Shown here one piece after another: positions 1-64,000 of a stretch of 64,000 nt of DNA. The notes under the pieces are model-generated. The model saw nothing but the letters and a program-made list of their open reading frames with translations, did no database searches and was not told the origin of the DNA. The stretch's first letter is position 1. Each line of letters begins with the position of its first letter. Both the position numbers and the translations under genes were made by a program. Source of the DNA: Microglena sp. YARC (lineage: Eukaryota > Chlorophyta > Chlorophyceae > Chlamydomonadales > Chlamydomonadaceae); the NCBI GenBank assembly GCA_022414725.1, contig CM039463.1:28902751-28966750 (forward strand), in the 5' to 3' direction.

Positions 1-84
1 CGCTATCCCGGCCTTAACGCGAGTATTCCTCTTTCCTGCGGGAACATGAGGGGGGGAGGGGGAAGGGGGTCACCCGGATATCGT
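1..84. mobile_element. 84-bp short TIR element, copy A
   Basis: This segment is nearly the same as 16926-17009. The intact copy begins CGATATCCCGG and ends CCGGATATCG, which are inverted complements, and it has a G-rich interior (a run of GGGGGGAGGGGGAAGGGGG). Copy A begins CGCTATCCCGG, so one terminal base differs, and it abuts the window edge. It sits exactly where the inverted kinase duplicate begins (base 85), so it may have inserted at, or marked, that rearrangement boundary. No coding capacity. Calling it a MITE is an inference from two copies; no target-site duplication can be read for this copy. Confidence 0.5.
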
Positions 85-345
85 TGGTGTGGTGGTCGTG
101 GCTGGTTGCTGTTGTTGGTGGTGGCGGTGGCGATGGTGGTTGTGGTGGTGGCTATGGCTATGGTGGTGGTGGTGATTGCTATGGTGGTGGTAGCGGTGGC
201 TATGGCTATCGAAATGGCTATGGCTATGGTGGTGGTGTTTGCTATGGTGGTGGTAGTGGTGGCTATAGCTATGGCTATGGTGATGGCTTTCGCTAAGGCT
301 ATGGTGGTGGTGGTGGTGGTGGTGGTGGTGGCGACGGTGGTGGTA
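85..345. repeat. GGT/GGC/TAT-rich microsatellite (duplicated intron)
   Basis: Imperfect GGTGGTGGC and GGCTATGGC triplet and hexamer repeats. This is the inverted counterpart of the CCA/CATAGC repeat at 22895-23240, the intron between kinase exons 6 and 7. The poly-Val/Met or poly-His reading frames across it are repeat artefacts. A second block of the same repeat lies at 1185-1270, beyond the insert. Confidence 0.85.
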
Positions 346-353
346 GTGGTCTC

Positions 354-1184
354 TTACTCGGGGAAGTGACAATTTCACTAAATGTAGGCGAAAGACACGA
401 TTTGCAGCGGAACTACAGATAAATGTAGGCGTACAGTGGACGAAATGTCTCGGCTCACCGCAAACCAGCGATCCCGACAGACACCCAGAACTTTTCGTAG
501 ACTGAAGCGTGACCAATAACTCCTCGATCGCACGTTAACTACTGAGTTTTAATACGCGAAGAGCTATGCAACTTTCTGTCGCTCGAGGGTCTGTTAGCAA
601 CCTTTTCGAGGGGTCATTCTTGCGAACCTGCAAAGCTCTGCCAGCGATTCCGAGATAGAATGAACAATTAGGCAACGAAGTAATAGCGCGAACTACTCGT
701 TGGTGAAATGCTTTCATTCGGGAAAATGGACACCTCAAGTCACCGATGTGCTTTCGCTGCATGCGTCGAAAATGGCGCTGTTGTAGGGCGAAACCAGGAC
801 GATTTTATCACTGTGATGAAAGCCTAAGTCACACTGAAATATTAGTGTGACTTGCGATGACCTGTCAGTGCTCTTACTAATTTTGATAGATGTCTTCGCA
901 GGGTGACCTTTCACCAGCCTTTCACGTACATTTAGCCAAGGCGGATTGGACGCGGCATGGCGAAATGGCCGTACGATTAGAGCCTTTGCAATATGGCTAA
1001 GGTTAGCCACGCCAACCTTCTACCTCTCGTACTCCTACCTCATATTCTTCCCTCCCTCGCCCAAAGCATGTGTTTGTTGCTACTTGATATTTCTGGCGTC
1101 CTGCATTATTCCCTCCTTTCTTTCCAGCTTTCTTTTCAGTATTACTGCGCAACGCCCTCTTCCGCCTTCCGCGTGGACAAGATC
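354..1184. other. About 830-bp insert in the duplicated intron
   Basis: On the left the duplicate matches the reverse complement of the kinase intron up to a GTGGTCTC motif. It resumes at TATGGTGG, which is directly adjacent in the source copy. The intervening ~830 bp has no counterpart at 22.9-23.2 kb, so it is either an insertion here or a deletion there. The two short minus-strand reading frames in it (735-1010 and 535-762) have no recognisable domain. No clear terminal repeats; a 2-3 bp target duplication is possible but cannot be separated from chance. Confidence 0.5.
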
Positions 1185-1387
1185 TATGGTGGTGGCTATG
1201 GCTATGGCTATGGCTATGGCTATGGCTATGGCTATGGGGGCGGTGGTGATGGTGGTGGTTTATGGATTGTGACGGTGGTGGTTTATGGATTGTGATTTAA
1301 CACAAGCTCATGCTGCACTTACCCATACCGTACTAGGTCCCGGATTCACATATTAATGGATTTAACACAAGCTCATGATGTACTCAC

Positions 1388-1618
1388 CCATCGACGACGG
1401 CGTCGCTTGAGTGCACGATGTTGGACAACCCAAAGTCAACGAGCTGGGTGTGGAGGTTGCCCAAGGCATCCTTGAAAACCAGCACATTTTCAGGCTTTAT
1501 ATCATTGTGGATGATGCACTCATCCTTTAGTAGCTGCAGACCGTTCAGCATCCCTCGCATGAACTTGGTGAAGAGCCTTGGGCTCATGACGGGTTGGTTC
1601 TTCATGAAGGACTCCAAG
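1388..1618 (-). pseudogene. Orphan copy of protein kinase exon 6
   Basis: An inverted duplicate of the 22558-22788 exon, the same 231 nt long, with an intact acceptor (ATCACAG) and donor (GTGAGT) on the minus strand and no stop. It encodes the kinase helix D-E region, the catalytic loop IIHNDIKPEN (Arg of HRD replaced by Asn) and DFGLSN. A few residues differ from the source, such as DECII for HERII, LVDFG for VADFG and SDAVV for SDDVV. No upstream glycine-loop or lysine exons are present, and the downstream exon starting CGTLKY is missing because homology stops at base 85. It is therefore a pseudogene fragment, though recent or constrained enough to stay open. Confidence 0.8.
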
Positions 1619-1826
1619 CTGTGATGCACAAGGGGAGTGGAGGATACACTTTAGGATGCAGGAGCTTGTGGCTGAGTACCCCAGCAGTACTGGAACTCCC
1701 ATATGGCACAGCATCACCAGCTCAAACTGCACACTGATGCCCATGCTGACCTCAACCAAAATACAACATCAACGTATGCGTATGCCCTGTCCCACCTGCC
1801 AGCACATGGATGGACAATGGCTGAAT

Positions 1827-1983
1827 CACTGTTTTTCTTATCGGCTACTACCAGCAGCTTCTAGGCAGCTCCCAGAGCCAGCCACTGGGCTAAGCCTCAA
1901 CAATTCAGCAGCACCAGAAAGCTGATTCTGTCAGCTTCAAGGTGCACTGGGTTGCTTTAGGTTTGGCTGATTGGCCAGCCAGG
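1827..1983. mobile_element. hAT-type MITE, truncated at the inversion junction
   Basis: Matches the reverse complement of the 203-bp element at 22139-22341. The intact end reads CACTGTTTTTCTTATCGGC. The other end is cut at about 1983, where sequence switches to the plus-strand homologue of 24016, so about 45 bp including the second terminal repeat are lost. It directly joins the two halves of the rearranged duplicate. Confidence 0.7.
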
Positions 1984-2819
1984 GGACCGTGCTGGAGGTG
2001 ATCCAGGAGTTTGCCCGGATGCAGGAGACCATGAAGCGTGCCCTGGTGAAGGCGGAGAGCCTGAAGGCTGCAGATGCACTGTTGAATGCGCATTTGCTCA
2101 ATGAACCACAAGTAACTTCCCTGGTGAGCCAGGCGGCTCACCCTGCTGCTCATGCAACACGTGCACCCAAGCCCGCTGCTGGCGCTGGGGTACAGCCTGC
2201 CTTGATGTACACTGACACACAGCTAAACTGTTGTGATCAGGGAATTTGGGGCTCTGTGCTACGAGCAACTAGCCAGACCCCCCCTGTTACCCAAGCCAAG
2301 CCAACTCTCCTCGTGAGGAGCCAGGCCCCCCCTGTTGCCCAAGCCAAGCCAATTCCCCTGGTGAGCCAGGCCCCCCCTGTTGCCCAAGCCAAGCCAGCTC
2401 CCCTGGTGAGCCAGGCCCCCCCTGCTGCCCAAGCCAAGCCAACTTCTACAGCTTGGCTTGCTGCTGGCGCTTGGATAAAGCAAGCAGTGATGACTATGGA
2501 GGAAACCGACACGCATCTTAACCTGTGTGATCAGGGGATTTGGGGCCCTGTGCTCTATAAGCCACTTCCAAGGGAGGAGATCCAGGCTCCCCCTACTGAC
2601 CCTGCAACATGTCCAGCCATGCCCTTGGAGCTTGTAGTATGGGGGCTGCCAGTGAGCCAGGTGTGTTACCTTGCACCACCAGCACCTCCCCTGTCCAGCC
2701 ATGCCCTTGGAGCTTGTAGTCTGGGGGCTGCCAGTGAGCCAGGTGTGTTACCCTGCACCACCAGCACCTCCCCTGTCCAGCCAAGCCTGCTGCTGATGCT
2801 TCAGCGCAGCCAGCAGTGA
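1983..2819 (+). pseudogene. Orphan copy of the kinase-gene 3' end
   Basis: An open frame homologous to the last third of the kinase-gene terminal exon (24016-24758). It holds the end of the coiled-coil repeats, then APPVAQAKP repeats of about 14 residues, then a Trp-containing segment (CDQGIWGPV). There is no start codon of its own at the homology edge, because the frame begins inside the truncated MITE. A tandem duplication of about 79 bp near 2620-2780 (PLELVVWGLPVSQV) shifts the frame, so the C-terminus differs from the source. Best read as a non-functional duplicate. Confidence 0.7.
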
Positions 2820-4214
2820 TGGATCAGGAGGAGGGTCATGTCGATGAGCTTATTGTCTGGGGGGTTCCGGTGAGCTAGGTCAAGCTCCTTGTCCAGGGGG
2901 CAACATGTGCAGCGGTGAACTTCCGTAGTGAGTCCGTAGGGAGCATTGCCCTGCGCCTCTATCTTCTCCGTCAATGAAACAAGCTGCCTCTAGCCTTATC
3001 CGTGTGTATGTTGCAGCCCCCCAGGACCCCCAGGGAGTTCATTATCTCATGGAAGTGGATGCCCCCAATACGTGGGGCTCCTTTACTTCCACCCTTGAGG
3101 ACCTGCAGGGCAATGTGAGACTAGATGGTCTTACCTAGTGAGCCAGTACCTTGCAATGCAAGCAAACGGGCTGGCCCGCTCAACCTCACGCCTCGTAATT
3201 AAGCATACTATTGATCTATTTATTATGGCCATTTAGCACGAGCTAGAGCAAGGCAGCAAGTATAATCTCTCTTGCTGCGCACAATTTGGCTGGCTATTAT
3301 CTTAGACATCCTTTGTATACTGGGGGATTCAACGCCTTCATGCTATTGTTGCGCATTATTTGCGAGCACTAAGGTTTTTATATACTATTTGCCATTCTTC
3401 CCTGGAACTGTCCCTAGAAGTGCTGATTTGTATTCTCTGTATGTGCACTGCAGAACATTGTTTATTATTTATTGTATGTGCACTAAAGACCATTGATCAT
3501 TCTTCCCCGTTATGAATGTGCACTTGAGAATTGATTTGGCACATGTCAATCAACTTCACAAAGCCTACATCTGTTACACACAAGTGAGCTGATTTGGCAC
3601 ATGTCAATCAACTTCACAAAGCCTACATCTGTGATACACAAGTGAGCTGATTTGTTTTCCCACGTGGATAAACGTTGTTGGATTACTTCTGGTACATAGC
3701 TTTTCTTTTCACCTTCCAGCAGCAGCTTACAGACAGATCCCCTGACTACCCAGCCAAACCTATAGCAATGTGGTGCAGCTGGAAGCTGGCAGAATTGTCT
3801 TTCCAGCACTGTTGAAATCTTGGGGATGAGCCCAGTGATATATTCTTTCGCATTTAGCCTGACACTTGTTTGTTTTTAGCCTGGCACTAGATGGCACTTT
3901 AGCCTTACACTAGATGATATGTACGATTCAGCTGTACAAGTTGACTGAATAAGTTGTAGGTCGTGTTTCAAAATATCCTCTTGTAACCAGACTCGGGTGC
4001 TCTGAGAGCATCAACTTTCTCTGCTTTGCTTTCTTGCTTGTCTGCCTCTTGTCGTGCACAGTTCCTTACACTCTCTATCTCTATCATCGCGCTGTGCATT
4101 GAGGCCGACTGTAAGACTAGTGCTAACTAGAAAATAAGCGATGAGTGCACACCGTCAAGCATTCCACAACGTTCTGCAGTTAGTTCCAAGTCCAAATATA
4201 AAAACGAACAATTA
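2820..4214. other. Non-coding 3' flank of the duplicate
   Basis: Matches 24759-26192. It contains a degenerate coding-like patch (3010-3100, which reads better in the source copy), a tandem duplicate of a 54-bp block (3534-3640) and a 3'-truncated MITE-like segment at about 3699-3830. No gene of its own is seen. Confidence 0.6.
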
Positions 4215-4755
4215 TAGGGTGTCAGGGTTTACGTGGTGGGGTGGGGGGCAATCGCAATGTAACTATTCTGATCAAAGTGCACTGCACCCTATCTCTGCAT
4301 ACATACACCCCCAATGGATAAATAGCACGATTCAGAATTGGAAGGGAAGAGCTACCCACCCAGCCTTGTAGTAGCCAGGAGGAAAACTTTACGTAACTGC
4401 GCAGTGAGGGGAGGGTCCCGACCATTTTCAGGATCGAACGCCAGCCAGCTCCAGCTCCATGGTTCCTCCCGCCATCACGTATATCCTTGCCAAGAATGCT
4501 ACCTGATAACATCAAAATGAATGCTTATTCTGAATGTTCCCACTCTCCTATCTTCGTTCTTCGTCCCTCTTGCTTCTGCCCATGCAGGCAATTTTGCCAA
4601 TATCTGCGAACTGCCGAACTCCCTGGAGCGAGCAGCCAGTCGCGAGGGGATATGTATTGCGCATTCCCATAGGCCTAATTTAAGGCTCTAGACTAGCGAT
4701 CAGCTCCAGATTCCAGCTGGCGTGGAAGCAAAGGTGTGTGAGTAGGCTTGACGTT

Positions 4756-4843
4756 TCTGTCAGCTCACTCCCCCCCCCACCCACCCCCCCACCCACCCAC
4801 CCACCCACCCACCCACACCCACACCCTCACACACCCACACACA

Positions 4844-4908
<65 letters not shown>

Positions 4909-4950
4909 AACTCACACCCACAATCACCCACCCACCCACACCCATCCATG
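4756..4950. repeat. CCCA/CA microsatellite
   Basis: A CCCACCCA-rich block grades into CACACA dinucleotides and back. His/Pro/Thr-rich frames across it are artefacts. Confidence 0.95.
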
Positions 4951-5279
4951 CCAGCCATATCCATGTTCCCACAGGAGTTACTGCATTGTGCTACAGGCGG
5001 TTGAAAATCCTCTGACCCCCCAAATCTGTTCCCACATGTGTTACTGCATAGTATACTCCAGTTGTTCTAAGTCCTTTAAACCCAAAGCACTATTCCCATC
5101 TCCTCCGTGCTGTTGCGCTGAAGTCCGAGCTCTGGCAAAAAGAAGTAGGGGTCTGCAAAAGCAAAACCCACAGTAACAACTCCCCAGTGCAAGCGAACGG
5201 GAAGGTACCTTCAACCTCACACCCCGTGGCAAGGCGTAACAATTTTCAGTTTCCATTTTTCTTGGCGTGGAGGTTATGG

Positions 5280-5640
5280 AAGCCGATCGTTCCGAATTCT
5301 CTCAGCTAACAGGACCCGAATTCACTCAACTAACAGGACCCGAATTCACTCAACTAGAAGGACCCGAATTCAAAAAAGGTAATGATAACGCCTGGTGGGG
5401 CGTGGTGTTAAGGGAACCCGTCGTACGTGGGTAGGGAGCGGTCTTCTACCTCAACTGGACAAGCTACCATCGCGGTTGACAACAACCTGCAACGCCAAGA
5501 GTGACCGTAGGGGGAATCGAACCCCAGATTCTTCATCCTCAAAGTGATTTGGTCTACCACTAGACCAATGTATATCGCTGAAAGGACCCGAATTCACTCA
5601 ATTAAGAGGACCCGAACTCACTCGACTAACAATTTTCAAT
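5280..5640. repeat. GGACCCGAATTCACTCAACT tandem repeat split by a SINE
   Basis: About five units of 24-25 bp carry the core GGACCCGAATTCACTCAAC, three to the left (5305-5372) and two to the right (5582-5630) of a minus-strand SINE. Flanks of the SINE read GAAGGACCCGAATTCA and GAAAGGACCCGAATTCA. These could be a target-site duplication or simply neighbouring repeat units. Confidence 0.75.
5380..5585 (-). mobile_element. tRNA-derived SINE, copy 1
   Basis: On the minus strand a tRNA-like head has an A box TGGTCTAGTGGTAGA (5567 to 5553) and a perfect B box GGTTCGATTCC (5523 to 5513), spaced as in Pol III internal promoters. A non-tRNA body follows, ending AACACCACGCCCCACCAGG, then CGTTATCATTACC and a T-rich tail. 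Shares its full length with 28246-28450 and its tail with about 56083-56124. The acceptor stem cannot be folded convincingly, so a working tRNA gene is unlikely. Confidence 0.75.
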
Positions 5641-5845
5641 TTTGACGGTTCTGGCGGTTCTGGACAGCGGGTTATGTCAGCTTCCAGACACAATAGGTTG
5701 CATTAGCTTTGGATGAATAGCTAGCCGGAGCAGCTGCGAAAGTGCCTTGAAGCTGCTGCTTTTAGTTTCTTCTTTCTTTTTTAGCTGAAAAGAAACACAC
5801 TGATGGCAATGTGTAACAATTTTCAATTTTGCTTCCCACTTGCAG

Positions 5846-6999
5846 CGTCAGCCTTGAAGCGGCTCATCTGTTCCCAAACACTAGATGCGTCCAAGGCTTC
5901 GCAGTTTGAGCATGCCATCAAGCATGCCTATTGGTACGAGCTCTTTCTGGAATACTTGCCTGTGTGGGGCTTTGTGGGTGAGATGCGCCACGACAGTGTT
6001 GGAGACGTCGCGTACATCTACACACACAAGACCTTCGATCTCTCCTACAACGGAGACAAGGTAGGACCACAACAGGCTGTGTGGCCACTGTCTGTTATTG
6101 GGCTGCGTGTAGCAGCAGGCTTGTGGCCCCTGTCTGTTATTGGGCTGCGTGTAGCAGCAGGCTGTGTGGCCCCTGTCTGTTATTGGGCTGCGTGTAGCAG
6201 CAGGCTGTGTGGCCCCTGTCTGTTATTTGGCTGCGTGTAGCAGCAGGCTGTGTGGCCCCTGTCTGTTATTGGGCTGCGTGTAGCAGCAGGCTGTGTGGCC
6301 ACTGTCTGTTATTTGGCTGCGTGTAGCAGCAGGCTGTGTGGCCACTGTCTCTTATTGGGCTGCGTGTAGCAGCAGGCTGTGTGGCCACTTCGTCTTTTGG
6401 GGGCTATGTGTGGCAGCTTCTGTGCAGCTTCTCTTTGAATACACCATATAAATCTGGTAGCTCTTAGTAAAGGTAAAAAATAAGTTACCTGGGGTCACCG
6501 CAGATGGCACACTCTTTAAAAGAGTGGATATGTGTGGCAGCTTCATGGCAGCTTCTTTCCCTTGTACTTGAGTGTGAGCTTTAAGCCAGCTAGCTACTGC
6601 GTCTGGACGCTGACATGGCAGTCATTCCAATGCAGCTGTAAGCTTGGGGCTTGACCCAGTGGCTGGCTAATTGAACTGGACGGAAGCTGCTAAGCGTAGC
6701 CCAAAAATAAACAGTATCTGTGACGTAGGAACCATGACTTGTGCATCAATAACAGGGTGCTCAGGTGCTGCGGACTGACTGTCAGACCCCTAGAAAGATA
6801 ACGTGAGTGTGACATAGGAAAAACGGTGTGTGTGACGTAGGAACCATGACATGTGAATCAATGGCACATTGCTCAGGTGCTGCGGACTGACTGTCTGACC
6901 CCTGGCCCAAAGCCTACATGTTTCGTGGTGTTTTTAAGTCCCCCTTGAGTCTGTCAGGCCCGTGCGCATTTGGAACCCAGGAGGGCACCAGGGAAAATG

Positions 7000-7049
<50 letters not shown>

Positions 7050-7068
7050 GTCATCATCGTCATCATCG

Positions 7069-7135
<67 letters not shown>

Positions 7136-10100
7136 ATCTCTCATGCTGGCATGACATGATGGCATAGGAATATATATGGTTGTCAAGTATGATATTGTAT
7201 AGATATATCGTATGATAAATTGTACAATATACCAATGATACATTGGTATATAGATAGATAAATAGATAGATAGATAGATAGATAGGTCAATGATATAGCG
7301 ACGATATTATATGATCAATCGTACAATATCGTACGATATATCAATGTATCGTATAACATATGGTAGGGGCAGCGCGTCGCACTGGGGTAGCACCAAGTCG
7401 CTCATTTGCAGCGTTTCGCACAAAATACAGCGATCTTCCAGAATTGCAACCACATCATCCCAGTCAAGCTATCCTTGCCAGATGTCTTAAATAATCCCAA
7501 TCAGTGTATACTTACCCAGATCACCCAGATCCCTCAGATCATCCCAATCAGTGTATCCTTACCCAGATCACCCAGATCCCTCAGATCATCCCAATCAGTG
7601 TGTCCTTACCAAGATCACCCAGATCACCCAGATCATCTAGATCACCCAGATCCCTCAGATCATCCCAATCAGTGTTACCTTACCCAGATCACCCAGATCA
7701 CCCAGATCCCTAAGATTATGCCAATCAGTGTATCCTTACCCAGATCACCCTGATCCCTCAGAGCATCCTGATATATCATCCCATCCTCACCCCTATGGAG
7801 ATCATCCAAGTTTACTTGATCTCAGATAACCAACCAACACTACCCAACCCAACCCAACACTACCCAACCCAACCCACCCCTGCCCTACCCACCCCAACCC
7901 TATGCAGATCATCCAAGTCAACTTGACCTCAGACAACCAACCCAACCCAATACTACCCACCCCACCCCACCCCTACCCACCCCAACCCTACCCACCCCAA
8001 CCCTATGCAGATCATCCAAGTCAACTTGACCTCAGACAACCAACCCAACACTACCCACCCCACCCCTATGCAGATCATCCAAGTCAACTTGACCTCAGAC
8101 AACCCAGTAGCCGTGGTAGATGGGGCTCAACTACAGTTCACATACTCAGTGAACTGGGTACCGTCCACCATTCCTTTCGCAAGGCGCTTTGATCGCTACT
8201 TAGATTACAATTTCTTTGAGCATAAGGTAGGTCCTAGCGTGGGTCCAGTGCACTCGTGAGAGGGGGTGGGGGGGTGGGGGGGTGGGGGGGTGGGGGGGTG
8301 GTGGGGGGGGGGGGGGGTCCAACCGGGTCAGGGGCGACCAAGGTGTGACCCAGGGCACAAATCACTCACCTGAGGGTTGCACTCGCGGTGACCAAGGGCC
8401 CATTTCGCCCTAATTTCACACACCTGAGGGTCGCACGGGGGTGCGACCGCAAGACACAATGTGCGACCGGTTGCGCACAAAACAATAATGTCGGTGTGGT
8501 GGGTCTATTAATAAGGCTGTTGTCTGCTGGTGAGCCAGTACCCTACGAATGCAGACAGCACAACCAGGCCTCACTGCTACGAGCACCTTGGGCGCATACC
8601 TGCTTTGTTCATTCTTCTCATTGAGCACAAGGTAGGTCCAAGCGTGGGTCCAGTGCACTCATGAGGGTGTGGTTACGATGGTAAAGATGGCGTACTTATA
8701 AAGCAGTACACTGGCGTGGGTCCAGTGTACTCATGAGGGGGGGGGGGGGGGGGGGGGGGGGGGTCCAACCGGATAGGGTGAGCCTATCTATAAAGCTGTT
8801 GTCTGCTGTTGAGCCGGTACGCTATGTTCGCAGACAGCACAACCAGGCCTCACTGCTACAAGCACCTTGGGCGCATACCTGCTTTGTTCATTCTGCTTGT
8901 TGCACTACCTTGTCTTGCTTGCAACCTGCTATCTAAATGTTTGGTGTAGTGGGTAGGAACATTACCAGTCTAGTCCAGGGTACTACTTCTTGCCAAATTG
9001 GTCAGCGCTTAAAGTGCACAAACGTCAAACTGGTCGACGCTTTTTAGTGCAAAAAGCGCAAAAACTGCGAGCTGTGCCCTCAGGGGGTTGAAAAACTATG
9101 CGAAACGCGCTGATGGGCTCAAAAAGGCAGCGCGGCACCGCGCTGCCGCGCGCGCTTAGTAGTACCCTGGTCTACTTTCACTCGAGCACCTCTTAGATTG
9201 CATCTTTGCATAGGCCTATGCATTTGCATTTGCATCCTGCAAGGAAAAGGAGCTGCCTTGAAGAAGCTAGCGCATAGCCCCCAAAAGAAAAAGTGAAGCA
9301 AGTTGACTTCATTTGACTCCTTAGCCTGGTGTTAGTGGTGGTGTGTTTTTGGTGGTTCTAGCGGTGGTGTGTATGTGGTGATGCTAGTGGTGGTATGTTA
9401 GTGGTGGTGCTAGTGGTGGAGTGTAGCATTAGATGTCTCCCTTATCCACGCCAGTCCATATGGGCAGGTACGGAGGGTAGTACTCAAGTGGGTGGATATA
9501 AAGAAAGAGTGGTAGTACGTACGATATCGTACTTGCTTCACTGTTTCTTTTTGGGGCTATGAGTAGCTCTCTTTCCCTGTCCTTAAGGATATTTTGAATC
9601 CTTGTTTTACTCGTTCGATGCAGCTAGTCTGGAGGGGACTCGCCCATCTGAACAAGTTTATAACATCGACTTGTGCCGCCCTCAATCAAAAATCTGAACC
9701 CATGCACCTTCCATATCATTGGTTTTCCATCCTCAACTCTTTTATCATGGTCATCTTTCTCACTGGCCTGGTTTAATACCTAAACAAGAAGGACTTGTAC
9801 CACCCTCCATCACGAATCTGAACCCATGCGCCCCAAACCCTAAACCCTAACACCCACCTTGAAGATCCGGTGGTCCATCTTCAACTCCTTCATCATGGTC
9901 ATCTTCCTCACTGGCCTGTTGAGCACCTAAACGACTTTTGCCACCCTCCATCACGAATCTGAACCATGAGCCCTAAACCCTAAACCCTGAACCCCACCTT
10001 GCAGATCCATTGGTTCTCCATCTTCAACTCCTTCATCATGGTCATCTTCCTCACTGGCGTGTTGAACACCTAAACAAGAAGGACTTGTGCCACCCTCCAT

Positions 10101-13074
10101 CACGAATCTGAACCATGAGCCCTAAAACCCTTAACCCTGAACCCCACCTTGCAGATCCATTGGTTCTCCATCTTCAACTCCTTCATCATGGTCATCTTCC
10201 TCACTGGCCTGGTTGCGATCATCCTAATGCGCACCTTGCGAAAAGACTACGCGCGCTACGCAAAGACAGAGGACGATCTGGAGAGCCTTGAGAGGGACTT
10301 GAGTGAGGAATCTGGGTGGAAGCTGGTGTATGGGGACGTCTTCCGACCGCCACAGCAACTTACCCTCCTTGCTGCCTGTGTGGGCACCGGCATCCAGCTA
10401 GCGCTGCTATGTCTGTTTGTTATTTTCTTCACCATTGCTGGAAGCTTCTTTGAAGAGAGGGGGACCATTCTGACCGCCTTCATCGTGTGTTATGCACTCA
10501 CCTCATTTGTAGGGGGCTACGTGTCAGGTGGGCCTTCATTGTGTGTTATGCACTCACCTCATTTGTAGGGGGCTACGTGTCAGGTGCGATGTGCAAGTTG
10601 GTTTGCTTTTTTGTTTGTTTTGAAAAAACCAGTTGAGAGGAACTGTGTGATTGGGTGATTGGGAGTACCGGTAGAGAGGAAAACAAATTGTGTGATTGGG
10701 TGATTAGGAATACCGGTAGCGAGGAAATTGTGTGATTGTGTGATAGAGAATACCGGTAGAGAGGAAAACAAATTGTGTGAATGTGTGATTGAGAATACCG
10801 GTAAAATAATTATAATATAGAGAAATTTTGCCATTCTTTGTGTTTATGTTTGGGAAGGGTGGGTGCCGCGCACTTAACTCATTTGTAGGGGGCTGCGAAT
10901 CAGATGCATAATACAGAACGCAGCTAGGGGAACAAATACCCAGCCCTGGTACTGCTTATGGAGTACAATTATGTCCTGAATTCACGTATTAACAGACTGC
11001 CTATATCGTGTTTTACTCACTTGCATCATTTGTATGGGACTATGCGTAGGCTTTGCCGTGTTTTACGCACTTGCATCACTTGTAGGGGGCTATGTCCAGG
11101 CTTTTTCGTGTTTTACGCACTCACATAACTCAAGCACCATATACATACATCACACACACCGACAGTATTACTCACCACACCACACCACACTACACCACAC
11201 TCACCAATCACACACCACACTCACACCACACTCACTCTCACTCACTCACACACCATACTCACATTAATCACAGACACACACACATACATCACTAACACAA
11301 CCACAGTTGGCTTTTACCCCCAAAACTGCTTACATGACTCATACCTCCCCCCCACCACCACCACCACACACACACACACACACCTCCACTCATACACCGC
11401 ACCTCCACACACCACACCACACCCCCAACACATCCACAGGTGGCTTCTACGCGCGCAACGATGGGCGCAACTGGATCCGCACAATGTTGGCCACTGCATG
11501 CCTCTTCCCTGGTGTGTGCACCACATACGCACCACACTCTCACACCACACCACACTTACACACCACAGGTGGCTTCTACGCGCGCAATGATGGGCGCAAC
11601 TGGATCCGCACAATGTTGGCCACTGCATGCCTCTTCCCTGGTGTGTGCTTCGGCATTGCCTTGCTGCTCAACACCATCGCCTTGTGTTACCACTCTCTGG
11701 CAGCGGTGCCCTTTGGCTACATCATGCTCGTCATATGTTTGTGGGGATTCATATCCTTCCCTCTGTGCCTCATCGGAACTGTGTTTGGGAGGAACTGGTG
11801 AGTGTAGGACACTGTTTCCTGTTTAGGCCATGCGTAGCAGCTTCTTTGCAGCTCTGTGCCTCATCAGTACTGTGTTTGTGAGGAACTGGTGAGTGCAGGA
11901 CACTGTTTCCTGTTTAGGCCATGCGTAGCAGCTTCTTTGCAGCTCTGTGCCTCATCGGTACTGTGTTTGGGAGGAACTGGTGAGTGCAGGACACTGTTTC
12001 CTGTTTAGGCCATGCGTAGCAGCTTCTTTGCAGCTCTGTGCCTCATCGGTACTGTGTTTGGGAGGAACTGGTGAGTGCAGGTCACTGTTCCCTGTTCAGG
12101 CCATGCGTAGCAGCTTCTTTGCAGCTCTGTGCCTCATCGGTACTGTGTTTGGGAGGAACTGGTGAGTGCAGGACACTGTTTCCTGTTAGGCCATGCGTAG
12201 CAGCTTCTTTGCAGCTCTGTGCCTCATCGGTACTGTGTTTGGGAGGAACTGGTGAGTGCAGGACACTGTTTCCTGTTTAGGCCATGCGTAGCAGCTTCTT
12301 TGCAGCTCTGTGCCTCATCGGTACTGTGTTTGGGCTTGCTTTGATCGCTACTGCGTCTGAGCTCGGACTACCCAGGCAAGAGCATATGCTTGGTAACTTT
12401 TATTGGTAACTTTTGTTTCCTTGTTAGCTAGGAGCAGCAGCTTCTAGACAGCTCCCCTGGCTTACTACCCAGGCAAACCTACAGCAATTTAGTGCATCTG
12501 GAAGCTGACAGAATCATCTTTCCAGAACTCTGACAACCTTGAGGCGTAACCTAGTGGTTGGCTCAGGGAGCTGCTTAGAAGTTATTGCTATGCTATCATA
12601 AAAAGACAAGCTATGCTATGCTATCAGAAAAAGACAAGCTATGCTATGCTATGCTGGGTAACCCAGCCGCTCCTGGTGGTCTACAACTGTTGGAAATTGA
12701 ACCTGAGCATTGTCATTCCTCCCAGGTACAAACCTGTGCTGGAAACTGTATTGTCAACTGGAAACTGTATTGTCAACTGGAACTTGTTGGAAACTGAACC
12801 TGAGCATTGTCATTCCTCCCAGGTACACTACTTCATATTCAAGACCAAGATGAGTGGATTCTTCCAGACATGCTTCTACTTCGGCTACACTTTGATGGGT
12901 TGCCTTGGCCTGACTCTAATGTAAGTCCCCCCCTCCACACACACACATACACACACACCCACACACACATACACACACATATACACACACCCACATACAC
13001 ACACATACACACACGCATACACACACAAGCCAACATACTCCCCCCCCCCACCCCCACCCCCACCACCACTACCA

Positions 13075-13109
<35 letters not shown>

Positions 13110-14217
13110 ATGAACTTGGGTACATGCGGGGTTGGTGGTTGCCCCTAGTGTTAGCAAAAAGACTGCCCCCATCAACAGAAGTAACCAGAACCTGATTGAT
13201 GGCTACACTTTGATGGGTTGCCTTGGCCTGACTCTAATGTAAGTCCCCCCCTCCACACACACACACACACACATAATGGACTTGGGTACATGCGGGGTTG
13301 GTGGTTGCCCCTAGTGTTAGCAAAAAGACTGTCCCCATCAACAGAAGTAACCAGAGCCTGATTGATGGCTACACTTTGATGGGTTGCCTTGGCCTGACTC
13401 TAATGTAAGTTCTGACAGCTACCAGACGAGTGAGTCGATTAAGCTTGTGGGCCTAGCTTCAGCTCTGCCTGCATGCCTATGTGCAACAAATGTGGACAAC
13501 ACACAAACAGCTCATCATATAGCAGTATCATGTATTCATGTTTCTCTACGACATTGTTCCGTTTATCATTTATTCACGTTCACTACAACATTGTTCCGTT
13601 TATCGCTGGATGGCGACCATGACCGGATCTAGCAGTAAGCTGAGACCGTAAAAACATGGGCACAAATGTGCCTCCCCCACCCCCACCCCCGCCCTAAACC
13701 CCTGTTCAGAAATATTTCATCTTTTTATGCGTGGTCAGTTTTGTCTTATGAACGGCACACACACTACAGCTGTTCCCCTCCCATTGGCCTTTCTTTAGAG
13801 GTCTGCTGAGAAAAATGAACCTAACACCCAACCAGCCTACCAACCGACCAACCAATTGCTGTGATGTGTTACAGGTGTGGAGCTGTAGGCTACATGGGAG
13901 CTGCCAAGTTTGTCCGGACCATTTATCATAACGTTAAGTGGGACAGTGGGACTAGTAACAGCATGGTAGCAATTCGGCAGATTATTCGGGTTTTGATATT
14001 CCGAAACAGGTCGTACTTGGTAGTTCGCACCTCTGATTTGGCTAAAAAATCGAGAATTCGGATCATCATGGGAGAATTGTCGAAATTTTGCCTGAAAAAG
14101 TCGAGGTACGGAGGATCACCTACGACTGTCGATTCCAAAACATCAGCTGAATTGCTATATTACTTCCAACTCCAAGTCCCCCCATGTGATACCCACAGAA
14201 ACCAGGGAGCACATTAA
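5846..14217 (+). CDS. TM9SF (nonaspanin) family gene, 5'-truncated and internally deleted
   Basis: Nonaspanins are Golgi/endosomal proteins with a lumenal N-terminal domain and nine membrane helices. Exons by GT-AG and phase: 5846-6060, 8074-8226, 10155-10527, 11569-11797, 12726-12920, 13875-14217 (about 501 aa). Exon 1 has the lumenal signature (LPVWGFVGE, then YNGDK). Exon 2 has VNLTSD and FTYSVNW. Exon 3 begins IHWFSIFNSF and carries helices 1-3. Exon 4 (GGFYARNDGRNW) carries helices 4-5. Exon 5 has FIFKTKMSGFFQTCFYFGYT, and exon 6 has CGAVGYMGAAKFVRTIYHNV, closing the last helix. Missing are all exons for the first ~150 residues and about 110 residues for helices 6-8. Joining exon 4 to the canonical 12823 acceptor shifts frame to a stop; the duplicated acceptor at 12726 keeps frame. 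The family's terminal K-x-D is internal (KWD), followed by about 78 extra residues. Resembles TM9SF1/3 types. Probably a pseudogene, or the assembly is incomplete here. Confidence 0.85.
6068..6395. repeat. 43-bp minisatellite after the first TM9SF donor
   Basis: Seven to eight units with the core GGCTGTGTGGCCCCTGTCTG followed by a TATTGGGCTGCGTGTAGCAG-like stretch. They start within 15 bp of the exon-1 donor (GTAGGACC). The unit end GTAGCAGCAGGCTGTG resembles the donor context GTAGGACCACAACAGGCTGTG, so the array may be seeded by the 5' splice site. Confidence 0.9.
6560..6715. mobile_element. Degenerate MITE-like remnant
   Basis: Contains the internal pieces of the hAT-type MITE family in order (GCTTTAAGCCAGCTAGC, CTGACATGGCAGTCATTCCA, TTGACCCAGTGGCTGGCT, GGAAGCTGCTAAGCGTAGCC) but with decayed ends. 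Family assignment is by resemblance to 22139-22341. Confidence 0.35.
6905..7000 (-). pseudogene. Diverged copy of an exon segment of the large minus-strand gene
   Basis: On the minus strand this reads Asp-run, then IFPGALLGSKCAR. It corresponds at DNA level to 51130-51225, where the large gene encodes DDDGFIFPGAPLDSKCVRG. Similarity continues downstream into the GLTESSGTYEH segment but in a shifted frame. It abuts the 135-bp CAT repeat, which equals an expansion of the three-Asp (GAT) run. It lies antisense inside a TM9SF intron. Confidence 0.6.
7001..7135. repeat. (CAT)n microsatellite
   Basis: About 45 CAT triplets with three CGT interruptions near the middle. Frames through it give poly-His, poly-Ser, poly-Ile, poly-Met or poly-Asp and are artefacts. 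Confidence 0.98.
7246..7290. repeat. GATA microsatellite in AT-rich palindromic DNA
   Basis: A TAGA/GATA run of about 10 units. It is flanked (7160-7360) by short palindromic stretches built on GATATATCG, GTACAATAT and TATCGTA. Confidence 0.85.
7497..7765. repeat. CCCAGATCA minisatellite
   Basis: About five ~47-bp units with the order CCAATCAGTGTATCCTTACC, CAGATCACCCAGATCCCTCA, GATCAT. Sub-repeats of CACCCAGAT vary in number between units. Confidence 0.9.
7790..8110 (+). repeat. Tandem copies of the TM9SF exon-2 acceptor
   Basis: The acceptor and exon start (CCTATGCAG, then ATCATCCAAGTCAACTTGAC) occur at about 7793 (degenerate, GGAG), 7899, 8003 and 8067. Only the last runs into the true exon. 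The copies at 8003 and 8067 share reading frame with no stop between them, so use of the earlier acceptor would simply lengthen the protein. Spacers are CCCAACCCTACC-type pyrimidine-rich repeats. Confidence 0.85.
8255..8320. repeat. Poly-G / GGGGGGGT tract
   Basis: Runs of six to twelve G separated by single T. A second pure G run of about 27 lies at 8737-8763, in a donor-containing duplicate. Both have G-quadruplex potential and are prone to assembly length error. Confidence 0.9.
8341..8480 (-). mobile_element. GCGACC-family dispersed repeat, copy 1
   Basis: Matches the reverse complement of 43471-43610 over about 140 bp. It includes the palindromic end (GTGCGACCGGTTGCGCAC here, GTGCGACCGGTCGCAC in the other copy) and two internal GCGACCCTCAGGT-like motifs. 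No coding capacity. Probably a small non-autonomous element. Confidence 0.6.
8600..8725 (+). repeat. Tandem copies of the TM9SF exon-2 donor
   Basis: The true junction is TTTGAGCATAAG|GTAGGTCC (8226/8227). A copy at about 8620 reads ATTGAGCACAAG|GTAGGTCC and is followed by the same GCGTGGGTCCAGTGCACTCA. A third, donor-less copy of that downstream part lies near 8710. Confidence 0.8.
9685..10230 (+). repeat. Four tandem copies of the TM9SF exon-3 acceptor with telomere-like motifs
   Basis: Units of about 130-145 bp hold an acceptor-like CACCTTGCAG, then ATCCATTGGTTCTCCATCTT and a further ~50 nt of exon 3, then GCCACCCTCCATCACGAATC and a CCCTAAACCCTAAACC run. Exon-start copies begin near 9705, 9868, 10005 and 10155. 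Only the last continues into helix-encoding sequence; earlier copies end after LTG(V/L). The CCCTAAA motifs at about 9835, 9971 and 10117 are part of the unit. Confidence 0.85.
10480..10590 (+). repeat. Duplicate of the TM9SF exon-3 end and donor
   Basis: The last ~50 nt of exon 3 plus donor occur twice: GTGTCAG|GTGGGCC (10527/10528) and GTGTCAG|GTGCGAT (about 10583). The first is chosen because reading to the second meets a stop. More degraded copies of CATTTGTAGGGGGCTACGTG lie near 10880, 11030 and 11080. Confidence 0.8.
10620..10805. repeat. ACCGGTAGAGAGGAAA minisatellite
   Basis: Four to five units of about 45 bp made of TACCGGTAGAGAGGAAAACA, then AATTGTGTGATTGGGTGATT. Intronic and non-coding. 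Confidence 0.85.
11140..11430. repeat. CACA/CACTCA-rich simple repeat
   Basis: Irregular CACACA, CACCACA and CACTCA repeats fill the intron ahead of the TM9SF exon-4 acceptors and form an extended pyrimidine-depleted, A/C-rich tract. Confidence 0.85.
11441..11530 (+). repeat. Decoy copy of the TM9SF exon-4 start
   Basis: CATCCACAG, then 82 nt almost identical to the true exon-4 start at 11569 (GGFYARNDGRNWIRTMLATA), ending at GGTGTGTGC and falling back into CACA-repeat. Its acceptor looks as good as the real one, and its last codons could act as a GTGTGT donor. Confidence 0.8.
11755..12335 (+). repeat. 91-bp minisatellite carrying the TM9SF exon-4 donor
   Basis: The true junction GGGAGGAACTG|GTGAGTG (11797/11798) is followed by about five further copies of exon end plus donor, spaced about 91 bp (near 11890, 11979, 12070, 12161, 12252). 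A final unit (about 12300) ends at GTGTTTGGG without a donor. Each unit holds about 38 nt of exon (CTCTGTGCCTCATCGGTACT and on), the donor, and about 50 nt of intron (GGACACTGTTTCCTG, GCCATGCGTAGCAGC). Tandem collapse or deletion here could explain the missing central exons. Confidence 0.9.
12418..12600. mobile_element. Degenerate hAT-type MITE
   Basis: Internal order matches the 203-bp family: GCAGCAGCTTCTAGACAGCT, CCAGGCAAACCTACAGCAAT, GAAGCTGACAGAATCATC, GTAACCTAGTGGTTGGCTC, GGGAGCTGCTTAGAAG. Terminal repeats are decayed and no target duplication is legible. Confidence 0.6.
12690..12835 (+). repeat. Duplicated TM9SF exon-5 acceptor
   Basis: GAACCTGAGCATTGTCATTC, then CTCCCAG|GTACA, occurs twice, giving acceptors before 12726 and 12823. 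The copies lie 97 nt apart. Their acceptor phases differ, yet the frame from 12726 runs open into the exon proper. The first copy is the only one compatible with the phase of the preceding exon. Confidence 0.8.
12880..13415 (+). repeat. Tandem copies of the TM9SF exon-5 end and donor
   Basis: GGCTACACTTTGATGGGTTG, then CCTTGGCCTGACTCTAAT|GTAAGT, occurs at 12880, 13201 and 13366. The first two are followed by CCCCCCCTCCACACACAC repeats and GACTTGGGTACATGCGGGG, the third by unique intron. Which donor is used cannot be told, since only the first is contiguous with the full exon. Confidence 0.85.
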
Positions 14218-14230
14218 GCGGATTGGACAG
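14165..14230. mobile_element. Dispersed repeat (CCAAGTCCCCC family), copy 1, overlapping the TM9SF 3' end
   Basis: TTCCAACTCCAAGTCCCCCC, then GATACCCACAGAAACCAGGG, matches 14805-14895 and the reverse complement of about 27905-28005. It supplies the last codons and the stop of the extended TM9SF frame. Confidence 0.6.
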
Positions 14231-14804
14231 TTTAAATACTTGTCCAGTTCCGCATTAATAGAAGGCCATAGGCCACCAGCAGAGGGCTGGGCCCTGAAAC
14301 TTGGAGGGTCCATGAGACAGTCGGAAACTGCATTAGAGCACTGTTTTGCTACTGTTGCATGTATGATCTATATGCATGCAACAGTCCGGCTTAAGGGACT
14401 GCTCATCCTCACTATTGTATTCGTAGATGAGGAATGAAGATCAAGGAACCATCAAATTAAATTATAACTGTAGCACGAACTCAGGGTTCCCGTAAAACGA
14501 TTGTTTGGGGATCAGTTCACTACTTTTATTAGCCTATTTGGCCTACCCTTGGACTGTAACAACATACAAGACTGACCCTAGCCTGTCACAGTATTCCTTA
14601 GTGGTAAGTACGCATCAACGTATGTAGCCTACTAGGCTTCCTCGGGATGTGGAACAAATATACTGCATCAGTATGCTCACCGTTTCAAGTCAAGGGAAAC
14701 ATGGTTAAGGTAAGCCCTATCCGTAGATATTTATAGAGGATAGCAATGTGTGCTCCCTCCCCATGTAAGTCTTGACCAGGATTGGAGTTGATTGTTACAT
14801 ATTT

Positions 14805-14895
14805 TTCCAGCCAACTCTGGGCTGCTCACCGTCTTCCAGTGCCAAGTCCCCCCGTGAGATACCCACGGAAAACAGGGAGCCAATTAAACTATCTG
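14805..14895. mobile_element. CCAAGTCCCCC-family dispersed repeat, copy 2
   Basis: Runs from CAGCCAACTCTGGGCTGCTC through GCCAAGTCCCCCCGTGAGAT to ACAGGGAGCCAATTAA. The inverted copy at 27905-28005 extends the match on both sides. Confidence 0.6.
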
Positions 14896-16925
14896 TACTT
14901 GATATTGCTTACCGGTAGATAGTAGTAAAGCAATATCTTTGTCCGTACATGCACCAGTGTCTGTGGTAGCTAGATACCATCTAGATAGTATATGTTCAAT
15001 TATGTAACAAATCGTCCATGGTGATCATACAATGATCCCACGAGGTTGTATACATATGAAGTGGAAGTTGTACTACGTAACTAGATATATAGCTAGCTAG
15101 CTACAATGATACACCATTACACAGGCAAACTGGCCTACTACCGTAACACAAACCTAACTAATAACATTTATGTTATGGGATAACTCAAGCCACGGGAGTC
15201 TTTTTTACGTTGTGAAAGATATTTCATCCCAGGAGGTGGGTCTCCCTACACAAACCAACGGCACCGAGGATACCGAGATACTGTGTGGCGTGCCCTCAGG
15301 TGTAGTTCTGGATAACCTGCAGTACGGATCTGTTAGGGCATCCCCTCGCTGTACTAGAGCGTAGCCCGGATGATGGACTGGCATTGTAATGCTGCACTAA
15401 AAATCCAACAATTGTAATAAAAAAGTAATCTACACATTATAATAAGCAAGCAAGCAACAAACTCAAAAAGTTCGCACTACACTTCATGCCAGTGCTGCAA
15501 TATATCTTAACATGTGATGCATGACTGCCTTACTCCATATGCATACGTGTATACTGGTATGTATTTTTAAGTCCAGGGGTAGCCAAATAGGCTAAAGGGA
15601 CTTGCCAAATATTAAAAAACAGGAAATGCAGTTTAAAAAACAAGCACTGGTGAACTGAACTCCAGCACATGCATGGTAAGCAACGGGGGTCGGAAGTTCT
15701 TGCTACGCATATTGTTTAGCTTCACGTTTCTTGTCATATTATTCATAAATGTAAACAGATGTTTCCTTCCTCTGATGAATGAGGTGATTTTATTACCATA
15801 ATAATATTATAAATTTACCACATCATGATGATCATCTCTACGATCAACTATTGTATTCCAGAAATGAATACACTATCTTAGCCATTGAGCTTACACATGG
15901 GTATCATGGATATGCGTATCCCGGATGTAAGATAAAGATGTGGTACTGACGGAATGACACCGATTGGTGGATATCTCAGATATCTCGGATTGGTCGATTG
16001 TTCATATGGGATCAAGCTACTGTATCCAGATAATTTGTTTATATATGTTGTTTTAATCATTGTAGGTAGGTCTCGAGTAAAGTAGCCAATTATGCAAGGG
16101 ATTGGCCAGATCTACCTAGGATGATTTATAAAACGTGGATCAACAAACTATATGGACATGGCTTATTTCATTTGAACAATAATGCACTAGTCATTTGTAA
16201 ACTAACACGTTGCTTGTTATTACTATGTGCTACAAGTTGGGTAGCCCTTCAATTCCATGATTTGGGATAGGGGCTTATCAACTTCCTTATCACCATGTAC
16301 AAGATATGTATAATTTCAAATAGTTCCTACCTCCCATCCCACAGGGATCATTGGAGTAGGCTTGTTCAAAAGTATTTGGATTATTCTAAAAAAACAAATC
16401 AGGCCAGTGAAATTCTTAAACCACATGGGTACTATTTCAGTACGAGCGCACATGTGATGATCTGTTTTATGCATGGCCCATCATATTTTAAGAAGCATTG
16501 ACAAGGCAGATGTAAACCAGCTGGTGAAATTTGTCCATTGTACTAGTGAAGTAATTTGGGTGTTTGGGGTATGCCCCAATTGCCCTCTGGTAAACAATGC
16601 ACCCCCACGGTGTGCAGCTCTGGTGTTGGTGTGTGCCGTGGGCACAGATGCTCACTTGGATGCCTGTAGTAGTCCCTGTACCCCTAGTCTCCAGCACCCT
16701 ACATGAGCACTTGGCACCTTGCATGGAACCCCAACCCCAAGGAACAGTTGATAATTAAATAAATGTGTCATGTACATGCAACATGGGTATAGTATATCAA
16801 CCATGTGGAAACACCTGAATCCCACCATGATACGACAAGCTCGCAGGGACTGAATTTTTCGAATTTCCGGCACCATCTGGACTTCACCGTATGAAGCCAC
16901 CTAGAGTCATGTACCAAAAGCCCCC

Positions 16926-17009
16926 ACGATATCCCGGCCTTCAGGCGAGTATTCTTATTTCCTGCGGGAACATAAGGGGGGGAGGGGGAAGGGGGTAACC
17001 CGGATATCG
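16926..17009. mobile_element. 84-bp short TIR element, copy B
   Basis: Starts CGATATCCCGG and ends CCGGATATCG, perfectly inverted over at least eight bases. Interior is GGGGGGGAGGGGGAAGGGGG-rich. Flanks (CCCCCA on the left, GGATCG on the right) show no obvious target duplication. Confidence 0.55.
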
Positions 17010-17686
17010 GGATCGTTCGATGCGTCCCACTTAGTTACTGACTAATTTATTCCGCATACAGTTTAGCCCGCAAAATATAGTTTCTATGCGCCCATTCGTA
17101 CATATGAACTGGGGGACGACAGGGGCATCTGTCGTCAAGACCGTAATCGACCATCTGGAATAAACACAATCGTTCCTTTCTTGAGAGAAGCGTCTGAGGA
17201 ATTCAAGATATTGACCTGACTTGATGAGGCAAGCTGCATTTCCATTGAGTTGGATCCATCCAAGTCGAGGGATGAGGGGCAAGCATCCACGGAAATTACC
17301 TCACTCCACTCCTTACAGTCCTGATCACTTCGTCCTCCTCATCCTTCACGAAGGTATTTCCTCCGACAGCCAAGAAGCAAGTTTGCATGAAAAATCGCCC
17401 CCTCTAGACGTCCTAGGGACGATCAAATCTGAAATAAAATTGTCATTGCTATCTGTCCTTCGACTTGGGGTATAAGACATGCAGGCCCGATTTGTTTCGA
17501 GAATTCCAATCACTCACATAAGTGCTTAGGCAGCTTGTTTTTCCGTCCCGCCCTCCAAGCACCTTAGCAATTAATTGTTTCTATCCTTGCGCTCTAAGAA
17601 GTCATTGTCATCATCAGCAGCAGCAGGAACATCAGCAGCATTCGCCCTTGAAACCTTCTTAGATATTCGATTTTGACAGCTGACAG

Positions 17687-20600
17687 ATGATTGCTCGCCG
17701 TCCATTCCGAGCATTTCTGAAGGGAAGCACAAGAACCCGCCTTCCCATTGTAACAAACACCTTGCCCGGAACCGTGGCAGATGCGCTGGCCAAAAGGACC
17801 TTGCCAGAGAAACCTGCGATTAAGAATGCAGACTTCTTTGGCATTTTCACGGGATGCTCCAACCAACCAAGCATGCTGGCTGAGGTGAGAACAAAGACGA
17901 TGCTAATTTCGCTGTGCCTGCCGCGAGAGATGATAAATTGCTCTACTAAAGAAGCTGAACAGATATGAGCTGTGAACATTTCCGAGATACTGAGGCTAGC
18001 CTGAGCACATGTAGTTCAAGCTTGCTCCAGAAGTGAAACGGTACCGTGGCTCTTTCGAAACGCTGGCTGTCTTGAAACTCTACCGCGGTTCGCTGCAACA
18101 TTGCCTGTCTTTTTCTGAGGATTTGCATAGTTCATACCTAACGTATGTAGTTGCATATCCCGCTTATTCATCAACAATCAACCTGATTTCTCGACACAGA
18201 AACTGTCACCTTGCACCAGTCTGAAGCCCACCACTTGACCACTCAACTGCCCTTTCTACCAATTTCTCAGGACTATTTCAGCCCCATCAGGGACATCTTG
18301 GACTGCAGAGGACCCCTACAGCCCACTTATTCGGTGAGTGGGCTGCCAAACAAGTAAATAGTAGCATGTGACTGCGACTCTTTGGCTGGTGGTTCCGGTG
18401 TGATTGGTCGTGGGTTGGCAGCAGAGACTCTCTGCTCGGCACCTCCTGGTCCTGGTCTTGCGTGCCTACTCCTCCTTTCTGTGCTTAGGGAAGACTCCGC
18501 CACATCACATATAATCATCCAGTGTAGGACTAGTGCAGGGAGACCCACCCATGAGTAGAAAATCCCCCCCCCACACACACACCCCACCCCCACCCCACCT
18601 TACCCCAAAGTGACCATTGTTCATTTCTGGAAATGGTATCACGCAACTCCTCAACTACGGTAGTGACAAAGTAGTATACATTAGGCCTGTGACCTGGTTC
18701 AGACGATATGATCTTTCACCTTGCTGATCTTGTAGATGTGTGTGTGGAAGTGCTAAGTTGAGATATAACTATGGGGATGGAAAACCCAGCAATTCATTAC
18801 ATGCAAGCAAGTATGAAATGCCATTTTGGCCAGAGTAGTGAATGAGGTGTCGAGGGAATGACCTCATTTCTATGTTAGGCTGTAGGTTATATGCGTATGC
18901 ATGCCAATCATGGTCCCAATTAGTCAGGTAAATACTAGCTTGGGTTTGCATGGCAACGGTGAGGGCATTTGCCGGTGGTGGCAGATCAGACACCAGAAAC
19001 CACCACCGGCAATCACCCCACGCCATGATCCCTTTCTTGCCCTTTCATGCTCGCGAGCAGTGCCCGAAAAACTGCCATGCAAAATCATGCCTATGGTTGG
19101 CTTTTGCTTTGGGTGCTTTCGCCCCCTTTTGATCTTGTCCATTGCACTATCTAAGGGGGGCATCGAAAACTGTACACACGAACGAACATCCTCTGCCTAC
19201 ACCCGTGCACTCCCGCTGTAAAAGTCCCCACCCAATTTATTTTCGCAGTACTCAGACATATGTCGCCTGAAGACGTTCGTGGAGATGAAAGTGAAGGACG
19301 GCGTCTCCCGACTGATGCCTCCGAGTTCGATGGAGGATATGAAGAGGATTGCTCCCATGAGGGGAGTGGAAAGATTTTACGAAATGCACAGTCGTGGAAT
19401 TCCCCAGCCAGTTCAAATCGGCAGCGGCTCATTCAGTATCGTTTACAAGGGCCGGGACCCCGGTACCGGGAAGATCGTAAGTACATGCTACCTTCATCCT
19501 GCCCACCCACCCACACACGCCCCCCAACCCCACCCCCCAACCCAACCCAACCACCCACACACTCACCCGCACACACCTCATCAACCACCCCACACTACCA
19601 CACGGCGCTTTTGGTGGCATAGCATGTTAGAGCAACGTGGTCGTTCCTTGTTTATTGCCCCTTAACGGATATAAGCGCTCAGCACATTTGCAATTTAATT
19701 CAATTCAATTCGATGATTTGTTTATGTATTGGAACTTATAATTTGCATCCAAATGTCTGTCACTCTGTAAGAGAGCCATGCTAAACCTCCTGTACCTCAA
19801 CCGACTACTCTTGCATCAACCTCATGTACCTCAACCGACTCCTCTCTTGCATCAACTCACAGTCAACATAAATGTGACAGAACGAAAGAAAAGAAAGAAA
19901 AAAAAATATATAATATATATATAATATATTATATATATAATATAATATATATAATGCTCTTTCATGGTATAGCAGGCCATTTTAGGCTATATTTAGGCTA
20001 TTCAGGTTGTTTCAGGTAATTTAGGCTGCTTCTGGCTTTTTCAGGCTGTTTAGCCTAGGATGGGACTGACTCCTGTTGCATCAACTCACAGTCAACCTAG
20101 CGCATGTACCATTGTCTTAATGAATGTATGCTAACCCACAGACTCATGCTTACCCACACCCATACGCATCTGACACTACAGACTCATGCTGACCCACACC
20201 CATACACACCTGACACTACAGACTCATGCTTACCCACACCCATACACACCTGACACTACAGACTCATGCTTACCCACACCCATACACACCTAACACTACA
20301 GACTCATGCTTACCCACACCCATACACACCTGACACTACAGACTCATGCTTACCCACACCCATACACATCTGACACTACAGACTCATGCTTACCCACACC
20401 CATACACACCTGACACTACAGACTCATGCTTACCCACACCCATACACACCTGACACTACAGACTCATGCTTACCCACACCCATACACACCTGACACTACA
20501 GACTCATGCTTACCCACACCCATACACACCTGACACTACAGACTCATGCTTACCCACACCCATACACACCTGACACTACAGGTAGCTGTCAAGTATTTGA

Positions 20601-23600
20601 CGCCCTTCCACATCGACAGTGCAGAAGTGGAGATACAAAAGATCATCTCAGAGGTAAAGGGGACCGAGCCTTGGTCTGTTGCTTTTAATCATTATGGTGC
20701 TAGTGCTAGTGCTAGTGCTAGTGCTAGTGCTAGAGAGCCTTGGTCTGTTGCTTTGAGTCATTATGGTGCTAGTGCTAGAGCTAGTGCTAGAGAGCCTTGG
20801 TCTGTTGCTTTGAGTCATTATGGTGCTAGTGCTAGTGCTAGTGCTAGAGAGCCTTGGGCTGTTGCTTTGAGTCATTATGGTGCTAGTGCTAGTGCTAGTG
20901 CTAGTGCTAGTACTAGTACTAGTGCTAGTGCTAGTGCTAGTGCTAGTGCTAGTGCTAGTGCTAGTGCTAGTGCTAGTGCTAGTGCTAGTGCTAGTGCTAG
21001 TGCTAGAGAGCCTTGGTCTGTTGCTTTGAGTCATTATGGTGCTAGTGCTAGTGCTAGTGCTAGTGCTAGTGCTAGAGAGCCTTGGTCTGTTGCTTTGAGT
21101 CATTATGCATATTTGCAAGCAGGCATGCATCTGTGTAAAGTGTATTTTGACGGTCTCGATTATTCTCTCAGGCACTCACACACATGCTCACACGCATGTC
21201 TGCTGTGCCCGCCCCTTATCCTGTCAATGTCCACACCACACTCACACCACCCACACTCACACCACACCCACACACCTCACACTCATACACCAATCACAAT
21301 CACACCAATCACACACCACACTCACACTCACACCACACTCACGCACCTCACACTCACACACCACTCACAATCACACCACTCACACACCACACTCACACAC
21401 CTCACACTCACACACCACTCACAATCGCACCAATCACACACCACACTCACACTCACACCATACTCACACACCTCACACTCACACACCACTCACAATCACA
21501 CCACTCACACACCACACTCACACACATTCTCACTACCCGAGTTTGCTGTGCCCCGCCCCTTATCATGTCAATGTCCACACCACACTCACACAACACACTC
21601 ACACAACACACAGATACACCACTCACACTCACACCACACACCACACTCACACTACATTCACACTCACACCACCACACCAGTGGACCACATGTCATTACAC
21701 GCTCTTCGTATGTCTGATGCTTGCAGCTGGCCATCATGCTGTACTTTTATGGCCAACCCCATGTCGCTGGTGCCTTGGGTTATTATGTTGACACTGCAAC
21801 TGATGGCTACGGAAACCTTGTGTTCCATATCTGCATTGTGCAGGACCTGGCCGTATCAAGGTGGGTGATATTGTACCTGTTTTTGAAAAAAGGATTTCAT
21901 GGTCCCGCATTTTATGGTCCCGCATTTAATGGTCCCGCATTGCATGGTCCCCCATTTCATGGTCCAGCATTTCATGGCCCCGCATTTCCTGGTCCTGCAT
22001 TTCTGCATACAGATATAAATATATAGCTGTCTTACTGTATACATGTACAATGGGGATGTGATCGGTACCATCGTCATATTGTGCAGTGTCTGTAATGGGA
22101 TCCATAGTTGGATATCGCATATGTTACTGGATTTATCCCACTGTTTTTCTTTTTGGCTACGAGCAGCAGCTTCTAGGCAGCTCCCCTGGCTGTCTAATCA
22201 GCCAAACCTAAAGCAACCTAGTGCACCTTGAAGCTGACATAATCAGCTTTCTTGTGCTGCTGAATTGTTGACGCTTAGCCCAGTGGCTGGCTCTGGGAGC
22301 TGCCTAGAAGCTGCTGGTAGTAGCTGATAAGAAAAACAGTGATTCATCCATTGTCCATCCATGTGCTGGCAGGTGGGACAGGGCATACGCAAACGATGAT
22401 GTCGTATTTTTGTTGAGGTCAGCATGGGCATCATTGTGCAGTTTGAGCTGGTGATGCTGTGCCATATGGGAGTTCCAGTACTGCTGGGGTACTCAGCCAG
22501 AAGCTCCTGCATCCTAAACCGCTAAAGTGTATCCTCCACTCCCCTTGTGCATCACAGCTTGGAGTCCTTCATGAAGAACCAACCCGTCATGAGCCCAAGG
22601 CTCTTCATCAAGTTAATGCGAGGGATGCTGAACGGTCTGCAGCTACTCAAGCACGAGCGCATCATTCACAACGATGTCAAGCCTGAAAATGTGCTGGTTT
22701 TCAAGGATGCCTTGGGCAACCTCCACACCCAGGTCGCTGACTTTGGGCTGTCCAACATCGTGCACTCAAGCGACGATGTCGTCGATGGGTGAGTACATCA
22801 TGAGCTTGTGTTCAATCCATTAATATGTGAATCCGGGACCTGGTATGGTACCCGTCGATCGGTGAGTGCAGCATGAGCTTGTGTTAAATCACAATCCATA
22901 AACCACCACCGTCACAATCCATAAACCACCACCATCACCACCGCCTCCATAGCCATAGCCATAGCCACCACCGTCACCACCACCTTCATAGCCATAGCCA
23001 TAGCCACCACCATAGAGACCACTACCACCACCATCGCCACCACCACCACCACCATAGCCATCGCCACCACTACCACCACCACAGCAAACACCACCACCAC
23101 CACCACCACCATAGCCATGGCCACCACCATAGCTACCCCCATAGCCACCACTACCACCACCATAGCAACCACCACCACCACCACCACCACCATAGCCACC
23201 ACCATGATCACCATCACCACCGCCACCACCACCAACAACAACCAACCACGACCACCACACCAACTTATGCAGACGATGCGGGACACTTAAGTACAGCAAC
23301 AACTGGGAGTTTGGGAGTGCCTCGCGTGATGGCTTTTCCTTTGGCCTCAGTTTGCTGACATGCTTTTACAGCATGCGTGAATGGCATAACATGACAGAGC
23401 AAATGCTGGAGAACTTTGGCTACCAACTGCTGAGTGTGGCCCAAGGGGCCATGGGGACCCAGGGCTGTTGTGTGCTGGAGAGGGGCTGCCAAGTGCTGAG
23501 TGTGGCCCAGAAGGTAGCCATGGGGAAGCAGGGCTGTCTTGTGCTGGAGGGGGGCTGCCAACTGCTGAGTGTGGCCCAGGGGGGCGCCATGGGGACCCAG

Positions 23601-24758
23601 GACTGTCTTCTGCTGCAGGGGGTCTCCAAGAGTGACAGGTGCAGTCTGGAGACACTTCACTCCATGTTGAACAGCGTGGAGGTTAACCTGATTGAGCAGA
23701 GCGTGTGTAGGGGGGAAACCCTGCAGGTTGAACTGGTGGGTGCGTCCCTGAGGCTTGCCCGGGTGGAGGGGGAGAACCTGAGGGTTGCCCTGGTTGAGAA
23801 GGAGGGCCTGAAGGCTGCCCTGCTGGAGGAGACACAGAAGGTTGCCCTACTGGAGGAGACACAGAAGGTTGCCCTGCTGGAGGAGACACAGAAGGTTGCC
23901 TTGATGCAGGAGAAACTGAGGCGTGCCTTACTTGAGAAGGAGAGCATGAGGATTGCCCTGGTTGAGGCGGAGACCCTGAGGCTTGCCCGGGTGGAGGCGG
24001 AGAGCCGGAGGGATGCCGTGCTGGAGGTGATCCAGGAGGTTGCCCTGATGCAGGAGACCCAGAAGGCTGCCCTACTGCAGGAGACCCTGAGGCGTGCTTG
24101 GGTGGAGGCGGAGAGCCTGAAGGCTGCAGATGCATTGTTGAATGCGCAGTTGCAGGATGCAGTTGCATATTTGCTCAATGAACCACGAGCAACTCCCCTG
24201 GTGAGCCAGGCTCCCCCTACTGCCCCTGCAACACGTGCACCCAAGCCCGCTGCTGGCGCTGGGGTACAGCCTACCTTGATGAGCAGGGGGTACACTGAAA
24301 CACAGCTGGGCTGCTTTGATCAGGGAATTTGGGGCTCTGTGCCAGTAGCAACTCCCCTGGTGAGCCAGGCCCCCCCTGTTGCCCAAGCCAAGCCAATTCC
24401 CCTCGTGAGCCAGGCCCCCCCTGTTGCCCAAGCCAAGCCAGCTCCCCTGGTGAGCCAGGCCCCCCCTGCTGCCCAAGCCAAGCCAACTTCTACAGCTTGG
24501 CTTGCTGCTGGCGCTTGGATAAAGCAAGCAGTAATGACAATGGAGGATACCGACACGCATCTTAACCTGTGTGATCAGGGGATTTGGGGCCCTGTGCTCT
24601 ATAAGCCACTTCCAAGGGAGGAGATCCAGGCTCCCCCTACTGACCCTGCAACATGTCCAGCCATGCCCTTGGAGCTTGTAGTCTGGGGGCTGCCAGTGAG
24701 CCAGGTGTGTTACCCTGCACCACCAGCACCTCCCCTGTCCAGCCAAGCCTGCTGCTGA
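17687..24758 (+). CDS. Protein kinase-like gene with coiled-coil and Pro-rich repeat tail
   Basis: Seven exons, all GT-AG and phase-matched: 17687-17884, 18271-18333, 19249-19476, 20582-20653, 21727-21860, 22558-22788, 23273-24758 (803 aa). The kinase N-lobe has a glycine loop IGSGSFSIVYKG (144-155; third Gly is Ser), VAVK Lys167, and a helix-C Glu in AEVEIQ (178 or 180). The C-lobe has IIHNDVKPEN (Asp271, Asn276; HRD Arg is Asn), DFG Asp293, and CGTLKY (311-316), then the helix-F Asp in RDGFSFGLSLL. The APE motif is absent (YSNNWE), and helices G-I are replaced by a three-fold LSVAQ repeat (~360-430), a 9-10-residue coiled-coil repeat (EETQKVALL type, ~445-590) and 14-residue APPVAQAKP repeats. 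First exons are less certain, resting on phase and good donors. Catalytic Lys and both Asp are kept, so activity is possible but the lobe is incomplete. The gene's 3' half is the source of the 1-4.2 kb pseudogene. Confidence 0.75.
19896..19957. repeat. (AT)n-rich palindromic tract
   Basis: ATATATAATATAT-type repeat after an A9 run, in the intron between kinase exons 3 and 4. Able to form cruciforms. Confidence 0.9.
20140..20581 (+). repeat. 40-bp minisatellite ending in the kinase exon-4 acceptor
   Basis: About eleven units read CACCTGACACTACAG, then ACTCATGCTTACCCACACCC and ATACA. The last unit's ACACTACAG is the acceptor used for exon 4 (AG at 20580-20581), so every unit repeats the acceptor's immediate context with a splice-like CTACAG|. 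Confidence 0.9.
20660..21105 (+). repeat. GCTAGT hexamer and 45-bp composite repeat after kinase exon 4
   Basis: Blocks of GAGCCTTGGTCTGTTGCTTT, GAGTCATTATGGT and (GCTAGT)n alternate about six times, beginning 9 nt after the exon-4 donor. All six frames are nearly stop-free, so long Ser/Ala or Thr/Ser frames on both strands are artefacts. Confidence 0.9.
21170..21690. repeat. CACTCACACCACA simple repeat
   Basis: Irregular CACTCACA, CACCACA and CAATCACA units with two copies of a longer block containing GCCCCTTATC(A/C)TGTCAATG (about 21210 and 21556). It fills the intron before kinase exon 5. Confidence 0.85.
21890..22012. repeat. 15-bp ATTTCATGGTCCCGC repeat
   Basis: About eight units of CATTTCATGGTCCCG with single-base variants, starting about 30 bp after the kinase exon-5 donor. 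Confidence 0.9.
22139..22341. mobile_element. hAT-type MITE, full-length reference copy
   Basis: 203 bp with long imperfect terminal inverted repeats (CACTGTTTTTCTTTTTGGCT and on through GCAGCAGCTTCTAGGCAGCT). Flanked by ATTTATCC (22131-22138) and ATTCATCC (22342-22349), an 8-bp target duplication with one mismatch. TIRs beginning CA(G/C)TG with 8-bp duplications are the hAT hallmark. No transposase. Lies in the kinase intron between exons 5 and 6. Confidence 0.8.
22780..22890 (+). repeat. Duplicated kinase exon-6 donor
   Basis: GTCGATGG|GTGAGTACATCATGAG (donor at 22789) recurs as GTCGATCG|GTGAGTGCAGCATGAG (about 22862), followed by the same CTTGTGTT(A/C)AATC. The inverted duplicate at 1.3 kb preserves both. 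Confidence 0.8.
22895..23240. repeat. CCA/CATAGC microsatellite in kinase intron 6
   Basis: ACCACCACC and CCATAGCCATAGC repeats, including two copies of CACAATCCATAAACCACCAC. It ends about 30 bp before the exon-7 acceptor TTATGCAG. Confidence 0.9.
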
Positions 24759-26192
24759 TGCTTTAGCGCAGCCAGCAGTGATGGATCAGGAGGAGGGTCA
24801 TGTCGATGAGCTTATCATCTGGGGGGTTCCAGTGAGCTAGGTCAAGGTCCTTGTCCAGGGGGCAACATGTGCAGCGGTGAACTTCTGTAGTGAGTCCGTA
24901 GGGAGCATTGCCCTGCGCCTATATCTTCTCCGTTAATGAAACAAGCTGCCTCTAGCCTTATCCGTGTGTATGTTGCAGCCCCCCAGGACCCCCAGGGAGT
25001 TCACTCTCCCATGGAAGTGGATGCCCCCAATAGGTGGGGCTCCTTTACTTCCACCCTTGAGGACCTGCAGGGCAATGGCTCCCTATCCTAGTGAGCCAGT
25101 ACCTTGCAATGCAAGCAAACGGGCTGGCCCGCTCAACCTCACGCCTCGTAATTAAGCATACTATTGATCTATTTATTATGGCCTTTTAGCACGAGCTAGA
25201 GCAAGGCAGCAAGTATAATCTCTCTTGCTGCGCACAATTTGGCTGGCTATTATCTTAGACATCCTTTGTATATTGGGGGCGAGCTGGCGATTCAACGCCT
25301 TCATGCTATTGTTGCGCATTATTTGCGAGCACCAAGGTATTTATATATTATTTGCCATTCTTCCCTGGAACTGTCCCTAGAAGTGCTGATTTGTATTCTC
25401 TGTATGTGCACTGCAGAACATTGTTTATTATTTATTGTATGTGCACTAAAGACCATTGATCATTCTTCCCCGTTATGAATGTGCACTTGAGAATTGATTT
25501 GGCACATGTCAATCAACTTCACAAAGCCTACATCTGTGATACACAAGTGAGCTGATTTGGCACTTGTCAATCAACTTCACAAAGCCTACATCTGTGATAC
25601 ACAAGTGAGCTGGTTTGTTTTTCCCACGTGGATAAACGTTGTTGGATTACTTCTGGTACATAGCTTTTATTTTCACCTACCAGCAGCAGCTTACATACAG
25701 ATCCTCTGGCTACCCAGCCAAACCTATAGCAATGTGGTGCAGCTGAAAGCTGGCAGAATTGTCTTTCCAGCACTGTTGGTATCTTGGGGATGAGCCCAGT
25801 GATATATTCTTTCGCATTCAACCTGACACTAGTTTGTTTTCAGCCTGGCACTAGATGGCACTTTAGCCTTACACTAGATGATATGGTATGTGCACGATCC
25901 AGCTGAACAAGTTGACTGAATAAGTTGTAGGTCGTGTTTCAAAATATCCTCTTGTAACCAGACTCTGGTCCTCTGAGAGCATCAACTTTCTCTGCTTTGC
26001 TTTCTTGCTTGGCTGCCTCTTGTTGCGCACAGTTCCCTACACTATATATATCTATAATGATATAATCGCGCTGAGCACTGAGACCGACTGTAAGACTAGT
26101 GCTAACTAGACAATAAGTGATGAGTGCTTACTGTCAAACTTTTCGCAACTTCCTGCTGTTAGTTCCAAATCCAAATATAAAAACAAACAATT
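24759..26192. other. 3' flank of the kinase gene
   Basis: Matches 2820-4214. At about 24979 an acceptor-like TGTTGCAG precedes a short open patch (PQDPQGVHSPMEVDAP) up to about 25090, which could be a further or alternative terminal exon; this is not supported by phase. A 54-57 bp tandem duplicate lies at 25495-25610 and a MITE-like remnant at about 25661-25800. Confidence 0.4.
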
Positions 26193-26460
26193 GGAGAGCC
26201 TTTGCCTAGTGATCTTGTTGAGAGGCTTCGCGCGTCACAGTGTCCATCAGCATAGTCAGTGAATACATGGGGGGGGGGCTATGGGAAGTAAGTCGTATCA
26301 CTCGGAAATGGCAGCTACAAAATGAATATTTCATGGTTATTCAAATGCAGGCCCGTGCAGGGATGGCGAGTGTACTTCGTTACAGTTCAGGGGATTACGC
26401 TGGAGGGACAGGAATAATTTTAAACAGAAGAAGAAGAATTGTGAAAAGAAGGCAAGTTCC

Positions 26461-26700
26461 ATGCAGCGTCGCCTGCGACGCAAAAAAAATGGCGGAGAGA
26501 GATTGCGACAGAGCGACAGGTAGCAACGAAAGCGAGTTAGTCACGAGACCGTTGGCTGACGTGTCAGGCTTCATCGCGGTCAGACGGATGGTCGGTTGGT
26601 TGGTCGGTCGGTCGGTTGGTCAGTCAATCGCACAGACGGACAAATGGGTAACCCTGGGGGCTCCCGCCCCCTTAAAGAGGGAGCTCCGCAAAAAAAAATC
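26461..26700 (+). mobile_element. Dispersed repeat with GCGTCGCCTGCGACGC palindrome, copy 1
   Basis: Matches the reverse complement of 59425-59650. It has a palindromic GCGTCGCCTGCGACGC end (26466 on), ACCGTTGGCTGACGTGTCAG, a CGGTCGGTCGGT run, then GACAAATGGGTAA and GGGGGCTC. The open frame across it has no recognisable domain. Confidence 0.6.
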
Positions 26701-26747
26701 GTTTTTTTCATTTGTACATTTCCCCTGTTAAACATAACTTAACTGCC

Positions 26748-26805
26748 TAAGACGGCGAGCAGCCTAATTGCTGGCTGGAGCCATTTAACCAAGTTTAAGA
26801 AGGCT
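26748..26805. repeat. GGCGAGCAGCC dispersed motif family
   Basis: GGCGAGCAGCCTAATTGCTG, then GCTGGAGCCATTTAACCAAG. Related copies lie at 27528-27580, 42703-42740 and 50686-50722. The core AGCAGCC-TAATT-GCTGGCT is a near-palindrome. Confidence 0.5.
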
Positions 26806-27621
26806 TAATGGACTCGCCCAGACGCCCACCCTCGAATAATTAAGATAACTATATACTCCCGGGCTATACAAACAAGCACTCAGAGACCTTGCCCCAAATA
26901 ATCGTGAGAACGCGTAGGACTTTTTAAGTATTTATGTTGTTACAATCCAGGGGTACCGGTAGCAGGGTTGTCCAGTCCTCTGTCGCAGGACGCAACGTGG
27001 GGTCCGTCGACCAAAAGGAAGGGTCCGTTGCATCGATGTGTTCCACGAAAAAATCTTACAATACGGAGGAAGGCGGTTCGATTCTCGTCATGAGTACTCC
27101 AGCCTGTGATTTCCTTGCACTAGGCCTGGGCCAGGGAACTCAGTATATCGTCCTATATCACACACCTCATAGAGCACGATATAATCGTGTTTTTCTATCT
27201 TCTTCAGGATATGTTCATTTGACTTCATTTTTTCTGTGTGGACATGTAAAGGCCTGCAATATCCCTTCGCTCTCACACTGATTTCCCAAGAAAAGGGTAT
27301 ACAATATCGTACGAGATACCACGATCCCTGTATATCGAAAGCTATTGACAGACCTAGTTGTACCATCGAGAAAGCAAACAGAAACGTCAATGCCGGTAAA
27401 TGCTCTATGCCGTTAATTGCAGCCACGTGATTACATTCTGTACCCGGGAGTGCAGTAGTGTTGAAGGTACCTCCTCCCACATACGATGAGCAGCTGATAG
27501 ACAATGTAATCAAATTATATTTTACTGCCGAAGCCGGCGAGCAGCCAAATTGCTGGCTGAAGCTTTGTAACCAAGTTCAAGTAAATCAAATCAAACAAAA
27601 TAATCTTGATCATACAGGCAT

Positions 27622-27838
27622 CACAATTCATGCTTCATTCATAGCTTTTTTTTCAGCTTCTTGGCAGCTCCCCAAGCCAGCCGCTGGGTCAAGTCCCTAG
27701 TTGTCAACAGAACAGGGAATCTGGTTTGTTTCAGCTTCAAGGTGCACTAGGTTGCATCAGGTTTGGCTGACTAGCGAGTCAGGGGAGCTGCCTAGAAGCT
27801 GCTGCTCGTAGCTGAATAGAAAAGCTATGGAATTGTGT
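27622..27838. mobile_element. Older hAT-type MITE copy
   Basis: Same internal order as the 203-bp family, in the opposite orientation. Ends read CACAATTC ... CATAGCTTTT and AAAAGCTATGGAATTGTG, giving an extended inverted repeat with about 10 extra bases on the left. No clear 8-bp target duplication, consistent with age. Confidence 0.6.
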
Positions 27839-27904
27839 GAGATAGTGTGGTTCAAAACGTTTTTTAAACACAAACCAAATTCCACACAGTGTAACATAAT
27901 CTGG

Positions 27905-28005
27905 ATAATCCGCCTTGTCTGCTCCTCAGTTTCCATGGGTATAGCACATTTTCACAGGGGGACTTGGAATTGGAACACTGTGAGCAGCCCAGAGTTGGCT
28001 GAATA
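27905..28005. mobile_element. CCAAGTCCCCC-family dispersed repeat, copy 3 (inverted)
   Basis: Reverse complement of 14805-14895, including GAGCAGCCCAGAGTTGGCTG and GGGGGACTTGGAATTGGAA, with the CCATGGGTAT end retained. Confidence 0.6.
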
Positions 28006-28245
28006 ACCATGTGACAATTCAATTTCAAATTCTAGCAAAATGGGTGCAGTGTAGGCACATTCTGGCATCAGGCTTAGTAGTGACAACAGAGCGAACAAAT
28101 TCAATTATTGGTCGTATTTGGTGGTTGCCCCCAGTACGCAAGAAAACCAAAAGAGGTTGGGGGGGCTGGCAAAAAAAATACTTACTCAGTATTTGTATCA
28201 TTTATTCTTGAGAGCATGCACACAAGCATTTCATTGGACTTAGCC

Positions 28246-28450
28246 CGCTTCAGTGATATACATTAGTCTAGTGGTACACCAAATTGCTTAAACGAAGAAG
28301 GGTCGGGGTTCGTTTTCCCCTACAGTCGCCCTTGGCGTTGCAGGTCGCTGTCAACCGCGATGGTAGCTTGTCCACTTGAGGTGGTAGACCGTTCTCTGCC
28401 CGCGTACAACAGGTTCCCTTAACACCAGCCCCACCAGGCGTTCTCATTAC
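28246..28450 (+). mobile_element. tRNA-derived SINE, copy 2
   Basis: TTCAGTGATATACATTAGTC, then TAGTGGTACACC (A-box region, 28264-28278), a decayed B box GGTTCGTTTTC (about 28307), and the same body through GTTCCCTTAACACC and CCCACCAGGCGTT. Co-linear with 5380-5585 in inverse orientation. Confidence 0.75.
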
Positions 28451-29339
28451 ATGGACTTTTTCCCTTTCATTCCATGGGTTTGAGTCCAATTCGAACCCAT
28501 GACTGGCATGTGGACACCATTTGTATACTCCATTCAACCAACACTATTTATGTGCATATATATATGTGACGTTAACATAGAAAACACTCTGGGAATCTGT
28601 TCGCCATGAAGGTATTTGACAATCACAAACAAGGTCGCTGGTAGCTATATATTCCATAGCTGTACCGGTATGTGTGACGCTCACAAGACCTCTTTGACAC
28701 CTTTGGCCTTGGGCTCGTACAACGCCACGGATGGGAAGAGCAAGATCGCAGGCCCCTACACTATGATGAGGGGCAATCGTCGGGTCTTAGTATGGGGTTT
28801 CTTTTTTCTGGGAGAGCCCGTACCTAATGAAATAAGGGTCCCTCCCAAGGGGCCAATGCCCTTTCTAACCCCATACCACCCCCCCCTCACCCCAGAAGTT
28901 GCAGCCATATTTTGATTCAGTGGGGCATGTCCCACGCTCGCAAGGGAAAACTCTAATCATCATCGTCACCCTATGCACCAGGATAATGTAACCATCAAAA
29001 TCATTAGTCCATGCCCCACACTTGCAAGGGAAAACCCTAAAAAACCCTAATCACTGACCCAAAGCATAGCACGATGCCCGCACGCAAACTGGAAGTCATT
29101 TGCCTCGACTGTCCATGCTTTTGGAGCATAAACATAAGGATCAATCAAATTCTCAGCCAACTAAGGCTAGAGATAACTGCTCCCTCAATACTTTGCAAGG
29201 TACAATCCGGGTACAACAGTTTAATGTCTCAGATTAGGGACCCCGCAACTTCTTGAAAACATGCTGTTTCGTTTGCTGTTCGATTGCTTATGAGATAAGG
29301 TTCTGACTGTGTACTGTCCAGGCTAAAATCCTGTTAGTT
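28451..29339. other. No gene recognised
   Basis: Contains a small direct duplication (CATGTCCCACGCTCGCAAGG near 28925, with a related copy near 29010) next to CCCTAAAAAACCCTAATCA. Otherwise nothing identifiable. Confidence 0.4.
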
Positions 29340-29760
29340 CACGAGCAAGCAATTAAATAGTCTTGCTCAACAGCAGACATGTCTACAGAGTCAAACTCCA
29401 CAGCAGACTTACTCCACTGCTTTAGTTCAACTCCCCAGCAGACAAGACTAAAGAGCCTGACTCCCCAGCAGTCCAACTGCACAGCAGTGGACTGTTTGCA
29501 CAGCAGAGAGACTGACTCCACAGACTGCAATGCAGACTGACTGCCAAACAGCAGAAAGTATGAATAGACTGACTGCACAGCAGTGAGTCAACCTTCACAG
29601 CAGACAAGGCTAGAGAGCATGACTGCGCAGCAGCAGTCCGACTCCATAGCAGACATGTCTAGAGAGTCAAACTCCACAGCAGTCCGACTGCACAGCAGAC
29701 AAGGCCAGAGAGCCTGACCGCACAGCAGTACACAACAAGACATGCCTCCCAAGCTACAAC
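29340..29760. repeat. CAGCAGAC-rich degenerate minisatellite
   Basis: Irregular repeats of CTCCACAGCAGAC, ACTGCACAGCAG and AGAGAGCCTGACT in units of about 12-30 bp. Leu/Ser-rich minus-strand frames through it are artefacts. Confidence 0.8.
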
Positions 29761-29859
29761 TCAGCTGTAGCTTGAGCAGTACCTGTGTCAAAGTAAAAAC
29801 AGAAAAAAGTGTTGGTGATTGCATGCTCGGTTGTATCACTCGATGTGGGGAGTACAAAA

Positions 29860-29893
29860 TCAAACTTGTCGTGTCTTACTGTATATTTTCAGA
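29860..29893 (-). CDS. Possible terminal exon of the large minus-strand gene
   Basis: A hypothesis only. On the minus strand the 37-bp repeat carries TATATCCTCAG|TCTGA. At its gene-distal edge the same acceptor leads into 34 nt that stay in the phase left by the 40915 exon and end at TGA, encoding about ten residues. The pattern seen elsewhere here, acceptor-containing repeats upstream of a real exon, is the reason for the suggestion. Confidence 0.2.
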
Positions 29894-30066
29894 CTGAGGA
29901 TATACAACTTGGGATTAACTTGTTGTCAGACTGAGGATATACAACGTGGGATTAACTTGTTGTCAGACTGAGGATATACAACGTGGGATTAACTTGTTGT
30001 CAGACTGAGGATATACAACGTGGGATTAACTTGTTGTCAGACTGAGGATATACAACGTGGGATTAG
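29890..30066. repeat. 37-bp minisatellite
   Basis: Five units of CAGACTGAGGATATACAAC, then GTGGGATTAACTTGTTGT. On the minus strand each unit reads TATATCCTCAG|TCTGAC, a pyrimidine-containing acceptor-like site. Degenerate related text (TGAGGATTAACTTATTCCAG) continues to about 30180. Confidence 0.9.
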
Positions 30067-30204
30067 CTTGTTCCAGTGTTATAAACTGAATCTTGCCTTG
30101 TTCCACTGTTGAATCTTCAATCTGAGGAGTTACTTGGTCTAGTGTTATAAATTGAGGATTAACTTATTCCAGTGTTACAAGCTGAATCTTGTCACCATCA
30201 TCAA

Positions 30205-33200
30205 ATTAAAATATCAAACGGGGCTAACTCACTAGGGAGCTGCGTACTCCCAACCCTTCTGGGGTGCCCTACGTATGTGCTTCTCAGAGGGAATCTTGCA
30301 TCCTTAAATGAGCAAATTTAAACATGAGACGGAGCTAACTCACCATGGAGGCATGCACATGAGCGACTGGGGGGCCTTTTCAATTTAAATTTAAATATGA
30401 AACAGAGCTAACTCACCATGAAGGCATGTGCACAAGCGACTGGGGGGCCTTTTTAATTTGAATTTAAATATGAGACGGAGCTAACTCACCATGGAGGCAT
30501 ATGCACGAGCGACTGGGGGGGCTTTTGAATTTAAATTTAAATATGAAACGGAGCTAACTCACCATGGAGGCATGTGCACGAGCGACTGGGGGGCCTTTTG
30601 AATTTGAATTTAAATATAAAACGGAGCTAACTCACCATGGAGGCATGTGCACGAGCGACTGGGGGGCCTTTTGAATTTAAATTTAAATAAGAAACGGAGC
30701 TAACTCACCATGGAGGCATGTGCACGAGCGACTGGGGGGCCTTTTGAATTTTAATTTGAAATTAAATATGAAATGGAGCTAACTCACCATGGAGGCATGT
30801 GCACGAGCGACTGTGGGGCCTTTTGAATTTAAATTTAAATACGAAACGGAGCTAACTCACCATGGAGGCATGTGCACGAGCGACTGGGGGGGCTTTTAAA
30901 TTTAAATTCAAATATGAAACGGAGCTAACTCACCATGGAGGCATGTGCACGAGCTACTGGGGGGCCTTTTGAATTTAAATTTAAATATGAAACGGAGCTA
31001 ACTCACCATGGTGGCATGTGCACGAGCGACTGGGGGGCCTTTTGAATTTAAATTTAAATACGAAACGGAGCTAACTCACCATGGAGGCATGTGCACGAGC
31101 GACTGGGGGGCCTTTTGAATTTAAATATGAGACGGAGCTGACTCACCATGGAAGCATGCACATGAGCGACTGGGGGGCCTTTTGAATTTAAATTTATATA
31201 TGAAACGGAGCTAACTCACCACGGAGGCATGTGCACGACTACTGGGGTCGCTTTTAAATTTAAACTTAATTTTAAATTTAAATATGAAACGGAGCTAACT
31301 CACCATGGAGGCATGTGCACGAGCAACTTGGGGGGCTTTTCAATTTAAATTTAAATATAAAACGGAGCTAACTCACCATGGAGGCATGTGCACAAGCGAC
31401 TGGGGGGCCTTTTGAATTTGAATTTGAAATTAAATATGAAACGGAGCTAACTCACCATGGAGGCATGTGCACGAGCGACTGGGGGGCCTTTTGAATTTAA
31501 ATTTAAATACGAAACGGAGCTAACTCACCATGGAGGCATGTGCACGAGCAACTGGGGGGGCTTATAAATTTAAATTCAAATATGAAACAAAGCTAACTCA
31601 CCATGGAGGCATGCACATGAGCGACTGGTGGGCCTTTTGAATTTAAATTTAAATATGAAACGGAGCTAACTCACCATGGAGGCATGTGCACGAGGGACTG
31701 GGGGGCCTTTTGAATTTAAATTTAAATATGAAACGGAGCTAACTCACCATGGAGGCATGTGCACGTGCGACTGGGGGGCCTTTTGAATTTAAATTTAAAT
31801 ACAAAACAGAGCTAACTCACCATGGAGGCATGTGCACGAGCGACTGGGGGGGCTTTTAAATTTAAATTCAAATATGAAACGGAGCTAACTCACCATGGTG
31901 GCATGTGCACGAGTGACTGGGGGGCCTTTTGAATTTAAATTTAAATATGAAACGGAGCTAACTCACCATGGTGGCATGTGCACGAGCGACTGGGGGGCCC
32001 TTTGAATTTAAATTTAAATATGAAACGGAGCTAACTCACCATGGAGGCATGTGCACGAGCGACTGGGGGGCCTTTTGAATTTAAATTTAAATATGAGACG
32101 GAGCTGACTCACCATGGAGGCATGCACATGAGCGACTGGGGGGCCTTTTGAATTTAAATTTAAATATGAAACGGAGCTAACTCACCATGGAGGCATGTGC
32201 ACGAGCGACTGGGGGGCCTTTTTTGAATTTAAATTTAAATATGAAACGGAGCTAACTCACCATGGAGCATGTGCACGAAGCGACTGGGGGGCCTTTTGAA
32301 TTTAAATTTAAATATATGAAACGGAGCTAACTCACCATGGAGGCATGTGCACGAGCGACTGGGGGGCCTTTTGAATTTAAATTCAAATATGAAACGGAGC
32401 TAACTCACCATGGAGGCATGTGCACGAGCGACTGGGGGGCCTTTTGAATTTAAATTTAAATATAGAATCGGAGCTAACTCACCATGGAGGCATGCACATG
32501 AGCGACAGGGGGGCCTTTTGAATTTAAATTTAAATATGAAACGGAGCTAACTCACCATGGAGGCATGTGCACGAGCGACTCGGGGGCCTTTTGAATTTAA
32601 ATTTAAATTTAAATATGAAACGGACCTAACTCACCATGGGGGCATGTGCACGAGCGACTGGGGGGCCTTTTGAATTTAAATTTAAATATGAAACGGAGCT
32701 AACTCACCATGGAGGCATGTGCACGAGCGACTGGGGGGCCTTTTGAATTTAAATTTAAATATGAAACGGAGCTAACTCACCATGGAGGCATGTGCGCGAG
32801 CGACTGGGGGGCCTTTTGAATTTGAATTTAAATATGAGACGGAGCTAACTCACCATGGAGGCATGCACATGAGCGACTGGGGGGCCTTTTGAATTTAAAT
32901 TTTAATGTGAAACTGAGCTAACTCACCATGGAGGCATGTGCATGAGCGACTGGGGGGGCTTTTGAATTTAAATTTAAATATGAAACGGAGCTAACTCACC
33001 ATGGAGGCATGTGCACGAGCGACTGGGGGTTCTTTTGAATTTAAATTTAAATATGAAACGGAGCTAACTCACCATGGAGGCATGTGCACAAGAGACTGGG
33101 GGGCCTTTTGAATTTGAATTTAAATATGAAACGGAGCTGACTCACCATGGAGGCATGCACATGAACGACTGGAGGGCCTTTTGAATTTAAATTTAAATAT

Positions 33201-36200
33201 AAAACGGAGCTAACTCACCATGGAGGCATGTGCACGAGCGACGGGGGGGCCTTTTGAATTTAAATTTAAATATGAAACGGAGCTTACTCACCATGGAGGC
33301 ATGTGCACGAGCGACTGGGGGGGCTTTTGAATTTAAATTTAAATATGAGACGGAGCTGACTCACCATGGAGGCATGTGCACGAGCGACTGGGGGGCCTTT
33401 TGAATTTAAATTTAAATATGAAACGGAGCTAACTCACCATGGAGGCATGTGCACAAGAGACTGGGGGGCCTTTTGAATTTGAATTTAAATATAAAACGGA
33501 GCTGACTCACCATGGAGGCATGCACATGAACGACTGGAGGGCCTTTTGAATTTAAATTTAAATATAAAACGGAGCTAACTCACCATGGAGGCATGTGCAC
33601 GAGCGACTGGGGGGGCTTATAAATTTAAATTCAAATATGAAACGGAGCTAACTCACCATGGAGGCATGTGCACGAGCGACTGGGGGGCCTTTTGAATTTA
33701 AATTTAAATATAGAATCGGAGCTAACTCACCATGGAGGCATGTGCACGAGCGACTTGGGGGGCCTTTTGAATTTAAATTTAAATATGAAACGGAGCTAAC
33801 TCACCATGGAGGCATGTGCACGAGCGACTTGGGGGGCCTTTTGAATTTAAATTTAAATTTAAATATGAAACGGAGCTAACTCACCATGGAGGCATGTGCA
33901 CGAGCGACTGGGGGGCCTTTTGAATTTAAATTTAAATATGAAACGGAGCTAACTCACCATGGAGGCATGTGCACGAGCGACTGGGGGGCCTTTTGAATTT
34001 AAATTTAAATATGAAACGGAGCTAACTCACCATGGAGGCATGTGCACGAGCGACTGGGGCCTTTTGAATTTAAATTTAAATATGAAACGGAGCTAACTCA
34101 CCATGGAGGCATGTGCACGAGCGACTGGGGAGGCTTTTAAATTTAAATTTAAATATGAAACGGAGCTAACTCACCATGGAGGCATGTGCACGAGCGACTG
34201 GGGGGCCTTTTGAATTTAAATTTAAATATGAAACGGAGCTAACTCACCATGGAGGCATGTGCACGAGCGACTGGGGGGCCTTTTGAATTTAAATTTAAAT
34301 ATGAAACGGAGCTAACTCACCATGGAGGCATGTGCACGAGCGACTTGGGGGCTTTTGAATTTAAATTTAAATATGAAACGGAGCTAACTCACCATGGAGG
34401 CATGTGCACGAGCGACTGGGGGTTTTGAATTTAAATTTAAATATGAAACGGAGCTGACTCACCATGGAGGCATGCACAAGAGCGACTGGGGGGCCTTTTG
34501 AATTTAAATTTAAATATGAAACGGAGCTAACTCACCATGGAGGCATGTGCACGAGCGACTGGGGGGCCTTTTGAATTTAAATTTAAATATAAAACGGAGC
34601 TAACTTACCTTGGAGACATGTGCACGAGCGACTGGGGGGCCTTTTGAATTTAAATTTAAATATGAAACGGAGCTAACTCACCATGGTGGCATGTGCACGA
34701 GCGACTGGGGGGCCTTTTGAATTTAAATTTAAATATGAAACGGAGCTAACTCACCATGGAGGCATGTGCAAGAGCGACTGGGGGGCCTTTTGAATTTGAA
34801 TTTAAATATGAAACGGAGCTGACTCACCATGGAGGCATGCACATGGGCGACTGGGGGGCCTTTTGAATATAAATTTAAATATGAAACGGAGCTAACTCAC
34901 CATGGAGGCATGTGCGCGAGCGACTGGGGGGCTTTTTGAATTTAAATTTAAATTCAAATATGAAACGGAGCTAACTCACCATGGAGGCATGTGCAAGAGC
35001 GACTTGGGGGGCTTTTAAATTTAAATTTAAATATGAAACGGAGCTAACTCACCATGGAGGCATGTGCACAAGCGACTGGGGGGCCTTTTGAATTTGAATT
35101 TGAAATTAAATATGAAATGGAGCTAACTCACCATGGAGGCATGTGCACGAGCAACTGGGGGGCCTTTTGAATTTAAATTTAAATACGAAACGGAGCTAAC
35201 TCACCATGGAGGCATGTGCACGAGCGACTGGGGGGGCTTTTAAATTTAAATTCAAATATAAAACGGAGCTAACTTACCATGGAGGCATGTGCACGAGCGA
35301 CTGGGGGGCCTTTTGAATTTAAATTTAAAAATGAAACGGAGCTAACTCACCATGGAGGCATGTGCACGAGCGTCTTGGGGGGCTTTTAAATTTAAATTTA
35401 AATATGAAACGGAGCAAACTCACCATGGAGGCATGTGCACGAGTGACTTGTGGGCCTTTTGAATTTGAATTTGAAATTAAATATGAAATGGAGCTAACTC
35501 ACCATGGAGGCATGTGCACGAGCAACTGGGGGGCCTTTTGAATTTTAATCTAATTACGAAACGGAGCTAACTCACCCAGGAGGCATGTGCACGAGCGACT
35601 GGGGGGGCTTTTAAATTTAAATCCAAATATGAAACAGAGCTAACTCACCATGGTGGCATGTGCACGAGCGACTGGGGGGCCTTTTGAATTTAAATTTAAA
35701 TATGAAACGGAGCTAACTCACCATGGAGGCATGTGCGCGAGCGACTGGGGGGCCTTTTGAATTTAAATTTAAATATAAAACGGAGCTAACTCACCATGGA
35801 GGCATGTGCACGAGCGACTGGGGGGCCTTTTGAATTTGAATTTAATTACGAAACGGAGCTGACTCACCATGGAGGCATGCACATGGGCGACTGGGGGGCC
35901 TTTTGAATATAAATTTAAATATGAAACGGAGCTAACTCACCATGGAGGCATGTGCACGAGCGACTGGGGGGTTTTTAAATTTAAATTTAAATTTTAATAT
36001 GAAACGGAGCTAACTCACCATGGAGGCATGTGCGCGAGCGACTTGGGGGGCTTTTAAATTTAAATTTAAATATGAAACGGAGCTAACTCACCATGGAGGC
36101 ATGTGCACAAGCGACTGGGGGGCCTTTTGAATTTGAATTTGAAATTAAATATGAAACGGAGCTAACTCACCATGGAGGCATGTGCCGAGCGACTGGGGGG

Positions 36201-39200
36201 GATTTTGAATTTAAATTTAAATAAGAAACGGAGCTAACTCACCATGGAGGCATGTGCACAAGCGACTGGGGGGCCTTTTGAATTTAAATTTGAAATTAAA
36301 TATAAAATGGAGCTAACTCACCATGGAGGCATGTGCACGAGCGACTGGGGGGCCTTTTGAATTTGAATTTGAAATTAAATATAAAATGGAGCTAACTCAC
36401 CATGGAGGCATGTGCACGAGCGACTGGGGGGGCTATAAAATTTAAATTTAAATATAAAACGGAGCAAACTCACCATGGAGGCATGTGCACGAGCGACTGG
36501 GGGGCCTTTTGAATTTGAAATTGAAATTTAATATGAAATGGAGCTAACTCACCATGGAGGCATGTGCACGAGCGACTGGGGGGCCTTTTGAATTTAAATT
36601 TAAATACAAAACGGAGCTAACTCACCATGGAGGCATGTGCACGAGCGACTGGGGGGGCTTTTAAACTTAAATTCAAATATGAAACGGGGCTAACTCACCA
36701 TGGTGGCATGTGCACGAGCGACTGGGGGGCCTTTTGAATTTGAATTTAAATACGAAACGGAGCTGACTCACCATGGAGGCATGCACATGGGCGACTGGGG
36801 GGCCTTTTGAATTTAAATTTAAATATGAAACGGAGCTAACTCACCATGGACGCATGTGCACGAGCGAATTGGGGGGCTTTCAAATTTAAATTTAAATATG
36901 AAACGGAGCTAACTCACCATGGAGGCATGTGCACGAGCGACTGGGGGGCCTTTTGAATTTGAATATAAAATTAAATATGAAACGGAGCTAACTCACCATG
37001 GAGGCATGTGCACGAGCGACTGGGAGGCCTTTTGAATTTAAATTTAAATAAGAAACGGAGCTAACTCACCATGGAGGCATGTGCACGAGCGTCTGGGGGG
37101 GCTTTTAAATTTAAATTCAAATATGAAACGGAGCTAACTCACCATGGAGGCATGTGCACGAGCGACTGGGGGGCCTTTTGAATTTAAATTTAAATATGAA
37201 ACGGAGCTAACTCACCATGGAGGCATGTGCACGAACGACTTGGGGGCCTTTTGAATTTAAATTTAAATACGAAACGGAGCTATCTCACCATGGAGGCATG
37301 TGCACGAGCGACTGGGGGGCTTTTTGAATTTTAATTTAAATATGAAACGGAGCTAACTCACCATGGAGGCATGTGCACGAGCGACTTGGGGGGCTTTAAT
37401 TTAAATTTAAATATGAAACGGAGCTAACTCACCATGGAGGCATGTGCACAAGCGACTGGGGGGCCTTTTGAATTTGAATTTGAAATTAAATATGAAACGG
37501 AGCTAACTCACCATGGAGGCATGTGCACGAGCGACTGGGGGGGATTTTGAATTTAAATTTAAATAAGAAACGGAGCTAACTCACCATGGTGGCATGTGCA
37601 CGAGCGACTGGGGGGGCTTTTAAATTTAAATTTAAATATGAAACGGAGCTAACTCACCATGGGGGCATGTGCACGAGCGACTTGGGGGGCTTTAAATTTA
37701 AATTTAAATATCAAACGTCGCTAACTCACCATTGAGGCATGTGCACGAGCGTCTGGGGGGGCTTTTAAATTCCAATTTAAATTTAAATATGAAACGGAGC
37801 TAACTCACCATGGAGGCATGTGCACGAGCGACTTGGGGGCCTTTTAAATTTAAATTTAAATATGAAACGGAGCTAACTCACCATGGAGGCATGTGCACAA
37901 GCGACTGGGGGGCCTTTTGAATTTGAATTTGAAATTAAATATGAAATGGAGCTAACTCACCATGGAGGCATGTGCACGAGCGACTGGGGGGCTTTTTGAA
38001 TTTAAATTTAAATACGAAACGGAGCTAACTCACCATGGATGCATGTGCACGAGCGAATGGGGGGGCTTTTAAATTTAAATTCAAATATGAAACGGAGCTA
38101 ACTCACCATGGAGGCATGTGCACGAGCTACTGGGGGGCCTTTTGAATTTGAATTTAAATATGAAACGGAGCTGACTCACCATGGGCACGAGCGACTTGGG
38201 GGGCTTTAAATTTAAATTTAAATATAAAACGGAGCTAACTCACCATTGAGGCATGTGCACGAGCGACTGGGGGGGCTTTTAAATTTAAGTTTAAATTTAA
38301 ATATGAAACGGAGCTAACTCACCATGGAGGCATGTGCACGAGCGACTTGGGGGGCTTTTAAATTTAAATTTGAATAGGAAACGGAGCTAACTCACCATGG
38401 AGGCATGTGCACGAGCGACTTGGGGGCCTTTTAAATTTAAATTTAAATATGAAACGGAGCTAACTCACCATGGAGACTCGTGCACAAGCGACTGGGGGGC
38501 CTTTTGAATTTGAATTTGAAATTAAATATGAAATGGAGCTAACTCACCATGGAGGCATGTGCACAAGCGACTGTGGGGCCTTTTGAATTTAAATTTAAAT
38601 ACGAAACGGAGCTAACTCACCATGGATGCATGTGAACGAGCGACTGGGGGGGCTTTTAAATTTAAATTCAAATATGAAACGGAGCTAACTCACCATGGAG
38701 GCATGTGCACGAGCTACTGGGGGGCCTTTTGAATTTGAATTTAAATATGAAACGGAGCTGACTCACCATGGGCACGAGCGACTTGGGGGGCTTTAAATTT
38801 AAATTTAAATATAAAACGGAGCTAACTCACCATTGAGGCATGTGCACGAGCGACTGGGGGGGCTTTTAAATTTAAGTTTAAATTTAAATATGAAACGGAG
38901 CTAACTCACCATGGAGGCATGTGCACGAGCGACTGGGGGGCCTTTTGAATTTAAATTTGAATAGGAAACGGAGCTAACTCACCATGGAGGCATGTGCACA
39001 AGCGACTGGGGGGCCTTTTGAATTTGAATTTGAAATTAAATATGGAATGGAGCTAACTCACCATGGAGGCATATGCATGAGCGACTGGGGGGCCTTTTGA
39101 ATTTAAATTTAAGTACGAAACGGAGCTAACTCACCATGGAGGCATGTGCACGAGCGACTGGGGGGGCTTTTACATTTAAATTCAAATATGAAACGGAGCT

Positions 39201-40940
39201 AACTCACCATGGAGGCATGTGCACGAGCGACTTGGGGGCCTTTTGAATTTAAATTTAAATATGAAACGGAGCTAACTCACCATGGAGGCATGTGCACGAG
39301 CGACTTGGGGGCCTTTTGAATTTAAATTTAAATATAAAACGGAGCTAACTCACCATGGAGGCATGTGCACGAGCGACTGGGGGGCTTTTTGAATTTTAAT
39401 TTAAATATGAAACGGAGCTAACTCACCATGGAGGCATGTGCACGAGCGACTTTAGGGGCTTTAAATTTAAATTTAAATATGAAACCGAGCTAACTCACCA
39501 TGGAGGCATGTGCACGAGCGATTGGGGGGGCTTTTAAATTTCAATTTAAATTTAAATAGGAAACGGAGCTAACTCACCATGGAGGCATGTGCACTAGCGA
39601 CTTGGGGGCCTTTTGAATTTAAATTTAAATATAAAACGGAGCTAACTCACCATGGAGGCATGTGCACAAGCGACTTGGGGGCCTTTTAAATTTAAATTTG
39701 AAATTAAATATGAAATGGAGCTAACTCACCATGGAGGCATGTGCACGAGCGACTGGGGGGCTTTTTGAATTTAAATTTAAATACGAAACAGAGCTAACTC
39801 CCCATGGAGGCATGTGCACAAGCGACTGGGGGGGCTTTTAAATTTAAATTCAAATATGAAACGGAGCTAACTCACCATGGAAGCATGTGCACAAGAGACT
39901 GGGGGGCCTTTTGAATTTAAATTCAAATATGAAACGGAGCTGACTTACCATGGAGGCATGCACATGAGCGACTGGGGTGCCCTTTGAATTTAAATTTAAA
40001 TATAAAACGGAGCTAACTCACCATGGAGGCATGTGCACGAGCGACTGGGGGGCCTTTTGAATTTAAATTTAAATATGAAACGGAGCTAACTCACCATGGA
40101 GGCATGTGCACGAGCGACTTGGGGGGCTTTTAAATTTAAATTTAAATATGAAACGGAGCTAACTCACCATGGAGGCATGTGCACGAGCGACTGGGGGGCC
40201 TTTTGAATTTGAATTTGAAATTAAATATGAAATGGAGCTAACTCACCATGGAGGCATGTGCACGAGCGACTTGGGGGGCTTTTAAATTTAAATTTAAATA
40301 TGAAACGGAGCTAACTTACCATGGAGGCATGTGCACGAGCGACTGGGGGGCCTTTTGAATTTGAATTTGAAATTAAATATAAAATGGAGCTAACTCACCA
40401 TGGAGGCATGTGCACGAGCGACTGGGGGGGCCTTTTAAATTTAAATTTAAGTACGAAACGGAGCTAACTCACCATGGAGGCATGTGCACGAGCGACTGGG
40501 GGGCCTTTTGAATTTGAATTTGAAATTAAATATGAAATGGAGCTAACTCACCATGGAGGCATGTGCACGAGAGACTGGGGGGCCTTTTGAATTTAAATTT
40601 AAATACGAAACGGAGCTAACTCACCATGGAGGCATGTGCACGAGCGACTGGGGGGGCTTTTAAATTTAAATTCAAATATGAAACAGAGCTAACTCACCAT
40701 GGTGGCATGTGCACGAGCGACTGGGGGGCCTTTTGAATTTAAATTTAAATATGAAACGGAGCTAACTCACCATGGAGGCATGTGCACGAGCGACTTGGGG
40801 GCCTTTTGAATTTAAATTTAAATATGAAATTGAGCTAACTCACCATTGAGGCATGTGCACGAGCGACTGGGGGGGCTTATAAATTTAAATTAAATATAAA
40901 CGGAGCTAACTCACCATGGTGGCATGTGCACGAGCGACAA
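30205..40940 (-). repeat. 73-bp intronic satellite, about 147 units, each carrying a splice donor
   Basis: A 10.7 kb head-to-tail array. On the plus strand the unit is GAATTTAAATTTAAATATGA, AACGGAGCTAACTCACCATG, GAGGCATGTGCACGAGCGAC, TGGGGGGCCTTTT. On the minus strand it reads GTCGCTCGTGCACATGCC(T/A)CCATG|GTGAGTTAGC, the last 24 nt of the exon ending at 40915 plus its donor and about 49 nt of intron. The copy next to the exon has CACCATGGTGGC, identical to the exon; most others have CATGGAGGC. Variants differ in the AT-rich part and recur in order. Decay is strongest at the far (30.2 kb) end. The only frames longer than 60 codons in the array body are repeat artefacts. Confidence 0.95.
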
Positions 40941-42383
40941 GTACTCTTGTGCAGCTTCGGGGGACATGTATTCGTCGGTCTCACTACCCGAGCCGTTGGA
41001 TACCTGTAATATCTCGCCAGCCTCGTCCTCCAAATCGCAAAAGTGAGCGAGAGGGTGGCTTGTGGGGACCACAGACCTTTCTCGAGGGTCGGGCAGAGAG
41101 AGGCCGATGGAAGCCACAGTCACTGCTTGAGGGTTGGGTATAGAGAGGGCCATGGAGTCCTTACACCTTGTGTGAGGGGCAGGCATACCGAGGTCGATGG
41201 AAGCCACAGACAGTGCTTGAGAGTTGTGTGTAGAGAGTTCCCTGTGGTCCATCGACCTAGGTAGAGGGTCGTGGATGGAGGATGGAGCACTCTCCTCAAG
41301 TGATATACGAGCACTCTCCTCAGGAGGGTTCGATGACACTCCCATCTTCCGAATCATGTCAGCGACACTGTCGTGGGAGACCACTGGGAGCTTGACCTCC
41401 TCCAACAGCTTGGAGCCTTCATCATGGACAACAACATAGATTTAATCAACAGCTGGATTTATCAATCAACAGCATGCATTCAGGTAATCGACAGCTTGGA
41501 GCATTCATCATGGACAACAGTGATTTTTTTTCAAATCTGTAAGTGGGTTTTTTCTAGCTTTATAGTTCTAGGCCTCCTCCAAGGACAGCGTTCGACTGTT
41601 TTTTGTAGCTTTTTGAAGCTTTTGGGGGCCAATAGGGGAAAAATCATTTTTAAAAACTTTGAATAGCGATAATTTCTCCAAAAAGGGGTCAAAACTATCG
41701 ATCGCTATACAAAGCGGAAATAAATATCCCTGGACAACAACATAGATTTGATCAAAATCTGAATTTATTAATCAACAGCGTGCATTTAGGAAATCAACAG
41801 CTAAGTTAATTAATCGACATCATAAATGTAGTTTATCAACAGCATAAATGCAGTTAAAAAAACAGCAAAATCCAGCTAATCAACAGCATAAGTGTAGATA
41901 ATCAACAGCATAAAGTCAGTTAATTAACAGCCAAATCCAGCCAATCGACAGCATAAATGTAGTTTATCAACAGCATAAATCCAATTTAATCAGCAGCATA
42001 CATTTATATAAATCCAGATATTCAGCAGCATGAATTCAGTTAATCAGCAGCTAAATGGATTTATATTAAGTTAATCAAAAGCATGGACTCTTCATCACGA
42101 AATAAAGTACAACAAAAACTCTAACTTCATAAACATGAATAAAAAACTCATAAACATGAATTGAGAGCGGGCCATGACTTCAAAGTGTCTGAACCTATGT
42201 GATTGTATTCTGCATGGAAGAGTGTGGTGGATTATGGTTCATACTTCGGGGCATATGATACACAAACCAACCAACCAACCAAAGGCGAGTATGATATCAT
42301 ACAAACTGCAACATATGATATTGCACATAAATGGTGAACTTAGCCTAGCCAGGCCGCCGGCATCATATGATACACCTGTGTGT

Positions 42384-42437
<54 letters not shown>

Positions 42438-44175
42438 TACCCCACCCCCACCCCCACCCACCCACAGAACTTAGCCTAGCCAGGCCGCCGGCATCATATG
42501 ATACATATTGCCGTTCCCTATTTATACTTCCCATGTTTACTCCAGTTGTTTGTGCGACCAGTCGCAAATCAGGGGGCGAATTCTGACTCGTTCAGCCAGA
42601 CCCATGCGTCGCCATGCAGCGACTGAGTGGCGACTTGTCGTTGACAAAAACTGTGTGGTGGATTAGGGTTTATAATTATCATATTTTCTCTAGTCGCAGA
42701 CAGCGAGCAGCCTAACGGCTGACAGACCATGGCATCAAAGTCTCTCTCATCTTGAAGTCAGACGAATGAATGAGGTGTACAAAGACTTGAGAATGGAAGA
42801 ATTCAGCTATTTGGGCTGTTCCCTTCAGCTGTGGGCGACCACAGGACCAGAGTTATTTTCCCCCGCTACCTGGGACCCTATTTGGGCCAAAAACCTTGCG
42901 CAACCATGAGACTCGAATCTCGAATCTCGGCTCCGCCCCCCGAATTCCCTGGGGACCGCACTCCACCATGCGAAGGCTACACAACAATCCTGGGATCAGG
43001 CTTGTAGTCCAAGTAGCTACTCAAGCTGGCCTACAGAAATCTGAAATACAAAACACTGCTTACCCACCTGAGTTACCAGAGAGTGTTTCCCCTGCTATAT
43101 ATAGCTTTCGCTACTTTATACCCATTTTGCCTCCAATTGCCGCTATAAAGAACCCAAAATTATGGCCCTAAAAGCTATAAGGACACTGTCCCTGGAGGAG
43201 GCCTACACCCATAAAGCTATTAAACCCCCACTTTCTGAACTGAACACAAATCCCTGTGAGTCACCAGAGGCGGTGGCTTGGACCAGGGTCAATGGCGGCC
43301 CCAACAGGACGGTGACTGACGAAAAATGACGTTGTCGTAATCGTACAGTATTGCCCTTGACAACCCTCCATATAAATAAGTTCAACTTCAAGATCTACCG
43401 ACCTGCACCACCACCTGGCTTGAACCAGGGTCGCTGGAGGCTCCAACAGGACATTATCAGTGTTTTTTATTTGTGCGACCGGTCGCACATTGTGGCGCGC
43501 GGTCGCCACCCCGTGCGACCCTCAGGTGTGCAAAATTCGGGCGAAATGGGCCCTTGGTCGCCACGATGGCGACCCTCAGGTCAGTGATTTGTGCCACGGG
43601 TCCCACCTGGGTTGCACAGGCCCAGTCCAGGTAGCTAGCCCAGGCCCACCCCTGGTGGAAGTTACCTAGTCAGAACTGTGAAAGTGACCCCAGGGATCAT
43701 GCATGGGCCCACCCCAAGCAGACAATACAGATGTACAACTCGAGTCATGAACTACTCGACTCCTGAAGACCTGAAGCTACTTTTTTTGACTGATGGTTGA
43801 TTGGTTGATTGTTACAACGGCATAAGGCATGAGCGAAATTTGTCGTTCTAAACCGCACGCGCCTGCGCTGCTCGTTTGTCGAGCGTCTTTAAGCCAGTCG
43901 CGGCTACTCCTCTGAACCCCGTTGGAACAGCCATGCGACTCTGCGAGTCTATACGCACCACCCACCCCTCTTCCAACGTCCTACCAAAATACCACCACTA
44001 TCTCTAGTCGTTGACTTCATGGGAGAAGTCTGACCTTGGGAGTGGCCCCCTTCCCCTCAGCCCCTGTGTTGATGGCTAGGCCCTGCCTTAGAGAAATTGC
44101 TTTGGCTGAGATCTGTGTGTATGTGTACATGCCTGGCCAAACAGACGTGTAAAATAACATGCATGCTTTTTGAAG

Positions 44176-44210
<35 letters not shown>

Positions 44211-47200
44211 GCAGACCCTTTTCTTATGATGCGAAAGGAATGTGTATTGATGATAACTTAATATCGAGTATGTTATGGATTTTAGGTTTACCGGGCTAGG
44301 TTGTAGTACTAGACTAGTGTTGACTGTTCTGTACAAGTAGGTCACAAACCAGTGTAACTTATGGCATCCATGTGCAAAATGCATGTTTTCTAAGCCCCCC
44401 CCCCCCCCCCCCCCAAAAAAGTCCCAGGGGAAAAAGTCCCACGCCCCCTGAACACCCCTTAAAGGTAGCGGCGCTTCGCGCTCTACAAACGGTGCGGTAG
44501 TATCGTCCCAGGATGAGCCTGTGGTCGCCACTTGTGGCTACCAAATTGACCTAAAATATTATGAAGAAAAAAACTGGACATCATTGTCTAATGGTGACTG
44601 ACGAAACGTAAGGAAACATGCAATTTTCTTTCGATTTCGTCCTTGAAAAAAAACGTCCTCGAAAAATGACGATACAGGAAGAAAAATGCCTTTCTTGTAA
44701 TCGTCTGATGTCGTCCTTGTCCTGAAAATGACGCTACGGGACGGAAAATGGTCGCGTCGTAATTGTACGACATCGTCCTTGACAACCCTCTACAAAAGTT
44801 CAAGTTCAAGATCTACCCACCTGCATCATCACCTGGCTTGGACCAGGTTCGATTGAGGCTCCTAAAGGACGATATTGTCATGCGGTGACTGACGAAACGT
44901 GAGGTAGAATGCCGTTGTCGTAACCGTACGATTTTGTTCGTGACAACCCTAAAAAAAAAAAAGGTTCAAGATCTACACACCTGCATTATCAGAGGCCATG
45001 GCTAGGACCAGGGTCGATGGAGGCTCCAACAGGACGCCAGCCACGTGAATAGTGAAAGCCTCATGAAAAAGAAAGCCTCATAAAAAAAAGCCTCATCACC
45101 TGGTGTCTGCGAGTACGCCTCCAACAAGTCAGTGTCGTCCACATCCTCATTTTCCTCTTGGTCATCTATACCAGGCAGCCCCCAGCGGGCCATGGGGACA
45201 GCAGGCGTGCCCAAGCCACCTGCCGTCAGCTCAGGCTCCAGGTCATCCATATCAGGCAGCCCCCGACGGGCCATGGGGACAGCAGGCGTGCCCAAGCCAC
45301 CTGCCGTCAGCTCAGGCTCCAGGTCATCCATACCAGGCAGTCCCCAACGGGCCGTGGGGACAGCAGGCGTGCCCAAGCCACATGCCGTTGGCTCAGGCTC
45401 CAGGTCAAAGTCCAACTGAATTCCCTGCTCCTTGAATAAGGAGTGGTAGCAACCCAAGGGGCCGCCATTGCTGGGATGCTTCTCCTGTGGGCTCACAACA
45501 TCCGGGGCAAAGGTCACTCTTTTGGTTGCAACCCACTCTTCGGACACATCCGACAGGAAGTGGCTTCTGAGCACATTCGCAGCCCGCCCATGAGCGTGCC
45601 CAGGTGGCGTGGCCTCAGTAACCGAGGTAATGGTTCTTGCAGGAAGAGATAGAGGAGGGATGAGATCCCCAGTTAGCTTGTGAGCGTCCCCAGGTGGCGT
45701 GACCTCAGGTACCGATGGAATAGATTTAGCTGGAAGAGATAGGGCAGGGACAACAGGGGGGCAGCTCTGCATTGGGAAAGAGGCCAGCCAGGCCATCGGG
45801 TCAGCCAGGCCATCGGTCGGCAGGTCCTGGAGAGATGAGGGGGATGCTGGGGGAGAACGATCAGTTTCTGCAGGATGCTGACTAGAAGCTGAAGAATGAT
45901 CAGATACGGAAGCTGAGAAACGACCAGATGCAGCAAACAGAGTGGAAAGCCCTTGAGAGCCTGCAACAACAGCCACCCCAGAAACATGAGCGCCTGGAGC
46001 ATCCAAAGTAGGAGACTCTTGGGAGCTACCGACACTTGCAGCCTCAGCAACATGAGAGGCATCAGCCTCTGGACCAGAAGCGGCAGCAGCATTTGGAGCA
46101 GGAGGGGGCAGAGCGCTCCAAGCACTGTCAGCCTCCAAAGCAGGAGTGGCATGTTCCTCTGGACCAGGAGGTGGTAGAGAGCGTTGAGCTGCACCAAGTT
46201 TATCATTCCGCGTGGGGAATGACAAGGGCGGGATGAATGGACGCTTGATCTTGTTGTCAGGCGCAGGGCGGGCATTCTGCATGCCCTCTAATGTATTCTG
46301 CATGCCCTCAGATGTATTCTGCATGCCTGTGCTGGAAGTGTCCGCTACAGGAGTGGGCATGGGGAACTCAGCCTCCTTACTACAAGCATTCTGCATGCCA
46401 TCTAATATATTCTGCATGCCCTCTGATTCATTCTGCATGCCTGTGATGGAAGTGTCGGCTGCAGGAGTGGGCATGGGGAACTCAGCCTCCTTGCTACAGG
46501 CATTCTGCATGCCTGTGGAGGAAGTGCCAGCTGCAGGAGTGGGCATGGGGAACTCAGCCTCCTTGCTACAGGCATTCTGCATGCCCTCTGATGTATTTTG
46601 AATGCCTGTGGAGGAAGAGTCGGCTGAAAGAGTGGGCAAGGGGAACTCAACCCCCTTGCTACAGACATCAGACGCTGACGCACAAGACAGAGCTGTGTCC
46701 GTAGAGAAGCTGGCCAGCGCGGGGGACTTGGCCACCAAGCTAGCTGGCAGAGCAGCCAACTCCTTTGCGACATCAACAACTTCCACAGCTACCTCTGATG
46801 ATAGCGCAGACGCATCTCTACTTGAATCAGCCATGTCCGTCTCCATCTCAGGAGGGGCAAACGCTTCACCAGATTCTTTGGCTACCATCTCAGTTGTAGG
46901 GACCGACGCCTCGCCAGCATCTTCAGCTGCCCTCTCGGTGGAAGGGGTAGACACAACACCAGATTCTTTAGCTTCTCTCTCAGTTGCAGGAGCGGACATC
47001 TGGCTAGATTCGCCAGCTACCCGCCGTTTTGAGGGGGCAGACACCTCGCCAGAATCTTCAGCAGCCCTCTCGGTGGAAGGGGTAGACACAACATCAGATT
47101 CTTTAGCTTCTCCCTCAGTTGCAGGAGCGGACACCTGGCCAGATTCGCCAGGTACTCCCAGTATTAAGGGGACAGAAACCTCGCCAGAATCTTCAGCTAC

Positions 47201-50200
47201 CCTTTCGGTGGAAGGGGTGGACACAACACCAGATTCTTTAGCTTCTCTCTGAGTTGCAGGAGCGGACATCTGGCCAGATTCGCCAGCACCCCCCCGTGTT
47301 GAGGGGACAGACACCTCGCCAGAATCTTCTGCTACCCTCTCTGTTGATGGGGTAGACACAACACCAGATTCTTCATCGAGCGACTCCTTCGCTGGGTCAG
47401 ACACCTCACCATACTCATCACCTTCCCCCTGTGTTGAGGGGGCAGGCAGCTCACTAAGCTCCCCAGCCTCCTCAATCAACCTTCCAAGTTCAGGGGCAGA
47501 CAGTTGGAGTGAGTGGGTAGGCGGCAGAGTAGGTGACGCATCAGCCACTGCCATGCCTGCCGGTAATGCCATAGAAGAGTAAGGAGGGGCAGGGGCACCA
47601 GCATCATTTAGGGAGGGTGAAGAGCAACTCAGCTCCTTTGCTCGTATAGCAGCAGCTGCAATTGCTGCTAATGTTGATACAGTTGTTGCTGCTGCTGCTG
47701 CTGTTGGTCCTGTTGTATTAAAGTTCACAACACCTGGCTCGTCCCCTGGTGCTGCTGTTGCTGCTGGTCCTGTTGTTTTAAGGTTCCCAACACTTGGCTC
47801 GTCCCCTGTTGCTGCTGTTGCTGCTGCTGGTGTTGATGTAGTTGTCGCTGCTGCTGGTCCTGTTGTATTAAGGTTCCCAACACTTGGCTCGTCCCCTGTT
47901 GCTGCTGTTGCTGCTGTTGATGTAGTTGTCGCTGCTGCTGGTCCTGTAGTATTATAGTTCTTAACACTTTGCTCGTCCCCTGTTGCTGCTGTTGCTGCTG
48001 CTGGTGTTGATGTAGTTGTCGCTGCTGCTGCTGCTGTTGGTCCTGTTGTATGAAAGTTCCCAACACTTGGCTCGTCCCCTGGTATTGCTGTTAATGCGCC
48101 ATCGCTGGAAGAGGAACCTAGCTCCTGGACTTGTGCTGCAGCTGAAGAAACAGTTTGCACAACAGAGGGCTCATGAGCTGCTTCTCTTGCAACAGCTTCA
48201 CCAGAGGGGGCTAGATGTACACCAAGAGCGGTGGCGCAGGGCACTGAACCCAACCCACAGGGGTCTAGATGTACAGCAAGTACAGTGGCGCAGGGCACTG
48301 AACTCAGCCCACTTGCTGAGATGGCTTCTGTTTCGGCACCTGCTGCACAGCTTGTTTCAGCTTTATCAGAGGGCACCACATCCAGTCCCGTAGCTAAGAT
48401 GGCTTCTCTTGCAGAAGCTGGTGCACAGCTTGCATCAGCTTTATCAGAGGGCACTACACCCAGTCCCGTAGCTAAGATGGCTTCTCTTTCAGAAGCTGGT
48501 GCACAGCTTGTTCCGGCGCTTGGTTCTACGGAGCCCTCTGGACACGAAGCCACTGTTACCTCCACAGGCATCTCTGCTGGACCCATAGAAGGTGACACTA
48601 CTGCTTCCTCCGAAAGGCTGACTGCTATGCGCTTAGGGGGTGATACTGCTGTCCCTTCTGCAGGCAGCTCTGCTGAACCCATAGCAAGTGACAAGTGTGC
48701 TTCCTCTGAAGGGCTGACTGCTGAGTTTCTTGGGGATGACAAGGCCTGCACCTCCGCAGGCAGTTCTGCAAAAGCCAGAGGAGGTGACACTGCCGCTTCC
48801 TCCGAAAGGCTACATGCTGAGTGCTTAGGGAATGACACTGCTGTCCCTTCAGCCGTCAGCTCTGCTGAACTCTTACGAGGTGACACTTGTGTTTCCTCCG
48901 AAGGGCTGACTGCCGAGTTCCTGGGGGATGACAAGGCTTGCACATCCGCAGGCAGCTCTGCTGAACCCCTAGGAAGCGACAGTACTGCTTCCTCTGAAAG
49001 GATAACTGCTGAGCGCTTAGGGGATGACACTACTGTCCCTTCTGCAGGCAGCTCTGCTGAACCCATAGCAAGTGACATTTGTGTTTCCTCCGAAGGGCTG
49101 ACTGCGGAGTGCTTGGGGAATGACACTGCTGTCCCTTCTGGAGGCAGCTCTGCTGAACCCATAGGAGATGTCACTTGCGCTTCCTCCGAAGGGCTAACTG
49201 CTGAGTTCCTGGGGGATGACAAGGCTTGCACATCCACTGGCAGCACTGCTGAACAATTAGGAGTTGCCACTAGTGCTTCTTCTTCTATAGTCATCTCCAC
49301 TGGCGCCTCTGATGGCAACACCACAGGCACCGCTGATGGTTCCGCTTCTGGATCTTTGGGGGGCGAGCCAGCAGGACCCTCTGGAGGGGAGTAGATGGGC
49401 TCCAAGGGTGTTGAGGGGTTGGGCGCCTCGGGATTTAGCATGACAGGAGAGACTGAGCTCCTGGCAACCCTTTCACCATATACGCGCGCCACGTGTCGCT
49501 GGGAGACAGCATAAACCATGGAAGTAGTAGTTTGCACAACTGTGGTGGTGGTGGTTGTGGTCTTCAATACTCCACCACGAGCAGCAGCAGGAGAAGCACC
49601 ACCACCAGCGCGCTCAATGCTTGCGGATGGCCTGGCATCAGCAGCTGGCAGAGCGGGGGTCGCAGCTGAAGGTGCTGGTGTCCCGGAAGAGCTTGCTGAT
49701 GAAGGTGTTGAAGTAATGGCATAATGGAAGACACATTTTCTCTCGCAGCTGTTTGTCTGGCTCCTGGAGGGGTGCAGCGAGGCATTCTTGCTCCTGGGGG
49801 TGTGCAGCGAGGCATTCTCATTCTTGGAGGGGTGCAGCGAGGCGTGCTCAGTCCTGGGGGGGTGCAGCGAGGCATGTTCGCTCCTGGGGGGGGACAGCGT
49901 GGCATGCTCGAACGGACTGGCCTCCACATCTGCAGCTGCTATGGGAGTCGTAATTGGCATGGTGTCAGGCTGCAGGCATCCTGGTTTTTGCGATTGGCGT
50001 GGTGTCAAGGCTTTAGTGGCGGCGCTGAAATACGCCCCTCTAACGAGAGCTAGTCGCTCATCTATGTTGTCTCTCAGTTGCTGCCTAAACGCTGCCAGGT
50101 CCTCCTGTGTCAGAACATGCGTTGAACAGCCGCTTGCGGTGCTGCGGCGTGATTTGAAGGGAGTGGAGTAGCCAGAGGGGGTTTCCAGGGAGTGGCGGAA

Positions 50201-50736
50201 GGCTGCCACGCTCACATTGTCCAGGGTGGCAGCGTTGTGGTGTCTTGAGAAGCCCTCCTGTGGACAGGGACTGACCAACCTGGGAGGTGGTGATAAGGTG
50301 GGAGGTGGTGAGAAGGAGGGAGGTGGTGAGAAGGAGAAAGGTGGTGAGAAGGAGGGAGGTGGTGAGAAGGTGGGAGGTGGTGAGAAGGAGAAAGGTGGTG
50401 AGAAGGAGGGAGGTGGTGAGAAGGTGGGAGGTGGTGAGAAGGAGGGAGGTGGTGACAAGGAGGGAGGTGGTGAGAAGGAGGGAGGTGGTGAGAAGGTGGA
50501 AGACCATGGAAGTTGCCTTTGTTCGTTAATGAGTGTATGAAGAGATTGGATCAAGTATATTTTGATAACAATGCTTTGAATTTAACTGATTATGCTACTG
50601 CCGTCCCACCTTCTCACCATCCCCCAGGTTGGTCAGTCCGCTCCACATGAGGGCTTCTCAAGACACCGCAATGCTACCACCCTGGACGGCGAGCAGCCTT
50701 GATGGAGCCATGAAACCAAGCTCTAGTTACCCCCCC

Positions 50737-50772
<36 letters not shown>

Positions 50773-53700
50773 ATACCCCCTTAACACACACAAACCATAC
50801 CCCACACACACACCCCACACACACACGAGTTCAAGACCAACCTGGGAGTTGAGTCAGCGCTTTTGCTCCGTCGGCGAGCTACTTTGCCTGGACTGGGCCA
50901 AAAGGGGAGCGTATGAGGTTTGGACGCTTGTGGGGAAGACAAGGCTGAGGTCAGACTTCCTTCTGTCGGGGCTGGAGAGAAGCTGCCCAGCCTGGGGACC
51001 GTGGTATGGGCACTGCGAGAGGTGGAGATGTGACGTAGGCCATCAGGGACCTGACTGACATCCTCCAAACCCCTAGTACCTGAGGTCGTTGAAGAAGCTA
51101 ACCCGGCCTCCTTCGTAGCACTTCTCGTTTGGCACATAAATTTGTCTTGATGTTCATAAGTCCCGCTTGACTCCGTCAGGCCGCGGACACATTTGGAGTC
51201 TAGTGGGGCACCAGGAAAAATGAAACCATCATCATCAATATGCATACTTAAGTCTGGGAGAGTCGACGCTCGAAGAGATCCCAATGCCCCCTCTTCAGTC
51301 ACCTCCCCCACTGTTGGGGCTGTCGTGTCTAGACGTACAGCAAGAGCAGTGGCATTACTCATTCCCAGCACGCTGTCATCAACAGCTTGGGGCGAGCTGC
51401 TAAGGTTACAGCTGATGGATACACCAGGTACGGCTAGGGTGTCTGTGTCACTAGGGTCAAGTGCTCCTTGGGTGGAGCTGCTAGGGTCATGGCTGAGAAC
51501 TGGTGGGTCACGGCTGACGCGTTCGCCAGGTACTGATAGGGTGACTGTGTCACGAAGGTCAAGTGCTCCTTGGGTGGAGCTGCTAGGGTCACAACTGATG
51601 GATACTTTAGGTGCTGCTAGGGGGGATGTGCTGATAGGGTCACAGCTGATGGGTACACTAGGCGCTGCCAGGGTTGATGTGAGACTGGGGTCAAGGCTGA
51701 CGGGTTGGCCAGGTCCTGCTAGGGTGGATGTGTCACTAGGGTCAAGTGCTCGTTGGGTGGAGCTGCTAGGGTCCCGGCTAATGGATACACTAGGTGCTGC
51801 TAGAGTGGAGTTACCACTGTTGTCTATTTCTGCGTGGGTGCTGCTGCGTGGGTAACAGCTGAGGGAAACACCAGGTGCTGCTAGGGTGGATGAGTCACTA
51901 GGGTCAAGGCAGACGGGTCTGCTGGGTCCTGTTAGGGTGGTTGCCTGTTCTGCATCGCCAGGGGCACAGCTCAGGGAATCATCAAGGGTTGTTAGGGTGG
52001 GCACCTTTGAAGGGTCACTAGGGTCAAGGCTGATGGGTTGGCCAGGTCCTGCTAGGGCTGATGCCTGTGCTGCACCACTTGTGGCGCGGCTGAGGGGAGC
52101 ATCAGGTGTTGCAACGGTGGCTGCATTTGATGCGTGACTAGGGTCAAGGCTGAAGGGCACATCAGGAGCTTCTTGAGCTGATGCCGGAGTGGTGAAACCG
52201 CATACAGTGGCGCTCGTTTCTTCAACTTCGACAGATGATCGCATAACCAGATAAGATGGATGGGCTGGCAAGCTCACATCACCCAGTTTGGATGGATGGG
52301 CTGATGAGCCCACATCACCTAGGTTGGATGTATGGACTGGTAAGCTCATATCACTGGCCTGGGTTGACATGATTTCATTCTGGGTCTTGCCAAAGGTGGG
52401 CAAGTTGCTAGCTACATGATCACTACCCACGGAGCTCATCTCACCCAGAGTCGAAGGTGCTTGGATCTTCAACTTAGACGGATGGACAGGTACGCTAACA
52501 TCGCTGACACGGGTTGGAGTGCCTTCATCCCTGGCCTTGTCAAAAGCGGACAACACGCTATTTACATGGTCACTACCGATGGAGCTCTTTTCGCTCAGGA
52601 GGGCTGCCCCCCCCTGTTGGGTTGAGTTGCTGACGGGACTCCCTTGGGCAGGTCTGCTTAACGCTGAGATCAAGGCCGCAACGTGTTCGCTTCCCATGGC
52701 AGTGTTGCTGCCCTGCGCGCTCTCAGTTTTTTCCTTCTCAATCACCGCTGCTTTCACCGCCACCAGATCCGGACTTGACTTAACGCTGTGCTCATGGCTC
52801 AGGCTGGTTGATTGCTTGCCCAGGTTAGAGATGACGCTGGAGACATGGGAATGGGAGGGCGGTGGGATGGACACGCTGCTGACCGGGCTTAACACGGAAG
52901 GACTGTTCAGACTCTTGACCAAGCTAGCAACACGTCCAGTGCCTTGGCCATCTATGCTGCTCCGGGTACTGTTCCATGAAGAGGCCCTGCCAGTGCTGCT
53001 CCTCTCTGACGCCCCTCCGGTGCTGTCTCTTCCTGAAACCCAAGCCCTGTCTATGCTGCTCCTCACTGGCGCCCCTCCGGCGCTGTTTCTTGCTGAACCC
53101 CCACCCCTGTCCATGCTGTTATGAACTGACGCCCCTCCGGCGCTGTTTCTTGCTGAAACCCAACCCCTGTTCATGTCGCTCTGCACTGACGCCCCGCCAG
53201 CGCAATTTCCTGCTGAAACCCCACCCGTGTCCATGCTGCTCTGCACCAACGCCCCGCCTGTGCAATTTTTTGCTGGAACCCCACCCATGTCCATGCTGCT
53301 ATGCATTGACGCCACACCAGAGCAATTTCTTGCTGGAACTCCACCCATGTCCATGCTGCTATGCATTGACGCCACACCAGGGTTGCTTTTTGCTGAAACC
53401 CCAACGGTGATGCTGCTGTGACCTGGGTTCACATCTTGCGCTTTTTCATGTGAGGGAGTGGTAGGGAGAGGTATTTGCCCTACGCTCCCTGCCACTTGTT
53501 CATTACCAAGCCCTCCAGAGCTGGATGAGCCAAGCAGCTCAAATTCTGAACTGCCCTGGGTCAGTGCACGTGGGTTGCATGCGTCTGCATGCGGGCCTGG
53601 AGGATCATCATGCAGTGTGACGAGTGAATCCGTCTCTGTGCGGCTTCGCTTGTGAACAGGGGAGAAGTTGGATGTGGAAAGGTATTCAGACGCCTTTCTC

Positions 53701-56700
53701 AGGCGGTCTACATGGAGGCGGCCTGTCTTCTCCGCAGGTTCCTGAACCTCATTGTCCTCATGCCCAACTGCACCAGCTGCGAGCTGAGCGTCACCAGCGG
53801 GAGCAGCGAGTCCAGCTACACCGGAGTCAGCAGAGACAGCAGTGTCACCAGTGACATCAGCAGGACCAGTTACACCGGAGTCTGCAGCAATACCGGTGTC
53901 ACCATCGTTAGCAGTAGGACCAGCTACACCAGGGTCAGCAGGGTCTGCAGCAAGTCCAGCAACGCCGGAGTCAGCAAAGACGACAGTGCCACCAGTGACA
54001 GCAGCACGTCCAGCTCCACCAGAGTCAGTACCAATACCAGTGTTGCCATTGTTGGTAGCAGGACCAGCAACATCTGTATCAGCAGCAATACCAGTGTTAC
54101 CAGCATCTGTAGCAAGTCCAGAAACACCAGGGTAAGCTGAGACGACAGCGTCACCAGTGACAGCAACACGACCAGACACACCAGAGTCAGCTGGGTCAGC
54201 AGCAAGACCAGGTACACCACAGCCTGCAGCAAGTCCAGCAACACCAGGGTCAGCAGAGACAGCAGTGTCAGCATTGTTGGCAGTAGGACCAGCCACGCCA
54301 CAATCTGCTGCAAGACCAACAACTACAGAGTCAATAGAGACGGCAGAATCAGCAGGGCTAGCAGCAAGACCAGCAACACTTGAGTCAGCAGGGTCGGCAG
54401 CAAGACCAGCTACGCCAGAGTCAGCAGCAGCAGCAGCAGCAGAGTCAGCAGGGCCGGCAGCAAGTCCAGGTACAGTAGAGTCAGCAAAGACGGCAGAATC
54501 AGCAGGGCTGGCAGCAAGACCAGCAGCAATTGAGTCAGCAGGGTAGGCAGCCAGTCCAGCTACACCGGAGTCAGCAGCAGCAGCAGAGTCAGCAGGGCCA
54601 GCAGCGAGTCCAAGTACAGCAGAGGCAGCAGAGACGGCAGAATTAGCTGTCACAAATGCCTCGTCTTTCAAGCTCTCTCTTAGAGAGAGGTGGTGCGCAC
54701 CGGACATCCACCTGTTGACACTGCCCATCAGGACGTTGTCGTGCGCAGAAGGTCTGGCAATGCCTTGCTCTGCTTGTGGAGGCAGCAGGCCCACGACCAC
54801 TGAGGGGGGCTCTGGAACCATCAGGTCGCCGTCGTGCACAGAGGGTCCGGCATGGCCGTGCTGTGCTTGTGGATACAGCGTGGTCTGGTTGTGCCCAGCA
54901 GGTCCAACTGCCAACGCTGGTGCCCCTGTTGCTGCTGCGGACTCTGGTGTACCTGGTCCAGCAGTGCCTTGCTGTGCTTGTGGGTGCAGCGCAGTCTGGT
55001 TGCGCCCAGCTGGTCCAACTGCCAACGCTGGTGACCCTGTTGCTGCTGCGGACTCTGGTGTAGCTGGTCCTGCTGCTGGATGCAGAAGGCCAATGACCAC
55101 TGAGGGGGGCTCCAAAAACCAGTCACCTAAGTCACTGCCTGTAGCGCCAAGTGAGGGCAGACCGCCAGAGCTCCATAGGCCGCCTTCCGAGATCTGACTG
55201 ATGTTGAGCCTGTTTGGCAGGGGTTTGGGCGTGTTGTCTCGGACTACTGCTGCAGCCATGGAGGCAAGGTCCTCATTCTCTAGAATTGTATAAGACATGT
55301 TCTTGCTTAATGCAGCCATGCCTTGAGATAGTCCTATGGAGCCAGCCCTTGGAGATTCAATAAAGCGCACTGCTTGATCGACGAAACCCAAATCCTGATG
55401 GCCTGAACCCACGGACTCTAGAGTGGCACGACAAGCTGTTGGTGTATCTCCACCATTAGCCAATACGAGAGGGGAGTCAGATAAAGGGAGCTTTGAATGG
55501 GTAACTTCACCATCCTCTGCTTTGAGGTGCTTGTACCGCCGATTCTCGTCCAGAATCGGAGCCGGGTGGAGCTCTGTCACCATTTTTCCCGATGTTGCTG
55601 CTGACAGCTTCCTCTCGAAGGAGGGAATAGATCGCCTGCCTTGGGGAGTGACCTGCTGAGCAGGCTGGGCCGAGCTGCGTTGGGGAGTGATCTTATCTGA
55701 GCTGAGCTGAGCTACCTTGGGAAGTGACCTGAGCTGAGCAGGCGGATGGAAAGAAGGGATTCTAGAGGCTGAAACACGGCCACCTGAAATAGTATGCTGA
55801 GGGTTGGGCTTCGCAATCTTGCAGCTCTTGCTAGGTGATTGTGTCAAGCTTCCGGATGAATTGACTCCACCTTTGTGAGGGGATATCTCGACTAGAGTTT
55901 GCGGTAGACTGGAGGAGACACTTTTGCCCAGGCTAGACTGTACAAAGGGTCCATTTCGTGAGTTGCGCAGAGAATTTGAAGGCGAGCTTGGGACAGACCT
56001 GCAGCAGGAATGTATGTATACATGTTGGGTGCTGGCTCAACAGTCATGCGTGAGTTATGTCAAGGAGAGCTCGGCGTCAAGAGGGTCCCCTTAACACCAC
56101 GCCCCTACAGGCGTTGTCTTTTTCTTTCAAAGAGAGCTTGAGACAGACCTGCAGCAGGAATGTGTGTATACATGTTGGGTGCTGGCTCAACAGTCATGCG
56201 TGAGATATTTGAAGGAGAGCTTAGGGCAGACCAGCAGCAGAAAAATGATGAATCATGCATGTTGGGTACTTGTTGACAGGAATGCGTGAGTGAAGGCATT
56301 TAAGCTGGTGAATAATACAGCATACTGAAGACTGATGATCCAGTCTTGCAAAATATGTGCACCGAATCAAGACAAACAGTTTGCATGCAAAATGTTGTGG
56401 AGAATCTAGAGGTAACGGGGGCACATAAATGTAGGAACAGGGATATGATTTAATATGATGCCGGCAGTCTGACTAGGCCAAAGTTACCATTTACATACAA
56501 TTTCATACGATACAATTTGTATGATATCATATGATATGCCGGTCCCTACATGTATGACAAAGCATACTCTCTTGGTACCCATGCAGATAGCTCCTTAATA
56601 TTTTGGTCGCAGACGCAGCTTCAGTGGGTTGGCTGCGTTGCAGGACGCAGGCTATGGGTTGGTTATGGGTTAGTTGCGGGTTGGTTACATCTCAGGACGC

Positions 56701-57688
56701 AGGCTATGCTGGTTAGGTTGCGTCTACGGATGCAGACTATGAAATTAGTTGCGTCTCAGGATGCAGGCTCTAAAATTTGTTGCGTCTCAGGCTGGGGGTC
56801 CTCCTGGACAACCCTGGTGACGTTGAGTCAGATAGCTCCTTGATATTTATAAATGGGCAATGCGGAGTTTGGACTAACAAGGAGGAAGTCCCACGTGGGT
56901 ACAAATTTAATGCTGCAGATCGAAACACACGCCTTGTGCCTACTAGATTGTACATTTACTTGAATTCGCCTCCTCGAACGACCGCATCCAAGCACACACC
57001 CGCACCTCGGGAAAGTCCATGTTAGCGTGTCTTGTTACCCCCTGAATAATGCCATTCCTGACAGTCATACGTGATACATGATACATGCTGTTATCATCAC
57101 ACTTAGTGGTTTTCATCTTACCTACGGGCACTAGCTTCTAGGTAGCTCCTCTTCCTAGCTATTCAGCCTAACCCAAAGAGGGCTAGTGCACCTAAAAGCC
57201 AGCATAAACGCTTTTCTAGAACGGCTGAAATTTTGGGGCTTTGCTCAATGGTTAACTTGGGGAGCTACCTAGAAGCTGCTGCTTGTAGCTGGAAAGAAAA
57301 ACACTGATCACACTCTTACCTTGAGGGAGTACCCTTGCCATTGGTGTGGGTGACCCTCCCAACAGAGCTTCGCTGGTAAGAGGGGCTTGAAGGAGGTTCC
57401 TTTTGCGGCATTGCTGCAACTACAGCTGCATCCTCACTTGCAACAACTGCTGCGTGTGGGACGCGGCTGGAGATGGTCCCACTTCCTCGCCAAGGTGGGA
57501 GTGGTTTGGGAACACCACCAGGGTCCATTGGACTTCTTGGGCAGGGCTTGGGCTCTGGCTGATCAAACTGCATGATCAGTGACTTCACCATGGAATGCCT
57601 GTCAGAAGCTCCGGCGGCTTGGTCCTTCTGCTTTCGATTTGAAGTACCCATGTCAGCACTTCGGCTGACATCGCGCGGAATCATTGTC
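40915..57688 (-). CDS. Giant Ser/Ala/Pro-rich repeat protein, 3' end not established
   Basis: Four exons on the minus strand, all phase-matched: 57688-57320 (ATG at 57684, possibly not the true start), 55998-50842, 50279-45100, 41416-40915; at least 3,734 aa. Junctions: TCAAG|GTAAGA to CTGCAG|GTC; CTCCCAG|GTTGGT to CTCCCAG|GTTGGT; ACCAG|GTGATG to GATGAAG|GCT; then CCATG|GTGAGT into the 73-bp satellite. No enzyme domain is recognised. Exon 2 has AGLAADPADSGVAG-like repeats, ~21-residue SSMDMGGVPAKNC repeats and LDPSDTSTLAAPG repeats. Exon 3 has SAELPAEGTAVS-type repeats, 17-residue (S/A)TERVAEDSGEVSVP repeats, SKEAEFPMPTPAADTS repeats and DLEPELTAGGLGTPA repeats. A KRVTF motif (codons at 45523-45509) fits the PP1-docking RVxF consensus. 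Mostly disordered by composition. The SPPP-rich stretch just upstream of exon 3 is treated as intron. Function unknown. Confidence 0.65.
41417..42170. repeat. CAACAGCATAAAT degenerate repeats before the 41416 acceptor
   Basis: A block TTGGAGC(C/A)TTCATCATGGA, CAACA recurs at about 41410 and 41490 (and GGACAACAACATAGATTT at 41425 and 41732). It is followed by units of ATCAACAGCATAAATGTAGT. On the minus strand these copies include the acceptor context TCCATGATGAAG|GCTCC. Confidence 0.7.
42284..42380 (-). mobile_element. ATCATATGAT/GCCGGC small repeat, copy 1
   Basis: Matches the reverse complement of 56465-56545: GCCGGC near one end, TTAGCCTAGCCAGGCC next to it, and GATATCATA at the other. A partial direct copy (ACTTAGCCTAGCCAGGCCGC, CGGCATCATATGATACA) lies at 42469-42506, beyond the poly-G run. 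Confidence 0.55.
42380..42437. repeat. (TG)n then poly-G run
   Basis: About nine TG units, then a G run of about 39-40. It separates two partial copies of the small repeat above. True length is uncertain, since homopolymers this long are often misassembled. Confidence 0.95.
42545..42660. repeat. Short inverted-repeat segment, GTGCGACCAGTCGCA
   Basis: Opens with GTGCGACCAGTCGCAAATCA and closes with GGCGACTTGTCGTTGAC. Resembles the ends of the GCGACC family but is otherwise different, so it is possibly a relative. Confidence 0.35.
43471..43610 (+). mobile_element. GCGACC-family dispersed repeat, copy 2
   Basis: Begins TTGTGCGACCGGTCGCACAT, with two GCGACCCTCAGGT motifs, and ends GTGCCACGGGTCCCACCT. 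Inverted relative to 8341-8480. Confidence 0.6.
44178..44208. repeat. Poly-C run
   Basis: About 31 C. A second run of about 20 C lies at 44396-44415. Both follow a shared context ending in GCATG(C/T)TTT(T/C), so the two segments may be related copies. Confidence 0.9.
50282..50500. repeat. GAGGTGGTGAGAAGG minisatellite
   Basis: About 15 units on the plus strand of GGAGGTGGTGAGAAGG with AAAGG variants. On the minus strand it is an extended pyrimidine tract, and each CACCTCCC resembles the acceptor end. Read as protein it gives SFSPPP repeats. Confidence 0.9.
50622..50685 (+). repeat. Inverted copy of the exon-3 start
   Basis: ATCCCCCAGGTTGGTCAGTC, then GAGGGCTTCTCAAGACACCG and ACCACCCTGGAC on the plus strand equals the minus-strand start of exon 3 (50279-50217). 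Transcript from this locus could fold into a hairpin across the acceptor. Confidence 0.8.
55998..56260 (-). repeat. Tandem copies of the exon-2 acceptor of the large gene
   Basis: On the minus strand TTCCTGCTGCAG|GTCTGTCCCAAGC (true, exon base 55998) recurs near 56148 as TTCCTGCTGCAG|GTCTGTCTC and near 56232 as CTGCTG|GTCTGCCCTAAG. The shared downstream text includes GGGTGCTGGCTCAACAGTCA on the plus strand. Confidence 0.8.
56083..56124 (+). mobile_element. SINE tail fragment
   Basis: GGTCCCCTTAACACCACGCC, then CCTACAGGCGTTGTCTTTTT. Equals the last ~40 bp of the two fuller SINE copies. 5' truncation is typical of SINE insertions. Confidence 0.6.
56465..56545 (+). mobile_element. ATCATATGAT/GCCGGC small repeat, copy 2
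   Basis: AATATGATGCCGGCAGTCTG, then ACTAGGCCAAAGTTACCATT through TTTGTATGATATCATATGAT. Inverse of 42284-42380. Confidence 0.55.
57104..57306. mobile_element. hAT-type MITE with perfect 8-bp target duplication
   Basis: 203 bp, the same length as 22139-22341. Ends are TAGTGGTTTTC and GAAAAACACTG, with GCTTCTAGGTAGCTCC and GGAGCTACCTAGAAGC inside the terminal repeats. It is flanked on both sides by ATCACACT (57096-57103 and 57307-57314). On the large gene's strand it sits five bases into the intron after exon 1, leaving GTAAG of the donor and supplying the rest through the target duplication. Confidence 0.9.
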
Positions 57689-57699
57689 CTAGAATACAG

Positions 57700-58035
57700 A
57701 TTGAGGGGAGGAAATGAGAGGAGGGGGATAGGCAGATTGAGGGAGAGGGGAAAGAGGGGGAGGGACATGAGAGAAAGGGGGGGATAGGTAGATTGAGGGG
57801 AGGAAAAGGGGGAGGGGGGGGGGGGGGGGGGCGGCATGAGAGAAAGGGGAGGATAGAACAGATTGAGGAGGAAAGAGGGGGGGGGGGGGGGGGGGGGGGC
57901 ATGACAGAAAAGGGGGGATCGGCATATTAAGGGGAGGAAAGAGGGGGGAGGACATGAGAGGGAGGGGGGATCGGCAGATTAAGGGAGGAAAGAGGGGGGA
58001 GGACATGAGAGGGGGGGGGATCGGCAGATGAGGGG
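57700..58035. repeat. GGGAGGAAAG/G-run minisatellite
   Basis: Units of about 40-60 bp with GGCAGATTGAGGGGAGGAAA, GAGGGGG and GACATGAGAGAAAGGGGG, with G runs up to about 20. On the minus strand it forms a pyrimidine tract leading to TCTGTATTCTAG|GAC, the acceptor of the first recognised exon, and the units repeat its CCTCAATCTG context. Confidence 0.85.
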
Positions 58036-61000
58036 AGGAAATGGCTTAGGGGAATGAGCACAGCACAATGCATACACTCTAGAGTAGGTCCTTCCATACT
58101 CATCAACATACATGTTGGGTACAGTAGGCTAAATTCCAACATTGGGTGGTGCCTGGGGATCAGCCGTTATATATGTTCTCAATGTTGGACTGTTGTATTC
58201 ATATGCAGGGTTGGTTTAGAGGTGGGCATGGGCGATTCAAAAATAGTCGCGAAAGTTGTGTTGAATAGACAAGCGTTGAATATGTGAGCGAGTTGCACGC
58301 ACAAGATTACCAGCCTCAAGGGGTCAGACAACCCTGCATGCAAAGATTCAAAATGGAGAGAGAAGAGAACAACCTGAACATGGATGGATATAATCAGGGA
58401 TTGAAAGGTGACTCTAGGGGGCTCAGCATGAACACATGAGACTCCCTCATATCTGCCAACAAGGCTTTGGGGGGGAAGTGTACAACAGGGGTTTATAAAG
58501 AATTCGACTTTCTGGGACTCTGGCCCGCGGCCTTCCAACAGGCACATTTACAAGCCAACGCTTTTTGAAGCAAAAAAAAACATACGATCCGGAAACTCGG
58601 TCAAAATTGTCAGGTAGGAGGTTCGCCTCGAATGCAGCTCGGCACCGACATTCTAGCCTCGTCCGAATTCGGGCCGCGAGATGGGGAGGTGCTTTACAAC
58701 AGCGCGCTCTAGAAATTTGCTGTTGGCCTGGTGTCTAGAGGACTTAACCTCGACCTCTAGCGCCTGTCCTCGAGCTTGACACTTGACGAATCAGCGGTCC
58801 AACTTGAGTCCACCTTCAGTTTTGAATTGTCCCCTTGCGAAAACTCTTATATCGATCATTCAGCATCTTCGTTTGAAAAAAACTCGAGCGCTAGGCACCG
58901 TGGACATCAGCCAATTGAAACGCTTCGCACCGGCTCTATCTCCCCGCGCTCATATCGGAAGCCCCGTCTGATGTACTCAAATTGGACGGTAGGCTCTCGG
59001 CGAACTGCCAACCCTCAACCCTTCGAGATCTGATCAGTGCGTTGACACCCCTCAGGGTGCGTTGATCAAACAATCTGAATTGCGGGAGTGTATGGTACTT
59101 CGAATAGTTGGAAGTAGTTTTTTTGGGAGGGGGACTTTTTGCGAAAAAAACTATTTTCCCCCCCCTCATCAGAGGACCGACTTCAAAAATGCATCAGAAG
59201 AGAAGGATCATCCCCATGTACGCAAAAAGGGCAAAATGGGACGGTCAGAAAATGACCATGGAACCTGGGCGACTGCGTTGAGGTTGACGCCTGTAGTACG
59301 CTCGTCGTTTCCAGTTCGCTTTCAGTTGGCTTTCAGTCGTGGCTTTTAGGTTCCCAGTCCAGTGGTTCCTGTTGGCTTTCATCCCTGGTTTTCAGCAGGG
59401 CTTGCAGTTTTCCAGTTTTTGGCGGAGCCCCCATGTTTACCCGTGTTTACCCATTTGTCCAGGGGCCCCTGCATTTGTCCGTCCGACCGACCGACCGACC
59501 ATCCATGGATGCATCCATCCGTCTAACCGCGCTGAAGCCTGACACGTCAGCCAACGGTCTCGTAAGCTAACTCGCTTCCGTGCCACCTGTTCGCTCCCTC
59601 GCGATCACTCTCCGCCAATTTTAAGCGTCGCAGGCGACGCTGCATAGAACTTATTTCAGTACGACATTATGATAATATAGCAGGGTGCCCGGGGCCCGCT
59701 AATGGTCGCCCCTCGTGCGTGGCGGAAATTCAGGGGTGCTGGAATGCCGCGCCGCGGCGATTCTTCATTTTTCACTATGACATCCATTGGCACGTCGGAA
59801 CAATGTATATCGGAAACATCTAGGTAGGGTCTTGGGTAAGATTCAACTGAAAATAGTAGGGGGCGCCTGGCGGGTCCCCTGGAGGTCGGCCCCGGGATGG
59901 GTATGAAACACACGACACTGGAGCTTCTGGAGTTTGTAGTTCAGTTGTCAAAATTGTTACATTTCTTATTGAATGTTGAAAAATATGAACAGAGTTTGTC
60001 CACGTGGTATGCCAAGGTGTGAAACGACGGTACAGCGGGATACATTTGCTAATTGCAATCGCCAACAAAACTTGATCGTCAGAAATATTTAACGTAGATT
60101 GTCATGTTATGTTTTATTTCTAGGCTTGGCATCCAATGGTTTTACTTGTAGAACTTGGAGAACTGTGAGAGAGCCGTCATGTATATGTCATTTATTGTAC
60201 CAGGTGTGTGAATGCAGTTGAGGCGGATGCATGCCTTCTTTCCTGGGCTGTTTCTGATGGATGTGAAGTGTGGAGACATGGTTTCCGTGTGTCTACGATA
60301 AGCAGCTTGTTAGTCAGCTGTTGTGTTGGACATGGCTTCCATGGTACTAGATTGAGGTCCACAGGGCAGGAGGGAAACGACAAATGGAAACACCGCGTCT
60401 ACAGTCCGCAACCCTGAGATCCGTACGCGAAGAAGTGCTCTCCGGGGCAAGCTTTCGACTGCAGTTTGGTTCCCAAAGTGCACCATTTGCCGCAGGTACA
60501 GCAATCTCCAAGGAGTTGAGAAGCTCGAAGTTTGCTCTTCCGACCATTTTGGAGTTGCTTTGCGGATTTGAACTTGCTTTCAGACTATCCCAAACTGATT
60601 TGCGACTATTGGAACGTGCGCGGCTTTGCACTGTACGTGGTGTTGCGGACTAATTCAAACTTGCTTTGCGGCTTTCGGAAATCCGCTCCCTGAGATCGGT
60701 TACGCGGATAAAGTGCCCTCAGAGGGTCCGATTCCATGCGAAAGAAAGGTCGGGTTTAACCGTTTCTTGGGGGATTTGAGGGATGTGAGATTTTGAGGTT
60801 TTGGACCGATTTCGCTGCAAGTAATCCGCACTAGTCAGTCCCCCCTTAGGGCGGCCCGACCAACGAGGAAGGGGTACTCCGCAATTGGCCTGAGACAAGA
60901 CCGGAATAAAACAGCTAGGGTCGAACGCTAGGGCTATTGAAATTGAAATGTTACATCCGAGTAATGTGCGACTCTCAGGACGTGAAGTTAAGGACACCAC

Positions 61001-64000
61001 TGCGTAAGCCGGAGCTAGCAGTAGTCACCATTCGAGGGTCGAACGCTAGGGGCTAACCTACTAAGATTTGTTTCGTATCGATGCGATTTACTCGGCCCCC
61101 GGCCGAGGGCCGACCAACGATGACCAGTTCGCTACAGTGCTACTTTGGTTGCCAAAAAAAAGTGCGAACAACTTAGCGACAGGGGTAAACTTCCACATGT
61201 TAAAAAAGTCAAAAAGTTCAAATAATTAGGCACAAGTACCGGTATCGTGCTCCAACAACCCCCCTAACAAGAGTCACTGAAGCAATGTTGACAAATTGGC
61301 CACGTATGCTAGACAAGGACGGAAGGACCTCAGACAATGTAAACCAAATACTAGGTTATGGTAATTAACCCTAAACCTCGTCATGATGATACTAGCCTGG
61401 TCGATCCGAGGTCTTGAGAGTTTTCGGAGTATATACCTGGGTGTGGTATTCAATGAGAAGGGACTGCATGAAAACAACCTTCATGAATGCGCAGCATAAG
61501 ACCGTTTTTGCCGGGGATTGAGCAGCTGTTGCCAGATCTGGGTTGAAGAGATTTGCAGATTCAAGGCGAATAGAATCACACGCCATTTGCTCGTCTGGCT
61601 ATTCCAGTCCTTTGTTTAGGCTTCCGGAGTTTATCTGGTGAGCACTGACACAGGTGGGTATTGGCGAAGGTGCTTACGTTTACAATTCGTGATAGCATGG
61701 CCAGGCCGGCTGGGCTAGGTATAAGAAGGGAAAGGGCGACAGTACCTCAGGGTAACTGGCCCGCCGGTAAGGGTGCCGGCCCTAACGGGTGGAAGGCACT
61801 CACATATGGAAGTTTCCAGGCGAAGGAACTGGTGCCCCCAAGGACACTCTAGCTGAGCCGGAGAATCCGGTCAATACAATTCCCCCCGCCCCCACAATTC
61901 GCTCGGTATGCTTGATATACCGGTACAAGATCCTGAATTAGGAGGTTCTAGGGAAGGGAGGCTAGATGTGAAAATAACATCTGGCATGCATATGGAATCA
62001 CAAAGGGAAAGGCTTTCTGGACTGGCCAACTGAGTCAGAGAGTGGGTGCCTGCTTGTAAAGCATGTGGAAGTACACCTTAGAGTGAAACATGGGCCAGTG
62101 GCCAGTGCCAGGTTCAGTCTAGCTTATCAAAATAGGACTGGATCCAGCTTTGTGGAGCCTGCCAGCGAAGGTTAGCAGCCATATGGCTTTGTTTATCAAG
62201 AGGGGGCTGAAAGCAATCTGTTTCTGGATCTTCCATTAATAAACAACTCTTAAAGTAGACGTCCCCCGCTGGCTCATTGCGATTATGTCCAGATGGGTAA
62301 GGATATAGTGAGATACTTCCGGATCATCTATTAAAGTATCATGAGTCAGGATTTTCAAGATCAATTGTGATTAACTATGGGGTCAGTAAATGACTGTAAG
62401 GGTCTTGCAGGAGCTGGCAGAGAAAGCCAGAAGTAGGTAGCTCCCCATGGTCAAGGGACTATGAGTGATGCTATATCACAGGTTCTTGATCAAAGCTTCT
62501 ACCCAGTTCAGTTCCCCAGTTGAGGTTTGGCAATGGGGCATCCCAATCTCATTGCTCTGAAGTCACAGAAAACTTGGTCCTGGGGCAGAGCTTTGTGTGA
62601 GCATGTCACGACATCTTGGCTAGCAGTTATAGAGGGTTCCAGGTTCATTTTGCATGCCCTTCCCCCTTCTATGGACTGTTCCCTTGAGGAAGTATGAACC
62701 TGGTCTCCATGTGGCTCAGATCTGGATGACAGCTTCTCTTAGGTTCCAACACATAAGGGCAGCTTGGTGTTCACCATTGATGGTCGAAGGGGAGGGGGAA
62801 CTGGCGGTGGCAGCAGTGTTTAGTAGCTTTCATCAACCATCGAATTCCTTCGTTGGCGGCACGCACGAGGTAGCTGCATGAATCTCAGCTCTGTACGTGG
62901 ACAATGGCTTGTGCAGATGCCTGATCTTAGATCGCCCATTGAGATTGCTCCCCCGTTGGTTGAGAAGACGTGAACCTGTTTGTGGACTTCCTTGTGATTG
63001 GACAGGCAGCCATGTTTCAGCGGAGTCACGTTAAGCCACATGTAGGGGTTATCGTTGGGAGAACGTTGTAGTGTGTTGATGCCCCATTGCGTCCTGGGGC
63101 CATCATCCGCTTGGTGCTATGGCCCCAGGTTCACTTGAGCCGACTCTATCCTCGTTGCATGCTTCCATGGTGAGTCCACTCGAAAGCGGTGCTCGCATCT
63201 GCTAGCTCCCTGGCCAATCTGCTTGACTGCTTGGCGACAATGTCAGGTCTATGTGCTTACAACTGCCATGGGGGTTGAGATGAGAGCCGACCATTTTTGC
63301 GGCAAAGACGTGGTTAGAACCTTTGTGCTCCTGGTCGTCATCCTATTGCTGGGTTCACTAGTGCAGTGGAGCATCTGGGTTAGGGAACGGCGGGACAGCG
63401 GAATCCTTGTCGACTGTTGGGTTCAAGGCAAGGCCGAGTGCTTATGTTGGGCGGACGCAGCCAGCGTCCTGGACGGCAACCTTGATTGGCAGATGTGGGA
63501 GCCTTCCGTTCGGGGCCATCTGCCCCAGACCTGATGGCATTCCCTTGTGATTTCGACCTAAGCCCAACAAAAAATCTCAGGCCGCGTCACACTAGACGCC
63601 CGGTCGTCTAGTCTATGTGTTCATAAGGGTCATAGCGATGATCGGTGGGTTTCCCTGCTACCTTTGTCTTAGATGGCTTTTTGTCAAACGGGACCTAGCG
63701 ACTAAAGGAATTCAATCCCATACCCAGAGGAGTGACCAGATACATGGGTGTGTTGTTGATGCTGCGGAGCACCAAAAGAGCAGTCCCCCTGGGGCTCAGC
63801 TAGTACGTATGCCTACCTTCCGCTTGCAACCTCCGAGGAATAAAACACACCGCCGCGCTCGTCCAAGCACTTGTCATATCTCCTTACCGTTGGAGCACAT
63901 GCTGTACCATTGCTCTTGAGGGCTTGTTTGAGACCCATAAAGGCATTTCCACATACGACAGGCCCTGTGGTCCCTGTTGAATCCTCGTGGTTGGGTGCCG
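58036..64000. other. No gene recognised
   Basis: The only structure identified is the dispersed repeat at 59425-59650. Reading frames stay under about 105 codons and show no domain. The last 1.5 kb has several partial open stretches on both strands that could be decayed retroelement sequence, but no reverse transcriptase, integrase or RNase H motif could be found. Confidence 0.4.
59425..59650 (-). mobile_element. Dispersed repeat with GCGTCGCAGGCGACGC palindrome, copy 2
   Basis: Inverse of 26461-26700: GGCGGAGCCCCCATG, GTTTACCCATTTGTCC, CCGACCGACCGACC, CTGACACGTCAGCCAACGGT and GCGTCGCAGGCGACGC in mirrored order. Boundaries are approximate. Confidence 0.6.

Follow-up and report, generated by a model that had tools for sequence, protein, structure and literature searches.

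In intron 18 of human ABCA7, a VNTR starts at the exon edge, and its first two bases are the splice donor of that exon (PMC5954066). Alleles of this repeat run from ∼12 to 427 units of 25 bp, reaching up to 10,678 bp, and ABCA7 cDNA contains canonically spliced products as well as products in which the donor of the next copy is used and 25 bp are retained out of frame (PMC5954066). In Chlamydomonas and Volvox, tandem-repeat density is reported to be highest in introns, followed by the CDS, with more repeats toward the intron ends, and the genome-wide study gives this intron-end excess as strongest in two green algae (PMC3887541). Two further reports describe a potato RdRp gene in which a tandem duplicate crosses an intron-exon boundary and the new intron is backed by transcripts and relatives (PMC4974935), and a Drosophila case with tandem duplications of sequence that contains splice signals (PMC2891723).

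We examined a window of 64,000 nucleotides from the green alga Microglena sp. YARC, where tandem duplications in the introns copy neighboring splice sites, most of them intact. The tests cover this one window, its three genes and 17 homology-placed junctions (10 in a TM9SF gene and 7 in a kinase gene), with exon edges set by homology and reading frame. The joined TM9SF exons match Pfam EMP70 (PF02990) with an E value of 4e-101, and exons 1–4 form 322 stop-free codons when joined; the kinase exons match Pkinase (E 9e-23). Solved structures gave no match to TM9SF at E 0.001, viral contigs searched for TM9SF relatives gave 17 pattern matches with 0 confirmed, viral contigs searched with a mobile-element motif gave no match, and Rfam scans at gathering thresholds and tRNA scans found nothing.

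The features of the TM9SF gene all lie on the + strand. The first EMP70 exon found (5846–6060) ends at donor 6061, for which the scan gave no copy. The second of those found (8074–8226; EMP70, frame join) is reached by an array at 7791–8104 that holds copies of acceptor 8074 with the first ∼31 exon bases (at 8011, 7908, and 7801), and its donor, 8227, recurs with 14 exon bases at 8615–8660 (copy donor 8632). At the third exon (10155–10527; EMP70, frame join), a 150-bp repeat present 3.4 times (9705–10211) copies acceptor 10155 and ∼57 exon bases to 10005, 9865, and 9715, the AG being gone from 9715, and a 56-bp duplication (10476–10586) places a copy of donor 10528 at 10584. The surroundings of donor 10528 recur as older, degenerate fragments near 10908, 11040, and 11100, and GT is gone from both of those that align across the junction (near 10908 and 11100). 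A 129-bp duplication (11405–11648) copies acceptor 11569 of the fourth exon (11569–11797; EMP70, frame join) with ∼80 exon bases to 11440, with an older copy at 11307. On the other side of this exon, a 91-bp repeat present 6.3 times (11761–12334) comprises the last 37 exon bases, donor 11798 and the first 54 intron bases, giving donor copies at 11889, 11980, 12071, 12162, and 12252; the intron part of the unit ends in TTTGCAG and the donor GTGAGT is in the same unit, and with these motifs an inner unit resembles a mini-exon. The acceptor of the penultimate exon found (12823–12920) recurs at 12726 together with just 5 exon bases, two copies of donor 12921 (13239 and 13405) lie in a 166-bp duplication at 13088–13410, and the last recognized exon occupies 13875–13942. 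An 8-bp direct repeat stands at the expected stop position at the 3′ end, and the frame continues past it. A plant probe for the ∼105 residues that should lie from 11797 to 12823 gave no significant match within the window (best E 0.26), and ∼80 N-terminal residues likewise gave none (best E 0.55). Frame analysis indicated that 14 of the 16 inner TM9SF sites tested would introduce a stop codon and that the other two would yield open in-frame products. The reading frame favors the exon-adjacent sites.

Four kinase exons were found on the + strand, at 19252–19476, 20582–20653, 21727–21860, and 22558–22788, all within the Pkinase match. Donor 22789 of the fourth is copied at 22862, with 34 of 38 positions identical by pairwise alignment. 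An inverted partial paralogue of this exon and its flanks (1183–1986, − strand) has the duplicated donor in common, and the repeat length beyond the donor differs between the two paralogues, as seen in one haplotype. A 40-bp array present 11.1 times (20138–20581, + strand) adjoins acceptor 20582 exactly with its last base. It was ruled out as a junction copy, being on the intron side only: CTACAG is repeated, with zero exon bases.

On the − strand, a third gene has an exon at 57320–57684 that joins acceptor 55998 in frame, and copies of this acceptor lie upstream (55998–56260), one at 56148 with 71 of 76 bases identical and AG intact and a degenerate one near 56230 without AG. Two long ORFs on the same strand, of 1859 amino acids (45002–50581) and 1751 amino acids (50781–56036), are rich in tandem repeats, and the array periods are divisible by 3 in 9 of 10 and 8 of 9 cases, respectively. 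The resulting 17 of 19 compares with 8 of 29 arrays in intron regions (Fisher P 3e-5), and elsewhere in the window the proportion is 12 of 24.

A 73-bp satellite (30314–40938, − strand), delimited by wrap-around alignment against the complete unit, contains 143 full units, each combining GTGAGT with ∼20 bases from where an adjoining ORF ends. This motif is intact in 137 of the 143 units and its GT is kept in 142; four units share one change to GTAAGT, which is also a good donor. The ORF has its stop at 40911, and its exon has no known homologue. The satellite repeats a donor-like motif next to a putative exon, whose TGG-TGA may just as well be a stop codon. Across its six columns, GTGAGT has 2 rare variants where 12 are expected (Poisson P 0.0005), and 2 of 68 windows of six columns reach so low a count, although for the GT pair alone the low variation is non-significant (P 0.09). 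The donor columns are less variable than the rest of the unit, which pure neutrality does not predict.

The preliminary description had listed 12 repeats as carrying an exon edge with its splice site. Ten of these stand; the array at 20140–20581 holds the intron side only, and the exon beside 30205–40940 is putative. It had also placed the pattern in all three genes, which is borne out by TM9SF and by the copied acceptor of the third gene, with the kinase a weak case. By an eye-checked scan, a spanning copy is present at 9 of the 17 homology-placed junctions (8 of 10 in TM9SF and 1 of 7 in the kinase). Counted copies match at 16–24 of 24 positions and the eight junctions without a copy have best 24-mer matches of 12–14, four scan rows for acceptor 8074 (7688, 7614, 7567, and 7454; 16–17 of 24) having been left out and read as belonging to another array. 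Some of these are, as in ABCA7, arrays at an exon edge whose unit includes the splice site, and others are two-copy or spaced (8632 and 22862).

This frequency of copying bears on the idea that AG|GT or splice junctions are preferred starting points of duplication and that introns lengthen or arise in this way. By BLAST, in a comparison of low power, 7 of 17 junctions are spanned, against 6.9 expected from intron-interior coverage (P 0.58). The BLAST count is 7–8 of 17 over six settings, and the expected 6.9 belongs to this count and not to the 9 of 17 from the scan; the BLAST cut-offs miss the kinase donor copy at 22862, which pairwise alignment detects. A circular-shift control gave the same picture (7 of 16 edges spanned, null 6.9), and Markov-shuffled sequence had zero duplication coverage (60 shuffles). 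Junctions are covered to the same degree as intron interiors, and the earlier proposal that the junction itself is favored by duplication is unsupported in this low-power test within the window. For TM9SF alone, 7 of 10 junctions are spanned against 4.5 expected, which is non-significant (P 0.125), and for the kinase alone, 0 of 6 against 2.5 (P 0.155). Duplication covers 0.56 of the outer 100 nt of introns versus 0.44 (P 0.15), intron coverage by decile runs from 0.56 at the start through 0.16 in the middle to 0.55 at the end, and among exon bases ≤150 nt from a tested intron, all covered TM9SF bases are continuous with a junction. A moderate junction preference would escape detection at 17 junctions, and TM9SF alone leans toward one. 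We consider junction-directed growth of introns unlikely: the copying of eight TM9SF junctions, the higher coverage at intron ends, the pairing of acceptor-like TTTGCAG with a donor in the 91-bp unit and the green-algal excess toward intron ends in the cited part of PMC3887541 speak for it, but there is no excess over the intron interior, the kinase contributes a single junction of seven, and similar arrays also occur in the long coding ORFs.

As the preliminary description had held, the introns are largely made of local duplications, many of which copy intact splice sites. Direct-duplication coverage is 0.46 in introns versus 0.04 in the non-genic stretches compared (Mann-Whitney P 7e-5; 8 introns and 15 segments), a set that omits unclassed repeat-rich stretches, of which tiles 23401 and 29251 reach 0.53 and 0.51. 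The low non-genic coverage could stem from young transposons, not from a genic bias. Tiles of the long ORFs have a mean coverage of 0.48, and enrichment of tandem repeats in introns and CDS over intergenic sequence, as used for the green algae, is found within the window. With GT or AG kept in 18 of 19 clear copies, inner sites are not soon lost, but the pair is gone from the oldest (9715 and those near 10908, 11100, and 56230), a loss that would also fit selection against copies. Because copy identities range from ∼70% to 100% and one donor duplication is common to the two kinase paralogues, duplication here is both old and continuing.

The simplest account, to which we give a probability of about two in three, is that short tandem duplications arise generally in genes and then pass through the filters of reading frame and splicing. 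Short-range duplication, probably by slippage or template switching, would act throughout the genes of the window, on exons and introns alike, with units mostly of tens to ∼170 bp. Selection would purge most duplications inside conserved exons, frame-preserving ones would be retained in tolerant repetitive protein, and most intronic ones would pass, including those that extend over an exon edge. Such an event can be tolerated because exon, splice site and frame all survive unchanged at the outermost copy and the inner copies are intronic; the exon's own donor would always be the first copy and its own acceptor always the last. The spliceosome would mostly use the exon-adjacent site, misuse would mostly lead to stop codons, and the inner copies would presumably be neutral. 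Splice-site copying then appears to be an accident of a familiar kind that splicing tolerates, and not a dedicated mode of intron making. The introns that hold the repeats already possess two splice sites, and intron birth is unsupported here.

It is quite unlikely that the pattern is largely an artefact, with a decaying or mis-assembled TM9SF copy whose junction duplications have no functional meaning. The unmatched internal and N-terminal residues and the frame that stays open beyond the expected stop, next to a direct repeat, would suit such a copy, but the first four exons are open and the EMP70 match is strong, point changes between copies are unlike an assembly echo, and the pattern recurs in the third gene and once in the kinase. 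The inner copies might instead be active: the donor hexamer is one of the least variable parts of the satellite unit, and arrays of this type could be maintained as platforms for U1 binding or as donors that very long introns can use. Genes here would then tolerate, or exploit, many identical sites, with exon context and transcription order, not the site itself, deciding the choice. We regard this as very unlikely. That inner copies have been kept for a function, as donor arrays binding U1 in long introns against premature polyadenylation or as alternative sites, is highly improbable, for although the satellite GTGAGT is short of rare variants and its shared change leaves a good donor, the satellite exon is putative, array homogenization is another route to such a pattern, the low variation of GT by itself is non-significant, and older decoys elsewhere are without the site.

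Near-identical, intact splice-site copies within a gene amount to natural experiments on spliceosome choice, the copied sites being matched in sequence and differing mainly in position and neighboring exon; TM9SF offers eight such junctions within one gene. There is also a warning for annotation: in genomes of this kind, a gene model may lock onto the wrong copy. Among the known systems, the potato RdRp duplicate has the anatomy of the 129-bp duplication at 11405–11648, but a new intron is found there, whereas here the repeats lie within introns only (PMC4974935). The intron and CDS density and the intron-end trend of Chlamydomonas and Volvox are also seen in this window, although that work concerns units of 1–50 bp and the part of it cited here does not address junction copying (PMC3887541). 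With ABCA7, the window shares a splice-site-bearing tandem repeat at an exon edge (PMC5954066); ABCA7 is one locus with a 25-bp unit starting from the GT, whereas in the window copying affects multiple junctions within one gene, with 5–80 exon bases in each unit.

Exon edges were placed anew, without reliance on the repeats. In the plus-strand TM9SF gene, four exons (5846-6060, 8074-8226, 10155-10527 and 11569-11797) give, once joined, an open frame of 322 stop-free codons that matches Pfam EMP70 (E 4e-101, profile positions 49-391 of 517), and two further plus-strand exons, 12823-12920 (E 2e-10) and 13875-13942 (E 4e-5), match the C-terminus of a plant TM9SF query. The kinase gene (19252-22788, plus strand) carries a Pkinase match (E 9e-23). 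A Pfam search of gene 3 on the minus strand, including its two long ORFs, gave no match; its stretch 57320-57684 joins in frame to the ORF running down from 55998. For junctions 11798, 12823 and 22789 the partner exon was not found in the window, so these are supported from one side only. The approximately 105 residues expected between 11797 and 12823 of TM9SF and approximately 80 N-terminal residues had no significant match within the window, the C-terminal frame passes the expected stop and continues for about 90 codons, and an 8-bp direct repeat (AGTGGGAC) lies at the expected gene end (13920-13965). Damage to the gene or a collapsed assembly may account for this; given the clean exons 1-4, TM9SF probably still worked when the duplications arose.

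Searching each intron with 24 bases around each of the 17 homology-placed junctions revealed junction copies, that is, duplicates of an exon edge with its splice site, for nine: TM9SF acceptors 8074, 10155, 11569 and 12823, TM9SF donors 8227, 10528, 11798 and 12921, and kinase donor 22789. GT or AG is kept in 18 of the 19 clear copies, which include 5 to 80 exon bases each; four more rows for acceptor 8074, assigned to another array, were left out of this count. The preliminary description, in which intron repeats of all three genes carry the adjacent junction, holds at these nine and at the gene 3 acceptor, for which an upstream copy lies 150 bp away, matching at 71 of 76 bases, along with a second, degenerate one. 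It is weaker for array 20138-20581, set aside because only the acceptor's intron side is repeated, and for the 73-bp satellite at 30314-40938, which repeats an ORF end that could be either a stop or a donor. Along this satellite, rare variants are fewest around GGTGAGT.

The further claim that repeats overlap junctions beyond expectation was not borne out in this window. In a BLAST self-comparison of each intron, with low complexity masked and a duplication required to extend at least 6 bases either side, 7 of 17 junctions were spanned versus 6.9 expected (P 0.58) from an intron-interior coverage of 0.43, and six settings gave 7-8 of 17 versus 6.5-7.1. Circular shifts within introns agreed (7 of 16 edges versus 6.9, P 0.50; TM9SF alone, 7/10 versus 4.5, P 0.125; kinase alone, 0/6 versus 2.5, P 0.155), and coverage in the outer 100 nt of introns was 0.56 versus 0.44 (P 0.15). 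The splice junction is therefore not singled out here.

The enrichment lies in genes relative to the rest of the window. Local direct duplications cover 0.46 of eight introns (0.11 to 0.68), versus 0.04 in 15 independent segments lying outside recognised genes (range 0 to 0.28; P 7e-5), a set that includes repeats resembling transposons and a fragment paralogous to the kinase and in which 41500-45000 may be gene 3 intron; coverage was 0 in 60 shuffles. Unclassed stretches (22.8-26, 29.8-41.5 and 56-58.2 kb) were excluded, two of their tiles reaching 0.53 (23401) and 0.51 (29251). Among TM9SF exon bases within 150 nt of a tested intron, duplicated bases occur only where continuous with a junction. 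Diverged tandem repeats make up about half of the two long minus-strand ORFs of gene 3 (1859 and 1751 aa, within 45002-56036; mean coverage 0.48, 15 tiles, 0 to 0.82). Periods are divisible by 3 in 17 of the 19 arrays there; the intron regions give 8 of 29 (Fisher P 3e-5 against the ORFs) and other sequence 12 of 24. This contrast is the mark of a single process behind two filters, reading frame in coding sequence and splicing in introns.

Dispersed repeats are also present. A family of about 100-200 bp (22142-22343, 27654-27823, 12416-12581, 57107-57308, 1825-1986 and 3695-3837), in introns and elsewhere, has ends that appear inverted by eye (GCAGCTTCTAGGCAGCTCCC-like) and is possibly a miniature inverted-repeat transposon. 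A repeat of about 200 bp (5379-5582 and 28249-28450, opposite orientation, 85% identical) contains a stretch that looks tRNA-like by eye (GGTCTACCACTAGACCA) and is possibly a SINE; ARAGORN found no tRNA.

If a segment running from exon into intron were duplicated in tandem, the first copy would preserve the original exon, donor and frame, and at an acceptor the last copy would preserve that site. As no repair would be required, junction-crossing events could pass selection no less readily than duplications confined to an intron, provided that the exon-adjacent site wins. Use of inner TM9SF sites would introduce a stop in 14 of 16 tested, the others being 8011 (+63 nt) and 11440 (+129 nt), with 12726 checked for length only; the gene 3 copy at 56148 would likewise introduce a stop. 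In human ABCA7, a 25-bp repeat begins with the exon 18 donor; canonical splicing uses the exon-adjacent donor, and the next copy's donor is used too (PMC5954066).

Copies are about 70% to 100% identical to their originals. Inner sites of recent copies are not purged, but in the oldest copies the splice site has been lost: at 9715, in a degenerate piece near 10908 and another near 11100, and in one near 56230. Active retention of inner sites, as U1-binding platforms or usable donors, is hinted at, not strongly, by the satellite, where 137 of 143 units keep an undamaged donor hexamer, with 2 rare variants versus 12 expected (P 0.0005; 2 of 68 windows equally low) and the GT pair alone gives P 0.09. 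The kinase shares a duplicated donor with its inverted paralogue at 1183-1986 (about 92% identical), whose own copy has an 8-base gap, so this duplication is probably older than their split. More widely, about 3 kb of kinase 3' region and downstream flank is present twice (1183-4213 and 22182-26192), a rearranged local duplication in which one part is inverted and the main pieces share 85-93% identity.

Precedents come from green algae, potato, Drosophila and man (PMC4974935, PMC3296678, PMC3887541, PMC2891723, PMC5954066). In the literature searched here, these papers included, no report was found of such a density of junction copies within one gene. Two green algae show a tandem-repeat trend matching this window, densest in introns and CDS (PMC3887541), introns have been gained through tandem duplication in potato (PMC4974935) and Drosophila (PMC2891723), and a human VNTR contains a donor (PMC5954066).
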